Both the position numbers and the translations under genes were made by a program. Source: an uncultured Bacteroidales bacterium (GTDB lineage: Bacteria > Bacteroidota > Bacteroidia > Bacteroidales > Paludibacteraceae). Taken from it: 64,000 nt of DNA. Position 1 is the first letter of the stretch, and every line of letters begins with the position of its first letter. Positions 1 through 64,000 of the stretch are shown one piece after another. The notes beneath the pieces were generated by a model that was not told the origin of the DNA, made no database searches, and saw only the letters and a list, made by a program, of their open reading frames with translations. The DNA lies in NCBI GenBank assembly GCA_902799555.1, contig CADCBB010000006.1, positions 1-64,000 of the forward strand, written 5' to 3'.

Positions 1-34
1 AACTTTAGTACTAACCCAAAAATACTTACTCACT

Positions 35-424
35 ATGGGAAAAGTTAAATATGCTACCGGTATCGATTACGTTCAAGGTAGTTTGGCAAAACCCAAGGTC
101 AAGGAAGGTCACACCTGTGGTACGTACCTCATCGGTACTCACCGCACCGCTGCAACCACCAATCCGAATTGCACGAGTCTGTATGTACGCGAGGCAGATA
201 CGTACAAGCGTACGTCTCAGCCGTCCAGCAAGGAGCTCGCTGCTCGCGCTCGCTTCACCGCAGTATCGGCTGCGATCAAGGCCCGTAAAGCGGACCTGAT
301 GAGCGTCGCTAATGACGAGGAAGCGTTCATGGCGCAGAAGAACCTGCCGGGTGGCAAGAAGACCCTCAAGGCCTGGTATTGGATGGTCTGCGGCGCCGAG
401 TACGACCAAGAGCACGGCAACTAA
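35..424 (+). CDS. Conserved-looking hypothetical protein, 129 aa
   Basis: No function is recognised. The protein is basic, has no signal peptide or membrane segment, and ends with a Trp/Tyr-rich stretch (KAWYWMVCG, about residues 111-119). Its plan, a Gly-Ile near residue 9, a GxLA segment, an RARF-like helix near residue 73 and a Lys-rich tail, resembles the 142-aa protein at 56394-56822 and some small Bacteroidales proteins of unknown role. The ATG at 35 has an A-rich leader with no Shine-Dalgarno; its promoter would lie outside the window. A strong terminator follows, so it is transcribed separately from rplM. Confidence 0.6.
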   Translation: MGKVKYATGIDYVQGSLAKPKVKEGHTCGTYLIGTHRTAATTNPNCTSLYVREADTYKRTSQPSSKELAARARFTAVSAAIKARKADLMSVANDEEAFMAQKNLPGGKKTLKAWYWMVCGAEYDQEHGN

Positions 425-441
425 TCGCCGGCAGCGATTAG
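421..441 (+). other. Perfect 8-bp stem-loop over the stop codon
   Basis: CTAATCGC at 421-428 pairs exactly with GCGATTAG at 434-441 around a 5-base loop. It includes the stop codon of the preceding gene and lies just before the terminator, so it may protect the 3' end of the mRNA. Confidence 0.5.
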
Positions 442-447
442 CAAGAA

Positions 448-472
448 GGGAGCCCTAAAGGCTCTCTTTTTT
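448..472 (+). terminator. Rho-independent terminator
   Basis: GGGAGCC (448-454) pairs with GGCTCTC (460-466, one G-U pair) and is followed by a run of seven T. It ends transcription of the 129-aa gene. Confidence 0.8.
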
Positions 473-523
473 TGTGCGTCCTATAGCAAAAATGCAGATT
501 TTTGAAAAAAAGTTGCCCGAAAA

Positions 524-555
524 TTTGCTCATGTCAAAAAAAAGCAGTACCTTTG
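524..555 (+). promoter_or_regulatory. Bacteroidota sigma-A promoter of rplM-rpsI
   Basis: TTTG at 524-527, a 20-bp gap and TACCTTTG at 548-555 match the Bacteroidota -33/-7 consensus. The predicted start near 562 gives rplM a leader of about 150 nt that contains the heptamer array at 633-676. Such a leader could hold autogenous control, but no known L13 site was recognised. Confidence 0.8.
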
Positions 556-632
556 CACGCTTTTTCGCGCGTAAAACGCGAGAACGCATGTAAAACAATA
601 ATTATAAATCGCCTGGCTGGGCAGTGGATTAA

Positions 633-676
633 CGTAAAATCGTACATCGTACATTTGTAAATCGTAAATCGTAAAT
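633..676 (+). repeat. Heptamer array, CGTAAAT/CGTACAT type
   Basis: About six units of CGTAAAT or CGTACAT follow each other with a near-constant 7-bp period in the rplM leader. Nearly the same array lies just before ribH at 30771-30802, so this is a dispersed family, not chance low complexity. Confidence 0.8.
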
Positions 677-712
677 GATGTCTGTCGGCCAAGCCTAAAA
701 CAAACAAAATTA

Positions 713-1168
713 ATGGAATACAATTCTTACAAGACAGTGTCTGTAAACAAAGCTACCGCTAAGAAAGAGTGGGTAGTGGTTGACGCTGAGGGCCAGATCT
801 TAGGCCGTATGTGCTCCAAAGTAGCTAAACTGCTGCGTGGTAAGTACAAACCGTCCTACACTCCGAACGTGGACTGTGGTGACAATGTAATCATCGTGAA
901 CGCTGACAAAGTGCAGCTGACCGGTAACAAATGGAACGATCGCGTGTATGTTCGTTACACCGGTTTCCCGGGTGGCCAACGTGAGTTCACTCCGGCTGAC
1001 CTGATGGCTAAGGGCGCTGACAAGCTCGTTCGCAAAGTAGTAAAAGGTATGCTGCCGAAGAATCGTCTCGGTGCTCGTCAGATCACGAACCTGTACATTT
1101 TCGCAGGTGCAGAGCACAACATGCAGGCACAACAACCGAAAGTAATTGATATTAACACCCTGAAATAA
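713..1168 (+). CDS. rplM: 50S ribosomal protein L13 (uL13)
   Basis: Large-subunit ribosomal protein that binds 23S rRNA early in assembly. The whole 151-aa sequence fits uL13: the motif KEWVVVDAEGQILGR near residues 18-32, the RGKYKPSYTPN segment, and KGMLPKNRLG near residue 117 are family signatures. The ATG at 713 agrees with the usual Bacteroidales N-terminus (SYKT). It is 8 bp from rpsI, the conserved bacterial pair, and is driven by the promoter at 524-555. Confidence 0.97.
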   Translation: MEYNSYKTVSVNKATAKKEWVVVDAEGQILGRMCSKVAKLLRGKYKPSYTPNVDCGDNVIIVNADKVQLTGNKWNDRVYVRYTGFPGGQREFTPADLMAKGADKLVRKVVKGMLPKNRLGARQITNLYIFAGAEHNMQAQQPKVIDINTLK

Positions 1169-1176
1169 TAGAAGAT

Positions 1177-1563
1177 ATGGAAACAGTTAATGCATTAGGT
1201 CGTCGTAAAGAGGCAGTAGCTCGCGTTTACGTTAATGAAGGTGCCGGCAAGATCGTTATCAACGGTCGCGACATCGAGACATATTTCCCGTCTTCTATTC
1301 TGCGCTATATCGTTCTTCAGCCGCTGAACAAACTTGGTGTTGCTGAGAAATACGATATCAAGGCTAACCTTGACGGTGGTGGTTTCAAAGGTCAGGCAGA
1401 GGCTTTGCGTTTGGCTATCGCACGTGCGCTGGTGAAGATCAATCCGGAAGACAAGGCTGCATTGAAGGCAGAAGGCTTCATGACTCGTGACGCTCGTGAG
1501 GTTGAGCGTAAGAAACCGGGTCAGCCGAAGGCTCGTAAGCACTTCCAGTTCAGTAAACGTTAA
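1177..1563 (+). CDS. rpsI: 30S ribosomal protein S9 (uS9)
   Basis: Small-subunit protein whose C-terminal tail reaches the P-site tRNA. The 128-aa product starts with LGRRKEAVARVYV and ends in the expected basic tail with terminal SKR. It is cotranscribed with rplM. A large stem-loop follows the stop codon, consistent with the end of the two-gene operon. Confidence 0.97.
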   Translation: METVNALGRRKEAVARVYVNEGAGKIVINGRDIETYFPSSILRYIVLQPLNKLGVAEKYDIKANLDGGGFKGQAEALRLAIARALVKINPEDKAALKAEGFMTRDAREVERKKPGQPKARKHFQFSKR

Positions 1564-1573
1564 TCGGAAGAAT

Positions 1574-1624
1574 ACTCCAAATCGTGTGGACTCCTTCGGG
1601 ATTACCACACGATTGTTTTGGAGT
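1574..1624 (+). terminator. Large stem-loop after rpsI, probable operon end
   Basis: An outer stem ACTCCAA/TTGGAGT (1574-1580 with 1618-1624) and an inner 9-bp stem ATCGTGTGG/CCACACGAT (1581-1589 with 1605-1613) form a 51-nt hairpin. No U run follows, so it may be a processing or stabilising structure and not a classical terminator. The next 110 bp hold only GC-alternating sequence and an AT-rich stretch before rpsB. Confidence 0.5.
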
Positions 1625-1708
1625 CTCAAACGCATATGCGTGCGCGTGTATTTAATAATGTATTATGCGCGTGAACGAGTATTCCAAAATACAAGGAGCT
1701 TTTTAATA

Positions 1709-1736
1709 AACATTACACATTAAACATTACACAAAA
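1709..1736 (+). repeat. Heptamer array, AACATTA/CACATTA type
   Basis: AACATTA and CACATTA alternate for four 7-bp units and end two bases before the rpsB ATG. The array replaces a Shine-Dalgarno region. Short A-rich leaders are normal for Bacteroidota starts, but the strict period is not. Confidence 0.75.
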
Positions 1737-1738
1737 AA

Positions 1739-2551
1739 ATGAGGACTAATTTTGATCAATTGCTGGAGGCTGGTGCACATTTCGGCCACCTCAAACGCAA
1801 ATGGAACCCGGCAATGGCTCCGTACATCTACATGGAGCGCAACGGTATTCACATCATCGACTTGAACAAGACTGTGGTTAAGGTTGACGAGGCTGCTGAA
1901 GCTTTGAAGAACCTGGCACGCAGTGGCCGTAAGGTGCTGTTCGTTGGTACGAAGAAACAGGCTCAAGAGGTTATCGCTGCTCACGCACAAGAGGTAGGCA
2001 TGCCGTACATCACTGAGCGTTGGGCCGGTGGTATGTTGACCAACTTCCCGACGATCCGTAAGGCTGTGAAGAAAATGAGCCAGATCGATAAGATGACTAC
2101 CGATGGTACGCTGGATAACGTTTCGAAGCGCGAGAAACTGCAAATCGCACGTCAACGTGAGAAACTGGAGAAGAACCTCGGTTCTATCGCCGATATGACT
2201 CGTCTGCCGAGCGCTGTATTCGTAGTGGACGTGATCAAAGAGAAGATTGCTGTTGCAGAGGCTAACCGTCTGGGTATTCCTGTATTCGGTATCGTAGATA
2301 CCAACTCGAACCCGAACAACATCGACTTCGTGATCCCGGCAAACGATGATGCAACGAAGGCTATCGACGTGATCCTCACCGCTGTTTGCGACGCAATCAA
2401 AGAGGGTCTCGAAGAGCGCAAGGTAGAGAAAGCTGACGAGGAAGCTGCAGAAGCACAGGCTGCTACTGAGGCTCCGGCTCCGAAAGAGCGTCGTCAACGT
2501 ATCCGCAAGGCTGCTCCGAAAGCAGAGGACAACAAAGAAGAGGAGGCATAA
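1739..2551 (+). CDS. rpsB: 30S ribosomal protein S2 (uS2)
   Basis: Small-subunit protein needed for late 30S assembly and S1 binding. The uS2 core is clear: [13 protein letters not shown] near residues 15-27, [10 protein letters not shown], and [11 protein letters not shown] near residue 95. After about residue 225 there is a charged Ala/Glu/Lys extension of about 40 residues, low complexity and variable in this phylum. It lies 2 bp before tsf, the standard rpsB-tsf pair. Confidence 0.97.
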
Positions 2552-2553
2552 TC

Positions 2554-3546
2554 ATGGCAGTAACATTAGCTGATATCAAGAAATTACGTGACATCACCGG
2601 TGCCGGTATGATGGACGTAAAGAAGGCGCTGGAAGAGGCTAACGGTGATTTCGAGGTTGCGAAGGACTTGCTCCGCAAGCGCGGACAGGCTATCGCAGCA
2701 AAACGTTCTGACCGTGAGGCTTCGGAAGGTTGCGTACTCGCAAAGGTAAAAGGTAACTTCGGCGCTATCGTTGGCGTGAAGTGCGAGACGGACTTCGTAG
2801 CTAAGAACGAGGACTTCGTAGGTATGGTTAAGCTGATCCTGGACGCTGCTTTGGATAACAAAGTGCAGAGCCAAGAGGAGCTGAAGAACCTCAAGATCGG
2901 TAACTTCACCGTGGCTGAGATCATCACGGAGCGCTCCGGTGTTACCGGCGAGAAGATGGAGTTGGCTGACTACGCATGCCTTGAGGCACCGGTAGTGGAC
3001 GCTTACAATCACCTCGGAAACAAACTGAGTTCGCTCGTTGCTGCAGAGGCAGGTTCTGACGCTGAGACCGTTCATGGTATCTCCATGCAGGTAGCTGCTA
3101 TGTCGCCGATTGCTCTCGACGCTGATCACGTAGCTGACGACGTTAAGAAGCATGAGCTCGAGGTCGCTATCGAGAAGACCAAACAGGACGAGATCAACAA
3201 AGCCGTTGAGAACGCGCTGCGCAAGGCAGGTCTCAACCCCGCTCACTGCGACAGCGATGATCACATCGCTTCCAACACCGCTAAGGGTTGGTTGACCGAG
3301 GAGCAGGCTCAGATTGCTCGTGACATCCGTGCGAAAGTTCCGGCAGAGGCAGAGGCTAACCTCGCTGCTCAAGCTAAGAAGATCGAGATGATCGCACAAG
3401 GTCGTCTTGCTAAGTTCTTGAAAGAGAGCACCTTAGTTGAGCAACAATACATCATGAGCGAGAGCAAAGAGCTCGTGAAGGATGTACTGAAAGCAAAGGG
3501 CGTTACGATTCTCGACTTCCGTCGCATCACGCTTGCAGCTGAGTAA
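2554..3546 (+). CDS. tsf: Elongation factor Ts
   Basis: Guanine-nucleotide exchange factor for EF-Tu. The 330-aa protein has the N-terminal UBA-like motif [16 protein letters not shown] (residues 11-26) and the core motif [15 protein letters not shown] near residues 74-88, which contacts EF-Tu. The length suits the Bacteroidales form, which has a longer second core subdomain. It is translated with rpsB. Confidence 0.97.
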
Positions 3547-3563
3547 TTAAACAAATCATTCAG

Positions 3564-5396
3564 ATGAAAACATTCTGGAAGATATGTGGATGGGGAGCGC
3601 TAGTAATAGTGCTCCTCTTTGCTTTGATACTTGGCGTCGTCTCTCCGATAGCCAAGTATGTAGTGAACAATCATGGCGAAGATATCGTTGGTCGTGAGCT
3701 GCATGCCGACCAAGTGATCATCAATCCTTTCTGGGGAGGAGTGAGCATTAATGGCTTTGAATGTAAAGAAGCCAACGGCGAGACGAACTTTATCTCGTTT
3801 GACCGACTCTATGTGCAAATCGCTTATCCTCAACTGATTGCCAAACGTGTCAAGATCCGTGCCATCCATCTGGACGGCTTCAACGGTCAGGTCCTCAAGA
3901 GTCGCGACCGACTCAATTTCTCCGATATCGTGGAGCGTTTCAGCCCAAAAGATACAGTGAAAACGACCGTCGAAGCAACCGATGCAAGCGCAAAAAATCC
4001 TTGGACGATTGCGCTCGACGATATCCGCATTAATAATAGTTCGGTGCGTTACCGAGATGTGATCTCTGATAAACAATGGAAAGTGGAGGATATATCGCTA
4101 CGCATCCCGGGTGTTTTCTTTGATAACACGCAGACTAATGCCGGACTGGAGTTTGGTCTACCGACAGGTGGTCGGGTAGGTATCATCGCCGGTTATAAGA
4201 TGCAATCGAACCGCTATGCCGTTCGGCTGAACTTAGAGGACGTGCATACGGATGTAGCATTACCCTTGGTGCAGGATTACTTGAATGTCAGCGGTTTAGG
4301 GGCAAAAGTGAACGGTAACATTCATGTAGACGGTAGTCTGGATAATATCACTAATATTCAACTCAAAGGTCGTTTGGCGATGACAGGTTTGAGCATCAAA
4401 GACACGCACGATGATCAGGTCGCAGCGATGGATGAACTACGGGTAGTGGTCAACAAAGGTGACCTGAATACCAAAACCTTCATCCTCGATAGCCTCATCC
4501 TCACCGGCATCACCGGTGACTACGAGGTGCATGAGAGTTGGAATACCCTTTCACGGCTGATGAAGAAGAATGATGAGAATGATGAAATGAGCGCGAAAGA
4601 TTCGCTCAATGATGTGACACCGTCTTCTAATAATGTAAAGCCGCTTGTTTGGATGGCGAAGAAAGTGAAGATCACGGGACATGACCTGATGTACCACGAC
4701 TACTCGATGAAACATGAGTGGGAGTATGGTATCCAAACGCTGGAAATAGCAGGCGATAACATCGCAACCAACGGTCGTAATGCCGTGAAGATCGATGCTA
4801 CCTTGACTTCCGATGCCAAATTGAAACTGGATTTCATCGGCGGTACGGATTTGGCGCACCAGGACACGCGGGCAGAACTGAAGATGAGTGGCGTACAACT
4901 GAAAGATTTCAATGCCCTCTGCCGTAACTATACCGGCTATCCCTTGAATGGCGGAGAAATGCGTGTTGATAGCCGCATGGATGTGGTATCCGGAAAGCTG
5001 AAAGGCGCTAACCGAATCATCATCAATCATCCCAGAGTAGGTCGGCGCGATCTTATTACCAAAGCCAAATACAAGGATGTCCCTGTTCGTCTTGGTGTCA
5101 AGATGCTGACCTCCGCGCAAGATATGATCGTATTGGATGTACCGGTGACAGGCGATGCCACGAATCCGAAATTCAACCTCAACAAAGTGATCGGTCGTGC
5201 ATTGCTCAAAGTGTTTTTCGGACCCTTAATGGGCGTGAATGACCGCAAGAACCTAAGCGAAGAAGAGATGGAAGGACTGCTGGAGATTATGGGAGAAGAC
5301 GCTCCGTCACTCAGCAATGATACGATGGCTCAACTCCCGGCAGACGTCGCAACGCATGCAGGGGACAGTAGTGTTCTCTCCGAAATAAGCAAGTAA
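3564..5396 (+). CDS. AsmA-like / DUF748 envelope protein
   Basis: Predicted inner-membrane-anchored periplasmic protein of the AsmA/DUF748 group, a family linked to lipid transport between membranes in other bacteria. One membrane segment lies near residues 10-30, followed by about 560 residues of beta-rich repeats without catalytic motifs. Segments near residues 55-110 and 440-540 look like DUF748. It follows tsf by 17 bp and may share its transcript. Its last 90 bp overlap the 3' end of recQ on the other strand. The exact substrate cannot be read from the sequence. Confidence 0.75.
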   Translation: MKTFWKICGWGALVIVLLFALILGVVSPIAKYVVNNHGEDIVGRELHADQVIINPFWGGVSINGFECKEANGETNFISFDRLYVQIAYPQLIAKRVKIRAIHLDGFNGQVLKSRDRLNFSDIVERFSPKDTVKTTVEATDASAKNPWTIALDDIRINNSSVRYRDVISDKQWKVEDISLRIPGVFFDNTQTNAGLEFGLPTGGRVGIIAGYKMQSNRYAVRLNLEDVHTDVALPLVQDYLNVSGLGAKVNGNIHVDGSLDNITNIQLKGRLAMTGLSIKDTHDDQVAAMDELRVVVNKGDLNTKTFILDSLILTGITGDYEVHESWNTLSRLMKKNDENDEMSAKDSLNDVTPSSNNVKPLVWMAKKVKITGHDLMYHDYSMKHEWEYGIQTLEIAGDNIATNGRNAVKIDATLTSDAKLKLDFIGGTDLAHQDTRAELKMSGVQLKDFNALCRNYTGYPLNGGEMRVDSRMDVVSGKLKGANRIIINHPRVGRRDLITKAKYKDVPVRLGVKMLTSAQDMIVLDVPVTGDATNPKFNLNKVIGRALLKVFFGPLMGVNDRKNLSEEEMEGLLEIMGEDAPSLSNDTMAQLPADVATHAGDSSVLSEISK

Positions 5397-7001
5397 GACC
5401 TGCTCACGGCAGAACTGGTCCTGCTCCGCATATTCCAGCATTGCCTTGATTTTAGCGACAAAGCGCTCTTGGCGCGCTTCATAAATAGCGGGCGATAGAT
5501 AGATCTCTGTCTGTCGCTCGTTTGTCATGGTAAGCGAGCAACCTACGCTACGAGGAATATAGGTGATAATGCCTCGTTGAGCCAGCGAGACTAATAACTG
5601 ATGGTTGTTCTTGTCGTCTGCTTCCCGTACATATTGCAGATCGGTATAAATGCCGGTATAGGAACGCATCAGGGTATCCAGCATATAGGCTTGATCCGTA
5701 GAAAGGTTATATTCACCTAATAGATGACGCGGCACCTTGATCTGCACACGTGGCAACGTCTCATGTTCCTCTTCGAAATCGATATATCCGGCTTGAGTAA
5801 GCAGATGAAGGGCAGAGTAGGTTTGTATAACCGGCAGTTTCATTACATGACACAACTCGTCTATATGAAGCATAAACCGATGCCCAAGCCCGCTACCGGC
5901 GCCTATCTGCAGAAAATCCATCGTCTTATGATAGACCTGCTCCACAAACTCTTTGGGCGGATAGGTATTCGTGATGCGTTGTTGAATCTTCGCCGGATCT
6001 TCGTGCGGGTCAAAAAGCAAAACCGCATAGGCCGTTTGACCGTCTCTACCTGCCCGTCCTGCTTCCTGATAGTAGTTCTCCAAGTGCGACGGCAAGTCAT
6101 AGTGTATTACCAAGCGCACGTCAGGCTTGTCTATACCCATACCGAACGCATTGGTCGCCACAATAACGCGCGTCTCACCTCGCGTCCACGCTTCTTGCCG
6201 TTCATTACGCTCTTTGGTGGTTAATCCTGCGTGGTAATAATCTGTATGCAGGAATGCTGCCAACTCTTGCGCACGCTTTCTATTCCGTACATAAACGATG
6301 GCAGAACCCGGCACTTTGGATAAGATATGTACAAGTTGTTCGGGTTTATTATTCGTACGCCGTACGACATAGGTCAAGTTCTCCCGCCGGAAGGACTTGC
6401 GCAGTACATTCTTTTCTGCAAAACCCAATTTGTCTTGTATGTCATCGATGGTCTCCGGTGTGGCGGTCGCCGTCAAGGCTAAAACCGGAACGTCGGGTAA
6501 TAACGCTCGAACAGTTGCTATATTCAGATACGAAGGCCGGAAATCATACCCCCACATGGAGATACAGTGTGCCTCATCCACCGCAATCAGCCCGATAGGC
6601 AGGTCAGCCAAACGCTTGCGAAACTCTACACTCTCAAGTCGTTCAGGACTGCAGTAGAGAAAATGGTAAGGACCATAGAGGCAATTATCCAAGGCTACAC
6701 GTTGTTTGTCATACGTCATGCCGGTGTAGATAGCCGCGGCATGGATACCCCGCGCCTTAAGGTTCTCCACCTGATCTCGCATCAAAGCGATGAGCGGCGT
6801 GATGACGAGGCATAAGCGCTTATTCGGATCGTCCTGCGCCATGACGAGAGTAGGTATCTGGAAACAGACACTTTTTCCTCCGCCGGTAGGCATCAGCGCG
6901 AGCGTATCACGCCCTGCTAAGACGGACTCGATGATCTCCGACTGCAAGGGTCGGAAATCATCGTATCCGAAAAATATTTTTAACGCTTCGCGGGCTGTCA
7001 T
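5307..7001 (-). CDS. recQ: RecQ-family ATP-dependent DNA helicase (short form)
   Basis: 3'-5' DNA helicase of recombination and fork repair. Visible motifs are Walker A TGGGKS near residue 40, DEAH box VDEAHCISMWGYDFRP near residues 139-154, motif III ALTATA, motif VI near QEAGRAGRDG, and the RecQ-Ct zinc cluster with C-terminal Cys residues (CMRCDVC). At 564 aa it lacks the HRDC domain of longer RecQ proteins. It is 26 bp downstream of gltX and may be read from the same long transcript. Its 3' end overlaps the AsmA-like gene by 90 bp. Confidence 0.93.
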   Translation of the reverse strand: MTAREALKIFFGYDDFRPLQSEIIESVLAGRDTLALMPTGGGKSVCFQIPTLVMAQDDPNKRLCLVITPLIALMRDQVENLKARGIHAAAIYTGMTYDKQRVALDNCLYGPYHFLYCSPERLESVEFRKRLADLPIGLIAVDEAHCISMWGYDFRPSYLNIATVRALLPDVPVLALTATATPETIDDIQDKLGFAEKNVLRKSFRRENLTYVVRRTNNKPEQLVHILSKVPGSAIVYVRNRKRAQELAAFLHTDYYHAGLTTKERNERQEAWTRGETRVIVATNAFGMGIDKPDVRLVIHYDLPSHLENYYQEAGRAGRDGQTAYAVLLFDPHEDPAKIQQRITNTYPPKEFVEQVYHKTMDFLQIGAGSGLGHRFMLHIDELCHVMKLPVIQTYSALHLLTQAGYIDFEEEHETLPRVQIKVPRHLLGEYNLSTDQAYMLDTLMRSYTGIYTDLQYVREADDKNNHQLLVSLAQRGIITYIPRSVGCSLTMTNERQTEIYLSPAIYEARQERFVAKIKAMLEYAEQDQFCREQVLLAYFGENTTVPCMRCDVCRELSHRIIAE

Positions 7002-7002
7002 A

Positions 7003-7040
7003 ACTAGGATCCTAGGATACTAGGGGCCTAGGCTCCTAGT
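7003..7040. repeat. Octamer array of CTAGG words, holding the gltX stop
   Basis: Five 8-bp units of the form CCTAGGAT/ACTAGGGG/CCTAGGCT fill the space between recQ and gltX. Read leftward they encode the last residues of GltX (Leu-Gly-Ala) and its TAG stop. CTAG is a rare tetranucleotide in many bacterial genomes, so five copies in 38 bp stand out. A related array lies inside ispE. Confidence 0.8.
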
Positions 7041-8569
7041 TTTTTCAAAGCAGCACGAACACGTGCTATGGTCTCTGCTTTTCCGAGCACATCGGTGATG
7101 GCCCAGATATGCGGACCACGTGCCGCACCTACCAGACAGATGCGGAAAGCGTTCATCACGATGCCCACACCGTACTCATGAGCCTCAATCCAAGGCATAA
7201 CGATACCATCCAAGGTCTCTGCGTCCCAAGAAGGAGCGCCTTCGAGTACCTCGAGTAACTCGGTCATATGTTTGGGCGAATCTTCTTTCCAACGTTTCTT
7301 GAGCGATTTCTCTTCATATTCCGTCGGTGCTACAAAGAAGAAATTCGTTTGTTCCCACAATTCCGGAACGAAGTTCACGCGGTCTTTGGTCAAACCCACC
7401 ACTATTGCTACCATCTGCATGTCCGGATTCTCAATGCCGTTAGCCTTCAAGGTCGGCAAGAACATCTCTGCCAACTCCTCATTGCTGCGTAACTGGAGAT
7501 ACTGGTGGTTGAACCATTTGCCCTTCTCGTAGTCAAATTTGGCACCCGATTTAGATACGCGATCCAGCGAGAACTCTTTGATGAGTTCGTCCATGGTGTA
7601 CATCTCCTGATCACCTGTTCCGTGCCAACCTAGCAGGGCGAGGAAATTAATCACCGCTTCAGGCAGATAGCCGCTCTCACGATAGCCACTTGAAACCGTA
7701 CCATCTTTCTGGTTATGGAACTCCAGCGGGAAGACCGGGAAACCGAGACGATCACCGTCACGTTTGGAGAGTTTACCGTTACCATCGGGTTTAAGCAACA
7801 ACGGAAGGTGTGCAAATTGCGGCATTGTGTCCTGCCATCCAAAAGCACGGTAAAGCAGCACGTGGAGTGGGGCAGAAGGCAACCATTCCTCACCACGGAT
7901 CACATGGCTAATCTCCATCAGGTGATCATCCACAATATTGGCCAAATGGTACGTAGGCAGATCATCGGCTGACTTATACAGCACTTTGTCATCGAGGATG
8001 TTGGAGTTGATGACTACCTCACCACGAATCAGATCATGTACATGCACATCCTCATCCGGCTCCACTTTGAAGCGAACGACATATTTCTCACCCTTATCTA
8101 TCAGCACTTTTACCTCCTCAGCCGATATGGTGAGGGAGTTACGCATTGCTAAGCGCGTACGGGCATCGTATTGGAAATTGGGGATCTCCGCACGTTTTGC
8201 CTCGAGTTCTTCCGGCGTATCAAAAGCGATATACGCGTGCCCCGAATCAAGCAACTGTTTAACGTACTGATGATAGATCTCTCGACGCTCGCTCTGACGA
8301 TACGGGCCATGCTCACCTACGGCTTCAATCTTGCCATTTCGCATACGAAGACCTTCATCAATGCCGATGCCTAACCATTCTAAGGCTTCGAGAATGTATT
8401 CTTCTGCACCGGGCACAAAGCGCGTACTGTCTGTATCTTCGATACGAAGCAGCATATCACCGCCATGTTGACGGGCAAAAAGATAGTTGTACAAAGCGGT
8501 ACGAACACCGCCAATGTGAAGTGCGCCGGTAGGACTTGGCGCAAAACGAACTCTTACTCTTCTTTCCAT
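7028..8569 (-). CDS. gltX: Glutamyl-tRNA synthetase
   Basis: Class I aminoacyl-tRNA synthetase that charges tRNA-Glu. The 513-aa protein has the HIGH-like motif GALHIGG at residues 15-21 and the KMSKS-like KLSKRDG near residues 263-269. It starts 4 bp after the initiating sugar transferase gene, as if it belonged to the polysaccharide operon. The final codons and stop are made of CTAGG repeat units, which suggests the repeat replaced the original end. Confidence 0.96.
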
Positions 8570-8573
8570 ATAA

Positions 8574-9161
8574 TTATCGTATTATTTTTGCAAATGTTAA
8601 GAATATGATATTCAGATACTCACCGATCGTTTGGTGGTTAATCCATTTCATGTTCAGGGCTATCTTAGCCGGAATGATCTGTTCGATGTAGGTCTTATCC
8701 GGATCATTTGACTGCGCCAAAAGGGTGTTCTCGTCGATATACTCGATGGACGCATAATCGGTGATACCCGGTCGCACGGAGAGCACTTTTCGCTGCTCGT
8801 CGGTATAGGTATCTACGTAGCGGCGCACCTCGGGACGCGGACCGACTAAGGACATATCACCTACCAGCACATTCCATAACTGCGGAAGTTCATCGAACTT
8901 GTACTTCCTTATGTAATATCCCGCGCGCGTGACACGAGGGTCACGGTCACCGATCGTGATCAGACTCATCTTGTCGGCTCCGACCCGCATGGAGCGGAAC
9001 TTAAGCAAACCGAAGTCTTTGTTATTGAGTCCCACCCGTTGCTGGCGGTAGAAGATCGGTCCCGGGTCATCGATGATGATCCATAGGCCCACTATCACAA
9101 ACAGCGGACAAAGGAATAACAGCCCGAAGAAACTGAAGACTATGTCACATAAACGTATCAT
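8574..9161 (-). CDS. PglC-like initiating phosphoglycosyl transferase
   Basis: Small monotopic enzyme that moves a sugar-1-phosphate from a nucleotide sugar to undecaprenyl phosphate, the first step of repeat-unit assembly. The N-terminal hydrophobic re-entrant helix (residues 5-30), [13 protein letters not shown] (32-44), [11 protein letters not shown] and the catalytic Asp-Glu dyad in KFDELPQL (D90, E91) are all present. At 195 aa it is the minimal PglC type, without the extra helices of WbaP/WcaJ. It overlaps the aminotransferase gene by 4 bp. Confidence 0.9.
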
Positions 9162-10363
9162 CTATTCTTCAAAATATCGGTGTATTGTTCGATGATATAG
9201 TCGATCTCCTCGTCTGTCAGACGCGTATGCAAGGGGAGTGTGATCTCGTTTACAAAATGCGCGTAGGCATTAGGATATTCTTTGATGTCAAAGCCCAAGG
9301 CTTTATACGCTGTCATCATCGGCAGTGGTTTATAGTGCACATTGGTGGCAATGCCCCGTTCTGCCATGGCGACGATGATCGCTTGACGCTCCTCTAATCC
9401 TGCACCCGTAATACGGGTAAGATAAAGGTGACCGGTCGAGGTATAGTCGTCTGTATAATGTTTGAGAACCTCCACACCCAGCGGTTTGAAGGCTGCATCA
9501 TAGCGCGCGATGATCTCTTTGCGTCGAGCCAGGAGGGCAGGGTAACGCTTCATCTGTACCAATCCCAAAGCCGCTGCTATATCGGTCATATTGCATTTGT
9601 ACCATGCACCCACTATATCGTATTCCCATGCGCCGAGTTGAGTCTTGGCCAGCGCATCTTTGGACTGCCCATGGAGCGAGTAGAGTTGTACCTGATGGTA
9701 AAGCGCCTCATTATCTACCCCTTCTATATTCCAAGTTAACGCACCGCCTTCCGCTGTGGTAAAATTCTTTACGGCATGGAAAGAGAAGGAAGTAAAATCG
9801 GCAATGCTTCCTACCATCTTATTATGCCACGAAGCTCCGAAAGCATGTGCGGCATCGGCACAGATAGCGATACGACCGATCTTAGCTTGCAGGTCATTAG
9901 CTGCCACAAAAAGGGCTTTCTTACGTTTCACGATATCGAAGATCCGCTGGTAGTCGCACGGTATACCGGCCAGGTCCACCGGGATAATGGCTTTAGTGCG
10001 CGGCGTGATCGCTGCTTCTACGGCCTCATAATTCATCTCAAGGCTATCTTTCTGGCTATCGATAAACACCACTTTGGCGCCTACGTGACATACTACAGAC
10101 GCCGAAGCCGTATAGGTGTAAGCCGGCACAATCACTTCGTCTCCTTCTCCGATACCCAACAACCGTAAGGCCATCTCGAGGCAAGCTGTTGCCGAGTTCA
10201 AACACACGGCACGTGCTACACCCACATAGTCGGCAATCTGTCGTTCCAACTCTTTGGTACGCGGGCCGGTGGTGATCCAACCGGATAGCACCGCTTCCCG
10301 TACTTCATTCACTTCCGCCTCCGTCATATCAGGCGGCGAAAAAGGGATATTAAATCGTTTCAT
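9158..10363 (-). CDS. DegT/DnrJ/EryC1/StrS-family sugar aminotransferase
   Basis: PLP enzyme that aminates a keto sugar nucleotide. SGWITTGP near the N-terminus, the ADAAHAFG motif (169-176) and the PLP lysine K199 in FHAVKNF fit the family. Paired with a PglC-like transferase it may make the amino sugar that starts the repeat unit, as PglE does, but no PglD-like acetyltransferase or dehydratase is in the window. It overlaps the next gene by 4 bp. Confidence 0.9.
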   Translation of the reverse strand: MKRFNIPFSPPDMTEAEVNEVREAVLSGWITTGPRTKELERQIADYVGVARAVCLNSATACLEMALRLLGIGEGDEVIVPAYTYTASASVVCHVGAKVVFIDSQKDSLEMNYEAVEAAITPRTKAIIPVDLAGIPCDYQRIFDIVKRKKALFVAANDLQAKIGRIAICADAAHAFGASWHNKMVGSIADFTSFSFHAVKNFTTAEGGALTWNIEGVDNEALYHQVQLYSLHGQSKDALAKTQLGAWEYDIVGAWYKCNMTDIAAALGLVQMKRYPALLARRKEIIARYDAAFKPLGVEVLKHYTDDYTSTGHLYLTRITGAGLEERQAIIVAMAERGIATNVHYKPLPMMTAYKALGFDIKEYPNAYAHFVNEITLPLHTRLTDEEIDYIIEQYTDILKNR

Positions 10364-10364
10364 A

Positions 10365-11357
10365 TTATCGATTTGTTTCTACATTAAAAGATCTTTTGAA
10401 TAACACTTTCCCAATACCGCACAGATACCCCCATCCGTAACTGAAATGGAGCGTTGCAAACACAAGCGGTAAATATTTGTTGCGGTATTGGATTCCGATA
10501 CTGATGACTGCCAGCAGATAAAGTCCTATGCCGCAGACATATAGGATCGCCAAAACCGGATGAACAAAAGCCAACGGAAGTCCGATGATTAAGCCTAATA
10601 CAAACAACAAGGGGATAAACTGCCGAATCGTTGCGGGATGGTTTATCTTTTTGTTTACCAGCGGTTTGAAAAGTCCATATTGATAGAACATACGTCCTGT
10701 TTTAGCGATTGTATCGCGGGCATAATAGGTGGTACAGATACCAGGAACTAAGTAAATATGTCCTCCATGCTGGATCGTCCGGGCATTGAACTCATCATCC
10801 TGGTTTCTTGTTAGCTCTTCGTCGAACAATCCGATCTCGTCAAAGAGATTCTTCTTCCAAAAACCGAAGGGTACTGTATCCACTTGGGTTGGTTTATCAA
10901 TAGTCGCTGTGCGGAAGGTGCTGTTTCCTACACCGAGCGGATGACTGCATGCTATCGAAATAGCTTGTGCTTTGCGGCTATCGTTAGCGGGTAAGGTCTG
11001 ACATACTCCACCTACATTCGTTGCGTCCGGCAATTCGTTCATGTAGCGCAGTAAGGTGCTTACATAATTCGTCGGGAAAGTAGAGTGGGCATCGATACGG
11101 CATATATATTCTCCTTTGGCGGCACGAATACCAATATTCATGGCATAGGGCGCCGTACGATGTTCATTGTCCAGCAAGCGGATATTGGCATTACGTTCCA
11201 GATAAGGTGCTATCAATACCCGTGTCCTGTCTGTACTACCACCGTCCACAAGCAACAATTCCCAATTTTCTTTTGGGAGATCTTGCGCCAGAACGGATTG
11301 AATACAGGCTTCAATAAACCGTTCTTCGTTATATATAGGACAAATAATCGATACCAT
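10365..11357 (-). CDS. GT2 glycosyltransferase with C-terminal membrane segments
   Basis: Predicted inverting glycosyltransferase of GT-A fold (family 2). Evidence is ICPIYNEERFIEACIQSVL at the N-terminus, VDGGSTDRT, and an acidic metal motif in RIDAHSTFP. Two to three hydrophobic segments after about residue 245 anchor it in the inner membrane, as in ExoA-like succinoglycan enzymes. It abuts its neighbours with a 1-bp gap and a 1-bp overlap. Confidence 0.85.
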   Translation of the reverse strand: MVSIICPIYNEERFIEACIQSVLAQDLPKENWELLLVDGGSTDRTRVLIAPYLERNANIRLLDNEHRTAPYAMNIGIRAAKGEYICRIDAHSTFPTNYVSTLLRYMNELPDATNVGGVCQTLPANDSRKAQAISIACSHPLGVGNSTFRTATIDKPTQVDTVPFGFWKKNLFDEIGLFDEELTRNQDDEFNARTIQHGGHIYLVPGICTTYYARDTIAKTGRMFYQYGLFKPLVNKKINHPATIRQFIPLLFVLGLIIGLPLAFVHPVLAILYVCGIGLYLLAVISIGIQYRNKYLPLVFATLHFSYGWGYLCGIGKVLFKRSFNVETNR

Positions 11358-12091
11358 TATCTAAAAAACTGATTGAAGATGAAGTTTAGACTCTCTTTGC
11401 TCCATTTGGATTTTTGCGCTTGATTGATCAAACCCGTACTGATATTACCGGTATTTTCTATTCGAAGAGAAGGATCGTAAAGTACGCCTAATTTAGATGC
11501 CCGCGTCAATTCTGCTAACCAGATCTCTTCTCCGTACATAAAACCAGGGAAGTGCAGTTCGGGATATTGTTCCACAAAGGCTTTGGTAAACAGCATGAAC
11601 GATCCGTGTCCGGCATAGATTTCGCAAGACGGGTATTCTTTCGACTTCTGACTTTTCAATACATACAGCGCGTGGTAAAGTCGATAAATAAATGTATTGC
11701 TATAGATAATATTCCAAATGAGGAAATTCCGTTTCTTGGGACGAGAAAGCATATACGGATTCTCGTGACGGTTGATTTTGTCAGTATAAATATCGGGCGC
11801 CAGCCAACCTGTATCAGACACATTGATCTTTACTAACTGCTCAAAGAAATCAGGGGCTAACTCCAGATCCACATTGGAGATCGATACAAAATCGTACCCT
11901 TGTGCTTTGGCATTGTAGATAGAAAGGGCACCTCCTAAATAACCGCGATTATCTTTCCCGTTGTCTGCTACCTCAATATCCACTTGCATTTGTCCCTTTA
12001 CACGCTCAGCCGCACGATGAACCGACTCTACAAACGCATGGAGGGCTTCATCGGTATGATATGTCACGCATATAAGCAGGTATTTCTTCAT
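11357..12091 (-). CDS. GT2-like glycosyltransferase
   Basis: The 244-aa protein resembles rhamnosyltransferase-like family 2 enzymes: an N-terminal CVTYHTDEALHAFVESV strand-helix, DNGKDNRGYLGGA in the nucleotide-binding region and NVDLELAPDFFEQL at the metal-binding site. It is soluble and probably peripheral. It overlaps both neighbouring genes by 1 to 4 bp. The sugar specificity cannot be inferred. Confidence 0.75.
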   Translation of the reverse strand: MKKYLLICVTYHTDEALHAFVESVHRAAERVKGQMQVDIEVADNGKDNRGYLGGALSIYNAKAQGYDFVSISNVDLELAPDFFEQLVKINVSDTGWLAPDIYTDKINRHENPYMLSRPKKRNFLIWNIIYSNTFIYRLYHALYVLKSQKSKEYPSCEIYAGHGSFMLFTKAFVEQYPELHFPGFMYGEEIWLAELTRASKLGVLYDPSLRIENTGNISTGLINQAQKSKWSKESLNFIFNQFFR

Positions 12092-12993
12092 TTGACAAGA
12101 TAGGTTTTAACAAAATAAATTAGTATCCACCAAAAGGATAGGGGCATCAGCAGGATGGCAATGATCGTCCATGACGTAGGCAGAAGGAGTATTGTTTGGG
12201 CAATGTCCGTACTGCGGTATTTGACCATACGCAAAAGCCAGATCCATAGCTCTTCCGATATACGGAAAATCCATTGTAGTTTCCGGAGACCTTTCAATTG
12301 GGACAGCATATAGGCCATGAACTCGAAGTTTCCCTCTTGCATTTTGATGTATGACCCGGTCTTCCCTTGCTCGCTATGATAATAGACCGCTCCGCATAAA
12401 TCGGGTAGGAGAGCCTGTTTCGGCTGTGCTCCAAAGCAGATGATATGCCATCTCCAATCCTCACGGAATCGGCATGCACTTTGGAATGTCAATGCATTGC
12501 GCCGAATAAAATCCGTGCGGTATAAAAAACTGTGAATGGGTACGGACGCACCTAAACCCCAACGAACCAAAATCTTATAGGTATTGAGCTGTACGGCACG
12601 TGCCGGAGTGCGTTGACATTGACTGTCTTCGGAGCAAAACGCCGTATAACTGATATCCAACTTCTCGCGCTCCATGAGAAGTACCTGCTGCTCCAACTTA
12701 TTCGGGGAAATGGTGTCATCTGCATCAAGGAATTGGATAAACTCGCCTTGAGCATGTTTTAACCCCATGTCGCGTGCACTGGCACTACCACCATTCTGTT
12801 TCTGTAATAAACGGACACGGGGTTCGTGGAGCGCGATGTTGGTAACTATCTCAACCGTGTTGTCCGTAGATCCATCGTCCACGACAAGGCATTCCCAGCT
12901 CTCAAGCGTTTGGGCTTGAAGGGAAGCGACGGCCTTGGGGATAAACGTCGCTTGGTTGTAGGCCGGTATGATGACAGATACTTTAACTTTCAT
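12088..12993 (-). CDS. GT2 glycosyltransferase
   Basis: Canonical family 2 transferase: SVIIPAYNQATFIPKAV (residues 6-22), VVDDGSTDNT and FLDADDTISPNKLE carrying the DXD-like motif. The hydrophobic tail near residues 265-300 suggests membrane attachment. It overlaps the polymerase gene by 11 bp. Confidence 0.88.
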   Translation of the reverse strand: MKVKVSVIIPAYNQATFIPKAVASLQAQTLESWECLVVDDGSTDNTVEIVTNIALHEPRVRLLQKQNGGSASARDMGLKHAQGEFIQFLDADDTISPNKLEQQVLLMEREKLDISYTAFCSEDSQCQRTPARAVQLNTYKILVRWGLGASVPIHSFLYRTDFIRRNALTFQSACRFREDWRWHIICFGAQPKQALLPDLCGAVYYHSEQGKTGSYIKMQEGNFEFMAYMLSQLKGLRKLQWIFRISEELWIWLLRMVKYRSTDIAQTILLLPTSWTIIAILLMPLSFWWILIYFVKTYLVK

Positions 12994-14257
12994 ATTTGCG
13001 TTTGATGCTATGATTGAGTACCCAACAAACCAGGAGGGTGCCCACTACGAAATAGCCGGTATTGATTTTGTAATAACTATAGTAGAAGATACCCTGTAAA
13101 GGTATCAGGAAAAGCACAAGAATGACGAGCATTCTGCTCAAACGAATGGTCCCTTCTTCATTGGCGGAACGGCAGACATACGTGCTGAGTAAATAGAAGA
13201 GCAGCACATAAACGACCATGCCGAAGTGGCCTAAATCGATTAGCAAATCTCCCAAAAAAGTAAAGAATACACCGATATTAAGTCCCGAATAAGACCAAAT
13301 CATATCTCGGTAGTCCTCCAGATTCCAACCCGGATGCCAAATGAAGTAGTTCGTTAGCGGGAAAATACGATCCAAATGAATACCATGCGCGGTGTATTGG
13401 GTGAAGAAATAATTGAAATTCACAAACGATTGACCACTATAGGCCAACAAGCTGTCGAACGTACCTGTATCATTGGCTATATCTACCATCGCAAAACGTG
13501 CCACAGTAACGGCTGCCACAAACAAGCCCACTATACCTCCAAAGACAACAAAGGGCATAAGCGCTTTGCGGCGTTGCTGTTGCTCCATCATAGGACGGAA
13601 AAGAATATAAAGTGCCATAAAGGACAAAAACCAATAAATAGGCTGTGTTCGGCCTGCAATCAGTACCGCTTTGACAACGGGAGTCAGGGATGATAACAAT
13701 AGCAGCCAATTGAACAAATTGGACTTCCGATTCGTCGCCATATTGGCAAAATAGAGTAGGATGGCTACAGGAGAGAATTGCGAGAAGAGTGTTTCCGGAA
13801 GAGCCAAAAGCCATTGGATGTCGGTCACTTTCACCTGCTCGGTATTACTGTACACCTCGTCTCGTACATCCTTCAGATCCGACTGTAAGATCGTGTCCAA
13901 ATGAGTGAAGGTATTGAAGATAGTGATGAAAAAGGTAAAAATCAAGACCCAGGACAAGAGATCTGCCAACCAGTTTTTTTGCATATTGATCTCCTTTAGA
14001 TCCAATGACCTTATTCTTCGGAACGGAATAACAGCCAATGTGATTAATCCGCAATAAGTCACCGTTGCAAGCGGTGAAATAGCAATTTTTTCATAAACAC
14101 CGTTGATGTTATAAATTCCGAAAATATCCAGCAGAATTGACATAAACGCCGAAAAAGCATATATCATGACGATAAAGGCACTGATGTCAATACCTTTGTT
14201 CTTGCGAATCAGATAGATCGCAAGGATCATGAAATATAGGAATGGAACGGCGATCAT
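12983..14257 (-). CDS. Wzy-like O-antigen/polysaccharide polymerase
   Basis: Integral membrane protein of 424 aa with about 10-12 hydrophobic segments and one large loop, the usual form of repeat-unit polymerases. There is little primary sequence signature, so the call rests on topology and position between glycosyltransferases and the flippase gene. It overlaps both neighbours by 4 and 11 bp. Confidence 0.72.
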   Translation of the reverse strand: MIAVPFLYFMILAIYLIRKNKGIDISAFIVMIYAFSAFMSILLDIFGIYNINGVYEKIAISPLATVTYCGLITLAVIPFRRIRSLDLKEINMQKNWLADLLSWVLIFTFFITIFNTFTHLDTILQSDLKDVRDEVYSNTEQVKVTDIQWLLALPETLFSQFSPVAILLYFANMATNRKSNLFNWLLLLSSLTPVVKAVLIAGRTQPIYWFLSFMALYILFRPMMEQQQRRKALMPFVVFGGIVGLFVAAVTVARFAMVDIANDTGTFDSLLAYSGQSFVNFNYFFTQYTAHGIHLDRIFPLTNYFIWHPGWNLEDYRDMIWSYSGLNIGVFFTFLGDLLIDLGHFGMVVYVLLFYLLSTYVCRSANEEGTIRLSRMLVILVLFLIPLQGIFYYSYYKINTGYFVVGTLLVCWVLNHSIKRKYES

Positions 14258-15174
14258 ACTAACCAGTGTGCTCCTTTTGTTTGGATGATTTGTCTATTCT
14301 CTCGAATCGCTTTCGTTTGCTTGCAAAAACGATGTTTGGCCTGATAATATAGGGCAATATCGTGCAGCCTGTGTTCCGCCAAAGCCGTGTGCCATACGGC
14401 AAGTCCGTACCGCAAGGTATGCAGCGTACAGACGAAAGGCGTATAGTTGATATCCACAGCACGCAAGATCAATTGCTGATACATCAATTGCTCGGTCGGT
14501 TTCTTAGCCGGTACATGCGCACGGTCGTGATAACAATGAGTCCCCGATACGAAATAAACGCCTTTACCGTGATAATGCAACCGTTGCAGATAGTCGTTAT
14601 CTTCCGCATAATGGAAGAACAAGGGATTGAATCCGCCTATCTCTTCCAACACTTCGCGCGGCAAGAACCAACATGCGGCATTGATCTCTTTAGTGGCGTA
14701 TTTAGAGGTGATTCCGGCTTTCTGCTCTTTCGTATATCGCTCATACTCCTCGGAATGACCGATGGCATTTTTGCGGAAATTGGCATCAACGGCATCGCCT
14801 TCTCCTGTCAGGTGGACAGGACTAAGTAGGGACTTATGATCATCTTGCTGCAGCAAGCGTTCGATCATCTCCGGATCAATCCATGCGTCCTGATTTAATA
14901 GTAAAACATGAGTTGCCTCATGCGCCAAAGCATAGCGTATCCCGACATTATTGCCCTGACCGAATCCGAGATTCTTCTCTTGAACCAGTAACACTGCCTC
15001 CGGGAAATGCGCACGGATATAAGCAACCGTCTCGTCTTTTGAACCATTGTCAATGATAATAGGCGTCAACGGTATGGACGACTGACGCAAACTGCCCAAA
15101 CACCGGTCAATCCATTGCATGGCATTGTACGTCACGATGATCACATATATTTTCACCTTACTCATTTTCCCCAT
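14254..15174 (-). CDS. GT2 rhamnosyltransferase-like glycosyltransferase
   Basis: The 306-aa protein carries IIVTYNAMQWIDRCLGSLR, IIDNGSKDETV, the NVGIRYALAH helix and LLLNQDAWIDPEMIERL at the metal site. This pattern fits WbbL-like rhamnosyltransferases and other family 2 members. It overlaps the flippase gene by 13 bp. Confidence 0.85.
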   Translation of the reverse strand: MGKMSKVKIYVIIVTYNAMQWIDRCLGSLRQSSIPLTPIIIDNGSKDETVAYIRAHFPEAVLLVQEKNLGFGQGNNVGIRYALAHEATHVLLLNQDAWIDPEMIERLLQQDDHKSLLSPVHLTGEGDAVDANFRKNAIGHSEEYERYTKEQKAGITSKYATKEINAACWFLPREVLEEIGGFNPLFFHYAEDNDYLQRLHYHGKGVYFVSGTHCYHDRAHVPAKKPTEQLMYQQLILRAVDINYTPFVCTLHTLRYGLAVWHTALAEHRLHDIALYYQAKHRFCKQTKAIRENRQIIQTKGAHWLV

Positions 15175-16517
15175 AGTTCTTTAATCACTACACTTGGCCA
15201 TTTCCAGTTCTGGTATGCCAATTGTGCTATACCCGGCGCGAGGATCAATCCCCATATTCCCATATGCAGCGGGCTGAGGAAAACCCAAAGCAGTACTACG
15301 GTTGCCGCACCGCTCACCAAAGACGGAATAAAGAACGGAATCTTGTTATCCGCCATGATAAACCCTGCTGAAACGGCATGATTATGCTCCAGCGTACTGA
15401 TCAGCAACATCACCATCAGCATCGCTGTCGGCACAAAATGGGTTTGACTCTGAATGAGATCCAATGCCCAGTTACCCAAGAAAATCCATGCCGCACTGCC
15501 TACTGCATACACCGCAAGCAGACTTCCCGTACATAGGATATAGTACCGCTTGAGTCCATTCAGGTCGTTCTCTGCACGGCATTGTGCTAACTTCGGCAGG
15601 TACGACTGATAGAACACGGTCGCGCAACGAGCTAAAATATCCATTACTTGTATGGTGATACCATAACAAGCCACTTGCTCCAGGGTCAGAAAAGCCGAAC
15701 CGATCAATATAGCCGATTTATTCACCATAAAACCGCCTAACTGCGTCAGACCGATCTTCACCGCATTTGGCGAGATGGCAGATAAAATTTCTTTAGGTTC
15801 TTGCGGTTCCACCGATTCGATATTCGCTTTCAGTTCCGGTGTAAAGAACACACGATAGGTCAGTATTCGGCGGATCACCGTTGAGATCAGCTGGGAGGCT
15901 ACGATAGCTGTCAGACCGAAACCGGCATAGATCAACCCGATAGCCAAAGCCAGATAAACGGCTTGACCTAACATGTTAATCTGCTGTGCGCGCGTGACAT
16001 AGCCTTTGCCGGTTAGCAAAGCTTCATAGTAGAAAGTGTATAAGTTGTAGCAGTTAATGGCGATCAGCAAGATCCATGCAATCAATGCGTCCTGTCGGTC
16101 ACCCGAGTATTTCTGCAAGATATAGTAGAAATACGCCGTTCCGGCTGTTGCCAAAAGTGCGAACACCGCCAACGCCATCCAGCGATAGAACCGCTTCATC
16201 GCCAATAGGGTACCTTTCAGCAAACTATAATCGACGGCAGCCTCACTCGTCGTATGTGCCACGCCGTTACGTTGCAACGATTTGACACCAGAGAAGATAT
16301 AACTGATATTACGGGCAAAAGTAGGTCGAAAACCGAAATCCAACAACAACACAAGTGCCGTGATCGTCTGGAAAATATTCCAGATTCCTACGGTCTCTTG
16401 CGGCATCTTATGCAAGATAAACGGCAGTAGAATCACGCCGGCACCGATCATAAACGCTGTCCCGGCATAACTCCAAATGATCTCCCGCTTCCCAATATTT
16501 TCTACTTTCTCTGCCAT
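15162..16517 (-). CDS. wzx: Wzx-like polysaccharide flippase (MOP superfamily)
   Basis: Predicted exporter that turns lipid-linked repeat units to the periplasmic face. About 12 hydrophobic segments over 451 aa, with a cytoplasmic loop near residues 225-245, fit the oligosaccharide flippase family. Together with the polymerase it shows a Wzx/Wzy-dependent pathway. Neither a Wza/Wzc export system nor an ABC transporter lies in the window. Confidence 0.85.
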   Translation of the reverse strand: MAEKVENIGKREIIWSYAGTAFMIGAGVILLPFILHKMPQETVGIWNIFQTITALVLLLDFGFRPTFARNISYIFSGVKSLQRNGVAHTTSEAAVDYSLLKGTLLAMKRFYRWMALAVFALLATAGTAYFYYILQKYSGDRQDALIAWILLIAINCYNLYTFYYEALLTGKGYVTRAQQINMLGQAVYLALAIGLIYAGFGLTAIVASQLISTVIRRILTYRVFFTPELKANIESVEPQEPKEILSAISPNAVKIGLTQLGGFMVNKSAILIGSAFLTLEQVACYGITIQVMDILARCATVFYQSYLPKLAQCRAENDLNGLKRYYILCTGSLLAVYAVGSAAWIFLGNWALDLIQSQTHFVPTAMLMVMLLISTLEHNHAVSAGFIMADNKIPFFIPSLVSGAATVVLLWVFLSPLHMGIWGLILAPGIAQLAYQNWKWPSVVIKELWGK

Positions 16518-17755
16518 TAATCGCGTCTGAAAATGTCGCGCGTATATACTTTTTCCTTCACATCATCCAACACCGTGTCATACCGATTTGCGATGATGGC
16601 TTGGCTGCGAAGTTTGAACTGCTCCAAATCATTCACCACTTCGCTGCCGAAGAACGTCGTTCCGTTCTCCAACGTCGGCTCGTAAATGATCACCTGCGCA
16701 CCCTTTGCCTTCACGCGTTTCATGATGCCTTGGATACTCGACTGACGGAAGTTATCGCTGTTAGCTTTCATTGTCAGACGATAGACGCCGATCACGCAAG
16801 CATGCTCGTTGGCAGCATCAAAACTACCATGCTGATAATAGTCATAGTAGCCCGCCATCGCCAGCACACGATCTGCAATGAAATCTTTTCTTGTACGGTT
16901 TGACTCTACAATCGCTTCGATCAGGTTCTCCGGCACATCCTGGTAGTTCGCCAACAACTGCTTCGTATCTTTCGGCAGACAATAACCGCCATAACCGAAC
17001 GAAGGGTTGTTGTACTGCGTTCCGATACGCGGATCCAGACATACGCCATCAATGATAGCCTGTGTGTTCAGACCTTTCATCTCTGCATAGGTGTCCAACT
17101 CATTGAAATAGCTGACACGCAAAGCCAGATACGTGTTGGCAAACAACTTCACCGCCTCGGCTTCCGTCAGACCCATGATACGCGTCTCGATATTCTCCTT
17201 GATCGCACCCTCGTGCAGCAAAGCGGCAAAACGCTCTGCGGCTTTCACCAGACGCTCGTTGTCCAAGATCGTACCTACGATGATGCGGCTCGGATACAAG
17301 TTGTCATAGAGCGCTTTGCTCTCACGCAAAAACTCCGGAGAGAAAAGAATATTGTCGCAGTGATATTTCTCACGAACGGATAGCGTGTAGCCTACAGGAA
17401 TGGTCGATTTGATCACCATGATTGCCTTCGGATTAACACGCAACACGGTCTCGATCACGTTCTCTACCGCCGAGGTGTCAAAATAATTGCGATGACTGTC
17501 GTAATTCGTCGGCGCGGCAATCACAACATATTCGGCATCCTTGTAGGCAGCTTCGGCATCGAGTGTCGCGGTGAGGTTGAGTTCTTTCTCCGCGAGGTAC
17601 TTCTCGATGTACTCGTCCTGGATGGGTGAACGGCGGGAATTGATCATCTCCACTTTCTCGGGGATGATGTCCACCGCCATCACCTCATTGTGCTGAGCGA
17701 GTAGGGTAGCGATGCTGAGACCTACATAACCTGTTCCTGCTACTGCAATCTTCAT
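16517..17755 (-). CDS. ugd: UDP-glucose 6-dehydrogenase family enzyme
   Basis: NAD-dependent oxidation of UDP-glucose, or a similar sugar nucleotide, to the uronic acid. The Rossmann motif GTGYVGLS (residues 7-14), the central helical domain, the catalytic Cys in [11 protein letters not shown] (about residue 255) and a complete C-terminal UDP-binding domain are present. The 412-aa length is usual. It lies 1 bp after the shorter dehydrogenase gene. Confidence 0.92.
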
Positions 17756-17756
17756 C

Positions 17757-18512
17757 TTAGATATGCTCTTCTACACCGCGGAAGTGTACATTCAACTCAT
17801 GCAAATGCTCCAACAATGTACCCAGCGAGGTGCCTTTGGTCATTTCAGCGAAGGCATTGACATCTTTCGGGAAACATTTACCGCCGTATCCGAACTTACC
17901 ATCAGGACCCGGAACATACGTGTGCGTGTCGTTGATGTAACCCGACAACAGAATACCGGTATGAACCTTTCTCCAGTCAGCGCCCATCTGCTCGCAGTAC
18001 TCACGGCACGCATTGAAATACGTTACTTTGTATGCACCGAATACATTGTGCATGTACTTTGTCAACTCTGCCTCTAACGGACTCATTACGGTAAATTTCT
18101 TACCTACGAAAATCTTCGTCAGCAATTCCTGTGCGCCGGTGAAGACCATGGTCTGCTTGTTGAAGTCTTCGATGAACGTACGCTCGGTCAAGAACTCCGG
18201 CATGTAGTACACGTTGTGTCCGGTCTCTTTGGTCAGCATCGCACTCGTGCCCGGCAGAATGGTCGTACGAACGAAGACCGGTACGTCCGGCAGGTTCTTG
18301 ATCAATTCCTTCATCAGACGCAAATCCTGCGTACCATCTTCTTCTGTCGGCACGTGAATTTGCAAGAAAGCGATGTCGATGTCGCTCAAGTCATCATTGT
18401 AACCCTTGTACGGGTCGCTGATGAATAACTTGCACTCCGGATTGTTGTTCTCCAACCAATTTTTTAAGGCTCCTCCTACGAAGCCACACCCAATAATTCC
18501 AACTTTAATCAT
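17757..18512 (-). CDS. Short nucleotide-sugar dehydrogenase-like protein
   Basis: It has the NAD motif [11 protein letters not shown] (residues 5-15), the central domain and the catalytic Cys213 in [14 protein letters not shown], but stops at 251 aa, soon after the active site. The C-terminal sugar-nucleotide-binding domain of the family (about 120-150 residues) is absent. The ORF is intact and well conserved in its motifs, so it is probably a genuine short form and not decay. It is the first gene after the operon promoter. Confidence 0.75.
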
Positions 18513-18541
18513 AATTTTTATTTGTTTGATTTATTTCTTTC

Positions 18542-18566
18542 ACTTTTCACTTTTCACTTTTCAACT
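18542..18566. repeat. Heptamer array, ACTTTTC type
   Basis: Three exact ACTTTTC units (18542-18562) and a partial one lie in the leader between the leftward promoter and the first dehydrogenase gene. Confidence 0.7.
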
Positions 18567-18580
18567 TGCAAAAAAGCGGG

Positions 18581-18612
18581 CAAAGATACAACATTTTTTT
18601 TATATACGCAAG
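18581..18612 (-). promoter_or_regulatory. Leftward promoter of the polysaccharide gene cluster
   Basis: On the minus strand TATCTTTG (18588-18581) is preceded by CTTG (18612-18609) with a 20-bp gap. It is the only promoter-like site found for the dehydrogenase-to-recQ gene series, which has no gap above 30 bp for 13 kb. Confidence 0.7.
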
Positions 18613-18663
18613 TGCGCGCGTACATTATTTTTAAAAAAATGCATTTTCAGCCCCGTAGGGGTA

Positions 18664-18698
18664 AATTTTCAATTTTCAATTTTCAATTTTCAATTTTT
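18664..18698. repeat. Heptamer array, AATTTTC type
   Basis: Four exact AATTTTC units and a fifth partial one directly precede the -7 element of the rightward promoter, so the array occupies the -33 region. Confidence 0.8.
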
Positions 18699-18703
18699 TG
18701 TAG

Positions 18704-18711
18704 TACCTTTG
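18704..18711 (+). promoter_or_regulatory. -7 element for the DUF2723 gene
   Basis: TACCTTTG is a perfect -7 box, 52 bp before the ATG at 18764. The matching -33 position reads TTTC within the AATTTTC array, so the array may have replaced the normal -33 box. Confidence 0.65.
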
Positions 18712-18763
18712 CACCGATTTTGCCTAAATATGGCCTAAAACATATTAAAAACAACAATAAACA

Positions 18764-21700
18764 ATGAAAAATTTTAAACTGTGGAATGTGCTTTGTGGCT
18801 GGCTCGTTTTTGCTGTCGCAGCTGCAACGTACCTCCTTACGATGGAGCCCACCGCTTCCTTCTGGGACTGCGGTGAGTTCATCTCCAGCGCCTGGAAACT
18901 GGACGTTGGACACCCGCCCGGAGCACCTTTTTTCATGCTCATGGGGCATTTCTTTAGTCTGTTTGCGTCGGATACAGCGCATGTGGCCATGTGTGTCAAT
19001 GCCTTGTCTGCCCTCGCCAGTGCTTTCACCATCCTCTTCCTTTTCTGGACGATCACGGCCTTGGCGAAGAAACTTGTGCAACCCGACACAACATGGAAAG
19101 GCATCGCTCTGCTCGGCGCAGGAGCCGTAGGAGCACTCGCGTACACCTTCTCCGACACCTTCTGGTTCTCGGCGGTAGAAGGCGAGGTATATGCTTCCTC
19201 ATCGCTCTTCACAGCTGTCGTGTTCTGGCTCATTCTCAAATGGGATGAACAGGCAGACGAAGAGGGTAGTGACCGTTGGCTTATTGCGATTGCGTACCTC
19301 ATGGGTCTCTCGATCGGTGTCCACCTGCTGAACTTGCTGACCATCCCTGCAATCGGACTCGTTTATTACTTCCGTAAATACGAGTTCTCATGGAAAGGTC
19401 TCTTCTATGCGTTCCTCGCATCGTGTGCGGTACTGCTGGTGATCCTCTATGGTATCATCCCGGGCTATCCTACCGTGCTGGGCTGGTTTGAACTGTTGTT
19501 TGTCAACGGTTTCGGCTGTCCGTTCAATACGGGTCTCGCGGTTGCCATCGTGCTGACCGTAGCACTGCTTGTTTGGGCTATCTGGTACACCCGCAAACGT
19601 GAATGGCGTTGGGCGAACACAGCTGTTCTCATGGTAACGGTCATCCTGATCGGTTATAGTTCGTACGCTGCCCTCGTGATCCGTTCCAATGCGGATACGC
19701 CGATGGATCAGAACTCGCCGGATAACGTCTTCTCGCTCAAGTACTACCTCAACCGTGAGCAGTACGGCGATCGGCCTTTGTTCTACGGCCAGACCTACAA
19801 CGCGCCGGTTGAATTGCGCGTGGAAGGAAACATGTGTATCCCGGTAGAGAAAATCGGCCATGCACAGTACGCGCCGGCACCCAAAGTGGAAGGCGAGAAA
19901 GACCATTATGTCGTTACCGGTCATAAGACTTCCTACCAATACATGAAGCAGTTCTGCATGCTCTTCCCGCGTATGTATTCTTCGCAAGGAAGTCATGTCG
20001 GCGCTTACAAAGAGTGGGCGAATGTCAAAGGAAAACGCGTGCGTTACGAGTACTGCGGACAGCAGAAAACGGATTATTGTCCGACCTTCGGCGAGAACCT
20101 CCGTTTCTTCTTCCGTTACCAGGTTAACTTCATGTACTGGCGCTATTTCATGTGGAACTTCGTCGGCCGCCAAAACGACCTGCAGTCCTATGGCGATATT
20201 ACCAAAGGTAACTGGATCTCCGGTATTGATTTCATCGACAACGCTATGTTGGGTGATCAGTCGTTGCTGCCTACCGAACTCAAGGAGAATAAAGGTCATA
20301 ATGTCTATTATTTCCTGCCGCTCCTCCTCGGTATCATCGGTATCGTTTGGCAATGCGGCAAACGCGATAAAGACGGTAAAGCAGAGGGTTGGAAGAACTT
20401 CACATTGACCTTCCTCCTCTTCTTCCTTACCGGTCTTGCGATCGTCATTTACCTCAACCAGACGCCGTACCAGCCGCGTGAACGTGACTATGCGTACGCG
20501 GGTTCTTTCTATGCCTTCTGTATCTGGATCGGTCTTGGCGTACTGGCTATCATCGACTGGATCAATAACTATCTCAAGTCTGATTCCGGTAAGGCCTGCG
20601 TGGCTGTCTTGGCTTCGCTCCTCTGCCTTGGAGTTCCGGCTTTGATGGCCCAACAGAACTGGGATGACCACGATCGTAGCCAACGCTACTCTTGCCGCGA
20701 TTTCGGTGCTAACTATCTCAAGTCCTGCGAGACGCAAGCGATCCTATTCTCCAACGGAGACAACGACACCTTCCCGCTTTGGTACAACCAAGAGGTAGAA
20801 GAAGTAGGTACCGACCTCCGCGTCTGCAACCTCTCGTACCTGCAGACCGACTGGTATATCTCGCAGATGAAGCGTCCGTACTATGAGTCAGAGGCACTGC
20901 CGATCTCGTGGGAATATAAGGATTTCATGCCGGGTACCAACGAGATAGCGCGTGTCGATAACCGTCTCGGTCAACCCATCTCGGTCGAGAAAGCGTTCAA
21001 TTTCCTGCGTTCCGATGATCCGCGAACCAAGACCCGCGAAGGCGATAACTACATCCCGTCCGACCAACTCTACGTGGAGACACCGGAAGGCGAGCAGATC
21101 TTCTTCAAGAAAAAACGCATGTACACGCGTTCGGAAATGATGATCATGGAGATGCTCTCGACCAACAAGTGGCAGCGACCCATGTATTTCTGTGCAACCG
21201 TTGGTAATGATTATTACCTCGGTCTCGAGCCTTACATGGAGCTCACCGGTCTCGCATACCAAATCACGCCGACCCGTAGCCGCGATGGTCAACCGCGTGT
21301 GAACACGGAGAAGATGTACGAGAATATGATGCATCAATTCAAGTACGGCAACATGAATATCCCGGGTATCTATATCGACGAAAATCTCATGCGCATGTGC
21401 CGCACCCACCGAATGATGTTCGCCCAATTGGCAGAACAACTCATTCGTGAGAACCAACGCGACAAGGCACTTGAAGTCCTCGATTTTGCGGAAGAGCAAC
21501 TGCCCGGATTCAATATTCCGTACGATTATACCTCCGCTTCGATGGCTTCTATGTATTTCCTGCTCAAACAGGACGACAAAGCGCTTGCCATCATGGATGA
21601 GGTCGCTAAGACTTGTGTGGAATATATGCGTTTCTCGGCTTCGCTCGATCGTCGTCAGCGGGATGCAATCCGCTCTACCGTTGACCGCGAAGCAGCGATC

Positions 21701-21790
21701 CTTTCGTATGTCCTTCAGACCTGCGAACGAAACGGACAAACAGAGTTTGTAGATAAATATTACAGCGATTACGCTGCTTATGTACAATGA
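18764..21790 (+). CDS. DUF2723 / TMEM260-like protein O-mannosyltransferase (GT117)
   Basis: Large membrane protein of 1008 aa. The N-terminus has the signature TASFWDCGEFISSAWKLDVG (about residues 30-49) and HPPGAPFFML, with an acidic Asp-Cys-Gly-Glu site as in lipid-linked sugar transferases. About 12 hydrophobic segments are followed after residue 600 by a soluble helical, TPR-like region. In Bacteroidota these proteins are thought to glycosylate exported proteins. It overlaps the GTPase gene by 4 bp. The acceptor is unknown. Confidence 0.85.
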   Translation: MKNFKLWNVLCGWLVFAVAAATYLLTMEPTASFWDCGEFISSAWKLDVGHPPGAPFFMLMGHFFSLFASDTAHVAMCVNALSALASAFTILFLFWTITALAKKLVQPDTTWKGIALLGAGAVGALAYTFSDTFWFSAVEGEVYASSSLFTAVVFWLILKWDEQADEEGSDRWLIAIAYLMGLSIGVHLLNLLTIPAIGLVYYFRKYEFSWKGLFYAFLASCAVLLVILYGIIPGYPTVLGWFELLFVNGFGCPFNTGLAVAIVLTVALLVWAIWYTRKREWRWANTAVLMVTVILIGYSSYAALVIRSNADTPMDQNSPDNVFSLKYYLNREQYGDRPLFYGQTYNAPVELRVEGNMCIPVEKIGHAQYAPAPKVEGEKDHYVVTGHKTSYQYMKQFCMLFPRMYSSQGSHVGAYKEWANVKGKRVRYEYCGQQKTDYCPTFGENLRFFFRYQVNFMYWRYFMWNFVGRQNDLQSYGDITKGNWISGIDFIDNAMLGDQSLLPTELKENKGHNVYYFLPLLLGIIGIVWQCGKRDKDGKAEGWKNFTLTFLLFFLTGLAIVIYLNQTPYQPRERDYAYAGSFYAFCIWIGLGVLAIIDWINNYLKSDSGKACVAVLASLLCLGVPALMAQQNWDDHDRSQRYSCRDFGANYLKSCETQAILFSNGDNDTFPLWYNQEVEEVGTDLRVCNLSYLQTDWYISQMKRPYYESEALPISWEYKDFMPGTNEIARVDNRLGQPISVEKAFNFLRSDDPRTKTREGDNYIPSDQLYVETPEGEQIFFKKKRMYTRSEMMIMEMLSTNKWQRPMYFCATVGNDYYLGLEPYMELTGLAYQITPTRSRDGQPRVNTEKMYENMMHQFKYGNMNIPGIYIDENLMRMCRTHRMMFAQLAEQLIRENQRDKALEVLDFAEEQLPGFNIPYDYTSASMASMYFLLKQDDKALAIMDEVAKTCVEYMRFSASLDRRQRDAIRSTVDREAAILSYVLQTCERNGQTEFVDKYYSDYAAYVQ

Positions 21791-23019
21791 AAGAAATAAC
21801 TAAAATACCTGTCTTGCTGCTTACGGGCTATCTCGGAAGCGGCAAGACAACCCTTCTCAACCGCATCCTGACGAACCAGAAAGGCATTCGTTTTGCGGTT
21901 ATCGTCAACGACATCGGTGAAGTCAATATCGACGCCTCGCTCATCCAAAAGGGCGGGGTAGTATCCCAACAAGACGATTCACTCATCGCCCTTCAAAACG
22001 GTTGTATCTGTTGCTCGCTCAAGATGGATTTGATTCAACAACTCCATGACTTGGCGGCGCAGAAAGCTTACGACTATATCGTCATCGAGGCGTCCGGTAT
22101 TTGCGAACCTGCCCCTATCGCGCAGACACTCTGTTCTTATGCGCAGATGGTACCGCAATTCGCTACCGACGGCCTGCCTACGCTCGATTGTATCTGTGCC
22201 GTAGTGGACGCTCTCCGTATCCGCGATGAGTTCGACAAAGGCGATGCTTTGGCACACTATGTTCCTAAGGAAGAAGACCTTGCTGCACTCGTGATTGAAC
22301 AGATCGAGTTCTGCAATATTATTCTTTTAAATAAGGCCTCCGAAGTTAGCGAAGACGAACTTTCTCGCATCAAGTCTATTATTCGCGCTATACAACCTAC
22401 CGCCGAAATCATAGAGACAAACTACTGTGATGTGGATCTTGAGAAACTCCTCAACACCGGTCTTTTTGACTTCGACAAGGTCGCTACTTCCGCCAAATGG
22501 ATTCAGGAAATCGAAGACGCTCATCATCACCACGATGACGATGATGACGATGATGACGACGACGATCACGATGAGCATGATGATCACGATGAACATCATT
22601 CGCATCATTCCCATCATTCGCATCATTCCCACGAAGATCACGATCACCTCGCTGAATTTGGCATAGAGACTTACGTCTATTTCCAGCGTAAGCCCTTCGA
22701 CCTTGGCATGTTCGATGAGTTCGTCGCCCAGCATTGGCCGAAGAACGTGATCCGTTGCAAAGGCATGTGCTATTTTGCCGAAGAGTACGACATGTGCTAT
22801 CTCTTCGAACAAGCTGGTCGCCAGTTCAATATCCGCAAGGCCGGAGAATGGTTCGCTACCATGCCGAAAGAAGAACTCATGCAACTCATGGCAGATGATC
22901 CCCAACTGCGCAAAGACTGGGATCCGCAGTACGGTGACAGAATGCAAAAACTGGTCTTTATCGGTCAGCATCTTGACATCCCTGCCATCAAAGCCGCATT
23001 GGATAATTGCTTGCAATAA
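21787..23019 (+). CDS. COG0523 (CobW/ZNG1-like) metallochaperone GTPase
   Basis: G3E-family GTPase that delivers metals, often zinc, to target proteins. Walker A GYLGSGKT (residues 14-21), the metal-binding CxCC motif CICC (73-76) and a CobW C-terminal domain are present. Between the domains, about residues 245-290, lies a long Asp-then-His tract with 11 consecutive Asp and repeated HHS units, a probable metal reservoir. It overlaps the preceding gene by 4 bp and is 18 bp before the MalY-like gene. Confidence 0.9.
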   Translation: MKEITKIPVLLLTGYLGSGKTTLLNRILTNQKGIRFAVIVNDIGEVNIDASLIQKGGVVSQQDDSLIALQNGCICCSLKMDLIQQLHDLAAQKAYDYIVIEASGICEPAPIAQTLCSYAQMVPQFATDGLPTLDCICAVVDALRIRDEFDKGDALAHYVPKEEDLAALVIEQIEFCNIILLNKASEVSEDELSRIKSIIRAIQPTAEIIETNYCDVDLEKLLNTGLFDFDKVATSAKWIQEIEDAHHHHDDDDDDDDDDDHDEHDDHDEHHSHHSHHSHHSHEDHDHLAEFGIETYVYFQRKPFDLGMFDEFVAQHWPKNVIRCKGMCYFAEEYDMCYLFEQAGRQFNIRKAGEWFATMPKEELMQLMADDPQLRKDWDPQYGDRMQKLVFIGQHLDIPAIKAALDNCLQ

Positions 23020-23037
23020 AACTTTAAATCGAATACC

Positions 23038-24225
23038 ATGTTAGAATACATTAATCGAAAGAATTCCGACTGCTATAAGTGGGACTCGGAATGCGCAGAA
23101 GGATGTCTGCCTTTATGGATCGCAGACATGGATTTTAAGGCTGCGAAACCAATTCGTGAAGCCATGCAGCGTAGGCTCGATCATGGCGTATTCGGCTATT
23201 CCATCGTGCCGCAGGCCAACTACGACGCAGTAGCCTCGTGGTTCTCCCGTCGGCATGGATGGAACGGAATCAACCGCGACAACCTTCTCTATACAACCGC
23301 TGTCGTACCCGCCATCTCTGCCATCTTTGCAGCCTTGCAGTTACGCATGGCGGAGTATAGACGCAAAGCCGGTAAACCGACAGAGAATGAACCGCTTCGT
23401 GTCCTGACCTTCACTCCCGCCTACAACTACTTCTTCTCCTGTATCGAGAATATGGGCTGCGAACTCGTTCCTTCGCCTCTTGTGCTCGTCAACAACCGCT
23501 TCGAGATCAACTGGGCGGACGTCGAATCCAAAGCCAAAGAGGCGGACATCTTCTTGCTCTGCAACCCGCACAACCCGACCGGTCGTGTATGGAGTAGGGA
23601 GGAACTCGAACGGCTCGCTGCTATCATGCGCCGCGAACACTTGTTCGTGCTCTCCGATGAGATTCATTGCGAGTTCGCTTTCCCGGGCCATGCCTACACA
23701 CCTTTCGCGTCCATCGTTATCAACGATACCGATTTCTGTGTCTGCACCTCGGCCAGCAAAGCGTTTAACATCGCCGGTCTGCTCTGTGCCACTATTTTTG
23801 TGCCCAACAAAGAACTCTTTGCGCAGGTCAACCATGCCCTCGAGGTGCATGAAGTCAACGGACTCAACCCCTTCGGCTTGGTCGCTCAAGTAGCCGCGTA
23901 CAACGAGTCCGAAGCATGGCTTGATGAACTCAACGAACAGGTTTACAAGAACTTCTGCTACCTGCGCGATTTCCTCCATGCGGAGCTTCCAATGCTTCAG
24001 ATCCATGAGACCGAAGGCACTTACCTCGCATGGGTCAACATCAGCGCGCTACACATGTCCGCCGAGCAGTTCTGTCACGACTTGGCAAAAAAAGCGCACG
24101 TGCTCTTCAACCCATCCGAAATGTATGGCGCTGAGAACTACGTGCGTATTAACCTCGCGACTTCTCATGAGGTCCTTGCCGAAGCCCTGAATAGACTCAA
24201 AGAATATATTAACGGACTTTCCTGA
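23038..24225 (+). CDS. MalY/PatB-family PLP-dependent cystathionine beta-lyase
   Basis: Fold-type I PLP enzyme that cleaves C-S bonds of cystathionine or cysteine. LPLWIADMDF near residues 24-33, NPHNPTGRVW (about 179-188), SDEIHCEF and the PLP lysine K241 in SASKAFNIAGL are family hallmarks. Length 395 aa is typical. It could equally be an aminotransferase by old annotation. Its 3' end overlaps the methyltransferase gene on the other strand by 17 bp. Confidence 0.88.
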   Translation: MLEYINRKNSDCYKWDSECAEGCLPLWIADMDFKAAKPIREAMQRRLDHGVFGYSIVPQANYDAVASWFSRRHGWNGINRDNLLYTTAVVPAISAIFAALQLRMAEYRRKAGKPTENEPLRVLTFTPAYNYFFSCIENMGCELVPSPLVLVNNRFEINWADVESKAKEADIFLLCNPHNPTGRVWSREELERLAAIMRREHLFVLSDEIHCEFAFPGHAYTPFASIVINDTDFCVCTSASKAFNIAGLLCATIFVPNKELFAQVNHALEVHEVNGLNPFGLVAQVAAYNESEAWLDELNEQVYKNFCYLRDFLHAELPMLQIHETEGTYLAWVNISALHMSAEQFCHDLAKKAHVLFNPSEMYGAENYVRINLATSHEVLAEALNRLKEYINGLS

Positions 24226-24838
24226 TGATGGTTAAACCATCTCTCAACGGGAGGATGACTTGCTCAAAGCGGTCGTCCTCTTTTAGTTTGTCATTAAAGG
24301 CCCTCAAACCCAAGGTCTGTTTGTCTTTATCGTACGCCGGATCGACCACATGTCCGTCCCAAAGCGTGTTGTCCGCCAAGATAAACCCGCCTACCGGCAC
24401 CAACGGATACACCGCCTCAAGATACGCACAATACTCCCTCTTATCTGCATCCATAAACACCAGGTCAAAAGGACCTTCCAATTTTTCAATCTCCAATATA
24501 CAATCTCCAATACGCAATTCGATTCGGTCGCCAAGTGGTGAACGAGCGAAATTGCGTCTAATCGTCTCTTCCAACTCATCGTTATGCTCGATCGTCACCA
24601 ACTTCCCGCCTTCTGCCAAGCCTTCCGCCAGGCACAACGCACTATACCCCGTGAATGTCCCGAGTTCCAAAATCCGTTTCGGACGAATCATCCAACTCAT
24701 CATACTCAGCACACGTCCCTGCACGTGTCCGCTTAACATATGCGGGTTCAGCACATGCACATGCGTGTCACGGGTAATGGCGTTCAAAACCTCATTTTCA
24801 GGCGTCGAATGACTCGAAATATACTCTTCAAGTGTCAT
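24209..24838 (-). CDS. Class I SAM-dependent O-methyltransferase (COMT-like)
   Basis: The 209-aa protein fits the bacterial O-methyltransferase family 3: motif I ELGTFTGYSALCLAEGL (the SAM site), the acidic IEHND, FDLVFMDADKREY with the metal Asp, and ILADNTLWDG. The start was placed at the ATG at 24838 because the promoter at 24887-24917 excludes the longer frame. Residues around RIGDCILEIE are encoded by a CAATNNN heptamer array. Confidence 0.9.
   Translation of the reverse strand: MTLEEYISSHSTPENEVLNAITRDTHVHVLNPHMLSGHVQGRVLSMMSWMIRPKRILELGTFTGYSALCLAEGLAEGGKLVTIEHNDELEETIRRNFARSPLGDRIELRIGDCILEIEKLEGPFDLVFMDADKREYCAYLEAVYPLVPVGGFILADNTLWDGHVVDPAYDKDKQTLGLRAFNDKLKEDDRFEQVILPLRDGLTIIRKVR
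24487..24519. repeat. CAATNNN heptamer array inside a gene
   Basis: CAAT recurs at 24487, 24494, 24501, 24508 and 24515, exactly every 7 bp, with one more at 24479. It lies within the methyltransferase frame. The protein keeps the expected length here, so the array was fitted into an existing segment. Confidence 0.7.
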
Positions 24839-24886
24839 ATTGTTACGAAATAATCGTTTGAACCATGTGAAATAAGAAATTTGCGA

Positions 24887-24934
24887 CAAAAGTACAAAAA
24901 AATTTGCACATGTCAAAAAAAAACTGTAATTTTG
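24887..24934. promoter_or_regulatory. Interlocked divergent promoter pair, 48 bp
   Basis: Leftward: -7 CAAAAGTA (24887-24894 on the plus strand) with -33 CAAA at 24914-24917. Rightward: -33 TTTG at 24903-24906 with -7 TAATTTTG at 24927-24934. The two -33 boxes cross each other, so the methyltransferase and Lrp genes must compete for RNA polymerase. The same 48-bp arrangement is at 36011-36058 and 45510-45557. Confidence 0.8.
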
Positions 24935-24963
24935 CAGCAAAATTTAAGCATTTTATTACAATA

Positions 24964-25425
24964 ATGGAAAAAATTGACGAGTTAGACCGCAAAATTCTTA
25001 AGATTATTACCAAGAGTGCACGTATTCCGTTCAAAGATGTTGCGGAGAAATGTAGTGTCAGCCGCGCCGCCGTTCACCAACGCGTTCAGAAGATGTTTGA
25101 CAACGGCGTCATCACCGGATCCAGCTATCTGGTACAACCCAAATCGCTGGGATATGAACTCTGCGTGTATATCGGAATCTCGCTCGAGAAAGCGTCCATG
25201 TACAACAAAGTGATCGCTGAATTGCAGCAGATACCTGAAGTGGTTGAGGCCCAATATACGCTCGGTGCTTTCGGACTCCTTATTAAAGTGTACGCGCGTG
25301 ATAATGAGCATTTACTCCAACTGCTTAACACAAAGATCCAGGAGATCCCGGGAGTTGCCAATACAACCACTCTTACGGCCCTTGCACAACCGATCTATCG
25401 TCAATTACCTATTGAAACAGAATGA
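24964..25425 (+). CDS. Lrp/AsnC-family transcriptional regulator
   Basis: The 153-aa regulator has an N-terminal winged HTH (residues 4-55, starting IDELDRKILKIITKSARIPF) and a C-terminal RAM/ligand domain (about 65-145). The ATG at 24964 is used because an upstream in-frame Met would start inside the promoter. Family members sense amino acids and usually control themselves and a divergent neighbour, here the O-methyltransferase. trpS follows by 3 bp and may be cotranscribed. Confidence 0.93.
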   Translation: MEKIDELDRKILKIITKSARIPFKDVAEKCSVSRAAVHQRVQKMFDNGVITGSSYLVQPKSLGYELCVYIGISLEKASMYNKVIAELQQIPEVVEAQYTLGAFGLLIKVYARDNEHLLQLLNTKIQEIPGVANTTTLTALAQPIYRQLPIETE

Positions 25426-25428
25426 TTT

Positions 25429-26418
25429 ATGGAGAGAGTAATTAGTGGAATTCGCCCAACGGGCAACTTACATTTAGGTAACTATTTTGGTGCGGTCAAG
25501 TCCTTCGTGAAGATGCAGGACGAATACGATTGTATGTTCTTCATCGCCGATTGGCACTCGCTGACCACGCACCCGACGCCGGAAAACATACGCAATTCGG
25601 TCAAGACCATCCTGTCTGAATACCTCGCTTGTGGCATCGATCCGGAGAAAGCACCGATATACGTACAATCGGACGTCAAACAGGTACTCGAACTCTATCT
25701 GTACCTCAATATGAACGCCTATCTGGGCGAACTCGAGCGCGTCACTTCCTTCAAGGAGAAAGTGCGCAAACAGCCCGATAACGTCAACGCCGGTTTGCTC
25801 ACTTATCCCTGTCTCATGGCTGCCGATATCTTGATGCACAAGGCAGACAAAGTGCCCGTAGGAAAGGACCAGGAACAGAACATGGAAATGGCGCGTCTTT
25901 TCGCCCGTAGATTCAATAGAATCTATAATGTCGAGTACTTCAAAGAACCCGCCTCCTTCCATTTCGCCGACAAGGCTGTCAAAGTGCCCGGTCTCGATGG
26001 TACCGGTAAGATGGGTAAATCCGAAGGAAACTGCCTCTATCTCTGCGATGACGAGAAAACCGTCACCAAGAAGATCATGCGGGCCGTTACCGATCAGGGA
26101 CCGACCCAACTCAACCAAGAAAAACCCGAGGTCATCCGGAACCTCTTCTTGCTCTGCGAATTGCTCTGCGGCAAAGAGGCTGCGGATTATTACAACGACC
26201 TCTACAACAACATGCAGATCCGTTATGGCGATATGAAAAAACAGATGGCGGCAGATGCCAACAAACTCCTCACGCCGATCCGCGAGAAGATCTTGGCATT
26301 TTCGTCCGATGACGCGCTCCTCGATCGTATCATGCGCCAAGGAGCCGAAGCCGCCTCTGCCCGTGCCGAAAAAACGATTGAAGAAGTCCGTGAGATCATT
26401 GGTTTCAGAAAGATTTGA
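25429..26418 (+). CDS. trpS: Tryptophanyl-tRNA synthetase
   Basis: Class I synthetase charging tRNA-Trp. The HIGH-type motif is in GIRPTGNLHLGNYFGAV (residues 6-22) and the KMSKS-type motif is KMGKSEGN (about 195-202). Length 329 aa is typical. The stop TGA overlaps the TTG start of the next gene. Confidence 0.96.
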   Translation: MERVISGIRPTGNLHLGNYFGAVKSFVKMQDEYDCMFFIADWHSLTTHPTPENIRNSVKTILSEYLACGIDPEKAPIYVQSDVKQVLELYLYLNMNAYLGELERVTSFKEKVRKQPDNVNAGLLTYPCLMAADILMHKADKVPVGKDQEQNMEMARLFARRFNRIYNVEYFKEPASFHFADKAVKVPGLDGTGKMGKSEGNCLYLCDDEKTVTKKIMRAVTDQGPTQLNQEKPEVIRNLFLLCELLCGKEAADYYNDLYNNMQIRYGDMKKQMAADANKLLTPIREKILAFSSDDALLDRIMRQGAEAASARAEKTIEEVREIIGFRKI

Positions 26419-26624
26419 AAAAGCTCATTTACATAGGAATTTTGGCGGTCTTGTGTGGCTCTTGTGCCTCGCAAGCGCCCCTTGATGATGCCTATTACTG
26501 GCCGGACAAAAAAGCAGCTTCCTTGGAATCTTCTTCGTCTGCTTCTCAGGACAAACGTCCTGAGTCCTCTATCGAGTATCTCAACATTCAAGACACCACC
26601 GTAACAATCCGTATCAATCGATGA
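26415..26624 (+). CDS. Small predicted lipoprotein, 69 aa
   Basis: A TTG start overlaps the trpS stop. The N-terminus is a lipoprotein signal: KKLIYIGILAVLCGSC, with the lipobox Cys at residue 16. The rest is Ser/Asp-rich and hydrophilic with no recognised domain. The ATG of the next gene overlaps its end by 4 bp, so it is translationally coupled to the outer-membrane protein and could be its partner. Confidence 0.65.
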   Translation: MKKLIYIGILAVLCGSCASQAPLDDAYYWPDKKAASLESSSSASQDKRPESSIEYLNIQDTTVTIRINR

Positions 26625-27919
26625 AACGTCTCGCCTACATATTGACTATCATAGGTTTAGCTCTCGGCGTTAACTCGCCGAGCCAAGCGCAGGACTACTT
26701 CCGTCTCGGTGAACGAACCATCAACGGTACGGCGCGTTATGTAGGTATGTCGGGTGCCATGTCGGCGATCGGAGGCGACCCCTCTTCCGCACACGACAAC
26801 CCCGCCGGACTTGGACTCTATCGTCGTTCGGAAGTAACCCTTTCCTTCGATCAAACGATGGATTTTACCTGGCAAAATGGCGACGATAAAAACCGCCAAA
26901 AAGACTTCCTTTTTTCGGTCCCGCAAGCCTCGATCGTATTCAGTCTCCCGCAGAACAATAAGTTCCAATTCTCCTATCGTCGTTTGCATTCGTATAGGCG
27001 AACAATGTATGGAGCAGGGAAGGATGGGTATTCGCTAGGTGCAGTCCTCAATACATTGGATGTCAATTGGGATATCGCATTCTGTACCGGCAACCCCAAC
27101 AGAGCACATGACTTGAAGCTCTACGAGGCCGGTATGGTCAATGAATACGCCTTCAATTGGGCGATCAATATCTCCGATTCATGGTACGTCGGCGCAGGAC
27201 TTCAAGTTCAGTCTTATAACCTCTCCGCAGATGCCATCTATCAGGAAGATTTTGCCGGAGGCAGGTATAATCAGAATAAGACCACTTTGTTCTATTCCGG
27301 CGTCAGCACCTCGCTCTCGGCGGGACTTATCTATCGTCCCTTTGAATGGCTTCGTTTGGGCGTCGGACTCCAGACACCAAGCCTCGGAGCAATGAGTATC
27401 TCCTCCACAGGTGAACTCGCTTCTATGACGGACTCCCTGCGCTTCTCTTATGCGCCGGACCAAACATACACGGAGCGTAGTGTGATCACGCAACCGCTTC
27501 ATCTCTCCTCTTCGGTGGCTTTCCAGATAGGCGCATATGGCATGGTTGCTTTGCAACACGATTACTACCATCAACCCAAGGAAACCGACCAACACTCCCT
27601 CCGTTTGGGCCTTGAAGTTATTCCCGTCTTGGGTTTTTATATCAATGCCGGCTATGCTTGCGAGAGTACCTTCAAACAAGATCGGATAGTAGCCATCGAT
27701 CCGACTTTTAACCGCCAGGACACTTATTTCCAAATGCCGCAAATAGCCCATTATGGCTCGTTGGCACTTGGCTATCGAGGCAAATATTTCATAGCCCAAG
27801 TGGCTTACCAATACAGAAGACAACAACTCAACCTCTATGCCCATGAGTTCGTCGCACCCTACAACATCTGCGCCGACACCCACCGCATCGTCTTTACAAT
27901 CGGCTGGCATAGATACTAA
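26621..27919 (+). CDS. Outer-membrane beta-barrel protein, OmpP1/FadL-like
   Basis: A cleavable signal peptide (residues 1-23, ending SQAQ) is followed by a 410-residue beta-rich protein. The early segment with GGDPSSAHDNPAGLGLY (about residues 51-67) is typical of the N-terminal hatch of FadL/OmpP1-like channels in Bacteroidota. FadL channels import hydrophobic compounds; here the substrate is unknown. It ends a compact run Lrp-trpS-lipoprotein-barrel. Confidence 0.75.
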   Translation: MKRLAYILTIIGLALGVNSPSQAQDYFRLGERTINGTARYVGMSGAMSAIGGDPSSAHDNPAGLGLYRRSEVTLSFDQTMDFTWQNGDDKNRQKDFLFSVPQASIVFSLPQNNKFQFSYRRLHSYRRTMYGAGKDGYSLGAVLNTLDVNWDIAFCTGNPNRAHDLKLYEAGMVNEYAFNWAINISDSWYVGAGLQVQSYNLSADAIYQEDFAGGRYNQNKTTLFYSGVSTSLSAGLIYRPFEWLRLGVGLQTPSLGAMSISSTGELASMTDSLRFSYAPDQTYTERSVITQPLHLSSSVAFQIGAYGMVALQHDYYHQPKETDQHSLRLGLEVIPVLGFYINAGYACESTFKQDRIVAIDPTFNRQDTYFQMPQIAHYGSLALGYRGKYFIAQVAYQYRRQQLNLYAHEFVAPYNICADTHRIVFTIGWHRY

Positions 27920-27924
27920 ATTTT

Positions 27925-27952
27925 ACATTGTGAATTGTACATTGTAAATTGA
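27925..27952. repeat. Heptamer array, ACATTGT/AAATTGA type
   Basis: Four 7-bp units (ACATTGT, GAATTGT, ACATTGT, AAATTGA) follow the stop codon of the barrel protein by 5 bp. Confidence 0.7.
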
Positions 27953-28202
27953 AATACGGCGTTCCGCATAACGTAATAGGAACCGGAAAACTCAACAATT
28001 AAACAACGAACCGAGTGCAAATGCTTCACTAATGGCGTGCCGATACTCGCCAGCCATGACCCTCGAAAGAGGCGAGCGGATTGAGGTGGTCGGATTACAG
28101 AGGAAAAAGCAGGCCTCAAATCCTATTCTTAAGAAGTTTTCTCGAGTAAAAAAGTTATGCGGACGCTTTTTTCATGCCCGTTAGTCTCTTTCGTCTATTA
28201 TC
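27953..28202. other. Gene-free stretch with RNA-like hairpins, unassigned
   Basis: No convincing gene is seen. A CCTC-GAAA-GAGG hairpin with a GNRA tetraloop lies at about 28067-28078 inside a competing CTCGCC/GGCGAG pairing. GC content and structure differ from the AT-rich spacers elsewhere. A 67-codon minus-strand frame (27916-28119) covers much of it but lacks coding character. It could be a non-coding RNA or a decayed element. Confidence 0.3.
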
Positions 28203-28518
28203 CCGTCTAGGAGACGGTCATCGTGCACTTCGGTCACATTTTTGTGCCCGCTGCTAGGGTGGCTCGGGCATCATATGGCGGTTTAGCCCTCGCCGTCCGC
28301 TCTCCGCGATCGGACAAGTTCGCCCCTCGCGTCCGTCGCTTCGTCTATTTTTCCGAATATTATTCGGATATAGTCGAATGCGCCGCCCCGCCCGCGAGGC
28401 GCTCAATGCGGGTGTAGTCCATGCGGTTTGTAACGTTTGTTGTTTACGCGGGATATTATCCCGCATGTAGATCTCTCTTTTGTTTATTAGGTGTTCTGTT
28501 TTCGCCGGTATTCCGGCG
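28203..28518. repeat. Cluster of small perfect palindromes
   Basis: Within about 315 bp lie CCGTCT/AGACGG (28203-28217), TCCGAAT/ATTCGGA (28352-28368), GCGGGAT/ATCCCGC (28448-28464) and CGCCGG/CCGGCG (28503-28518). Three of the four have loops ATT or TATT. No supported gene is present. A second cluster of this kind is at 29594-29726. Confidence 0.6.
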
Positions 28519-28587
28519 CCTTTCCCTTCGTCATGTCCTCATTACGTCATATCGTCATGACGATTTTTCAAAAAAATCTCTCATTTA

Positions 28588-28619
28588 TTTGCATATATCA
28601 AAATTTCTTCGTACCTTTG
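28588..28619 (+). promoter_or_regulatory. Promoter of the DUF805 gene
   Basis: TTTG (28588-28591), a 20-bp gap and TACCTTTG (28612-28619). The start site would be near 28626, leaving a leader of less than 20 nt. Confidence 0.8.
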
Positions 28620-28642
28620 CATAGATTTTAGAGTTTGTAAAT

Positions 28643-29491
28643 ATGATGTCTTTTAGAGAAGCCATAACCATTTGCTTAAAACAAAAGTATGCAACTATTT
28701 CCGGTCGTGCTACCCGTGCAGAGTATTGGTGGTTCACGTTATTTGTGTACATTATTTTTGTGATCATATATGAAATAATGTTAATAATGGCTGCTTATAT
28801 TAAACAAGGAAGCGGCGCCCAAATATTAGGTGCATTACCTGTTGTTGGCTTGATGAGTATTGTTTGCGCATTGTTAATAGTGCCTTCGATATGTGTTACT
28901 GTGCGGCGGTTGCATGATATAGGTTATTCCGGTTGGTGGGTGTTGCTCAGTTTTGTACCAATAGCCCATTTTGTTGTATTGGTATTCACTCTTATGCCAT
29001 CTCAACCAACTGTTAATAAATACGATGACAATCCTGATGAGCAAACATCTGTCCTCTGTGAAAACGAAAAAAGTAGCGGATATATGAAAAAACAAATTTT
29101 TCAGGGATTATTATCCTTGTACAGCGGTTTTATTGGAGCCGTGTTGATTAATGGTATCTTATTTAGAACATTGCATTGGCCTGGTGGTACTTCTATGCTT
29201 TGCGTCATTGTGCCTTTTCTTGTTGCTTTATTGTGCCTATGTCTGGCGATATACGTCTTCATGCATGGAGCTTTAAATGCTTACGTAGAAAAGGGACTCT
29301 CTGTTGCTAAACATCTGCGTAATGTGGAGGGTACTGCTTTTATCTTCGTTGCCCTGGCTATTGTGGGATTTGTCTGCAGACATATGCACTGGCCTGGAAG
29401 TGGTCTGGTGGTGATGATTTCATGCTTTGCCTTGATGTGGCTTAGTCTTCTGTCTGGTATTTTGGCATGCATATTTCTGACTAAAAAATAA
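28643..29491 (+). CDS. DUF805 membrane protein with GldL-like C-terminal half
   Basis: The N-terminal half is a DUF805 domain: GRATRAEYWWF (residues 21-31), three membrane segments and VRRLHDIGYSGWW (87-99). The C-terminal half has about four more segments and two copies of an HWPG motif (178-181 and 249-252), as in the FKxxHWPG motif of GldL and other Bacteroidota membrane proteins. The fusion is intact. Function is unknown. AT-rich coding and isolation between palindrome clusters suggest acquisition. Confidence 0.75.
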   Translation: MMSFREAITICLKQKYATISGRATRAEYWWFTLFVYIIFVIIYEIMLIMAAYIKQGSGAQILGALPVVGLMSIVCALLIVPSICVTVRRLHDIGYSGWWVLLSFVPIAHFVVLVFTLMPSQPTVNKYDDNPDEQTSVLCENEKSSGYMKKQIFQGLLSLYSGFIGAVLINGILFRTLHWPGGTSMLCVIVPFLVALLCLCLAIYVFMHGALNAYVEKGLSVAKHLRNVEGTAFIFVALAIVGFVCRHMHWPGSGLVVMISCFALMWLSLLSGILACIFLTKK

Positions 29492-29516
29492 TAGTCCTTC
29501 TTTCCCCTATCTTCTA

Positions 29517-29550
29517 CGCCCGAGCTAACCCTCGGGCGTTTCTTTTTCTT
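29517..29550 (+). terminator. Rho-independent terminator of the DUF805 gene
   Basis: CGCCCGAG (29517-29524) pairs perfectly with CTCGGGCG (29531-29538), followed by a T-rich tract. Confidence 0.85.
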
Positions 29551-29593
29551 CTCATTTCATGGCAATCCGATTCCCTGCTTTTCACCTCGCGTT

Positions 29594-29643
29594 CGGCGTT
29601 TTTCTCCCGTATCCGTCCAATCTTGGCGGATAGAAAAACGCCG
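29594..29643. other. 50-nt near-perfect composite hairpin
   Basis: CGGCGTTTTTC (29594-29604) pairs with GAAAAACGCCG (29633-29643). Inside, TATCCG pairs with CGGATA and CCAA with TTGG. Only a 5-base bulge interrupts the fold. It is the strongest isolated hairpin in this gene-free stretch; its role is unknown. Confidence 0.6.
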
Positions 29644-29664
29644 CCCTGTTTATAGCGTCTATGT

Positions 29665-29726
29665 GCGCACATTCATGTGCGCTCGTTCCCATCCGCCGGT
29701 CCAGCTCGCGGGGCTAACTCCCCGCG
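29665..29726. repeat. Two further perfect palindromes
   Basis: GCGCACAT/ATGTGCGC (29665-29682) and CGCGGGG/CCCCGCG (29707-29726, loop CTAACT). With the composite hairpin they form a second palindrome cluster. Confidence 0.55.
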
Positions 29727-29744
29727 CTATACTATGCGTTCCTC

Positions 29745-29792
29745 TCCGCATGGCACCCACCTTCGTCTGTTTCCAGAAATTTCATTCTGGAC
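29745..29792. repeat. 48-bp dispersed repeat, copy A
   Basis: This stretch matches 56303-56350 at 43 of 48 positions without gaps. Both copies are intergenic and end with a CC(A/T)GAA...TTCTGG inverted pair. Confidence 0.75.
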
Positions 29793-29832
29793 ACCATCCC
29801 AACAATAATATCTTCATATTATAGTACGCGAT

Positions 29833-29886
29833 TAGTATGTAAATAGTAGGTGATTAGTAGGTTATTAGTAGGTGATTAGTAGGTTA
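29833..29886. repeat. 11-bp period array, TTAGTAGG type
   Basis: TAGTA recurs at 29833, 29844, 29855, 29866 and 29877, exactly every 11 bp, with units ending GTGA or GTTA alternately. Confidence 0.8.
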
Positions 29887-29987
29887 TAATTGGTAGCATC
29901 CACGAACAATCTTACAACGTCCTTACAAGATCAAAGTCCCGTTTTCCCTTTCCCTTATCGCATAAAAGCAAAAAAAATCCATAAAAA

Positions 29988-30019
29988 TTTGCATATATGC
30001 AATTTTTTTCGTACCTTTG
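29988..30019 (+). promoter_or_regulatory. Promoter of the TPR-protein gene
   Basis: TTTG (29988-29991) in the palindrome TTTGCATATATGCAA, a 20-bp gap and TACCTTTG (30012-30019). It probably drives the TPR gene, ribH, lysC and the genes that follow. Confidence 0.8.
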
Positions 30020-30084
30020 CACGCTTTTTCGTTAGTAATCCTAAAAGCACCCTTATTGTAAACAATAAAAACTAACAAAAGAAT

Positions 30085-30768
30085 ATGGCAAAAAAGAAAG
30101 AAGAGTTCGTTAAACAGGACGAACAATTGCAAGAAGTAAATGAGGCGCTGACCGGCGCCGGTAAATGGATCGAGGACAACGCGAACCTCATCAGCTGGAT
30201 CGTTTGTGGCATCGCTGTCGTTGTATGCGCGATCATCGCCATCAACAACTACGTCATCAAGCCGCACGCTCTTGAGGCAAGCAATGAGAATGCGAAAGCT
30301 GTCGTTTATTTCATGGCCGGTGACTTCGACAAGGCCCTCAACGGTGACGACGCTGAGTGTATCGGCTTCGAGGCAATCGCTGACGAGTACGGTTTCTATC
30401 AGCAAGGAAAACTCGCTGCCCTCTACGCAGGTATCTGCTATTTCGAGAAGGGCGAGTACGAAGAGGCTGCTAAGTACCTCAAGAAGTTCGATGCTGATGA
30501 CGTGAACATTGATCCGGCTGCTCACCAACTCCTCGGCGACGCTTATGTTGAGCTCGGTGAGTATGGCAAGGCTGCCAAGGCTTTCGAGGCTGCTGCTAAA
30601 TCGGGCAATGACATGATCGCGCCGATGAGCCTCAAGAAAGCTGGTATCGTTTACCTCCACGAGGATCAGAAGTCCAAAGCCCTCAAGGCTTTCAAAGCCA
30701 TCAAGGAGAACTATCCTTCTTCTGCAGAAGCTCAGGACATCGACAAATACATTGCAATAGCAGAATAA
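30085..30768 (+). CDS. Membrane-anchored TPR protein, 227 aa
   Basis: One membrane segment lies at about residues 35-54 with a short Lys/Glu-rich cytoplasmic N-terminus. The rest has TPR-like helix pairs, for example AALYAGICYFEKGEYEEAAKYL and QLLGDAYVELGEYGKAAKAF. The plan resembles YfgM-type envelope proteins that bind partner proteins. It is 34 bp before ribH, an arrangement that I recall from other Bacteroidales. Confidence 0.8.
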   Translation: MAKKKEEFVKQDEQLQEVNEALTGAGKWIEDNANLISWIVCGIAVVVCAIIAINNYVIKPHALEASNENAKAVVYFMAGDFDKALNGDDAECIGFEAIADEYGFYQQGKLAALYAGICYFEKGEYEEAAKYLKKFDADDVNIDPAAHQLLGDAYVELGEYGKAAKAFEAAAKSGNDMIAPMSLKKAGIVYLHEDQKSKALKAFKAIKENYPSSAEAQDIDKYIAIAE

Positions 30769-30770
30769 AT

Positions 30771-30802
30771 CGTACATCGTACATCTGTAAATCGTACATT
30801 GT
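30771..30802. repeat. Heptamer array, CGTACAT type, before ribH
   Basis: CGTACAT units fill the TPR-ribH spacer up to the ATG at 30803. The first 30 bases match the array in the rplM leader with about one difference. Confidence 0.8.
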
Positions 30803-31279
30803 ATGACTACTGATTTGTCGAAATATGATGTAAATCAACTGCCTAGCGCTGATGTTCTCGGACGTCAGCGCTATGCAATTGTGGTTGCAGACTGGAATAG
30901 TGAGATTACCTATGCCATGGCGAAAGGCGCGCTCGAGACCTTCATCAAACATGGTGTAGCGGAAGATAATATCGCTATCGTCCATGTCCCGGGTGCGGTC
31001 GAACTGACCTATGGCGCCGCGCGGATCATGAAAGAGGAGCGTGTGGACGCGGTCATCGTGATCGGCTGCGTCATCCAAGGTGATACCCCGCATTTCGATT
31101 ACGTCTGCCAGTCCGTCACCCAAGGCGTTGCTGCCCTCAATGCCCAAGGCAAAGTGCCCGTCATTTTCTCGGTGCTCACAGTCCTGAATAAGCAACAAGC
31201 ACTCGATCGTTGTGGCGGCAAACTTGGCAACAAAGGCATCGAAGGTGCCTACACCGCCATCCGCATGGCCAACCTATGA
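30803..31279 (+). CDS. ribH: 6,7-dimethyl-8-ribityllumazine synthase
   Basis: Penultimate step of riboflavin synthesis. The VADWNSEITYAMAKGALE segment (about residues 28-45), VPGAVELTYGA (58-68) and GCVIQGDTPHFDYVC with the catalytic His near residue 97 identify the family. Length 158 aa is typical. Its stop overlaps the lysC start (ATGA). Confidence 0.96.
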   Translation: MTTDLSKYDVNQLPSADVLGRQRYAIVVADWNSEITYAMAKGALETFIKHGVAEDNIAIVHVPGAVELTYGAARIMKEERVDAVIVIGCVIQGDTPHFDYVCQSVTQGVAALNAQGKVPVIFSVLTVLNKQQALDRCGGKLGNKGIEGAYTAIRMANL

Positions 31280-32511
31280 AAGTCTATAAGTTCGGTGGAG
31301 CCTCTGTCAAGAACGCTGAAGGCGTTCGAAACGTAGAGAAGATCGTGCGTCTTGCAGGCGCACAAGATCTCATGGTCGTTGTCTCGGCCATGGGCAAAAC
31401 CACCAATGCTTTGGAGCGTGTCGTTGAGTTCCTCGATGCCGGCAAGGAAGAGCAAGCCCTCACACAATGGATCGACATCGTCGATTTCCATGTGGCGATC
31501 ATGAAAGAACTCGGCCTTCATCCCGGTTCCGATATTCGTCTCCAGGGAGAAATCCCTTACGACCCGGCCAAATCGCTGGATGAGAACTACGACCAGATCG
31601 TCTCTCTGGGCGAGATCATGTCCACCCAAATCGTTGCGGTCTATCTGCTCAAGCAAGGCCTCTCGGTCGAGTGGTGGAATATGCCTAAGCTGCTCCGTAC
31701 CGACGACACATGGCGCGAAGCCAAAGTGGACGATGCTACCAGCGCCGAACTCATCCGTTCCGGCTGGAATAGGCCCCAACGCCCTGCTGTCGTGGTCACC
31801 CAAGGCTTCATTGGCGGTACCGCTGACGGACGTCGCACAACGCTCGGTCGGGAAGGCTCTGACTATACAGCCGCCCTCTTAGGCAACTACCTCGATGCCG
31901 AATCGGTCACGATTTGGAAAGATGTGCCGGGTATCCTCAATGCCGACCCGCGCCTCGAGCCGGACACCATCCTTATCCCGTCTCTACGCTATAAAGACGC
32001 AGTTGAACTCAGTTATTCCGGAGCGCAGATTATTCACCCGAAAACGATCCGCCCGCTTGAGAACAAGCACATTCCATTATTTGTAAAACCCTTCGGCGAA
32101 CCCAACGCCGCAGGTTCATGCATCTCGGAGGATGGAGTAGGGCCGATCGATATCCCGGTTTATATCTGGCGTAAGAACCAGATCCTCATTACCATGCGAG
32201 CTAAAGATTTCGCGTTTGTGCTCGAAGAGAGCCTGAGCGAGATCTTCGATATCATCCATCGTCATCGTCTCAAAGTATCGCTTATTCAGTCCTCAGCGGT
32301 TACCATCTCCGTCTGTGTGGATAATACCCGCTTTGTGCCGGAGGCGCTTGCTGAACTGCAACAACATTTCAATGTAACCTATAACGAAAACCTCTCGCTG
32401 CTCACGATCCGTGGTACCACACCCGAGATCCTCGAGCGTGCCAAAGCCGGCAAGACCATCATGTTGAGCCAGACTACACGCCGCACAGCGAGACTCGTAG
32501 TATCTGAATAA
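31276..32511 (+). CDS. lysC: Aspartate kinase
   Basis: First step of the aspartate pathway to lysine, threonine and methionine. KVYKFGGAS (residues 2-10), the middle GREGSDYTAALLG segment and a C-terminal ACT region (about 300-411) are visible. The ATG at 31276 overlaps the ribH stop and gives 411 aa; an upstream in-frame Met lies inside ribH and encodes unrelated residues. The two ACT parts imply feedback control by an amino acid. Confidence 0.93.
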   Translation: MKVYKFGGASVKNAEGVRNVEKIVRLAGAQDLMVVVSAMGKTTNALERVVEFLDAGKEEQALTQWIDIVDFHVAIMKELGLHPGSDIRLQGEIPYDPAKSLDENYDQIVSLGEIMSTQIVAVYLLKQGLSVEWWNMPKLLRTDDTWREAKVDDATSAELIRSGWNRPQRPAVVVTQGFIGGTADGRRTTLGREGSDYTAALLGNYLDAESVTIWKDVPGILNADPRLEPDTILIPSLRYKDAVELSYSGAQIIHPKTIRPLENKHIPLFVKPFGEPNAAGSCISEDGVGPIDIPVYIWRKNQILITMRAKDFAFVLEESLSEIFDIIHRHRLKVSLIQSSAVTISVCVDNTRFVPEALAELQQHFNVTYNENLSLLTIRGTTPEILERAKAGKTIMLSQTTRRTARLVVSE

Positions 32512-32524
32512 CACACGTTTAAAG

Positions 32525-33631
32525 ATGGAACATCTTAAACAATATTTTACCCTCGCTCATTGGAGCGAATTGTTCAAATCCTTCTGGGAGGCCTTGTTTA
32601 CCTGGAAATTCTGGAAAGAACTGGTCATGATGACGGTCGGTATGACCTTTGGTGCGATCGCCGTCTATTATTTCTTGATGCCCAGCCACCTCATCGTCGG
32701 CTCCATCTCCGGTCTCTCCATCGTGCTCAATACGCTTTTTGGCGGCACGACCGACACCTTCGTCTATTGGGTAACAGGCATCAACGCCTTCCTCTTGTTG
32801 ATGGCGTTCATCCTCATCGGCAATGAGTTCGGTGCCAAGACCGTTTACACAGCCCTCATCTTAGGTCCGCTTACCAAAATGTTGGATCGTATCTATCCGA
32901 ATTATCTCTTTACCCACCAAGCCATCAACGCACCGGATATCATGGCCCAACTGCAGGCAGGACAAACGGTCCTTGATCCTAACGGCAACCCCTATCTCTT
33001 GAGCCGAACAGGCGAAGTCATGGAGCGCGTACGCGATAGCGTGATGAGCGGTGGACTCGGCATGGGAGACGTTTGGTTCGATCTCATATGCTTTGTCCTT
33101 CTCCTCTCCGCTTGTCAAGCATTCCTCTTCCGAATCAACGCCTCTACCGGCGGACTCGATATCATCGGTAAGATCTTCAATAAATATCTCCATTTCGATA
33201 TCGGTACTTCCGTCGCGATCGGTGGTATCATGATCTGCTGTACCTCGTTCTTTATCAATGACTTCCGCATGGTTGTCATTGGTATCATCGGTACTTGGAT
33301 TAACGGCCTTGCCATCGATTACTTCACCGCCTCGCTTAATAAACGCAAACGTGTCTGCATCGTTTCCAATGAATCCGATCGTGTTCGCCAGTACATTGTA
33401 GAAACGCTCGTGCGCGGATGCTCTTTGTATAAGATTCAAGGCGGTTACAGCGGAGAAGAGCATATCGAAATCCAAACGCTTCTGACTCAAGATGAGTTCT
33501 CCTCTGTCATGGCGTTCATTCGCAATAATCATATCCAGGCCTTCATCACGGCAGGCAACTGCTCCGAAGTCTACGGCCTCTGGTTCAGACATAAAAAAAT
33601 ACACGGCAAGACCATTGTCGTCAACGAATAA
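32525..33631 (+). CDS. YitT-family membrane protein (DUF161 + DUF2179)
   Basis: About six hydrophobic segments carry the YitT features GGTDTFVYWVTGINAFLL and FRINASTGGLDIIGKIFN. The C-terminal 80 residues form a soluble DUF2179 domain. Compared with usual YitT (about 280-300 aa) it has an N-terminal extension and an insert near residues 135-170. Function of the family is not known with certainty. It sits between lysC and manA with short gaps. Confidence 0.85.
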   Translation: MEHLKQYFTLAHWSELFKSFWEALFTWKFWKELVMMTVGMTFGAIAVYYFLMPSHLIVGSISGLSIVLNTLFGGTTDTFVYWVTGINAFLLLMAFILIGNEFGAKTVYTALILGPLTKMLDRIYPNYLFTHQAINAPDIMAQLQAGQTVLDPNGNPYLLSRTGEVMERVRDSVMSGGLGMGDVWFDLICFVLLLSACQAFLFRINASTGGLDIIGKIFNKYLHFDIGTSVAIGGIMICCTSFFINDFRMVVIGIIGTWINGLAIDYFTASLNKRKRVCIVSNESDRVRQYIVETLVRGCSLYKIQGGYSGEEHIEIQTLLTQDEFSSVMAFIRNNHIQAFITAGNCSEVYGLWFRHKKIHGKTIVVNE

Positions 33632-33634
33632 GTT

Positions 33635-34633
33635 ATGTTATATCCTATTAAATTCAAGCCCCAACTCTTCCATAAACTCTGGGGCGGACATACAATCGAG
33701 AAATGGTACGACAATGTGCCTGCTGACTTTGAGAATGTCGGCGAGTCTTGGGTCATCTCCGATATCGACCGCTTCCCGACAGAAGTAGCCAACGGCCCCC
33801 ATGCCGGCGATACCCTCCAGGATCTGCTCGAAGTCTATATGGATGAACTCGTAGGAGGCAAAGTCTATGAGGTTTTCGGAAACCAATTTCCCGTTCTGAT
33901 GAAATTCATTGACTCCGAAGACGATCTCTCCATTCAGGTTCACCCGGGCGATGAATTTGCGCTTGAGCATGAAGAGTCTCTTGGCAAAACGGAAATGTGG
34001 TACGTATTACCTGCTAAAGGTAATTCCTCTATCTATCTCGGCTGGAAACAGCAGATGAACGCCTCTCTCATCCATGCTGCTATCGCGGATGGTACGCTTG
34101 CGGACTACTTGCGTGAATATAAGGTACACGAAGGAGACGTCGCTTTTATTCCTGCCGGTACAGTACACGCCATGCGGCGCGATACCATCGTTGCGGAGAT
34201 CCAAGAGAACTCGGACCTCACCTATCGGCTCTATGACTATAATCGGGTAGGTAATGACGGTAAAAAACGTCCGCTCAAGTTAGACAAAGCCCTGAAAGTC
34301 ATGGACTTTTCGCCCCAAAACGAAGCCTCCTGCTTGCCTACTACGCCGCGTATCGATGGTGTAGTCAACCTTAAGCAGACAAAGTACTTCACTACGAATC
34401 TCCTTTCACCGTCCAGACCCATCCAACGGGATTACGCTCCGCTTGATTCCTTTGTAGCATACATGTGCGTAGAAGGACAATGTGAAGTGACTGCCCTCGA
34501 TTGCGAAGATCCGGAAAATAAAACCGCCTCTCTGCGTTTGGGAGAAGCGGTACTCATTCCTGCGGTGCTGAATGATATCCTCATTTCGCCGCAAGGTCAT
34601 TGCAAACTCTTGGAGGTTTACGTCGAGATCTGA
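33635..34633 (+). CDS. manA: Mannose-6-phosphate isomerase, class I
   Basis: Zinc-dependent isomerase linking fructose-6-P and mannose-6-P, a source of GDP-mannose and related sugars. FKPQLFHKLWGG (N-terminus), the zinc-site motif IQVHPGDEFA (about residues 107-116) and GDVAFIPAGTVHA (167-179) are clear. Length 332 aa is usual for the small Bacteroidales form. The last 16 bp overlap rsmD on the other strand. Confidence 0.93.
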   Translation: MLYPIKFKPQLFHKLWGGHTIEKWYDNVPADFENVGESWVISDIDRFPTEVANGPHAGDTLQDLLEVYMDELVGGKVYEVFGNQFPVLMKFIDSEDDLSIQVHPGDEFALEHEESLGKTEMWYVLPAKGNSSIYLGWKQQMNASLIHAAIADGTLADYLREYKVHEGDVAFIPAGTVHAMRRDTIVAEIQENSDLTYRLYDYNRVGNDGKKRPLKLDKALKVMDFSPQNEASCLPTTPRIDGVVNLKQTKYFTTNLLSPSRPIQRDYAPLDSFVAYMCVEGQCEVTALDCEDPENKTASLRLGEAVLIPAVLNDILISPQGHCKLLEVYVEI

Positions 34634-35184
34634 AAGAACGAGAAGTGAACACTTCCGTACGTCCTCGTTTCTACATGTCTTGGGTGGCTTGTGAAATCGG
34701 TATCTTTACCGTGCTCGATAACAAGCCATCCGTCTTCTTTTAAAATAGAATCTGAATGCTGACTTCTGACATCTGAATTCTTTAAAATAACATCCGGCAG
34801 AGTAGGTAACTCCTCCAAGGCATAAGGCGGATCGGCAAAAATCAAATCGTACTTCGTCCTGCATGCACTCAAGAACTTGAATACATCGCCGCGGATCACA
34901 CTCAAGTTTTTGATCCCTAATTGCCTGCAGCAACTGATAATCCAGTTCTGCTGCACATGCGCGATCTCCACTGCCGTCACCTCCCGTGCTCCTCTACTCA
35001 CGCACTCAATACCAATTCCACCTGTACCGGCAAACAGATCCAATACATCAATCCCTTCAAAATCTAATCGGTTGTTCAGCAGATTGAATAGACTCTCTTT
35101 CGCGAAGTCCGTCGTGGGCCTCGCGGTGATATTTTTAGGGGGCGACAATCGCCGCCCCCCATATATGCCACTAATAATTCTCAT
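34618..35184 (-). CDS. rsmD: 16S rRNA (guanine966-N2)-methyltransferase
   Basis: SAM enzyme that modifies G966 in 16S rRNA. RIISGIYGGRRL at the N-terminus, the SAM motif DLFAGTGGIGIE and the catalytic DPPYA are diagnostic. Near residues 137-147 an unusual Ser/Asp-rich segment (SDVRSQHSDS) replaces a shorter loop and is encoded by the CTGANNN array at 34752-34779. The gene follows the 252-aa protein by 30 bp. Confidence 0.93.
   Translation of the reverse strand: MRIISGIYGGRRLSPPKNITARPTTDFAKESLFNLLNNRLDFEGIDVLDLFAGTGGIGIECVSRGAREVTAVEIAHVQQNWIISCCRQLGIKNLSVIRGDVFKFLSACRTKYDLIFADPPYALEELPTLPDVILKNSDVRSQHSDSILKEDGWLVIEHGKDTDFTSHPRHVETRTYGSVHFSFFQIST
34752..34779. repeat. CTGANNN heptamer array inside rsmD
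   Basis: CTGA occurs at 34752, 34759, 34766 and 34773, exactly every 7 bp. The same word with the same period lies before recR, mce and the XRE gene. Confidence 0.8.
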
Positions 35185-35214
35185 AACCCGTAGTCGCGCG
35201 AGTATTAGTGCAAG

Positions 35215-35973
35215 CTACTCCCAGTTACCTGCGTTGTTGTTCGGAGCATATACATCACCGACCTTCAGACCTGCGTAGTGATCTAATTTCTCCTCGCGGT
35301 CAATCAGGTTAACCAACTCTTGCTTGTTCAGATCGCCCAGATAGGTCTCAAACGAAGCACGCGCCTCAAACAACGGAACACGGATGCCTTGACTTGTCTT
35401 GTAGTCGTTATTTACTTCCATCTCAAAGCGTTTACCCTCGCTAAACGGAATAACTACCATCTCGTCAATATTGTTCTCGTCATAAGCACCTTTGTACAAA
35501 GATTGCAGCATGTTCGACTCAATCGTATCACGACGGAAACCTGCCAAACCGTTGTTAATCACGTCTTTGTCATTCTCCCAGATATAAGCATAGAGCGCAT
35601 CTGCCGACTCAAACTGATTCTTTTTCAATGCTTTCTTCTTTGCCTCATTCAGAATCTTAACAGCCTTGTTCTCGGTCAAACCGGCCTCTAACTGCTTGTC
35701 CGTCAGACTTCCTTCCTTCATTACCTCTTTCTTCGGAGCGGTTTTCAAGAAGATCAGCAGTGAATCCAAATTAGCGGTAAACACACCATTCTGGTGGTGA
35801 TACTCTACCTCAGCGGTACGCAAATCTACCAGATGTTTGATAACTACTACTTCGCGCTCTGCACGCGTGTTCTCAAACTTAATAGGAGTGGTTACACTCG
35901 TTACGCAGAAATAGCACATTACTACGGCAGCAATGCCTAAAGCGCAAATGACAATGTTTCTTGTTGTTTTCAT
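35215..35973 (-). CDS. Hypothetical membrane-anchored protein, 252 aa
   Basis: No function recognised. One membrane segment (residues 8-27) is followed by a charged, mostly helical extracytoplasmic region with a Lys-rich helix near residues 108-120. The short N-terminal hydrophobic helix and following long helix recall pseudopilins, but no prepilin peptidase site is seen. It diverges from the Rel-like gene at an interlocked promoter pair and precedes rsmD. Confidence 0.65.
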   Translation of the reverse strand: MKTTRNIVICALGIAAVVMCYFCVTSVTTPIKFENTRAEREVVVIKHLVDLRTAEVEYHHQNGVFTANLDSLLIFLKTAPKKEVMKEGSLTDKQLEAGLTENKAVKILNEAKKKALKKNQFESADALYAYIWENDKDVINNGLAGFRRDTIESNMLQSLYKGAYDENNIDEMVVIPFSEGKRFEMEVNNDYKTSQGIRVPLFEARASFETYLGDLNKQELVNLIDREEKLDHYAGLKVGDVYAPNNNAGNWE

Positions 35974-36010
35974 TATAGGTTAAATTTTTAATATTTTCAC
36001 AAAATCGCTG

Positions 36011-36058
36011 CAAAATTACTAAAAAATTTTGATATGTGCAAAAAAAATCGTAAATTTG
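36011..36058. promoter_or_regulatory. Interlocked divergent promoter pair, 48 bp
   Basis: Leftward: CAAAATTA (36011-36018) with CAAA at 36039-36042. Rightward: TTTG at 36028-36031 with TAAATTTG at 36051-36058. It has the same outside-to-outside length as the pairs at 24887 and 45510. It serves the 252-aa protein with rsmD and the Rel-like gene. Confidence 0.8.
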
Positions 36059-36081
36059 CAGCGTTTTTTGAAAAATAAGGT

Positions 36082-37518
36082 ATGGAAGATAGCAATAAAG
36101 TCCTTTTTAATATACTAAATGAGCGCTTGGAGTTGCTCCGACAACTCGATGCCGAAGGAGACTCTGACAAACGGAGACATATAGCCCGTGAGACACAGAA
36201 TCTCCATGCTCCTATGGCGCACAGACTCGGTTTATACCAGATCAAAACCGAGATGGAGGACTTGGCGCTCAAATTCCTCGACTACGACACCTATAAATAT
36301 ATCGCGCACGCGTTGAATGCCAAAAAAGCAGAACGCGAAGCCTATATTGCTCGTTTCATTGCGCCGCTCGAGGAAAAACTCAAGGCCGAAGGATTTGCCT
36401 TTACCATCAAAGGCCGTCCTAAATCCATCCATTCAATCTACCATAAAATGCAGGCGCAGCATTGTGATGTGGACCGGATCTACGACCTTTTTGCAATTCG
36501 TATCATTCTCGATTCTCCTTTGGAGAAAGAGAAATCGGATTGTTGGCAGGTGTATTCCCTCATCACCGATATCTTCCCGCCTAACCCCAAACGACTCCGT
36601 GACTGGCTTTCTGTGCCCAAAGAGAATGGCTACGAATCCCTTCATACTACCGTCCTGGGTCCTGACAATCGTTGGGTAGAAGTGCAGATCCGTACCCGCC
36701 GCATGGATGAAGTGGCAGAGCAGGGTATAGCCGCTCACTGGTCGTATAAAGGCGTCAAAGGTTCTATCGTTCAGCAGTCGGGTGACGTCTATGTCTTCAC
36801 GCCTACAGGTGATTTGCGTCGTTTGCCAGAAGGTGCAACCGTACTGGATTTTGCTTATTCCATTCATAGCGAAGTCGGCGCACACTGCGTCGGCGGTACT
36901 ATTCGTAATCAAAACGTCTCCATTCGACAAAAACTGCAAAATGGTGATCAGGTATCCATCTTGACTTCACCAAACCAGCACCCGAATGCCGACTGGCTGA
37001 CCTTTGTGGCATCTACCAAAGCCAAGAATAAGATCCGCCAAGCCCTCAAAGAGATTGAGTACAAACAGGCAGCCGAAGGTAAGGAGATCATTGAACGAAA
37101 GTTCAAAAACTGGAAACTCGAATATACCGAAGCCGATATCACCCGCATGGCCATCAAATTGGGCTATAAAGCTGTGTCGGATATGTATCAATCGGTCGCT
37201 AACGGCAAGGAAGATATACAGCGTCTCCGCGAAGTGTTGCTCGAACCCGAAGAGCAACCCATTACCCCGCGTGAACATACGGAGTATGTGGATCGCTCTG
37301 AACTCAAGGGACTTGCTATTGAGGTCGACATGAATGTCAAGAATGTCGATTACAACCTCTCCAAGTGTTGCAATCCTGAACCCGGAGATCCGATCTTTGC
37401 CTTTGTCTCCGTACTCAAAGGTATTCGAATCCATCGTATCGACTGCCCCAACGCCGCCGATATACGTACTCGTTATCCCTATCGTATCCTTCCCGCTCGC
37501 TGGGCCAAAAAGAACTGA
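36082..37518 (+). CDS. Short Rel/SpoT-like (p)ppGpp synthetase without HD domain
   Basis: Predicted alarmone synthetase. The synthetase domain (about residues 85-215) has GRPKSIHSIYHKM, IYDLFAIRII, PKENGYESLHTTV and VEVQIRT. A TGS domain follows (about 235-300) and a zinc-finger-like CC...H...C region near 430-460. The N-terminal HD hydrolase domain and the C-terminal ACT domain of long Rel/SpoT proteins (about 700-750 aa) are absent; the protein starts at what would be the last HD helix. The promoter lies 24 bp before the ATG, so the start is real. Confidence 0.85.
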   Translation: MEDSNKVLFNILNERLELLRQLDAEGDSDKRRHIARETQNLHAPMAHRLGLYQIKTEMEDLALKFLDYDTYKYIAHALNAKKAEREAYIARFIAPLEEKLKAEGFAFTIKGRPKSIHSIYHKMQAQHCDVDRIYDLFAIRIILDSPLEKEKSDCWQVYSLITDIFPPNPKRLRDWLSVPKENGYESLHTTVLGPDNRWVEVQIRTRRMDEVAEQGIAAHWSYKGVKGSIVQQSGDVYVFTPTGDLRRLPEGATVLDFAYSIHSEVGAHCVGGTIRNQNVSIRQKLQNGDQVSILTSPNQHPNADWLTFVASTKAKNKIRQALKEIEYKQAAEGKEIIERKFKNWKLEYTEADITRMAIKLGYKAVSDMYQSVANGKEDIQRLREVLLEPEEQPITPREHTEYVDRSELKGLAIEVDMNVKNVDYNLSKCCNPEPGDPIFAFVSVLKGIRIHRIDCPNAADIRTRYPYRILPARWAKKN

Positions 37519-37549
37519 AAACTAAATACTGAAAACTGAATACTGATTT
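37515..37549. repeat. CTGANNN heptamer array before recR
   Basis: Units start at 37515, 37522 (CTAA), 37529, 37536 and 37543, all 7 bp apart. The array starts inside the last codons of the Rel-like gene and reaches the TTG start of recR. Confidence 0.8.
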
Positions 37550-38162
37550 GTCAGAATACCCCAGCATATTATTAGAGCAAGCTGTCAACCAGATGGCATC
37601 GCTTCCGGGAGTAGGGCGAAGAACCGCCTTACGCCTCGTACTGCACCTCTTGCGGCAGAAAGAGCAAGACGTCGAAGCCTTCTCCGGATCTTTCTTACGC
37701 CTTAAGAAAGAAGTTGTCTATTGCCGCGAGTGCCATAATATCTCCGATTCGGAACTCTGTCCCATCTGCGCCTCCACGCGTCGCGATCATTCAACGATAT
37801 GCGTCGTGGAGAACGTCCAGGACGTCATGTCCATCGAGAATACAGGTCAGTACAACGGTGTCTATCATGTGCTCGGAGGCATCATCTCGCCTATGGAAGG
37901 AGTAGGACCCAAAGATATCGAAATCGACTCCCTCATCGATCGTATCTCCAGAGGAGATATATCCGAGATCATCCTTGCTCTCCCGACTACTATGGAAGGC
38001 GACACAACGAATTTTTACATCTATCGCCGCCTCCAGAACGCAGGAGCAGAGATCAAAATCTCTCAAATCGCCCGAGGCGTTGCCGTCGGAAACCAACTCG
38101 AGTATACCGACGAGATCACGCTTGGCCGATCAATCATTAACCGTACTGAATTTAAAGGATAA
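37548..38162 (+). CDS. recR: Recombination mediator RecR
   Basis: Works with RecF/RecO to load RecA on gapped DNA. The HhH motif [15 protein letters not shown] (about residues 16-30), a C4 zinc motif (CRECHN...CPIC, about 57-72) and a Toprim domain from residue 79 are present. Length 204 aa is typical. Translation appears to start at a TTG at 37548, at the edge of the heptamer array; no in-frame ATG fits better. Confidence 0.93.
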
Positions 38163-38169
38163 TACACAT

Positions 38170-38610
38170 ATGGAAGAACAGAAAGTAATTCGTGCTTTGA
38201 ATGGATGGTACTATGGTATCATGGTCTTTACCCTCATCGTCCTCGGTGGGATGTATTACCTCACCTCCCAACCCGATTTTGAACCCATGGATACCATGTC
38301 GCAAGTGGGAATGATCCTGCAATATGCAGCCATCTTTACCACACTCATCGCTATTCCCTTAGGACTATATCTGATCAAATGGCGTAAACCCAAAACACTT
38401 GACATGTACAAAGAATTGGCTACCGCTCGTATCCTCCTTTGCGGTTTACCCATGTCCATGAATATCGCCTTTTTCTATCTGTTCGGAGGATATCGTTCTA
38501 TGATGTGGATAGCCGCTATCTCAGCAATAGCGTGGTATTTCTCCAAACCGACCCTCGGCAAACTGGAGCAGGAAATGACTCCGCAAGATCCGAATGAGGA
38601 GACCTATTAA
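38170..38610 (+). CDS. Hypothetical four-helix membrane protein, 146 aa
   Basis: Four hydrophobic segments at about residues 15-34, 52-72, 90-108 and 112-128; short cytoplasmic-type tail rich in Glu/Pro. No family recognised. The ATG at 38170 is 7 bp after recR and in the same reading direction, so it is probably cotranscribed. Confidence 0.7.
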   Translation: MEEQKVIRALNGWYYGIMVFTLIVLGGMYYLTSQPDFEPMDTMSQVGMILQYAAIFTTLIAIPLGLYLIKWRKPKTLDMYKELATARILLCGLPMSMNIAFFYLFGGYRSMMWIAAISAIAWYFSKPTLGKLEQEMTPQDPNEETY

Positions 38611-38613
38611 CAA

Positions 38614-38678
38614 TTTAACGTTTTGTGAAACAAAACCATTTTAACTGTTTAACCATTTAACGTTTTACGCAGTAAAAC
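38614..38678 (+). promoter_or_regulatory. Twin stem-loops with TTTAAC repeats before a start codon
   Basis: GTTTTGT/ACAAAAC (38620-38636, loop GAA) and GTTTTAC/GTAAAAC (38662-38678, loop GCA) share the flank TTTAAC. The stems differ at two base pairs, and both changes are compensatory. Between them TTTAACNN recurs every 8 bp. The second stem ends 3 bases before the ATG at 38682 and would hide the ribosome site. Confidence 0.65.
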
Positions 38679-38681
38679 CTC

Positions 38682-39107
38682 ATGATTATAGCTTGTGACT
38701 TTGATGGTACCATCGTAACACACGAGTACCCGAAAATCGGTAAACCCATCCCGTTTGCCATTCAGACATTGAAAAAACTGCAGGACGAAGACCATCACCA
38801 GGTCATCCTTTGGACCGTGCGTGAAGGTGCGCTTCTTCAAGAAGCTATCGACTATTGCAAGTCCAAAGGCCTTGAGTTCTATGCAGTTAATTCCAATTAT
38901 CCGGAAGAAGAACCCGAACATGGTACCGCGCGCAAACTCGTAGCAGACCTTTGGATTGATGATCGCAACCTCGGCGGCCTGCCCGATTGGGGAGTCATCT
39001 ATAATATGATTCATACCGGACATCCTTTCGAACCCGCGCCGCAAGGAAACATGGAAGATCTCAGCGACAAAAAGAAAAAAGGCTTCTTTGCTCGCCTCTT
39101 TGGATGA
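38682..39107 (+). CDS. HAD-superfamily hydrolase-like protein, 141 aa
   Basis: The N-terminal motif IIACDFDGTIV (residues 2-12) is HAD motif I with the nucleophile Asp. VILWTVREG is motif II-like and WIDDRNLGG (near residue 90) is motif IV. The small size without a cap matches a family of Bacteroides HAD proteins of the BT0820 type, probably phosphatases of unknown substrate. Its stop overlaps the acetyltransferase start by 4 bp. Confidence 0.82.
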   Translation: MIIACDFDGTIVTHEYPKIGKPIPFAIQTLKKLQDEDHHQVILWTVREGALLQEAIDYCKSKGLEFYAVNSNYPEEEPEHGTARKLVADLWIDDRNLGGLPDWGVIYNMIHTGHPFEPAPQGNMEDLSDKKKKGFFARLFG

Positions 39108-39586
39108 TTAAACTTCGCAAAATAGAGCCCTCCGACCTCCCGTACCTCTATCGGTGGGAGAATGACGCCTCCGCTTGGGCAGATGGCTCAAACCATAATC
39201 CCTTGTCCCAACAGGACTTACGCGATTATATCACCTCTACCACCGGTGATATCTATCGGGATGGTCAGTTACGCCTTATCATCGAAGAAGAAGGCGCGAC
39301 CCTTGGCTGTATAGATTTGTTTGACTTCGATCCGCGTAATCGTCGTGCGGCGATAGGCATGTATATCGCTCCCGAATGTCGAGGCAAAGGAGTAGGGCGC
39401 AGCGCTTTGGAACAATTGGAAGCCTATGCTTTCGGATTCCTCAAACTTCGTATCCTATATGCCGTTATAGCAACTACCAACATCCCTTGTTCCGCTCTAT
39501 ATCGCTCTGCCGGTTACAAGCCATCCTCTCCTCTCCCTGCTTGGACACTTGAATCCGATGTGATCATTTGGATAAAAAATCAATAA
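39104..39586 (+). CDS. GNAT-family N-acetyltransferase
   Basis: Acetyl-CoA-dependent transferase of 160 aa. The acetyl-CoA loop is seen as ECRGKGVGRSALEQL (about residues 90-104), and the N-terminus resembles RimJ/RimL-like members acting on amines. Substrate unknown. It overlaps the HAD gene by 4 bp and ends at a terminator that also houses the next promoter. Confidence 0.85.
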   Translation: MIKLRKIEPSDLPYLYRWENDASAWADGSNHNPLSQQDLRDYITSTTGDIYRDGQLRLIIEEEGATLGCIDLFDFDPRNRRAAIGMYIAPECRGKGVGRSALEQLEAYAFGFLKLRILYAVIATTNIPCSALYRSAGYKPSSPLPAWTLESDVIIWIKNQ

Positions 39587-39592
39587 AAATGG

Positions 39593-39632
39593 CATACACT
39601 CTTGTGTATGTCATTATTTTTTTGTAACTTTG
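39593..39632 (+). promoter_or_regulatory. Terminator hairpin merged with the mce promoter
   Basis: CATACAC/GTGTATG with loop TCTT (39594-39610) is followed by ATTATTTTTTT, a terminator for the acetyltransferase gene. The -33 TTG (39602-39604) lies in the hairpin itself, and TAACTTTG at 39625-39632 is the -7 box 20 bp later. Termination and initiation thus share one 40-bp site. Confidence 0.7.
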
Positions 39633-39648
39633 CAGCCGATTTATAAAT

Positions 39649-39669
39649 CTGATAACTGAAAACTAAAAT
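39649..39669. repeat. CTGANNN heptamers before mce
   Basis: CTGA at 39649 and 39656 and CTAA at 39663, 7 bp apart, in the short mce leader. Confidence 0.65.
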
Positions 39670-39678
39670 ATATTCATT

Positions 39679-40092
39679 ATGAAACCCACACACATTGAGC
39701 ATTTGGGCATTGCAGTAACCTCTATAGAAGAGGCTGCTCCCTTCTTTGAGTTTCTTTCCGGAAACAAATGTTATTCGATTGAAGTAGTTGAGGATCAGAA
39801 GGTTCGTACTGCTTTCTTTAAAGTTGGCGAAGTGAAGATCGAGCTTCTTGAGCCGACGAGCCCTGAGTCAACCATCGCAAAGTTCATCGAGAAGAACGGT
39901 GGTCGCGGCGGTGTTCACCACGTTGCTTTCAACGTTGAGAACGTAGCCGAGGCACTTGCGGAGTGCGAGGCAGCAGGTATCCAACTCATCGACAAAGCTC
40001 CGCGCAAAGGCGCAGAGAACCTCATGATTGCTTTCCTTCACCCGAAATCTACCAAGGGTGTATTAACTGAACTCTGTCAACAACCCGCATAA
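39679..40092 (+). CDS. mce: Methylmalonyl-CoA epimerase
   Basis: Interconverts (2R)- and (2S)-methylmalonyl-CoA in the succinate-propionate pathway. HIEHLGIAVTSIEEA near the N-terminus, VKIELLEP (about residues 53-60) and GGVHHVAFNVENV (75-87) supply the metal ligands of this vicinal oxygen chelate enzyme. Length 137 aa is normal. It leads the decarboxylase operon by 2 bp. Confidence 0.95.
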   Translation: MKPTHIEHLGIAVTSIEEAAPFFEFLSGNKCYSIEVVEDQKVRTAFFKVGEVKIELLEPTSPESTIAKFIEKNGGRGGVHHVAFNVENVAEALAECEAAGIQLIDKAPRKGAENLMIAFLHPKSTKGVLTELCQQPA

Positions 40093-40094
40093 CT

Positions 40095-41651
40095 ATGGAT
40101 CAGGCTAAATTAGACAAGTTGATTGCCAACCGCGAGAAGGCAATCGCCGGCGGAGGTGAAGCAGCCGTAGAGAAACATCACGCAAAAGGCAGTTATACTT
40201 GCCGTGAGCGTATTAACATGCTGCTGGACGAAGGTTCGTTCGAAGAAGTGAATATGTTCCTCACCCACCGTTGCCATGACTTCGGCATGGAGAAGAAAGT
40301 GTTCCTCGGTGATGGCGTAGCAGTAGGATCGGGTACGATTGACGGTCGTCTGGTATTCGTTTTTGCGCAGGACGCAACAGTCATCGGCGGTTCGCTCTCG
40401 GAGACGATGGCGCAGAAGATCTGTAACGTCATGGATCAGGCTATGAAACTCGGTGCGCCGATCATTGGTCTTAACGACTCGGGTGGAGCACGTATTCAGG
40501 AAGGCGCTTGTGCCCTCGCCGGCTACGCTGAGATCTTCGAGCGAAACATCCTCGCTTCAGGTGTTGTTCCGCAAATCTCCGTTATCTTTGGTCCGTGTGC
40601 AGGTGGCGCTGTGTACAGCCCTGCGCTCACCGACTTCATCATGATGACCGAGCAGAACTCCTACATGTTCATCACAGGACCGAAAGTAGTGAAATCCGTT
40701 ACGGGCGAAGATGTTACGGTGGAACAACTCGGTGGCGCACATATCCATGCTACCAAGTCGGGCGTTACCCATTTTGTAGCGGCAACTGAAGAAGAGGCGC
40801 TCGCAGAAGTACGTCGTCTCGTTTCCTTCATCCCGCAGAATAACATGGAAGAGGCCCCTGTGTTCGCTTGTACGGACGATATCACCCGCGTGGACGACAA
40901 CCTCAATGACATCGTTCCGGACGATCCGAACAAACCCTACGACATGCACGAGATCATCAATACCATCGTGGATAACGGTGACTTCATGGAGGTGCACAAA
41001 GATTACGCGAAGAATGTCATCTGCGGTTTTGCTCGTTTCAACGGTCGCTCCACAGGTATCATCGCGAACCAGCCTTCATGGCTTGCCGGCGTACTCGACT
41101 GCGATGCTTCCCGTAAAGCCGCACGTTTCGTTCGTTTCTGCGACGCGTTTAACATCCAGATCCTTACCCTCGTCGACGTTCCGGGCTTCCTTTGTGGTAC
41201 TGGACAAGAGTACGCAGGTATCATTGATCACGGAGCAAAACTGATGTTCGCGTACGGCGAAGCAACCGTTCCGAAAGTTACCATTACTGTTCGTAAGTCG
41301 TACGGCGGCTCGCACATCGTCATGAGTTGTAAACAACTCCGCGGCGATATGTGCTACGCTTGGCCGAACGCAGAGATCGCAGTTATGGGAGCAAGTGGAG
41401 CAGTAGGTGTGCTCCAAGCTAAAGCTATCAAGGCCATCGAAGATCCCGCAGAGAAGAAAGCCTTCATCGCAGAAAAAGAGGCAGAGTACAAAGACCTCTT
41501 CGCTTCTCCTTACCAGGCTGCTAACCGCGGATACATCGACGATGTGATCGAGCCTCGCTACACCCGTAGCCGCATCATTCGTGCCTTCGAGATGCTCCAG
41601 ACCAAACGTCTGACCAACCCGCTTAAGAAACACTCGAATATACCTCTGTAA
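40095..41651 (+). CDS. mmdA: Methylmalonyl-CoA decarboxylase alpha / carboxyltransferase subunit
   Basis: Carboxyltransferase that takes CO2 from methylmalonyl-CoA onto biotin. The two crotonase-like halves are visible: GLNDSGGARIQEG and GPCAGGAVYSPALTDF in the N-terminal half, DVPGFLCGTGQEY and the KSYGGSHIVM segment in the C-terminal half. Length 518 aa fits MmdA/PccB. The neighbours OadG-, biotin-carrier- and OadB-type subunits show the sodium-pump decarboxylase and not plain propionyl-CoA carboxylase. Confidence 0.95.
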   Translation: MDQAKLDKLIANREKAIAGGGEAAVEKHHAKGSYTCRERINMLLDEGSFEEVNMFLTHRCHDFGMEKKVFLGDGVAVGSGTIDGRLVFVFAQDATVIGGSLSETMAQKICNVMDQAMKLGAPIIGLNDSGGARIQEGACALAGYAEIFERNILASGVVPQISVIFGPCAGGAVYSPALTDFIMMTEQNSYMFITGPKVVKSVTGEDVTVEQLGGAHIHATKSGVTHFVAATEEEALAEVRRLVSFIPQNNMEEAPVFACTDDITRVDDNLNDIVPDDPNKPYDMHEIINTIVDNGDFMEVHKDYAKNVICGFARFNGRSTGIIANQPSWLAGVLDCDASRKAARFVRFCDAFNIQILTLVDVPGFLCGTGQEYAGIIDHGAKLMFAYGEATVPKVTITVRKSYGGSHIVMSCKQLRGDMCYAWPNAEIAVMGASGAVGVLQAKAIKAIEDPAEKKAFIAEKEAEYKDLFASPYQAANRGYIDDVIEPRYTRSRIIRAFEMLQTKRLTNPLKKHSNIPL

Positions 41652-41653
41652 TT

Positions 41654-42034
41654 ATGGTACTTTTAGCAGTTACAGCAGATACATGGATTGTAACCGGCCT
41701 CGGTTTCGGTATCGTCCTGGCGCTCCTTTTCTGCCTCGTCTTTATCCTGATGGGATTTGGATGGATTATGCAGAAAGCGACTGCGCCTAAGGCTCCAAAA
41801 GAGGAGAAGAAAGAGGAAAAACCGGCTCAGAGTGCTCCAACAAACGAGAGCACTCCGGAGCAGAAACCCGCTCCGGCTCCTTCCCCTGCCGACGACACCG
41901 CTGCGATCGCTTACGCCCTGTATCTTGCGTCACATGACACCAAACATGACGCACCCACCGGTATGATAGCCGTACAAGCTCGTGAGACCGCGTGGAATAC
42001 CAAATCAATCGGATTAAACAACATTGGATTCTAA
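41654..42034 (+). CDS. oadG: OadG-family small subunit of the decarboxylase sodium pump
   Basis: One N-terminal membrane segment (about residues 15-37) is followed by a Lys/Glu/Pro-rich linker, as in OadG/MmdD subunits that hold the complex together. A C-terminal part near residues 75-100 is unusual for the family in length but not distinct enough to name. It is 2 bp after mmdA and 1 bp before the biotin carrier. Confidence 0.8.
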   Translation: MVLLAVTADTWIVTGLGFGIVLALLFCLVFILMGFGWIMQKATAPKAPKEEKKEEKPAQSAPTNESTPEQKPAPAPSPADDTAAIAYALYLASHDTKHDAPTGMIAVQARETAWNTKSIGLNNIGF

Positions 42035-42035
42035 T

Positions 42036-42476
42036 ATGAAAGAATTTGCATTTAAACTCAACGGCGCTGAATACAAGTGCGCTGTAGAAGAAATTGAAGC
42101 CGGCAAGACCAAAGTAACCGTCAACGGCAAAGTATATGAAGTAGAGACAGAAGCAGCTGCTCCTGCCGCTAAACCGGCTGCTAAACCCGCTCCGGTAGCT
42201 CCGAAGCCTGCTGCTCCTGCTGCACCAAAAGCAGAAGCTAAACCCGCTGCAGCACCTGCTGCAGGCGTTCAGGTAAAGAGTCCGCTGCCCGGCTCGGTCA
42301 TCAAAGTGCTTGTTGCTGAAGGTCAAGCAGTTAAGAAAGGTGACACTCTTTTGACCCTCGAGTCCATGAAGATGGAGAACGCCATCATGGCAGAGGCGGA
42401 TGGTACGGTTAAACAAATCGCCGTTACCCCGGGTCAGAACGTCATGCAAGATGATTTACTCATAGTTCTTGGCTAA
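42036..42476 (+). CDS. Biotin carboxyl carrier subunit
   Basis: The biotin lysine is K112 in ESMKMEN. A folded N-terminal part (1-45), an Ala/Pro/Lys-rich mobile linker (about 46-80) and a C-terminal biotinyl domain (about 80-146) match the gamma/C subunits of methylmalonyl-CoA decarboxylase. The ATG at 42036 is chosen over a TTG 12 bp earlier, which overlaps the previous gene. Confidence 0.93.
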
Positions 42477-42477
42477 T

Positions 42478-43653
42478 ATGAACATCCTCGAATTTTTCCA
42501 AGGAATGGGATTTATGCAAATGACATGGCAACAAGCAATTATGTTGCTGGTCAGTTTCTTTCTCCTATACTTGGCTATTCATAAAAAATACGAGCCGCTC
42601 TTGCTGCTTCCGATCGCTTTCGGTATGTTGCTTACCAACTTACCGGGCGCAGGGATGTTTCATAGCGAATTATGGTCGGCGTTCCTCGATCCGGAGAGCC
42701 CTGCTTACCATTCCTATGGCGCAATTCTCAAAGAGGGAGGATTACTCGATGTGCTCTATATCGGTGTCAAAGCGGGTGTTTATCCCTGCCTCATCTTCAT
42801 TGGTGTAGGCGCCATGACCGACTTTGGTCCCCTAATCGCTAATCCAAAATCGCTAATCCTTGGCGCAGCGGCACAGATAGGTATCTTCGTGACCTTCCTT
42901 TGTGCGAACGCGATGGGCTTTACCCCTGCTGAAGCCGGCTCTATCGGTATCATCGGTGGCGCTGATGGACCTACATCTATCTTCTTGACTTCCAAACTGG
43001 CGCCGCACCTCTTGGGCCCGATTGCCATTGCAGCCTACAGTTACATGGCGCTTGTGCCGGTCATCCAACCGCCTATTATGCGTGCGTTGACAACCAAGAA
43101 AGAGCGTGCTATCAAGATGGGGCAGCTTCGTCCTGTATCGAAAACCGAGAAGATTGTCTTCCCAATTATCATCACGGCTATCGTAGCCCTCATCCTGCCC
43201 GATGCAGCGCCGCTCATTGGCTGTCTGATGCTCGGTAACCTGATGAAAGAGTGTGGAGTAGTGGATCGTCTCTCGAAGACAGCCCAGAACGAACTGATGA
43301 ACATCGTCGTCATCTTCCTTGGCCTCTCCGTAGGAGCTACCGCTACTGCTGGCAGCTTCCTCAACTGGCAGACCCTGATGATTCTCGCGATGGGTATCAT
43401 TGCCTTCGGTCTCGGTAGCGCAGGTGGTGTCCTCTTGGCTAAGTTCATGAATCTCTTCCTCAAAGAGAAGATCAACCCGCTTATCGGTTCTGCCGGTGTT
43501 TCGGCTGTACCGATGGCCGCACGCGTCTCGCAGACGGTAGGACAAGAGGAGAATCCTTCGAACTTCCTACTTATGCACGCGATGGGGCCGAACGTAGCCG
43601 GTGTCATTGGCTCCGCTGTAGCCGCAGGTGTTCTCTTAACCATGCTTGGTTGA
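42478..43653 (+). CDS. oadB: Sodium-pumping decarboxylase beta subunit
   Basis: Integral membrane subunit that decarboxylates carboxybiotin and exports Na+. About 10 hydrophobic segments are seen; [17 protein letters not shown] (about residues 161-177) contains the conserved Asp of the ion path, and [16 protein letters not shown] is typical. The ATG at 42478 lies 1 bp after the biotin carrier stop. Length 391 aa fits. Confidence 0.93.
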
Positions 43654-43654
43654 T

Positions 43655-44767
43655 ATGTCAAACAGACAAATTGGAACAATAGTACTGGTAATAGCCATGT
43701 TTATCGTGGCTATTTCCGTCTTGTTCACCAACAACCTCGCGCGGCAACTGCAAGACGAAGAGCAGAAGAACATGGCCATATGGGCGGACGCTACACGCCA
43801 ACTCATCTTTGCAGACAATGATGCGGATATCGATTTTGTCACTTCTATCATTGAGAAGAATACGACCATCCCTGTTTATATCTGCGATGAGCAAGGCAAA
43901 GTGCTCGCCAGCCGTAACGTCCCCGAAGGACAAAGCGGAGTAGGTAAACATGGTCCGATAGAACTGAAAATAGACGAAAATACCACCCAGTACATCTATT
44001 GGGATGATAGTAGTCTGCTTACTAGACTTCGGTACGTGCCTTATGCCCAATTCGCCCTTATCTTCATCTTCATCGCCATTGCTGTCATCACCATGCTCAC
44101 CGGACAACGTAGTGAAGAGAACCGCCTATGGGTGGGCCTGTCCAAAGAGACAGCTCACCAACTCGGCACACCTATCTCTTCGCTCAATGCATGGCAACAA
44201 CTGCTCGCAGAAGCCTACCCGAACGATGAATACGTGCCTCAGATGAAACGCGATATCGAACGCTTGCAGATGATAGCGGATCGTTTCCAGAAGATAGGTT
44301 CGGAACCGGACCTGCAAGAGATGAACCTCATTCCCGTCGTGGAAGACGCTGTGACCTATATGCGTGCGCGCATAAGTAGCCGCATCACGATTGATGATGA
44401 TAGCCTGCAAGGAGTCTCGCGTAAGGTCTATCTCAATGCGCCTCTCATCCAGTGGGTCATTGAGAACTTGCTCAAGAATGCAGTAGATGCCATTTCCGGA
44501 GAAGGAACGATCTCGCTCCAAATCCATGAGAATGAGCACGATGTGATGCTGGATATCACCGATACAGGAAAGGGTATCGACAATAAAACCCAGCGTCATA
44601 TATTTGAGCCGGGTTTCACTTCCAAGGAAAGAGGATGGGGGTTAGGCCTTCCACTCGCCAAACGTATCGTCGAGCAGTACCATGGAGGCAAACTCCTCCT
44701 TAAGCACTCGCAACTTGGTGTCGGTACGACCTTCCGGATCGTTCTTGAAAAATCCGAAAACAGTTGA
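43655..44767 (+). CDS. Orphan sensor histidine kinase
   Basis: Two membrane segments (about residues 7-26 and 127-147) frame a 100-residue extracytoplasmic sensor. The HisKA motif ETAHQLGTPISSL gives phospho-acceptor H168. HATPase boxes follow: ENLLKNAVDAI (N), DTGKGI (G1) and GWGLGLPLAKRIV (G2). No HAMP is clear and no response regulator lies nearby. It is 1 bp after oadB, so it is expressed with the decarboxylase. Its last 126 bp overlap ispE on the other strand. Confidence 0.88.
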   Translation: MSNRQIGTIVLVIAMFIVAISVLFTNNLARQLQDEEQKNMAIWADATRQLIFADNDADIDFVTSIIEKNTTIPVYICDEQGKVLASRNVPEGQSGVGKHGPIELKIDENTTQYIYWDDSSLLTRLRYVPYAQFALIFIFIAIAVITMLTGQRSEENRLWVGLSKETAHQLGTPISSLNAWQQLLAEAYPNDEYVPQMKRDIERLQMIADRFQKIGSEPDLQEMNLIPVVEDAVTYMRARISSRITIDDDSLQGVSRKVYLNAPLIQWVIENLLKNAVDAISGEGTISLQIHENEHDVMLDITDTGKGIDNKTQRHIFEPGFTSKERGWGLGLPLAKRIVEQYHGGKLLLKHSQLGVGTTFRIVLEKSENS

Positions 44768-45490
44768 GCCGCTACCACTCATACTCGCATAATAAGCGCC
44801 TGCATCCAGCAGACGCTTTTTTATTTCCCCGATAATAGGATGCAACGGAAAAACCGTCTTTTCAAAATCGTTCGTGAATTTATCTAGGTTTCCTAGGATT
44901 CCTAGTTTTCCTAGGTCTCCTAGTCCTTCACCGGTAATCGTTATCCCGCTATAAGCCTCACGGGTAGAGACCCCCTCTTCCGGTTTAATCATCACAATCC
45001 TCGTTCCCTTCAGGTCCAAATCAATCGGCGTCAGTTTATCTCCGATACCTTCTGCATAACAGGGTACATTATAGATAAAGAACGGACAATCAGCCCCTAA
45101 TTCCTTCACCTCTTCTGCCAACTGCGCCTTACTCAATCCCAATTCAAACAACTCATTCAGCGCGATCGCCATATGGGCAGCATCACTACTTCCTCCACCT
45201 AAACCGGCTCCGAAAGGAATGTTCTTTTTAAAACGAATAGATATGAGCGAATCTAAATTATACTTCTTCGCAAACTTGCTATGGCATTTTATAATCAGAT
45301 TATCCTCTGGGTTGCAATCTACCTTAATACCTTCTTGCTCAAAAGAAAACGTATCTGCCGGAACAACTTCAAGCTCATCATGTAAGCCATAAATAGGCAC
45401 AAAAATCGTCTCCAGATCATGATAGCCGTCTTCACGTTTGCGTACTACGCGCAGACCTAAATTTATCTTGCAATTCGGATATAAAATCAT
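44642..45490 (-). CDS. ispE: 4-diphosphocytidyl-2-C-methyl-D-erythritol kinase
   Basis: GHMP kinase of the MEP isoprenoid pathway. NCKINLGLRVVRKREDGYH (residues 6-24), the ATP loop PFGAGLGGGSSDAA (about 91-104) and MSGSGSTVFG near the C-terminus are diagnostic. Near residues 189-203 lies an extra LG-rich segment made of five tripeptides encoded by 9-bp CTAGG units. The 3' end overlaps the histidine kinase by 126 bp. Confidence 0.93.
   Translation of the reverse strand: MILYPNCKINLGLRVVRKREDGYHDLETIFVPIYGLHDELEVVPADTFSFEQEGIKVDCNPEDNLIIKCHSKFAKKYNLDSLISIRFKKNIPFGAGLGGGSSDAAHMAIALNELFELGLSKAQLAEEVKELGADCPFFIYNVPCYAEGIGDKLTPIDLDLKGTRIVMIKPEEGVSTREAYSGITITGEGLGDLGKLGILGNLDKFTNDFEKTVFPLHPIIGEIKKRLLDAGAYYASMSGSGSTVFGFFKNDPEGRTDTKLRVLKEEFASMVLLDDTFGEWKA
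44884..44926. repeat. CTAGG nonamer array inside ispE
   Basis: CTAG recurs at 44884, 44893, 44902, 44911 and 44920, every 9 bp. The 9-bp step keeps the frame and adds LG(D/K/I/N) tripeptides. The intergenic CTAGG array at 7003-7040 has an 8-bp step instead. Confidence 0.85.
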
Positions 45491-45509
45491 TGTCTTTACA
45501 ATTTTGCTG

Positions 45510-45557
45510 CAAAATTACAAAAATATTTGCATATATGCAAAAAAAAGTGTATCTTTG
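45510..45557. promoter_or_regulatory. Interlocked divergent promoter pair, 48 bp
   Basis: Leftward for ispE: CAAAATTA (45510-45517) with CAAA at 45538-45541. Rightward for ferritin: TTTG at 45526-45529 with TATCTTTG at 45550-45557. The two -33 boxes are the arms of the perfect palindrome TTTGCATATATGCAAA. Confidence 0.85.
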
Positions 45558-45593
45558 CAGCAAAATTTGTAAATGACTAAATAATATTGTATT

Positions 45594-46115
45594 ATGATTT
45601 CAAAACGTTTAGAGGACGCTATCAACGCCCAAATCAATGCCGAGATGTGGTCGGCGTATCTGTACCTGAGTATGTCTGCTTACTGCCATGACAAAGGTTA
45701 TGCTGGCATGGCAAATTGGTTTGCTATCCAATTCAAAGAGGAGCAAGACCATGCGCAGATCTTCTATAACTACCTCATCAGCCGTGGAGGCCGTGTGCTG
45801 CTCAAGGCTATCGATGCCGTAGAGACAGAGTGGGCTTCGCCCTTAGCTGCTTTTGAGGCTACTTATAATCACGAGCAACACGTTACTTCTCTCATCAACA
45901 ATCTGATGCATATTGCTGTTGAGGAGAAAGATTTTGCTGCGCAGAGCCGACTCCAGTGGTTCATCGACGAGCAAGTCGAAGAGGAAGAGAACGCCGTTGA
46001 GATCATCAACAAACTCAAAATGCTCGATGGTAACGGCTACGGACTCTACATGCTCGACCAAGAGTTGGCAGCACGTGTTTATGCCATGCCGTCACCCTTA
46101 GCAGCAAAAGCTTAA
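45594..46115 (+). CDS. ftnA: Ferritin
   Basis: Iron-storage protein. The four-helix plan carries the di-iron ferroxidase ligands: Glu in INAEMWSAYLYLSM (near residue 17), the EEQDHAQIFYNYL helix (about 49-61) and the E/Q residues of QVEEEENAVEII. Length 173 aa matches bacterial FtnA, with no heme-ligand Met as in bacterioferritin. It ends 4 bp inside the CcsBA gene on the other strand, next to a haem/iron operon. Confidence 0.95.
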   Translation: MISKRLEDAINAQINAEMWSAYLYLSMSAYCHDKGYAGMANWFAIQFKEEQDHAQIFYNYLISRGGRVLLKAIDAVETEWASPLAAFEATYNHEQHVTSLINNLMHIAVEEKDFAAQSRLQWFIDEQVEEEENAVEIINKLKMLDGNGYGLYMLDQELAARVYAMPSPLAAKA

Positions 46116-47161
46116 TTGGCGTACGAGTGTACCCCTCCTAAGAGGTATGTAACACCGAAATAGGTGAATAATACAAATAGGAAGGCTATTATGCTTAAGG
46201 CATGATAGCTTTTTTGATAGGTATCATTTGATAGGTCGAACTTGCCTTTTAACCATGGAAAATGAAGTAAGAAAGCATAAACGAGCATAGTAATGAGCGC
46301 CCACGTTTCTTTCGGATCCCATCCCCAGTAACGTCCCCATGACATATTCGCCCACACGGCTCCGATAAAGATACCTGCTGTGAGACTAAACAATGCCGGA
46401 TAAAGCAGTACCTGCGATAATTGCATCAGGTTCTCACGACGTTGCGGCATGCATAAGCCGAGAATACCATTGATCATAATAACGGCAAATAGCGTATAGG
46501 ACAACATAATGACCGACACATGGATTCCTAAAAGCGGAGTCTGCAAAACCGGTTGCAATGGAGGTTTAGGCGTCACTACTTTGGTCATAACAATCGCTAA
46601 AGCAACAATTACGACTCCTAATATTACCATTAACCATACATGTTGTTTCTTTATCAAAGCCCTGAAATAGGTATGCTTTTGGAAAAAGAAAGCGATCATA
46701 GCCAGCAATAACATTCCATAGCCGGTATACGTGATACCGATGCCCCAAGGGTCATGGTTGTACGAGAGTACGACACCTTGCATATCGCTGTCATAGTCTG
46801 ACTGACAAAAGCGAAAACCGTGATACCGGAGAGGCTTGTTCATACGCACAATACCTTCATCCACAACCAGCGGTTGGATACTGCGATCCAGCAATCGCAA
46901 CTCGGAGATGAAATCAACAGGGTTGCCGGCATGGTCATTTACGATCTGAAAATCCCAAAGAAAAACGGAGATCTGGGATTGCGGTACAACAATGGCTTTA
47001 TCTGCCCGCAAATGGATCTCTCCTTGTTCGCCAAAGAAATGGGTCACACAAGCCCCCACGACAATAGTCGCGAGGGCAATGTGTAACAGCCACGTAGCCG
47101 CATGGCTAAACAGGTGTCTAGCCGCTCGACTAGATCGCATTGATGAAAGCCACGACAGCAT
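46112..47161 (-). CDS. Fused CcsB(ResB)-CcsA cytochrome c assembly protein (short form)
   Basis: System II cytochrome c synthetase. An N-terminal membrane segment (about 20-42) and a ResB-like periplasmic segment with NKPLRYHGFRFCQSDYD precede a CcsA part with about six segments and the haem-handling WWD motif WGRYWGWDPKETW. At 349 aa the ResB half is much reduced. It overlaps the dihaem protein gene by 32 bp, so it is probably dedicated to that protein. A Met 21 bp later is a possible start. Confidence 0.88.
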   Translation of the reverse strand: MLSWLSSMRSSRAARHLFSHAATWLLHIALATIVVGACVTHFFGEQGEIHLRADKAIVVPQSQISVFLWDFQIVNDHAGNPVDFISELRLLDRSIQPLVVDEGIVRMNKPLRYHGFRFCQSDYDSDMQGVVLSYNHDPWGIGITYTGYGMLLLAMIAFFFQKHTYFRALIKKQHVWLMVILGVVIVALAIVMTKVVTPKPPLQPVLQTPLLGIHVSVIMLSYTLFAVIMINGILGLCMPQRRENLMQLSQVLLYPALFSLTAGIFIGAVWANMSWGRYWGWDPKETWALITMLVYAFLLHFPWLKGKFDLSNDTYQKSYHALSIIAFLFVLFTYFGVTYLLGGVHSYAN

Positions 47162-48713
47162 CTCGATCTTCTTTGTTTAGTTTATAGAACTGTTGCGTCG
47201 GCCAGTAAGCATCAGACTCACTGCTGTAGCCGTGCCACATAATAGCCTCGATCACGTTGCGCGCACGCGTATCGTGCATTCGTGCCTCATAGGCATCGCC
47301 TGTAGCTTTCTTATGCAGACCACGTCCCCAAAGCGGAGTAGTACGACACCAACCGGTACGGATATCATTCTCCATACAAAGCTTATGTTGGATCATATCG
47401 GTGTACGGCCAAATCTTCTGGTTCGGATAACGAGGCATCTTTGCAGTAACAGGGAAGTTGTTCGGATCACGAACTTCGTCCGGACCGGTTGTCCAACTCG
47501 GTCTATGGCAGTAGTCACAGCCGATCTGCGAGAATAACTCCTTACCTTTAAGCACTTTCTCATCGGTCACGTTACGGGCTGCAGGAACAGCCAAACCACG
47601 ATGCCATACCATCACTTGCGTGAATTCATTATCGCTCATCTCTGCTGGTAACTCTTTGCTCGTCAGATATTTATAAATTTCCTCTTCCGTACCAAAAGCC
47701 TCTTGTACTTTCGGATCTTTGGAGGCATACTGAGCATAAATAGTACCATTCAAATCTAAGTAGTGATATTTTCTATCGCTACGTGTCACATTCGTAATAT
47801 TCCAAATAGCATTCGCACCTGCAGCATCCATAATAGGACCACGCGTGAGCGCATAGGTAAAACGTTTCGGCCCCCATTTGAGATCATTCTTATAGTAACC
47901 GCTGGTCTGGAAACCTCCATCCCAAAAGGCAGGATTCAGTCCGTTCTTAAGTTTACCGTCAGCTGCTTCTTTGGCATACTGGTCAATGATGTCTTGATCC
48001 GGAATAGCATCCAATAAGCCCGAACCATAGACACCAATAGTGTTCTCCAGTTTTACTTCATAACCTTCTGTCTCCAGCAAACCGTCCGGGTCACGATAGC
48101 CCTGATTATACACATAAACAGCCGTATTAGGCATCGTCACTTCCGGATAACGCAACTCATAGGTCTCTCCGTCGGCAAACTTATTACCGTGTTCGTCGGT
48201 TGCATTCTTCCAACTTACAGTGATCTGGTTCGGGTCTAATGGCGCTTTGAAAGGTGCAGCTCCGAATAATTGCGGCATACCGGCTAACCAGGGTACATAG
48301 GCCTGCGTCTGCGGATTAATAACGACAAGCAGTGTTCCGTTTCCTACATTCTCTGCATCATAAGTACCTTCCGGCACAGATGTACCGTGACTGTAGTTCG
48401 GGTGACAATGCTGGCAGGATGAACGAACATAAACCGGTCCAAGACCATGCTGACGACCTGTCTCGTTTGTCACAAAGGGTTTCTCTGCAATCTGGTCACC
48501 TTGTGCAAACATGGTTCCTAAACCGGCCTCTTCTGTAGCAGGTGTCGGTTGACGGAAGGTCATGGAAGAAGTGTTGGTAGTAGTACCTAACTTACCGCCT
48601 GTGTAGTACCATTCCGGCATATCTGTCTGGGGCTCGTCTCCGCCACCTCCGGGTTGTTTACATCCTACGAGGGCAACTGTTGCCAGCGCCATGAATAGAA
48701 ATTCTTTCTTCAT
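47130..48713 (-). CDS. Dihaem oxidoreductase, DUF1111/DHOR family, lipoprotein
   Basis: Predicted periplasmic c-type cytochrome related to MauG-like peroxidases. A lipoprotein signal with Cys18 is followed by two haem-binding CxxCH motifs, CQHCH (100-104) and CDYCH (399-403), and the family motif CRTTPLWGRG near residues 455-464. In other bacteria DUF1111 genes sit next to imelysin genes and respond to iron. It is 4 bp after the imelysin gene. Confidence 0.9.
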   Translation of the reverse strand: MKKEFLFMALATVALVGCKQPGGGGDEPQTDMPEWYYTGGKLGTTTNTSSMTFRQPTPATEEAGLGTMFAQGDQIAEKPFVTNETGRQHGLGPVYVRSSCQHCHPNYSHGTSVPEGTYDAENVGNGTLLVVINPQTQAYVPWLAGMPQLFGAAPFKAPLDPNQITVSWKNATDEHGNKFADGETYELRYPEVTMPNTAVYVYNQGYRDPDGLLETEGYEVKLENTIGVYGSGLLDAIPDQDIIDQYAKEAADGKLKNGLNPAFWDGGFQTSGYYKNDLKWGPKRFTYALTRGPIMDAAGANAIWNITNVTRSDRKYHYLDLNGTIYAQYASKDPKVQEAFGTEEEIYKYLTSKELPAEMSDNEFTQVMVWHRGLAVPAARNVTDEKVLKGKELFSQIGCDYCHRPSWTTGPDEVRDPNNFPVTAKMPRYPNQKIWPYTDMIQHKLCMENDIRTGWCRTTPLWGRGLHKKATGDAYEARMHDTRARNVIEAIMWHGYSSESDAYWPTQQFYKLNKEDRDAVVAFINAI

Positions 48714-48717
48714 AATT

Positions 48718-49887
48718 TTATTTGCTTAATAATGGTAAAACTTCATCGTCTAACAATCCTTCCAGGGCTTGCACTTTCTCAATCGCTTTTTTCACTTTCG
48801 GATTATTCTGTGCAGTGTTCTCGAAGTCCTCGATAGCCTCAATAGCGGCAATAGCATTTTCAATCGCTTTACGAACGTTAGCATCCAATTCTGTATTCTG
48901 AGTATATACATAATTGGAGATGGAGTAATCGCCTGCCTGAGCACCGCAGTATGCATGTTGAATGGAACGGATATTATCCGCAAAGTCAATCGTAGACGTG
49001 CAACTGTACGGACTCTCGATATAATCCCGCTCTTCCGGTGTACTGCTGATGTAAGGGTTGCCCATCTTCAGGTCAGCTACCTCACCGGCGATATCCACAC
49101 AGCCGGCAATGATCTCCTCGGCCACTTCCTGATAGGTCAGATAGATAGAACCGGCCTTACCGGCGTTAATCATCTGTGCGCCGTACTGATCTTCGTAGGG
49201 TTCTACTTCTCCTGCCTCAAGAAGGGCCATCTTGTCGGCACTCACTTTACCTGCCCAAGCATACTCCAATAAGATTGCCTGTTGCGTCAAGTCTTCCACA
49301 ATAGCGTTCAGATAAACAGCCTCTGCGTGAGTCAGATTAGTAGCATGTGGTCGACCGGTTCCTACGGCACGACCATCATTGATTACTGATTCAAAGAGCA
49401 AATACTCAGCGGCATGGAAACCTTTGAGAGCGTAGCCCAACTTATCGCCTACATAAGCACCGCCTTCTTCTTCGATCTGCGCCATACGGGCATCGTCATG
49501 GAGTAGGGCGTTCATCGCATTGAAGTCCAAAGGCCATGAATCAATGTGCGGATCGATGTTATGCGCACTTGCCGGACCATACAGAAAGGCCTCACTTTGC
49601 TCCCAGTACTTACGCATAAGACGCCACGAAGCGTCTGCATCTTTCATCAGCTGAGCATAATCCTGATCGTTCTCCACTTTGTTGAGAATCTGTCCGGTTT
49701 GGTTCAATAGCGCCATGCCTGCATCCGCCATGGCGCTATAGGTAGCAACAACGGTGTTATTTACATAAGGTGCTACGGCTTTCTCCAGCGCAGCTTCCTT
49801 GTCGGTGGTCACCTCGGTGTTACCACCTGGTTCGCAAGCAGTTAATCCCATAACTGCTAGCGCAATAAATAAGATTTGCTTTTTCAT
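48718..49887 (-). CDS. Imelysin-family (IrpA-like) lipoprotein
   Basis: Predicted surface or periplasmic lipoprotein of the imelysin/IrpA family, linked to iron uptake. The signal ends in LTAC (Cys18). The family GxHxxE motif is GFHAAE (155-160), with DSWPLD near residue 115 as second signature. All-helical repeats make up the rest (389 aa). It lies 35 bp after the porin gene and 4 bp before the dihaem protein gene. Confidence 0.92.
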   Translation of the reverse strand: MKKQILFIALAVMGLTACEPGGNTEVTTDKEAALEKAVAPYVNNTVVATYSAMADAGMALLNQTGQILNKVENDQDYAQLMKDADASWRLMRKYWEQSEAFLYGPASAHNIDPHIDSWPLDFNAMNALLHDDARMAQIEEEGGAYVGDKLGYALKGFHAAEYLLFESVINDGRAVGTGRPHATNLTHAEAVYLNAIVEDLTQQAILLEYAWAGKVSADKMALLEAGEVEPYEDQYGAQMINAGKAGSIYLTYQEVAEEIIAGCVDIAGEVADLKMGNPYISSTPEERDYIESPYSCTSTIDFADNIRSIQHAYCGAQAGDYSISNYVYTQNTELDANVRKAIENAIAAIEAIEDFENTAQNNPKVKKAIEKVQALEGLLDDEVLPLLSK

Positions 49888-49922
49888 AAATGTGTATTTA
49901 AATTGTTAATTATTCTGATTGA

Positions 49923-51377
49923 TTACAACTGATAAAATCCTGCATATACGATGCCTACTGCAATCTGCGGTTCGTCATTGTAGATCTTCCCACGCGTACC
50001 ATCTGCACGCGTACCTTGTTTCAGAATGCCATAAGAGAACTCTGCTTTCACTCCGATTTGCTTGATCGGGAAATAATTGATACCCACCGCTGCACGATGA
50101 CGTCCACACCATGCGTACATATCGGTCGGCTGGTTGTCATATCGGAACATCGAGTCGTAGTAGTCATAACGACCGAACACATAGAAGGACTGTTTTTTCT
50201 CTGCCAGTTTCTTATTGAGCGAAAAGAAATCATAGCCAACCTCAATTCCTGCTGCTAAAGCATCACTCGCTACCCATTGCTTACTGGACACAGACCCCTT
50301 GCGCATGGAAATATTATACTGCGTGATAGCTGCCGCGTCGCTCAAATGACCGTATATGAACGAACCTCTAAGTACCACTCCATAATCTTTGTATGCAAAA
50401 TCAAACGCTCCGATACTAACTGTACCTTTCACATCCTTATAGGCACTCGCATCCAGTTCGGCATTGGTCTTACTGAGTGTATTGCGGAATGAGTTACCAC
50501 AATAACCGCTAAGCGATAGACGCAAACCTTTCACTCCCGTATAATCCACACGTGCCGCACCTGCAAACACATTCGCTAACTTGAACTCATAGGGGCTACC
50601 TGTACCGGGTTTGATCCAGTTTTTTCGATTGAAACGGTCGCTGTCTAAACCCGGCAGGAACATCGCCTGATAGTGCCATCCGTTAGGCGTCGAGCCCATA
50701 AACGTCAATCCCACTTCGTGCCACGTACTGGGGATAATCGTGAACTCACCTTCATTACGATACACGCTGAAATACTCGGTAGGCTCATGGTGTGCGTTCA
50801 AACCGCCCACAGGTATAACTTGCATACCGGCGCGAAGAATTGCATAGCGGTTAAAGGCTTTCTGTAACCAGAACTGTTCCAAAGCGACCTCACCGCCGCG
50901 TTCAATCTCCGCTTCATACTCACCGCCTTCTTCCTCTTCGATCTCAATGGCACTCTCCGTACCGCCATGCTCAAACTCGATCTCCGTACCAACACTCCAT
51001 CCTTTACCGAAATCATAGCCCAGGTAAATAACCACATGCGGCAGATCGAACTCGCCGTAATGGTCATTCGCGTATTTCTCCGGGTTCTTGCCGTACCGCA
51101 AATAGTTATTGGAATAGAAACAATGTTTAGCCGTCACCTCACCATAGCCACCTACCGTAAAACGACGTTTAGTCGTATCTTGGGGCACTTGTCGCGTCGC
51201 GCCGGAAACACCGTCCACATATCCCCTTTTATTAGGATGTGCTTGTGCCTGCTCTAATCGCTCCACACGTTGCATAAGCGCCTGCAGGTCAGCGCTACTC
51301 ACTTTGATAGAATCCTCTGCACGTACGCACAACGTACACAAGATCAATGCAATAAATAGAATTATTCGTTTTCTCAT
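49923..51377 (-). CDS. Porin-like outer-membrane protein, 484 aa
   Basis: First gene of the iron/haem operon. The signal peptide (about residues 1-20, ending VRAED) is followed by a short coiled coil (LQALMQRVERLEQAQ) and a beta-barrel with alternating aromatic strands and C-terminal aromatic residues. An acidic patch of Glu residues lies near 150-170. Start placed at the ATG at 51377, as the promoter at 51410-51441 excludes the longer frame. It may pass iron or a complex to the imelysin protein. Confidence 0.8.
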   Translation of the reverse strand: MRKRIILFIALILCTLCVRAEDSIKVSSADLQALMQRVERLEQAQAHPNKRGYVDGVSGATRQVPQDTTKRRFTVGGYGEVTAKHCFYSNNYLRYGKNPEKYANDHYGEFDLPHVVIYLGYDFGKGWSVGTEIEFEHGGTESAIEIEEEEGGEYEAEIERGGEVALEQFWLQKAFNRYAILRAGMQVIPVGGLNAHHEPTEYFSVYRNEGEFTIIPSTWHEVGLTFMGSTPNGWHYQAMFLPGLDSDRFNRKNWIKPGTGSPYEFKLANVFAGAARVDYTGVKGLRLSLSGYCGNSFRNTLSKTNAELDASAYKDVKGTVSIGAFDFAYKDYGVVLRGSFIYGHLSDAAAITQYNISMRKGSVSSKQWVASDALAAGIEVGYDFFSLNKKLAEKKQSFYVFGRYDYYDSMFRYDNQPTDMYAWCGRHRAAVGINYFPIKQIGVKAEFSYGILKQGTRADGTRGKIYNDEPQIAVGIVYAGFYQL

Positions 51378-51409
51378 TTTCAGTCTATAGTATATATCAT
51401 TCTCAACTG

Positions 51410-51441
51410 CAAAATTACTGCTTCTGTCCGATTCAGGCAAT
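51410..51441 (-). promoter_or_regulatory. Promoter of the porin-imelysin-DHOR-CcsBA operon
   Basis: On the minus strand TAATTTTG (51417-51410) is preceded, after 20 bp, by ATTG (51441-51438). The -33 box touches the palindrome at 51441-51456. Confidence 0.75.
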
Positions 51442-51456
51442 CCCTAAAAATAGGGA
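51441..51456. promoter_or_regulatory. Palindromic operator candidate between divergent genes
   Basis: TCCCTA at 51441-51446 and TAGGGA at 51451-51456 form a perfect inverted repeat with a 4-bp centre. It abuts the porin -33 box and lies 15 bp before the regulator's -33 box. This is a natural site for the divergent LuxR-type protein, by inference. Confidence 0.6.
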
Positions 51457-51470
51457 AATTGGCTTCGGAA

Positions 51471-51502
51471 TTTGGTCATATCGGATTTTTTTAGTAATTT
51501 TG
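51471..51502 (+). promoter_or_regulatory. Promoter of the hemerythrin-LuxR gene
   Basis: TTTG (51471-51474), a 20-bp gap and TAATTTTG (51495-51502); the ATG follows at 51524. Confidence 0.8.
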
Positions 51503-51523
51503 CAGCGTTTTTGATAAAACGAT

Positions 51524-52402
51524 ATGTATAAGAGTACCGACAAGATTTGCGACCTGATGGCACACGAAGAGGATGCCATCCAGATCATCAGCCGTTTTGG
51601 ACTCGAGATGGGAGTAGGTGAGCAGACGATTGCACAAGTCTGTGAACTGCACGATGTGCACACACCTACCTTCCTCGCGATCGTTAACTATAAGGTTTTT
51701 CATCAGAAAGCCTTACCGGACGATATCGACCTCCCGACACTCCAACGCTATCTGCAGAATGCGCATAACTATTTCCTCAATTTCCGCCTTCCGCGTTTGC
51801 GTAGGGCACTTATCGAGGCTATTATCCCTGCCGATCCGACGACCAAGATCCCGGGACTCATCCTGCGCTGCTATGATGAGTTCGTCGATGAGATACGTAC
51901 GCATATCGAGCACGAGAATGCGGGTCTATATGAGGAACACGAACACGATGATGAACGAATCACTGGTAAACTGACCGAGATCAAGAACCTCATCATCAAG
52001 TATTATCCGACTCAACCGACGTCCATGGAAGGAACGGTCACTTATACGCTTATCAGCGTAATGAGCGATCTTTGGCACACAGAACACGATTTCGCAGATC
52101 ATTGTGCCATCGAGGATGATATTCTTCGACCGGCTATGATTAAGGCTAAGGCAAGAAAAATTCAGCCAAAAGGCGATAAAGCACCGGAGACCGAAGAACT
52201 CTCCGAACGAGAAAAAGACGTGCTGATTCAAGTGGTACGGGGATTAAGTAATAAAGAGATAGCAGATGTGCTCTGTATTTCGCAACACACTGTTATCTCT
52301 CATCGAAAAAACATTACCCGGAAACTCAATATCCATTCTACGGCCGGTTTGACTATCTACGCGATCGTCAATAAGCTCGTCGATCTGAATACGCTGGAGT
52401 AA
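51524..52402 (+). CDS. Hemerythrin-like (RIC/ScdA-type) LuxR-family regulator
   Basis: Likely redox- or iron-responsive transcription factor. Residues 5-60 look like the N-terminal domain of ScdA/RIC iron-centre repair proteins. A hemerythrin-like helical bundle (about 70-205) offers ligands H81, H127, H130-E131, H188 and H193. A GerE/LuxR winged HTH fills 226-285 (LSEREKDVLIQVVRGLSNKEIA, HTVISHRKNI). It diverges from the porin-imelysin-dihaem operon across a palindrome and is its probable regulator. O2, NO or iron state are candidate signals. Confidence 0.85.
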   Translation: MYKSTDKICDLMAHEEDAIQIISRFGLEMGVGEQTIAQVCELHDVHTPTFLAIVNYKVFHQKALPDDIDLPTLQRYLQNAHNYFLNFRLPRLRRALIEAIIPADPTTKIPGLILRCYDEFVDEIRTHIEHENAGLYEEHEHDDERITGKLTEIKNLIIKYYPTQPTSMEGTVTYTLISVMSDLWHTEHDFADHCAIEDDILRPAMIKAKARKIQPKGDKAPETEELSEREKDVLIQVVRGLSNKEIADVLCISQHTVISHRKNITRKLNIHSTAGLTIYAIVNKLVDLNTLE

Positions 52403-52408
52403 TATACC

Positions 52409-52552
52409 TTATTGATACAAACGCGCGTGCGTACCTACATGCGCGCATGTACAATAATCATACGAGGCTGGAGTAGAACTCACAGACTCTACGAACAAAC
52501 GCAGGAGAAAATCCTGCGTTTGCTGTTTCATTGTGTAAAATTTCATTTTCAT
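52409..52552 (-). CDS. Possible 47-aa small protein
   Basis: A short frame from the ATG at 52552 lies downstream of the leftward promoter at 52719-52750 and of the structured segment. The product starts MKMKFYTMKQQTQ and holds two Cys near residues 34-36. Its DNA also includes the terminator hairpin of the LuxR gene and a 14-bp palindrome, so it may only be the 3' end of a non-coding transcript. No homology recognised. Confidence 0.25.
   Translation of the reverse strand: MKMKFYTMKQQTQDFLLRLFVESVSSTPASYDYCTCAHVGTHARLYQ
52437..52450. other. Perfect 14-bp palindrome
   Basis: ACATGCGCGCATGT is self-complementary. Similar GCGCG-rich words followed by TACA and AT-rich sequence lie near 1640-1670 and 18611-18625, also in spacers. 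Confidence 0.4.
52497..52521. terminator. Bidirectional-type hairpin after the LuxR gene
   Basis: AAACGCAGGA (52497-52506) pairs perfectly with TCCTGCGTTT (52512-52521). The T-run is weak. It probably ends the hemerythrin-LuxR transcript. Confidence 0.6.
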
Positions 52553-52612
52553 AGTGTGGTTTGTTAGTTTAATGGCGATAAGTCGCTGTACAATTATTAA
52601 ATTATTTTTGGG

Positions 52613-52712
52613 GTCCCCGAGGATTTTAATCCTTGGGGAGAGCGTAGCGTAAGGCGGAGTGTTCTAGGAGCTACGGGGTAGCGACTCACACGAGCCTTAA
52701 CGCAAGCGATTT
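52613..52712 (-). ncRNA. Candidate structured small RNA or leader
   Basis: Starting just after a good leftward promoter, the predicted transcript folds into nested helices: GCGTTAAGGC/GCCTTACGC (52703-52694 with 52655-52647), GTGT/ACAC and GCTAC/GTAGC with a 3-base loop at the tip. A second hairpin TCCCC-AGGATT/AATCCT-GGGGA lies at 52613-52639. No open frame starts in it. I do not recognise an Rfam family. It may be a free RNA or a leader of the small frame at 52409-52552. Confidence 0.55.
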
Positions 52713-52718
52713 CGAGTG

Positions 52719-52750
52719 CAAAGGTACAACATTTTTGTGAACTATGCAAG
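52719..52750 (-). promoter_or_regulatory. Leftward promoter of the candidate RNA
   Basis: Minus-strand TACCTTTG (52726-52719) is preceded after 20 bp by CTTG (52750-52747). No known gene lies downstream on this strand for over 1 kb, apart from the small frame. Confidence 0.75.
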
Positions 52751-53280
52751 AAAAAAATCAGAATTTTATACACAATAAGTGTGAACACGTTTTCCGATCC
52801 ATTTGCACACAATTCTGCTGTTCACATACCACAACAATCCGTCTCATTTGCTGAATCATCTTATCCGGACGCCCAAGAGAGTAGAGTAGTCCATATTTAT
52901 ACAAATATACGAATCTTAAGATTTGACACCATACAGAAATACACCTGATTTTATAATAATTTTAAACACATAACTTATTTAGTATCAATAATTATATGCT
53001 TTACTTAAAGTATTACTTTTATATTATTCGGCTAATATGCCAAACATGACTCCTGTATCTATACCTTACAACTGCAAAAATGTTTAAATCGCTTATAATG
53101 TACTATTTACGGCACTTATTTATAGTGAAGTAACAATATGAATTTGATACTTATGCCTACATAGATGTGTGTAGAGTAGGAGTACTCTGTAAAAATGTTC
53201 CACGGCAACTGTTCACAAACTGCTATTCATAATGTAATACATTCTATATTCACAAATAACAAAAATATTTCACAAAAAAG
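52751..53280. other. AT-rich stretch without a recognisable gene
   Basis: About 530 bp with many stops in all frames. A small hairpin AGAGTA/TACTCT lies near 53172-53187. I see no RNA gene, promoter pair or repeat array in it. Confidence 0.5.
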
Positions 53281-53290
53281 TTTGCATATA

Positions 53291-53322
53291 TTTGTGTATT
53301 TCGATATTTTTTTGTACCTTTG
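53291..53322 (+). promoter_or_regulatory. Promoter of the XRE-family gene
   Basis: TTTG (53291-53294), a 20-bp gap and TACCTTTG (53315-53322). Confidence 0.8.
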
Positions 53323-53336
53323 CACCCGATTTAAAA

Positions 53337-53364
53337 CTGATATCTGAAAACTGATAACTGACTA
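53337..53364. repeat. CTGANNN heptamer array before the XRE gene
   Basis: CTGA at 53337, 53344, 53351 and 53358, exactly 7 bp apart, ending just before the ATG at 53371. Confidence 0.8.
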
Positions 53365-53370
53365 CTTAAT

Positions 53371-53766
53371 ATGAACGAACGTGAACGTATTAAATCTGTA
53401 CAAGAGACATTAGGTTTAACAGCAAGACAGTTTGCTGCAGAGATTCGTGTACAACCCGGAACGATCAGTAATATGATGGCAGGACGTAATAATCCCAGCC
53501 TCGAAGTGATGAAACGAATCATGGAGCGTTATCCGACGCTGAATCCTGAATGGCTTATTGCCGGTAGAGGCGAGATGTGGCGTACGGTTCCGGGAGAACA
53601 AGCAGGCTTATTTGATACGCTTCCGCCAGATGCCCAAGAGAAACCAATCCGCACCTCACAAAAAGAAGAGCCACAGATTCCTGCAGCTCCTCTTAAGCAA
53701 ATTGCACGTATCGTCGTTTATTATACCGACAATACCTACGCGGAGTTTACACAAGCGCAATCTTGA
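53371..53766 (+). CDS. XRE-family HTH transcriptional regulator, 131 aa
   Basis: The N-terminal HTH spans about residues 4-58 (LTARQFAAEIRVQPGTISNMM as recognition region). A Pro/Glu-rich linker and a short C-terminal beta segment follow. The length and tail are like small Bacteroidales regulators of unknown target. Its last 20 bp overlap the 3' end of lon on the other strand. Confidence 0.85.
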   Translation: MNERERIKSVQETLGLTARQFAAEIRVQPGTISNMMAGRNNPSLEVMKRIMERYPTLNPEWLIAGRGEMWRTVPGEQAGLFDTLPPDAQEKPIRTSQKEEPQIPAAPLKQIARIVVYYTDNTYAEFTQAQS

Positions 53767-56110
53767 GCACTTCGCTGATATCGTGCACATAGTGCAACGT
53801 TAAGCCCTTGAGGTAGATATCCTGAATATCCATTACATCCTTGCGGTTGTCCTCGCAAAGCACAATATCCGTGATACCTGCTCGTTTAGCCGCGAGCAGT
53901 TTTTCTTTCACTCCACCGATAGGCAGCACCTTACCGCGCAATGTCATCTCGCCGGTCATCGCAATTCTCGGCTTCACAAGTCGTTTGGTGAAAGCACTCA
54001 CAAGCGCCGTTGTCATCGTGATACCGGCACTCGGACCATCCTTCGGAATCGCACCTTCCGGCACGTGGATATGTACGGCCGTGGTCTCAAACACTTCCGG
54101 ATCGATACCTAATTCCTGCGCGTGCGCTTTCACATAACCCAAGGCCAAGGTTGCCGATTCCTTCATCACATCGCCTAAGTTACCCGTCAGAGTAAGCGTC
54201 GGAGACTTAGATGCAGACAGACTCGTCTCGATAAACAGGATCTCACCGCCTACTTGCGTCCAAGCCAAACCGGTTACTACACCCACATATTTGTTGGTCT
54301 CCCAACTGTCGCGGCTGAAACGTGCCTGGCCTAAATAACTGCGCAAGTCCTCCAGCGTCACCGTCACGTTATACTCCTCGCCAAGTGCAATCTTCGTATC
54401 CACCTTCCGGCAGATTGTTGCGATCTGTCTCTCGAGGCTACGCACACCCGATTCACGGGTATAGTCATCGATGATACGCGCTAAGATCTCCTTCTTGAAT
54501 TTCAACTGACTTGCCTTCAGACCGTGGTTCTTGAGTTCCTTCGGGATCAGATGGCGTTTGGCGATCTCTTCCTTCTCCTCTTGCAGATAACCGGTCATCT
54601 CGATCAATTCCATTCGATCCAAAAGCGGACGAGGGATGGTCTCCAGACTGTTAGCCGTCGCAATAAAGAGCACCTTGCTCAAGTCATAATCGACATCCAG
54701 GTAGTTGTCATGGAACGTACTGTTCTGTTCCGGATCCAGCACTTCAAGCAAAGCCGACGTCGGATCACCCTTATAGTCGGCTCCTATCTTATCGATCTCG
54801 TCCAACACAAAAACAGGGTTACTTGTACCGCATTTCTTGATGCTGTCGATGATTCGACCCGGTAGGGCACCGATATAGGTTCTCCGATGTCCGCGAATCT
54901 CTGCCTCGTCGTGCAAACCGCCCAACGACACCCGCGCGTATTTCCTGCCTAAAGCCTCTGCCACACTCTTACCCAGACTCGTTTTACCAACGCCCGGAGG
55001 GCCAAACAAGCAGAGGATAGGGGACTTCACCGGATTCGATTCTTTCTCTTTTTTACTGCGAAGTTCCAATTGGCGTTGTACAGCCAGGTATTCGACAATT
55101 CGTTCCTTCACTTTATCCAATCCGTAATGGTCGCGATTCAACACCTCTTGCGCGTGCTGCATGTCGTAGTTATCCTCCGTATAAACAGCCCATGGCAGAT
55201 CTAACAACGTGTTCAGATAGTCCAGTTGAGTGGAGTAGTCAGGCGAGAAAGCATGCATGTGTTCTAACCGTTTGAGCTCTTTCTCAAACTGCTCAGCAAC
55301 CGCTTTGGACCAAGCTTTCTCTTTGGCCCGCTCACGCAATTCCTTGATCGTCTGCTCGTCGTTGTTACCAAGGTCTTTCTTGATGGTCTCCATCTCCTGT
55401 TGCAGGAAATACTCGCGTTGCTGCTTGTCGATTTTCTCAGCCGTTCTACGACGGATATCGGCCTTGATGGTCAATTCCTCCAAGTCTCGCTCCAGGATAG
55501 TAAGCAGCGCCTCGGCACGTTCTGCCAACGAATGGATCTCCAATAGTCCTTGCTTCTGCTCCGTGGACATATGGTAGATCGAACATACATAATTGACCAT
55601 CGTCGGGTCATTATTGATGTTCTGGATCGATGTCTGCAGGCCTGCAGGAGCATCATCCCGCTCATTCAAGATCTTCACTACGGTCTCACGGATATTTTCA
55701 GCCGTCGCTTTGAATAACTTGTCGCCACGAAGCGGCATATGTTCTTCCACTTCGATCACTTGAGCCTTCAGCATGCCGTTCTCCTCAATGAACTCGGTCG
55801 CTTGTACACGGTGAAAACTCTCAAAGATAGCCATCATCGTGTCTTTGCCCATCTCCGGAACAGGAATAATCTGTATCACATGCGCAAAAACGCCCAACGT
55901 GTACAAATCATTTTGCGTAGGGTCGGCCACTTTACCGTCTTTCTGTGTCAACAGAATCAGATTCCGGTTATCCTTGTTGGCAGCCTTGATCAACTTAAGG
56001 CTGTTTTTCTTGGAAACCGCAATCGGCAACAACACTCCCGGGAACAATACCGTGTTCTTGATAGGCAACACGTCATAATACCTCGGTTCCAATTTTTCTT
56101 CGTCTATCAT
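53747..56110 (-). CDS. lon: ATP-dependent protease Lon
   Basis: AAA+ protease of protein quality control. The N-terminal substrate domain, Walker A GPPGVGKTS near residue 366, Walker B/sensor segment FVLDEIDKIG and the C-terminal protease with Ser in PKDGPSAGITM (about residue 690) and Lys in GGVKEKLLAAKRAG (about 735) are complete. Length 787 aa fits LonA. No TAnnTTTG promoter is seen in the 280-bp upstream spacer, so another sigma factor or distant start is possible. Confidence 0.96.
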   Translation of the reverse strand: MIDEEKLEPRYYDVLPIKNTVLFPGVLLPIAVSKKNSLKLIKAANKDNRNLILLTQKDGKVADPTQNDLYTLGVFAHVIQIIPVPEMGKDTMMAIFESFHRVQATEFIEENGMLKAQVIEVEEHMPLRGDKLFKATAENIRETVVKILNERDDAPAGLQTSIQNINNDPTMVNYVCSIYHMSTEQKQGLLEIHSLAERAEALLTILERDLEELTIKADIRRRTAEKIDKQQREYFLQQEMETIKKDLGNNDEQTIKELRERAKEKAWSKAVAEQFEKELKRLEHMHAFSPDYSTQLDYLNTLLDLPWAVYTEDNYDMQHAQEVLNRDHYGLDKVKERIVEYLAVQRQLELRSKKEKESNPVKSPILCLFGPPGVGKTSLGKSVAEALGRKYARVSLGGLHDEAEIRGHRRTYIGALPGRIIDSIKKCGTSNPVFVLDEIDKIGADYKGDPTSALLEVLDPEQNSTFHDNYLDVDYDLSKVLFIATANSLETIPRPLLDRMELIEMTGYLQEEKEEIAKRHLIPKELKNHGLKASQLKFKKEILARIIDDYTRESGVRSLERQIATICRKVDTKIALGEEYNVTVTLEDLRSYLGQARFSRDSWETNKYVGVVTGLAWTQVGGEILFIETSLSASKSPTLTLTGNLGDVMKESATLALGYVKAHAQELGIDPEVFETTAVHIHVPEGAIPKDGPSAGITMTTALVSAFTKRLVKPRIAMTGEMTLRGKVLPIGGVKEKLLAAKRAGITDIVLCEDNRKDVMDIQDIYLKGLTLHYVHDISEVLKIALV

Positions 56111-56302
56111 ATTGTAATTTTTAATTCTTAATAAATAGGGGTCCTTCTCTAATTATGCTATTTTACATAATCACGATTAGGTTTGTTTCGGTACTATAAT
56201 TCCATATATACTTATACAAGTATTATGCCATTAATTTTTATCTGCCATTTCTCTGCCAATTTGGCAGAATTCATCGTATCATATATGCGTGATAACTTTC
56301 CT

Positions 56303-56350
56303 TCCGCATGGCACCAACCTTCGTTCGTTTCCTGAAATTTTATTCTGGAC
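56303..56350. repeat. 48-bp dispersed repeat, copy B
   Basis: It matches copy A at 29745-29792 at 43 of 48 positions. The rest of the spacer between lon and the next gene (56111-56393) is AT-rich with no gene. Confidence 0.75.
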
Positions 56351-56393
56351 CAACAAAGGATCCGTTAGATCTGTCCTTTAATATTTTTTTGGA

Positions 56394-56822
56394 TCATTTT
56401 GGGGCATTTTGGACTAATCCGTTTTTTCGTTCCTTCAGCAGTATCATCCTTACGAACACCGGAAACATCCCGTATATCTTCTTCTTACTTTCTCCCTCAT
56501 TCAAGAATGCGTCAGCGCCTCCCTGGAATTGCGCATTCCATCTTGCTCTCAATTCCGCGTATCTCGGATGGTTCTTGTCCTTCACGATCGCGCTCGCCTC
56601 CCGACAAACCTCGCTCCATATACGCGCCTGAGCCAGCTCAGCTTCAGTTCTCGGACTCTCTTCATAATTCCGTGTTCTCCGCTTAAAAATCTCCTGCGGA
56701 CCCACTTTGATCACATGTCCGCTATCATCTTTCCACTTCTTAAACCGCGCCTGAAACTGTGACCACCCGGCCAATTTCCCGCTCAGACTCTCAATTCCCG
56801 GACTCAATTCTGCTCTTGCCAT
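56394..56822 (-). CDS. Hypothetical basic protein, 142 aa
   Basis: No function recognised. The sequence is basic, helical and without a signal: GIESLSGKLAGWSQFQARF near the N-terminus, a GPQEIFKRR segment, and a Lys-rich C-terminus. The pattern resembles the 129-aa protein at 35-424, so both may belong to one small family. It opens the accessory region and follows an 11-bp repeat array. Confidence 0.55.
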   Translation of the reverse strand: MARAELSPGIESLSGKLAGWSQFQARFKKWKDDSGHVIKVGPQEIFKRRTRNYEESPRTEAELAQARIWSEVCREASAIVKDKNHPRYAELRARWNAQFQGGADAFLNEGESKKKIYGMFPVFVRMILLKERKNGLVQNAPK

Positions 56823-56869
56823 ATCTTTTCCTCCTTACACAAAAACGCAAGATCTATTTTACATAATTC

Positions 56870-56935
56870 TTTAGTTCTTTTTTAGTACTTATTTAGTATA
56901 TTTTTAGTTCTTCTTTAGTTCATCTTTTGTTCTTC
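56870..56935. repeat. 11-bp period array, TTTAGTNNNNN type
   Basis: TTTAGT recurs at 56870, 56881, 56892, 56903 and 56914, and a TTTTGT variant at 56925, all 11 bp apart. It shares the period and the TTAGT word with 29833-29886. Confidence 0.8.
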
Positions 56936-56990
56936 CGCGTAGCATCCTAACACCATTATACTCGGTCATTACTTTGTAAAGCCCGAAAAC

Positions 56991-57245
56991 TTACTCTTTA
57001 TCGCCCACAATAAGCAATAAAATCCACGTCAGAAGCGGAGAAACGAAGATCGAAAGAAGCGACCAAGCGAGGGTGTCTCTATTGCGGTTCTTGGCCATGC
57101 GATAAGCGATATAGAACCGGATAAAGAACGCCCACAGCAGTCCAAACAGCGCTATGAACAGATAAACTACTACCCCACCCGCTGCCACGAGTGCTCCAAA
57201 CAGACTTATAATCAAGTCATTTAATGAGTTAATCACATTTTCCAT
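56991..57245 (-). CDS. Small two-helix membrane protein, 84 aa
   Basis: Two long hydrophobic segments (about residues 10-37 and 58-78) flank a basic loop (YRMAKNRNRD). The ATG at 57245 is used because the longer frame would run into the HNH gene. It follows that gene by 4 bp. No family recognised. Confidence 0.55.
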   Translation of the reverse strand: MENVINSLNDLIISLFGALVAAGGVVVYLFIALFGLLWAFFIRFYIAYRMAKNRNRDTLAWSLLSIFVSPLLTWILLLIVGDKE

Positions 57246-57249
57246 ATGC

Positions 57250-57816
57250 TTATATTTTAATAAAATGATCTGGTTCAGGGTAAGAGATAGGAATGCAATG
57301 CCAATCGAAGGGCAAGTCGAGAGAGTCAAGTGTCGAAAGTTCGGCATCAAGGAGATTGTGAGCTTGTGCGTAGAGATAGATTTTTTTTAGATAGTTGGCG
57401 GTTAGATAGATAGAGGGAAACTCACCGAAATGCTCTATATACCAACCGAACATATCACTATCGCCTTTAGATGAGTTACATGTCTTGCACGCAAAGACGA
57501 TATTCTCCATTTCATTTGTGCCGCCTTTTATACGCGGAAAGATATGGTCTATAGTGGCTTCTTTAGGCGAACTAAAGACCTTTCCGCAATAAGCGCACGC
57601 ATGGTTGCTCTGTTGCAGTTTCTCAATTTGTTGTTTATACAAATCAGAAATTTGCCATTTGCCTTCCATGTACGCTTTAAATGCCTTTGAACGAATCATA
57701 AAACATAGACGATCGTACTTGGTTTTGCCCATACCACAAGCCGCATCAGCCATTTGCAAGTTTGCATATGACCAATACAGCAATTCTGCTAATGTTTTAA
57801 ACTTTCGTTCGGACAT
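57250..57816 (-). CDS. HNH endonuclease family protein
   Basis: Predicted nuclease of 188 aa. A zinc pair CAYC (74-77), the catalytic IDHIFPRIKGG (89-99, with D90-H91), N105 and CKTCNSSKGD (110-119) form a complete HNH site. The N-terminal 60 residues are a helical region without a known domain. Such proteins occur in defence islands and mobile elements. It is 4 bp before the 84-aa membrane protein. Confidence 0.88.
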   Translation of the reverse strand: MSERKFKTLAELLYWSYANLQMADAACGMGKTKYDRLCFMIRSKAFKAYMEGKWQISDLYKQQIEKLQQSNHACAYCGKVFSSPKEATIDHIFPRIKGGTNEMENIVFACKTCNSSKGDSDMFGWYIEHFGEFPSIYLTANYLKKIYLYAQAHNLLDAELSTLDSLDLPFDWHCIPISYPEPDHFIKI

Positions 57817-57862
57817 AATAATAAATTTTCTTCGTCAGCATGCCCCACCCTAAATCTTATTA

Positions 57863-58717
57863 TTATCTATTTTCATAAGATTGTATCAATCTCAAATTGG
57901 CTTTTTCAATCTCATTGAGTTCCTCCATAGATACATTTTCTACAGAAGGATTATACCATTCGTATTTAGAGAAAAGATCCGTTAAATCTTGACTTTTAAA
58001 GATTTTTCCGTGATGAGCAAAAATAGCATTTCTTATTATACGTAGTTCCTCTTTTGACATATAGTCAATATCGCAGTCATCAATACTATACGTGCAAATA
58101 ATATCCTCTAAATCAGGATCACATTCTTGTGCCTCTTCTGTATCATCATTCTCTATGGTCTTAGAAGCGGCAATTGAGTTTGGGTTTTCAGAGTTCTTGG
58201 TATATGATTGTTTTGTTAATGAATCCATGATAAGAAGGCCTAAAACGATAATAATGGTAACAACGGAAATAATTTTCTTCCAAGACCAGGTTTTTGACGG
58301 TATATAATCTCCTAAACTTGGGATTGATGATGTACTTTGCACATCAATACTTGGTATATCTTCTGTTGTCGTTGTAACCTGTGGGTTATTCTGTTGTGAT
58401 CTTTGGTCTCCTTGTCGTTTAGATTTTCTTTCTTTGCGAACTCGCTCCTCTTCTTCCTTAGCTATAAGGGAAGGACACTCAATATAAAAATGTCCTTCTT
58501 GTGCAAGTCCTTTGATGATTTCGCGAGTTACACCATATTTTTCACATACCCCATCTGTAACTGCCGCATCCGCGATTTCATTGGCAAAAGGATTACTTGA
58601 ACGCTTTTCTAGTTCAGCTACACTCACAAAATGACGTGTTGAGTCAAAATGAATCTCATATCCAATAGGTATTTTACTATGAGGTCCTTTAAACCTTGCG
58701 ATATAAAAATAATTCAT
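57863..58717 (-). CDS. YARHG-domain membrane protein, 284 aa
   Basis: Residues 208-284 carry a YARHG domain, seen as LRIIRNAIFAHHGKIF and the following aromatic WYNPSV. One membrane segment lies near residues 145-164, after a charged, Gln/Thr-rich cytoplasmic part. YARHG domains are probably extracellular in other proteins; function is unknown. AT-rich codon use differs from the core genes. It lies 1 bp after the PD-(D/E)XK gene, so the two are probably coexpressed. Confidence 0.8.
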   Translation of the reverse strand: MNYFYIARFKGPHSKIPIGYEIHFDSTRHFVSVAELEKRSSNPFANEIADAAVTDGVCEKYGVTREIIKGLAQEGHFYIECPSLIAKEEEERVRKERKSKRQGDQRSQQNNPQVTTTTEDIPSIDVQSTSSIPSLGDYIPSKTWSWKKIISVVTIIIVLGLLIMDSLTKQSYTKNSENPNSIAASKTIENDDTEEAQECDPDLEDIICTYSIDDCDIDYMSKEELRIIRNAIFAHHGKIFKSQDLTDLFSKYEWYNPSVENVSMEELNEIEKANLRLIQSYENR

Positions 58718-58718
58718 A

Positions 58719-59348
58719 TCAAATGTGTTTTATCAGTTCGAGATATTGCTTAACCACAGACTTAAACTCTGGATCCAGAGCTAATTTTAATATAGCCTCC
58801 AGCCAAGCTTTGATGTCTTCCTCGTAAGTAAGCACTGCAAATTTTGTGAGGTCTTCCTTGCGAGATTCCGACTTATATGGCTCTGCGTTATGTAAAGCTA
58901 TTGATTTCTTCTTTTCCCATTTGTTACATAGATAGAATAAACCAGCATTTACTCTATTGTTGCCGGTAAGATAGCGGTAATACTTCCGCAATTGATGAGG
59001 CTGATGAATAGCGTCCAGTTTGTTTTCAATTACTATGCGATATGAAGGTACGCTTTCGCGAGTTTTATTACTGATGAATATATCAGCACGTCCTCTATCC
59101 CTAACTTTACCAGCTACTATTTCCTTAAGTTCTCTCTCGTTAACTATCCAATTTTTGTATCCGGTCGCAGAAATATCCTCTTTAAGAAGTTTTGCGGGAC
59201 GATTATCAAGCCCATATTCTTCTAATTTCTTCTCCAACATATCCCAAAAGAGTTCTCGCGCTCCATTGTGAGTCGCAATAATCTTTATCATGCGAGAGTG
59301 GAAAAGTTCAGCATGCGAATAACCTAATTCTTGAAAGATAGAAAACAT
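58719..59348 (-). CDS. PD-(D/E)XK nuclease-superfamily protein
   Basis: The core motif is RGRADIFI with D89 and IENK with E108 and K110, followed by a QLRKYYRY helix, as in the PDDEXK_4 group. Length 209 aa. Members are found in phage, restriction and toxin settings, but this one has no partner methyltransferase nearby. A 75-bp gap separates it from the VbhA-like gene upstream. Confidence 0.8.
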   Translation of the reverse strand: MFSIFQELGYSHAELFHSRMIKIIATHNGARELFWDMLEKKLEEYGLDNRPAKLLKEDISATGYKNWIVNERELKEIVAGKVRDRGRADIFISNKTRESVPSYRIVIENKLDAIHQPHQLRKYYRYLTGNNRVNAGLFYLCNKWEKKKSIALHNAEPYKSESRKEDLTKFAVLTYEEDIKAWLEAILKLALDPEFKSVVKQYLELIKHI

Positions 59349-59423
59349 ATTCTATTTTGTCTTTTGTCTAATTGTGGCGAATTCGCCATGATTAAAATTT
59401 TAATTATGGAAAAGTAATAAAGC

Positions 59424-59906
59424 CTACTCTTTTATTATTTCCCAATAATTACCTCTAAGCCCTTCACTATAATAACGAACAATAAAACCATCCTTTTGCA
59501 ATTTGCGGAGATGATATCTTAAGGTACTCATAGATATTTGAAGCACATAAGACAATTGCTTATTATCTGCCCATGGACGTCCGTGTAGATAACTTAATAG
59601 TCTCTCTCTTGTAGTCCTTGAAGCAGGCTTATCATCATAATGACGCTCGTAGGTATAGATATTCTCTCTGTTGGAACCTTGTTTGCAATTGTAATACTCA
59701 CTGAGTAAATTATTAACTTCATCAATAGAAATCTCACCTTCAATATTCCTCCTCGCAAGTTCTTTCAAATACTCCGAAGTCTCCAAACCATCTACTTGTT
59801 GTAAGCCGATAGCGGTGCGCCAGATCTGCGCACGTTCTTTTTTGTCGGGTTCTCCTTGACGGATATATTCCTCAAAATCGGGTGTATATGTCGGTATTTC
59901 TTTCAT
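59424..59906 (-). CDS. VbhA-like domain plus winged-HTH regulator, 160 aa
   Basis: Residues 21-72 resemble the VbhA antitoxin of Fic toxins (helix, then SEYLKELARRNIEGEISIDEV). Residues 98-155 are a winged HTH like those at the C-terminus of Fic proteins. No Fic (HPFxxGNGR) domain is encoded here or beside it. The inhibitory S/TxxxE(G/N) motif seems changed: the Glu position reads Gln. Start at 59906 is set by the promoter at 59923-59954. Confidence 0.65.
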   Translation of the reverse strand: MKEIPTYTPDFEEYIRQGEPDKKERAQIWRTAIGLQQVDGLETSEYLKELARRNIEGEISIDEVNNLLSEYYNCKQGSNRENIYTYERHYDDKPASRTTRERLLSYLHGRPWADNKQLSYVLQISMSTLRYHLRKLQKDGFIVRYYSEGLRGNYWEIIKE

Positions 59907-59922
59907 AAGACCTTTGCGAGTG

Positions 59923-59954
59923 CAAAGGTACAAAAAAAATCTGACATGTGCAAA
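59923..59954 (-). promoter_or_regulatory. Promoter of the VbhA-like gene
   Basis: Minus-strand TACCTTTG (59930-59923) with TTTG at 59954-59951, gap 20 bp. Confidence 0.8.
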
Positions 59955-59994
59955 TTATTCTTTGCTTTTTGTCCAAAATTACCCAAAATGGATC

Positions 59995-60023
59995 AAAAAA
60001 AGGGCGAGAGTTGCCTCCCTCCC
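59995..60023 (-). terminator. Rho-independent terminator after the small frame
   Basis: On the minus strand AGGGAGGGAG pairs with CTCTCGCCCT around a GCAA loop (one mismatch, one G-U) and seven T follow. Confidence 0.8.
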
Positions 60024-60196
60024 TAATAGAGCACTTGTTGAATTGTGAGCCCATATAGCGTACAATACTTTTTTAAATCAGCCGATGAGTATTGATTTCC
60101 AAGCAGTTTTCTGACACATGCAACCTTATGCTTGATCTCTGTTTCGGTATCGATGGTTAACTCCTCGTGCATGGCAGATGTAAACTCATCTTTCAT
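60023..60196 (-). CDS. Small hypothetical protein, 57 aa
   Basis: The ATG at 60196 lies 1 bp after the agmatine-deiminase-family stop, a coupled arrangement, and a strong terminator directly follows the stop. The product is charged and helical, with KVACVRKLLGNQYSSAD in the middle. Family unknown. Coupling and terminator position favour a real gene. Confidence 0.5.
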   Translation of the reverse strand: MKDEFTSAMHEELTIDTETEIKHKVACVRKLLGNQYSSADLKKYCTLYGLTIQQVLY

Positions 60197-60197
60197 A

Positions 60198-61340
60198 TCA
60201 AAATGGTAAATCTTCAGATGATTGTTCCGGTTTTTCCTGATCATCGGCACTATTTAAAGGCGGAATAAGATGAGGGATAGTTAGTAGATAATCCATTAAG
60301 TCATTGCAGATGCCGGAAACACGGCCTCGCTGAACAAAATACGGACATCCTTCTTGAGCAAGATACGCATGGATATAGTGAACCATGTCCCAGAAGGAGA
60401 AATACCCTTCGTTAGTCCACATATTATTCCAATACGCTTCAAACGCACTATTGAAAGCATACCATTCTTCATCGGGAAGCTTCTTTCCTTCGTGATATTC
60501 CACAACTGCTCGTATCCGTTCTTCCGTAAAAGCGTCTTGGTCAAACGGGTTAAAGGGATGACGTTTAGAGGTTCTGAATACTTTAGTGTTTTGATATGCT
60601 TTTTGAGCTGTATTCCATGTCGCGCAATGCAAACCACCACCTAAACGTGTGAGAGACTTGACGTACTTAATCGGATAGACAGTACAATCAGGGAACGCGG
60701 CACGGATTCGTTCAAAGGCGGGCTCGTCGGAAGGTTCACCCAATTGTGCCATGAAGATATTATTACCTACGCGCAGGAAATTAAGGTATTCCCAACGAAG
60801 ATCGGTAATGATCGAGCCATCATCGGCTATCGCCATCATTCCGTCCACATGACCATAGATGTCAGTTTTGTTCCAATGAACGATCTTGATAGAACGGGCA
60901 TTGAGGCGTTGTTTGAATGATGCGAACAGCCTCTTATGCTCGACAAAATCATTTTCCAGAAAAATTTTGTCTGTCATATAGACATTGCCGCGTTTGTCCG
61001 TCAATACGTTTCCTCCATCCAGCGTGATATCTTCATAGCGGAAAGGCGACATACCTAAATCTTCCCAGATAGGCTCCATGTTTGGCTTATACTTGGCATA
61101 ACGCGGAGCGGAAAGGTAGTCAGGGGAATAGAGAAATTGTGCCAGATCGCCATGTGTATCAACGGTAATGGGCATGTAATCGCGTACCCATAAACGCGTC
61201 ATGGACTCTGTGTGAGGGATTTCCTGATACGGAACAAGTGCCGTTTCAAGTGCCAGCGTCAGGCTCTTAAATAGACGAGGAAAATGAAGGCGTAAGGCTT
61301 TCGGTAAAAAGACCAAATCTGTTTGCGAATCGTGTAACAT
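60198..61340 (-). CDS. Agmatine deiminase / PPAD-family protein
   Basis: Guanidino-group hydrolase fold. Catalytic residues are all present: RDYMPI with D54, LDGGN with D108, the His of YGHVDG (H164) and Cys239 in GGGLHCATWN. Length 380 aa. Substrate could be agmatine or peptidyl-arginine-like; no signal peptide is seen, so agmatine in the cytoplasm is more likely. The protein ends in an acidic tail with terminal EDLPF, like the C-terminus of SSB proteins. Confidence 0.87.
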   Translation of the reverse strand: MLHDSQTDLVFLPKALRLHFPRLFKSLTLALETALVPYQEIPHTESMTRLWVRDYMPITVDTHGDLAQFLYSPDYLSAPRYAKYKPNMEPIWEDLGMSPFRYEDITLDGGNVLTDKRGNVYMTDKIFLENDFVEHKRLFASFKQRLNARSIKIVHWNKTDIYGHVDGMMAIADDGSIITDLRWEYLNFLRVGNNIFMAQLGEPSDEPAFERIRAAFPDCTVYPIKYVKSLTRLGGGLHCATWNTAQKAYQNTKVFRTSKRHPFNPFDQDAFTEERIRAVVEYHEGKKLPDEEWYAFNSAFEAYWNNMWTNEGYFSFWDMVHYIHAYLAQEGCPYFVQRGRVSGICNDLMDYLLTIPHLIPPLNSADDQEKPEQSSEDLPF

Positions 61341-61386
61341 ACTCTTTGCTTTTAAAAGTTTAACAATTAGTTATTTACTTCGGCGG

Positions 61387-61417
61387 CAAAGGTATATGTT
61401 TTTTCGCAAACGGCAAA
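61387..61417 (-). promoter_or_regulatory. Promoter of the agmatine-deiminase-family gene
   Basis: Minus-strand TACCTTTG (61394-61387) with TTTG at 61417-61414, gap 19 bp. Confidence 0.75.
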
Positions 61418-61437
61418 ATCAGAAATGTTAAAAAAAG

Positions 61438-62103
61438 TTAAAAGTGCAGAATAGGCTTCCTAAAGCGCCACTTTCGCTGGCATTTTTTGTAGATCTTACC
61501 CGAATAGCGGAAATACAAATTCGGATCAAACTCTTTCTCGTGATACTCTATTTTAGAATATTTACCATTTTTATACTCGTATTCGGCCACATTTTGACGC
61601 GGCTCGCCTTTGGGAATATAGTTCTCTTTCCCATCTTTGTCTTCACTAATCCATTCTATCTCAATTGGTTTTCCTAAAGGAAGTCCCATATACAGCATTT
61701 CGTCATACACATGCGTGGAATGTCCATCATATTCGTGTTCGTCCACATGAAAACCACGAATCAAGAAAGATGCGCGATAGTGCTTAGCCTTATTCTCAAA
61801 TGTAACATCAACTCCTGAAATATGAAGATTAAGCCGCCCTATTTCGAAATAAGGAATCTCATTGCCTTTCCCTTCATTATCGTTGGTATGGTACATTATC
61901 GGGTCTTTCAGACCATCACTACCCTCTTCATGGTAGTAAAACTCAATGTCATCCAAATAAAGACGTTTCTTCCCTTCTATCAGAAAATAGCCTCCATAAA
62001 GCAATTCCTTTGCCATTTGACAAAACTGCTTGTCTAAATCGGCAAGTTTCTGATCATTAGGCAGATCAACCACTCCGTGAAATATTTTTAAGATATCATT
62101 CAT
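61438..62103 (-). CDS. Hypothetical protein, 221 aa
   Basis: No firm family. Residues 18-120 (YGGYFLIEGKKRLYLDDIEFYY, then a short HISGVDVTF strand and FLIRGF) recall, weakly, bacterial proteins related to 3-methyladenine DNA glycosylases. The C-terminus is basic and aromatic. The ATG at 62103 follows the DinD-like gene by 13 bp, so it is probably in the same unit. Confidence 0.6.
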   Translation of the reverse strand: MNDILKIFHGVVDLPNDQKLADLDKQFCQMAKELLYGGYFLIEGKKRLYLDDIEFYYHEEGSDGLKDPIMYHTNDNEGKGNEIPYFEIGRLNLHISGVDVTFENKAKHYRASFLIRGFHVDEHEYDGHSTHVYDEMLYMGLPLGKPIEIEWISEDKDGKENYIPKGEPRQNVAEYEYKNGKYSKIEYHEKEFDPNLYFRYSGKIYKKCQRKWRFRKPILHF

Positions 62104-62116
62104 GTAGAGTATCAAA

Positions 62117-62970
62117 TTATTCTTCCTCTGTATCTCCGTCAAATGGTAGTTCTTGCGCTTTACCTTCTTCTATCGGGCGAAGATAGTCAGATGCGCGTTC
62201 GGAAGAGATGACACTGCGACCTAATTGACGCTCAAGATCTTCCCGCGCGTTCTTTGCTACCTTTCCTCCTGCTTGTGCCGCTTGTTTACTTTCAACCATG
62301 CCTTTCGGATTTCGTTGACGCGACAACTCTGTGGTTGCCACCTCTGCCAGAGTGTTAAGCGCAAGTTCGACATTCGTCATATTATCACGCAAGTTCTCTT
62401 TGGTCAATCCCTTGTGGCGCTTATACTCTCCTGTAGTCATTCCGCTCCATGCTTGCGTCAGCACATTCGTCAAGATCGCAAAGTCCTTATGCTCCGTGAT
62501 ACCTGCCCGTTGCCACTCGTCGGTCAGCTCCTTGCGCATCTCTATGGAACGCATTCGTTCGTTGATCCATTTATCCGAATAGCCCTGCCGACGATAGTCC
62601 TCTACTGCCATTTGGAACGTCAGTTCAGGATCTATCATCTGGTCTATTCGCTGCTCGCCTAACTGCGCAAGCCATTGTTTCACCGGCTCTGCTTTCTTGG
62701 ACGGAATGGACTGAATAATGCGGAAAATACCCTGTAAATCAGCCATGTCCGTCAAACGTTTCTTACCATCTGCTGCGGGCAATTTCAACTGGTAACAATT
62801 TGTTACCGTTTCATTTCCCTCCTTTATTAGACGGCCTTTCAGCACTTTCCAATACTTCCGAGCTTGCTGATAGTCGAAACTACCGGTTAACACTTGTACT
62901 ATATCTACTACCGAGAACCAGTACTTTTCCTCTTTCCTTCAAAAAGTTGTATAGCAAAATTGTCTTCCAT
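62117..62970 (-). pseudogene. DinD/BRO-family protein with N-terminal frameshift
   Basis: The long frame encodes a DinD/BRO-like protein from KYWFSVVDIVQVLTGS onward, with AEPVKQWLAQLGEQRID, DKWINERMRSIEMRKELTDEW and KGLTKENLRDNMT as family markers. It has no good start. The ATG at 62970, placed right after the promoter, opens MEDNFAIQLFEGKR in another frame, which stops after 20 codons. A -1 shift near 62926 would join the two. Compared with relatives about 8-10 residues are also missing at the junction. The tail ends LPFDGDTEEE. Confidence 0.7.
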
Positions 62971-62990
62971 AGTAAAAACCTTTGCAACTG

Positions 62991-63022
62991 CAAAGGTACA
63001 ACAAAAATTTGGAATATACAAG
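62991..63022 (-). promoter_or_regulatory. Promoter of the DinD-like gene
   Basis: Minus-strand TACCTTTG (62998-62991) with CTTG at 63022-63019, gap 20 bp. It fixes the intended start at the ATG at 62970. Confidence 0.75.
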
Positions 63023-63082
63023 GATTTTATTGAAAAATTCAAATCTATTTGAAGATTTTGCTTAAAATGCTCAAATAGACAT

Positions 63083-63112
63083 CAAAAAAGGGTGAGGCAC
63101 CGCCCCACCCTG
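63083..63112 (-). terminator. Rho-independent terminator after the rubredoxin gene
   Basis: On the minus strand AGGGTGGGG pairs with CCTCACCCT and six T follow. Confidence 0.8.
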
Positions 63113-63120
63113 AATAAACA

Positions 63121-63255
63121 TTACGCTTCTGAGAACTGGTCTTTGCCTACACCGCAGATGGGGCAAACCCAATCTTCCGGGAGTTCATTAAACGCTTTTC
63201 CTGTTTCGCTGGGGTCATATTCGTACCCGCAGACATCACAAATGTACTTTGCCAT
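63121..63255 (-). CDS. Rubredoxin, 44 aa
   Basis: Small Fe(SCys)4 electron carrier. Both Cys pairs are exact: [12 protein letters not shown] (C6, C9) and [13 protein letters not shown] (C31, C34), with the usual aromatic core residues. It is 44 aa, a little shorter than most rubredoxins (about 52). It may pass electrons to rubrerythrin or superoxide reductase coded elsewhere. The first 9 codons and leader are tandemly duplicated upstream. Confidence 0.92.
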
Positions 63256-63305
63256 AGTTATAAAATTCAGACATCACAAATGTACTTTGCCATAGTTATA
63301 AAATT
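63230..63305. repeat. 38-bp tandem duplication of the rubredoxin start
   Basis: 63230-63267 and 63268-63305 are identical. The upstream copy carries an ATG at 63293 and encodes MAKYICDV, then TGA at 63267-63269, so an 8-aa upstream frame ends 11 nt before the real start. Confidence 0.9.
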
Positions 63306-63346
63306 TTATGTGAATAAGTTTTTTATTTTTTGTGGAGTATAGCGGA

Positions 63347-64000
63347 CTATTCTTCCTTTGTATCTCCGTCAAATGGCAAGGACGGTAATTCGAAGCGATC
63401 GAAGTCGGATTCGAAGATACGATCTTGAATGACCCGGTATTTCTCAAACTCCGTTTCTGCAAAAGCTTGGGCGAACTCGTGAGAGACAGAACCGGCATCT
63501 GTCAATATACGGTCATCAGTGGCTTCAAGAATGATGTCAATACGCTTTGACCAATCTTCCATCGTCATCGGGATATGCCGTTTCGCCATACGTTCTGCGG
63601 CATCCAAGACCGAGTTAACCAAACGTCCCATATCTTCCAACTCCGCTTCATTGAGGTAGTTCTTCGCTATACTGACGTCGGGTTTGACAATCTTTCCGTG
63701 CGGCGCATTCTCCCAAGTAGTCAGCCCCATGTGTTCTTTATCCGCATTAGCACGTGAGACAATCAGTTCAGCTGCTGTTTGCCCATGAACCGCATAGTGC
63801 ATCTTGTTCTGCACCTTTGCAAAGAACTCACGCGTAGTAGGTGCGTCGCGGTTATAGTCGATCGCAGTGGCGTATATATCGGTGAGTTTCTGATAGAATC
63901 GTCGTTCGGAGAGTCGAATCTCGCGAATCTCAGCCAACAGGTGCTCAAAATAATCTTCGCTGATAAATGCTCCGTTCTCCATTCGTTTCTTGTCGATGAC
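63347..64000 (-). CDS. RhuM-family protein, C-terminal part (cut by window edge)
   Basis: The frame stays open to 64000. FISEDYFEHLLAEIREIRLSE, FYQKLTDIYATAIDY, KMHYAVHGQTAAELIVSRA and the IAKNYLNEAELEDMGRLVN segment match the virulence/RhuM family, which is linked to mobile islands and whose biochemical role is unclear. About 120-150 N-terminal residues would lie beyond the window. It ends in LPFDGDTKEE, the same tail as the DinD-like protein. The rubredoxin gene may be read from the same transcript. Confidence 0.85.
   Translation of the reverse strand, partial: VIDKKRMENGAFISEDYFEHLLAEIREIRLSERRFYQKLTDIYATAIDYNRDAPTTREFFAKVQNKMHYAVHGQTAAELIVSRANADKEHMGLTTWENAPHGKIVKPDVSIAKNYLNEAELEDMGRLVNSVLDAAERMAKRHIPMTMEDWSKRIDIILEATDDRILTDAGSVSHEFAQAFAETEFEKYRVIQDRIFESDFDRFELPSLPFDGDTKEE

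Follow-up and report, generated by a model that had tools for sequence, protein, structure and literature searches.

Across the genomes of one genus of uncultured gut bacteria, short tandem patches seem to be written at a fixed seven-base step, with words that differ by species. We observe directly that the step is independent of reading frame, that the arrays lie at gene junctions and inside ORFs, that words turn over between relatives, that gains in ORFs are replacements, and that one word is abundant. We tentatively favor, with somewhat less than even confidence, an origin in which a repair or copying process writes the heptamer patches, to some extent in trans, and they are kept where tolerated. 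Heptamer repeats were known earlier from cyanobacteria, and the origin and spread of bacterial heptamer arrays have been in question since. The genus makes this origin testable, as its related species differ in whether a given operon or protein site is filled or empty, one word abounds in just one of them, and at coding sites the outcome of any one event is constrained by the reading frame.

Seven-base arrays are enriched across the genus

The window is a 64,000-nt stretch of a Paludibacteraceae (Bacteroidales) MAG, here labeled G000. The relatives are likewise MAGs, one per species, G015 being a close one, and genome completeness ranges from 54 to 98% (G007, 95%; G014, 98%), so that single gene absences carry little weight. 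Genes were called with our own codon-usage caller, which missed or mis-started some of them (e.g. recQ at 5307-7001); gap counts and some ORF counts therefore carry errors.

In 860 kb of the window's own genome, intergenic DNA held 171 arrays of all periods, compared with 9.6 in dinucleotide-preserving shuffles, the control also used for the window. Heptamer short tandem repeats, with a 7-bp unit in several copies, were found far above chance (55 versus 0.6), as were periods 8 (34 versus 0.2), 9 (14 versus 0) and 11 (24 versus 0.2), while units of 3-6 bp were nearly absent and units of 7-11 bp abundant. The window alone contained 12 intergenic arrays versus 0.86 in its 50 shuffles, with seven arrays of periods 7 and 14 and none of these in any shuffle. 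Since many arrays alternate two related heptamers, TRF often prefers a period of 14. Period 7 was the leading period in five of five sampled genomes of the genus; a similar scan of 100 kb of E. coli K-12 gave no period-7 array, and other sampled Bacteroidales loci contained such arrays less densely.

The original prediction, of many arrays with unrelated words and a shared 7-bp step at gene borders, was to be abandoned if period 7 proved no more frequent than in shuffled intergenic sequence, which is not what we found, the enrichment being far above dinucleotide-preserving shuffles. The shared step with unrelated words is genuine and recurs in every sampled genome of the genus. Repeats were present at or near all the predicted places; the one at 39649 was too weak for TRF and for two scans of our own. 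Placement at gene borders applies to many period-7 and period-8 arrays but not to the coding arrays or to those of period 11, which form a separate positional class.

The size range bears on a rival explanation, ordinary local slippage, according to which nearby 7- and 8-mers duplicate everywhere and selection spares only the copies at junctions and in loops. Large loops, of 7-8 nt size, escape mismatch repair. The near absence of 3-6 bp units while those of 7-11 bp abound fits this explanation, and polymerase slippage is also the explanation of heptamer excess quoted in PMC4692102. As set out below, the abundance of one word and the coding gains speak against it, and we consider local slippage unlikely in itself, and the most probable of the rivals.

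Junction arrays often begin at stop codons and differ between relatives

Short junctions between co-directional genes are filled by about half of the intergenic period-7 arrays, which often begin in the stop codon, and many relatives have almost no gap at the junctions that hold such arrays elsewhere. The arrays are A/T-rich. Keeping separate 10 arrays in gaps that are open in the downstream frame, 31 of the 40 non-coding period-7 junction arrays start no more than 7 nt from the first stop-codon base. Junction arrays are in register with the second base of this codon. This anchoring at stop codons is consistent with local slippage.

Orthologous gaps were compared for rows with both flanking genes present and a gap of -60 to 600 nt. 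A 7-bp array at 30766..30802 (+ strand) runs from the TAA stop of a TPR gene to ribH; the gap is 34 nt in G000 and G015, with identical arrays, and among the 24 genomes in which the junction could be read it measures -4 to +14 nt in 18 and 37-51 nt in four others, with another heptamer in G014. Between a relA/spoT-like gene and recR, an ACTGAAA array (37513..37546, +; junction 37518/37548) has counterparts such that four different heptamers occupy the junction in G000, G015, G006 and G018, and the genes overlap by 4 nt in G003, G002 and G004. The 7-bp array at 27917..27955 (+) begins where the gene at 26621-27919 has its stop codon, and by eye two other heptamer arrays occupy the site in G015. 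An 8-bp CTAG array (7002..7030, - strand) fills the space between the tRNA-synthetase gene at 7028-8569, from its stop codon on, and the start of the recQ-like gene (5307-7001), where the orthologous gap is 4, -4, -4 and 1 nt in G015, G006, G003 and G002.

Leaders show the same turnover. A 7-bp TAAATCG/TACATCG array detected by TRF (637..676, +) lies in a variable stretch of the conserved rplM leader, in which relatives carry other words or no array; an Rfam search of the window for this leader gave no match at the gathering threshold, and two matches in 480-760 were far below it (E = 0.15 and 0.95), so a known family was set aside. In the 5' leader of rpsB, the TAAACAT/TACACAT array of period 7/14 (1707..1733, +) is replaced in relatives by CATTAAT-type or TTTTAAA-type heptamers or by none (by eye). 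Upstream of the gene at 18764, AATTTTC (18664..18697, +) corresponds to a different heptamer, CTTTCAN, in G015 (by eye), and the CTGATAA/CTGAAAA array of period 7/14 in the leader of an HTH (XRE-type) gene (53333..53361, +) to a 9-bp AAACTACGN array, also in G015 (by eye). The UDP-sugar dehydrogenase-family gene at 17757-18512 has in its leader a 7-bp array with the sense word GTGAAAA (18538..18571, -), and G015 carries the same array. A weak 7-bp array, CTGATAACTGAAAACTAA, found at a lower threshold, lies in the leader of a glyoxalase-family gene (39649..39668, +).

The arrays might instead be selected regulatory sites, bound by S1, a cold-shock or another RNA-binding protein, or spacers that uncouple the translation of neighboring genes. 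Their location between stop and start codons suits this explanation, which resembles the proposal made for TAACTGA repeats by MacGregor (2015; PMC4679880), as does the finding that stop codons occur in all three frames of the sense strand in 14 of 24 period-7 and 16 of 18 period-8 junction arrays, compared with 7 and 9, respectively, in the antisense. Stops in all frames were rejected as a general purpose, given that a stop at +7, +14, +21 or +28 is found in no more than 23-38% of the period-7 junction arrays. With word and presence varying at the same junction between related species, arrays also lying inside proteins, and orientation in co-directional gaps inconsistent across words, we regard selected regulatory sites as quite improbable.

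Some repeats belong to dispersed elements

Two sites in the window raise the alternative that mobile elements, MITE- or REP-like, carry the arrays. An 11/22-bp array (29822..29887, unstranded), predicted as an 11-bp array at 29833, is indeed there, but within a dispersed repeat (77-113 bp matched, copies in four other stretches) and in a class separate from the heptamers. The sequence at 38611..38681 (+), predicted as a plain 8-bp array at 38614, turned out to be a dispersed hairpin-like repeat that fills a gene junction, with copies in seven other sampled stretches; G006 has a heptamer array there instead. Both thus contain a conserved element longer than the tandem unit, as REP and MITE elements do, and an associated Y1 transposase was not the rule (PF01797 in 11 of 25). 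At those period-7 and -8 sites that we compared, on the other hand, the heptamers by eye abut unique flanks and share nothing outside them, a comparison that covered a minority of the flanks of the AGCYAAN copies in G015, and mobile elements appear decidedly improbable as the general carrier. A further array of the separate 11/22-bp class, the intergenic TTTAGTTCTTC at 56867..56935 (unstranded), is largely conserved in G015.

The step stays at seven inside ORFs

In four genomes (~2 Mb), 156 period-7 arrays lay inside ORFs, compared with one in codon-shuffled sequence, and 7 was the commonest ORF unit; period 6 gave 72 arrays versus 40 and period 9 gave 77 versus 27. The same genomes held 164 intergenic period-7 arrays, and the density per base was about eightfold higher between genes (224 kb intergenic, 1.74 Mb coding). 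A common generator of the 7-bp step, as predicted, is well supported, because the step stays at 7 in ORFs, where a unit divisible by three would be easier to tolerate. The mechanisms suggested with it fared less well: no dedicated enzyme was found in searches for Ku, RVT_1 and Y1 transposase, and plain local slippage is unlikely to be the sole cause.

Three arrays predicted to mark gene borders are each in frame inside a gene. A 7/14-bp array (24487..24518, -) in an O-methyltransferase-family gene (24209-24838, minus strand) is present in G006, and none was seen in G015. A 7-bp array (34751..34781, -) lies in a Cons_hypoth95 gene (34618-35184, minus strand), which we take to be RsmD-like, and a 9-bp CTAGGNNTC array (44884..44923, -) in a GHMP-kinase-family gene (44642-45490, minus strand), presumably IspE-like. 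As the last, a CTAGG array, is coding, period 9 was dropped as a junction class, although non-coding period-9 arrays exist (four in the junction-position count). Separately, three period-9 arrays in stretch L113 resemble signal peptides by eye.

Nine of 10 tested proteins with ORF arrays match Pfam families. Of 18 ORF arrays found for comparison with orthologs, four had no ortholog; among the 14 compared with an array-free ortholog, six had gained 5-10 aa and eight had changed by -2 to +3 aa, so for these eight, slow decay or replacement of older arrays fits equally well. A nucleotide-level comparison covered eight of the 18, selected because they exceeded one or another array-free relative by 5 aa or more. 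In the gains, the array stretch replaces a different, shorter stretch, with net differences of +30, +24, +24, +27, +21, +15 and +12 nt from the nearest or the G000 ortholog; one anchor-limited comparison gave +23 nt, though the protein alignment gives +8 aa. Net replacements of +12 to +30 nt indicate that units were not added by single frameshifting 7-nt steps, and local slippage building an array unit by unit would need frameshifted intermediates. In the DXS loop, arrays of several species start in conserved codons beside the loop (by eye), a position that favors local slippage, and in both the DXS and pseudouridine-synthase loops the same site holds a different word among species. In conserved proteins the arrays point to a steady supply of new loop sequence, and in operons to a steady supply of changes in intergenic spacing.

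Species favor different words

Different species favor different words, and several words coexist in each genome. Three tandem copies of AGCYAAN matched 348 times in G015 (167 forward, 181 reverse), compared with four for the pattern read backwards; G000 had four matches (three backwards) and the 23 other genomes 0-16. Among 100 G015 matches listed, at least 45 places were more than 60 bp apart. With 348 versus four matches in two closely related species, local slippage alone is hardly a sufficient explanation. The 8-bp word ACGTNATN occurred in four of 25 genomes, on both strands in each (G000, 19; G015, 23; G006, 7; G018, 3), and its backward control gave no match.

For 155 period-7 arrays of four genomes, words were shared by 18.7% of pairs within a genome versus 8.5% between genomes; letter-shuffled units gave 5.6% and 4.9%. 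In a set of 33 arrays at orthologous junctions, sharing within the same genome was 14%, a value reached by 22 of 300 permutations, versus 8% for unrelated pairs and 21% at the same junction, or 14% without the array common to G000 and G015. Same-genome word sharing does not exceed same-junction sharing in this small set, which makes for a weak test.

In 80 kb of G015, AGCYAAN occupied 12 places, of which 11 had a defined gene direction and 10 of these the sense orientation. AGTCRAA was in sense in all 15 ORF places of G000 and G007, with the antisense orientation in the single G007 junction; one G015 ORF array is AGTCRAA-like in antisense. The orientation of the 8-bp word was even and that of GGTKAAA mixed. 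We did not rely on orientation as a sign of an RNA step, as selection at the peptide level can explain the ORF part.

A proposed repair or copying origin for the patches

A patch is here a block of mostly 20-40 nt with three to five imperfect copies of a 7-bp, sometimes 8-bp, word. According to the origin that we favor, patches would be written at many chromosomal sites and persist wherever neither length nor sequence is constrained, namely in stop-start gaps in operons, 5' leaders and variable protein loops. During error-prone repair or replication synthesis, a short strand may repeatedly re-prime on a heptamer that is provided by the local sequence or by an array residing at another genomic site. 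Several units would then form in one event, and words that are already common would spread. The polymerase, or a helper, would set the 7-nt register. No function need be invoked, and effects on gene spacing would be by-products. Some words look locally seeded, given the stop-codon register and the DXS arrays that start in conserved codons.

A dedicated writer could alternatively extend DNA ends, or fill gaps, with heptamers copied from a template that is internal or a guide, with an outcome that would be analogous to telomerase-like break healing. The fixed register, several units per event, species-favored words and replacement scars would be expected of such a writer. Searches of 25 genomes for Ku, RVT_1 and Y1 transposase yielded no candidate for a dedicated enzyme, polymerase or helper: Ku was found in none, RVT_1 reverse transcriptase in six, and Y1 transposase (Y1_Tnp, PF01797, E ≤ 0.001) in 11, eight of them above the family cut-off, with none found in the draft genomes of G015, G006 or G014. 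G007 and G014, which lack RVT_1, carry 15.0 and 12.7 period-7 arrays per 100 kb and, given their completeness, are the stronger cases against RVT_1. These patchy or absent distributions disfavor each of the three, reverse transcriptase, end joining by Ku and Y1 transposase, in the role of a universal writer, several words also coexist per genome, and a dedicated writer seems improbable. Hardly less doubtful is the broader proposal that the genus has an activity that writes arrays in an intrinsic register of 7 nt, healing breaks or gaps in trans with bursts of heptamers. If so, it would leave in-frame word scars throughout the proteome, perhaps with a second register at 11, and bacteria would have in it a source of new sequence akin to telomere addition, with favored words changing by species.

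Comparison with known repeats

The statement, made with the original prediction, that no settled description was known was too strong, as both bacterial heptamer excess and TAACTGA sets have been published (PMC4679880; PMC4692102). In MacGregor (2015; PMC4679880), TAACTGA direct repeats are described from Beggiatoaceae, Cyanobacteria and five Bacteroidetes, including Paludibacter propionicigenes with two sets; they have two to six units in the most-studied genome, lie in some cases inside ORFs with other heptamers mixed in, and differ between two Cyanothece strains by indels mostly in 7-nt increments. The arrays of this genus resemble them as heptamer arrays of which many overlap stop codons or lie just 5' of start codons, and 31 of 40 junction arrays start close to the stop codon. 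The TAACTGA repeats, as described there, have one dominant word with related words rarely repeated, whereas this genus has many, species-favored words, and ~2 Mb from four of its genomes contain 156 period-7 arrays within ORFs. The window contains no tandem TAACTGA pair on either strand and nine single copies, two of them belonging to mixed arrays (39649 and 53333).

The heptamer excess of bacteria was reportedly studied in 2007 by Mrazek and colleagues. PMC4692102 credits a 2007 study with this excess and with the idea of a polymerase or helper register, and itself describes heptanucleotide repeats of the GGGNATC type in Xanthomonas and Nostoc. Likenesses are the over-represented unit of 7, the non-coding bias, the preference for four units, and length and sequence variation between close relatives (PMC4692102); those repeats are G-rich, quadruplex-forming and of one word family, whereas ours are A/T-rich, of many words and also coding.

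Borg tandem repeats are similarly recent, independently arising arrays in intergenic regions and ORFs, but their ORF units, according to PMC9879509, are divisible by three and nearly all perfect, whereas those of this genus are of 7 and imperfect. Period 7, with 156 arrays, is here the commonest ORF unit, and divisibility by three is not the rule. Rickettsia palindromic elements are in-frame inserts in conserved proteins and are longer palindromes; the genus described here shares the in-frame protein inserts and differs in that its inserts are short heptamer arrays.

Period-7 arrays exceed shuffled and outside controls

Repeat scans of the window found repeats at or close to the places listed in the original prediction, which had claimed short tandem arrays with a strict step of 7 bp (or 8, 9 or 11 bp) at gene borders; the array at 39649 was present but weak. 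The window held 12 intergenic arrays against 0.86 in dinucleotide-preserving shuffles, and the predicted enrichment of period 7 over shuffled intergenic sequence was borne out, with seven of the 12 having period 7 or 14, compared with none in 50 shuffles. Across 860 kb of the same genome (G000, a 2.34-Mb MAG), we counted 171 intergenic arrays versus 9.6 in shuffles; periods 7, 8, 9 and 11 contributed 55, 34, 14 and 24, respectively, and units of 3-6 bp only one. Period 7 was also the commonest in the relatives G006 (38 of 92 intergenic arrays), G007 (27 of 87), G014 (35 of 110) and G015 (29 of 45), with period 11 ranking second in G006 (16), G007 (18) and G014 (20), not in G000 or the small G015 sample. 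In whole-stretch scans, period-7 density was 13-46 per 100 kb in seven genomes of the genus and 2.6-4.7 per 100 kb in other Bacteroidales loci, and no period-7 array was found in 100 kb of Escherichia coli K-12. The best RpsB matches were named as Paludibacteraceae or uncultured Bacteroidales, many of ruminant origin.

Most period-7 arrays at gene junctions begin near the stop codon

Among 368 co-directional gaps of 10-150 nt from this genome and the loci of 25 named relatives, there were 40 non-coding arrays of period 7 and 24 of period 8. Thirty-one of the 40 started no more than 7 nt from the first stop-codon base; in these, the periodic match was 0.42, 0.74 and 0.90 at the first, second and third stop-codon bases, leaving background at the second.

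Orthologous junctions show these arrays to be additions in many cases. Across the window's junctions compared in seven relatives, the median gap was 42 nt in 41 array-bearing junction-genome rows versus 3 nt in 109 array-free rows, 23 of which had gaps >25 nt. The TPR gene and ribH are separated by 34 nt in G000 and G015; of 24 genomes, 18 have a gap of -4 to +14 nt and four have one of 37-51 nt, including G014, which carries a different heptamer. At 37518/37548, between a relA/spoT-like gene and recR, G000, G015, G006 and G018 have four different heptamers, and the genes overlap by 4 nt in G003, G002 and G004. In the rplM leader, the variable stretch differs completely between a pair of genomes sharing 98% identity over the adjoining 8 kb. 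In the window (~600-700), this hypervariable stretch lies between conserved motifs, GGGCAGTG...GATGTCTGTCGG, that apparently form a hairpin; the leader matched no Rfam family at gathering level.

Periods 7 and 8 differ in position from period 11

In five genomes, co-directional gaps ≤120 nt held 91 of 184 intergenic period-7 arrays and 34 of 65 period-8 arrays (the latter a median of 4 nt from the stop codon), but only 6 of 81 period-11 arrays, for which the median gap was 508 nt. For period 7, the median distance to the stop codon in co-directional gaps of any size was 5 nt.

Two of the listed features belong to dispersed repeats, namely the period-11 array at 29822 and the 38611 unit; they are kept distinct from the heptamer finding. 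The first (29822-29887; 77-113 bp matched; 11-bp step, TAGTAGGTKAT) recurs in the sampled stretches L143, L132, L129 and L130, with related arrays from other genomes in L042, L043, L047 and L058. The second (38611-38681), hairpin-like by eye with differing arms and conserved ends TTTAACG and CC(A)TTTTAAC, recurs in L140, L123, L118, L150, L130, L132 and L125; one copy of this type occupies a whole gene junction. Another dispersed repeat (about 50 bp matched) is found at 29739-29792 and 56298-56350 and in L124, L120, L141 and L113, and a perfect 38-bp tandem duplication lies in intergenic sequence at 63230-63305. L058 carries, from 4714, a long CACACTA array of at least 10 units, the usual count being three to five.

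Arrays also occur within proteins

The arrays at 24487, 34752 and 44884, predicted to lie at gene borders, all proved to be coding. Four genomes contained 156 period-7 arrays internal to called ORFs, compared with one after codon shuffling, and 164 intergenic ones, ORFs being about eight times poorer per base. Counts versus codon-shuffled ORFs were 26 and 8 for period 8, 77 and 27 for period 9, 4 and 10 for period 10, and 11 and 7 for period 11. The lengths of the period-7 ORF arrays peaked at 30-36 nt (82 of 156). Nine of ten carrier proteins scanned matched a Pfam family, among them FBPase, Rho, DXS, UvrD, MatE and pseudouridine synthase. Comparison of DXS across 24 genomes and of the pseudouridine synthase across 12 showed heptamers in the same variable loops, with words that differ by species and no heptamer in some species; certain arrays, such as that in FBPase, are old and shared.

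A second kind of in-frame insert, with peptides like SGLTAQRSSSEAV, occupies the same loops as the heptamer patches, in DXS of G018 and G002 (L330, L327) and in the G018 and G002 orthologs of the gene at 18940-19444 of the G003 stretch G003b; by eye, these are repeats with a GACCGCTTCGC-like palindrome. A coding repeat of period 9/18 bp, acidic and histidine-rich, was also seen at 22526-22631 (ORF 21787-23019).

Array-free orthologs were available for 14 of 18 ORF arrays in contigs orthologous to the window; relative to these, six arrays added 5-10 aa and eight changed length by -2 to +3 aa. Eight arrays chosen for gain against some relative were compared anchor to anchor at the nucleotide level. 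In G015, 38-46 nt replaced 8-16 nt of G000, G003, G018 and G002 (+30, G004 also +30), and two further arrays had 38 nt for 14 and 52 nt for 28 (+24 each). In G003, 47 nt stood for 20 (+27), and a second array gave +21 twice (55 nt for 34 in G000, 39 for 18 in G004). A G021 array was 15 nt longer than the corresponding stretch of five relatives, an array within a repetitive acidic segment differed by +12 from G000 and by +57 and -6 from others, and the last showed no change against G000.

Favored array words differ between genomes

Three units of the heptamer AGCYAAN matched 348 times in G015 versus 4 times in G000; the pattern read backwards, as a control, gave 4 and 3 matches. Four of five protein searches placed G015 nearest to G000 among the 24 relatives, and aligned stretches >400 bp showed 70-94% identity (mostly ≥83%). 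Among 100 G015 matches listed, 45 places were >60 bp apart and 37 >500 bp apart; the word was seen both in junctions and within ORFs (12 places in 80 kb). The 8-bp word ACGTNATN was present in 4 of 25 genomes. The leading period-7 words differ by genome (GTGAAAG/GTGAAAA in G000, ATCATAA in G006, AAAGTCG and AACACTC/AACTCTC in G007, CATAACT in G014); words such as AAAGTCG occur in several genomes. Word sharing was higher within than between genomes and also exceeded that of letter-shuffled units. The signal was weaker in the small junction-only set (14% within genome; 21% within junction, falling to 14% when one shared array is left out; 8% for the remaining pairs), where 22 of 300 permutations reached the observed sharing.

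Proposed origin of the arrays and relation to known repeats

Given the fixed step independent of frame, the replacement scars, the occurrence of different words at one site and the high count of a single word in a single species, we favor the writing of several units per event, with words that can be drawn from other parts of the genome; seeding from local sequence seems to occur too. We infer that new arrays may form when DNA synthesis during repair or replication re-primes again and again and copies resident arrays. Among the 25 draft genomes, Ku was found in none, RVT_1 in six and Y1_Tnp in 11.

In the literature searched, with subscription journals mostly outside it, we found no report of species-favored heptamers within conserved proteins. 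An excess of heptamers is already in print (PMC4692102, which refers to a study from 2007 and to the idea of a polymerase contact). The account of TAACTGA sets in PMC4679880 describes repeats that overlap stops and precede starts, gives five Bacteroidetes and ORF cases, and in its discussion of possible mobility offers no mechanism. Borg repeats (PMC9879509) are a parallel case, but their units in ORFs, as described there, are multiples of three.
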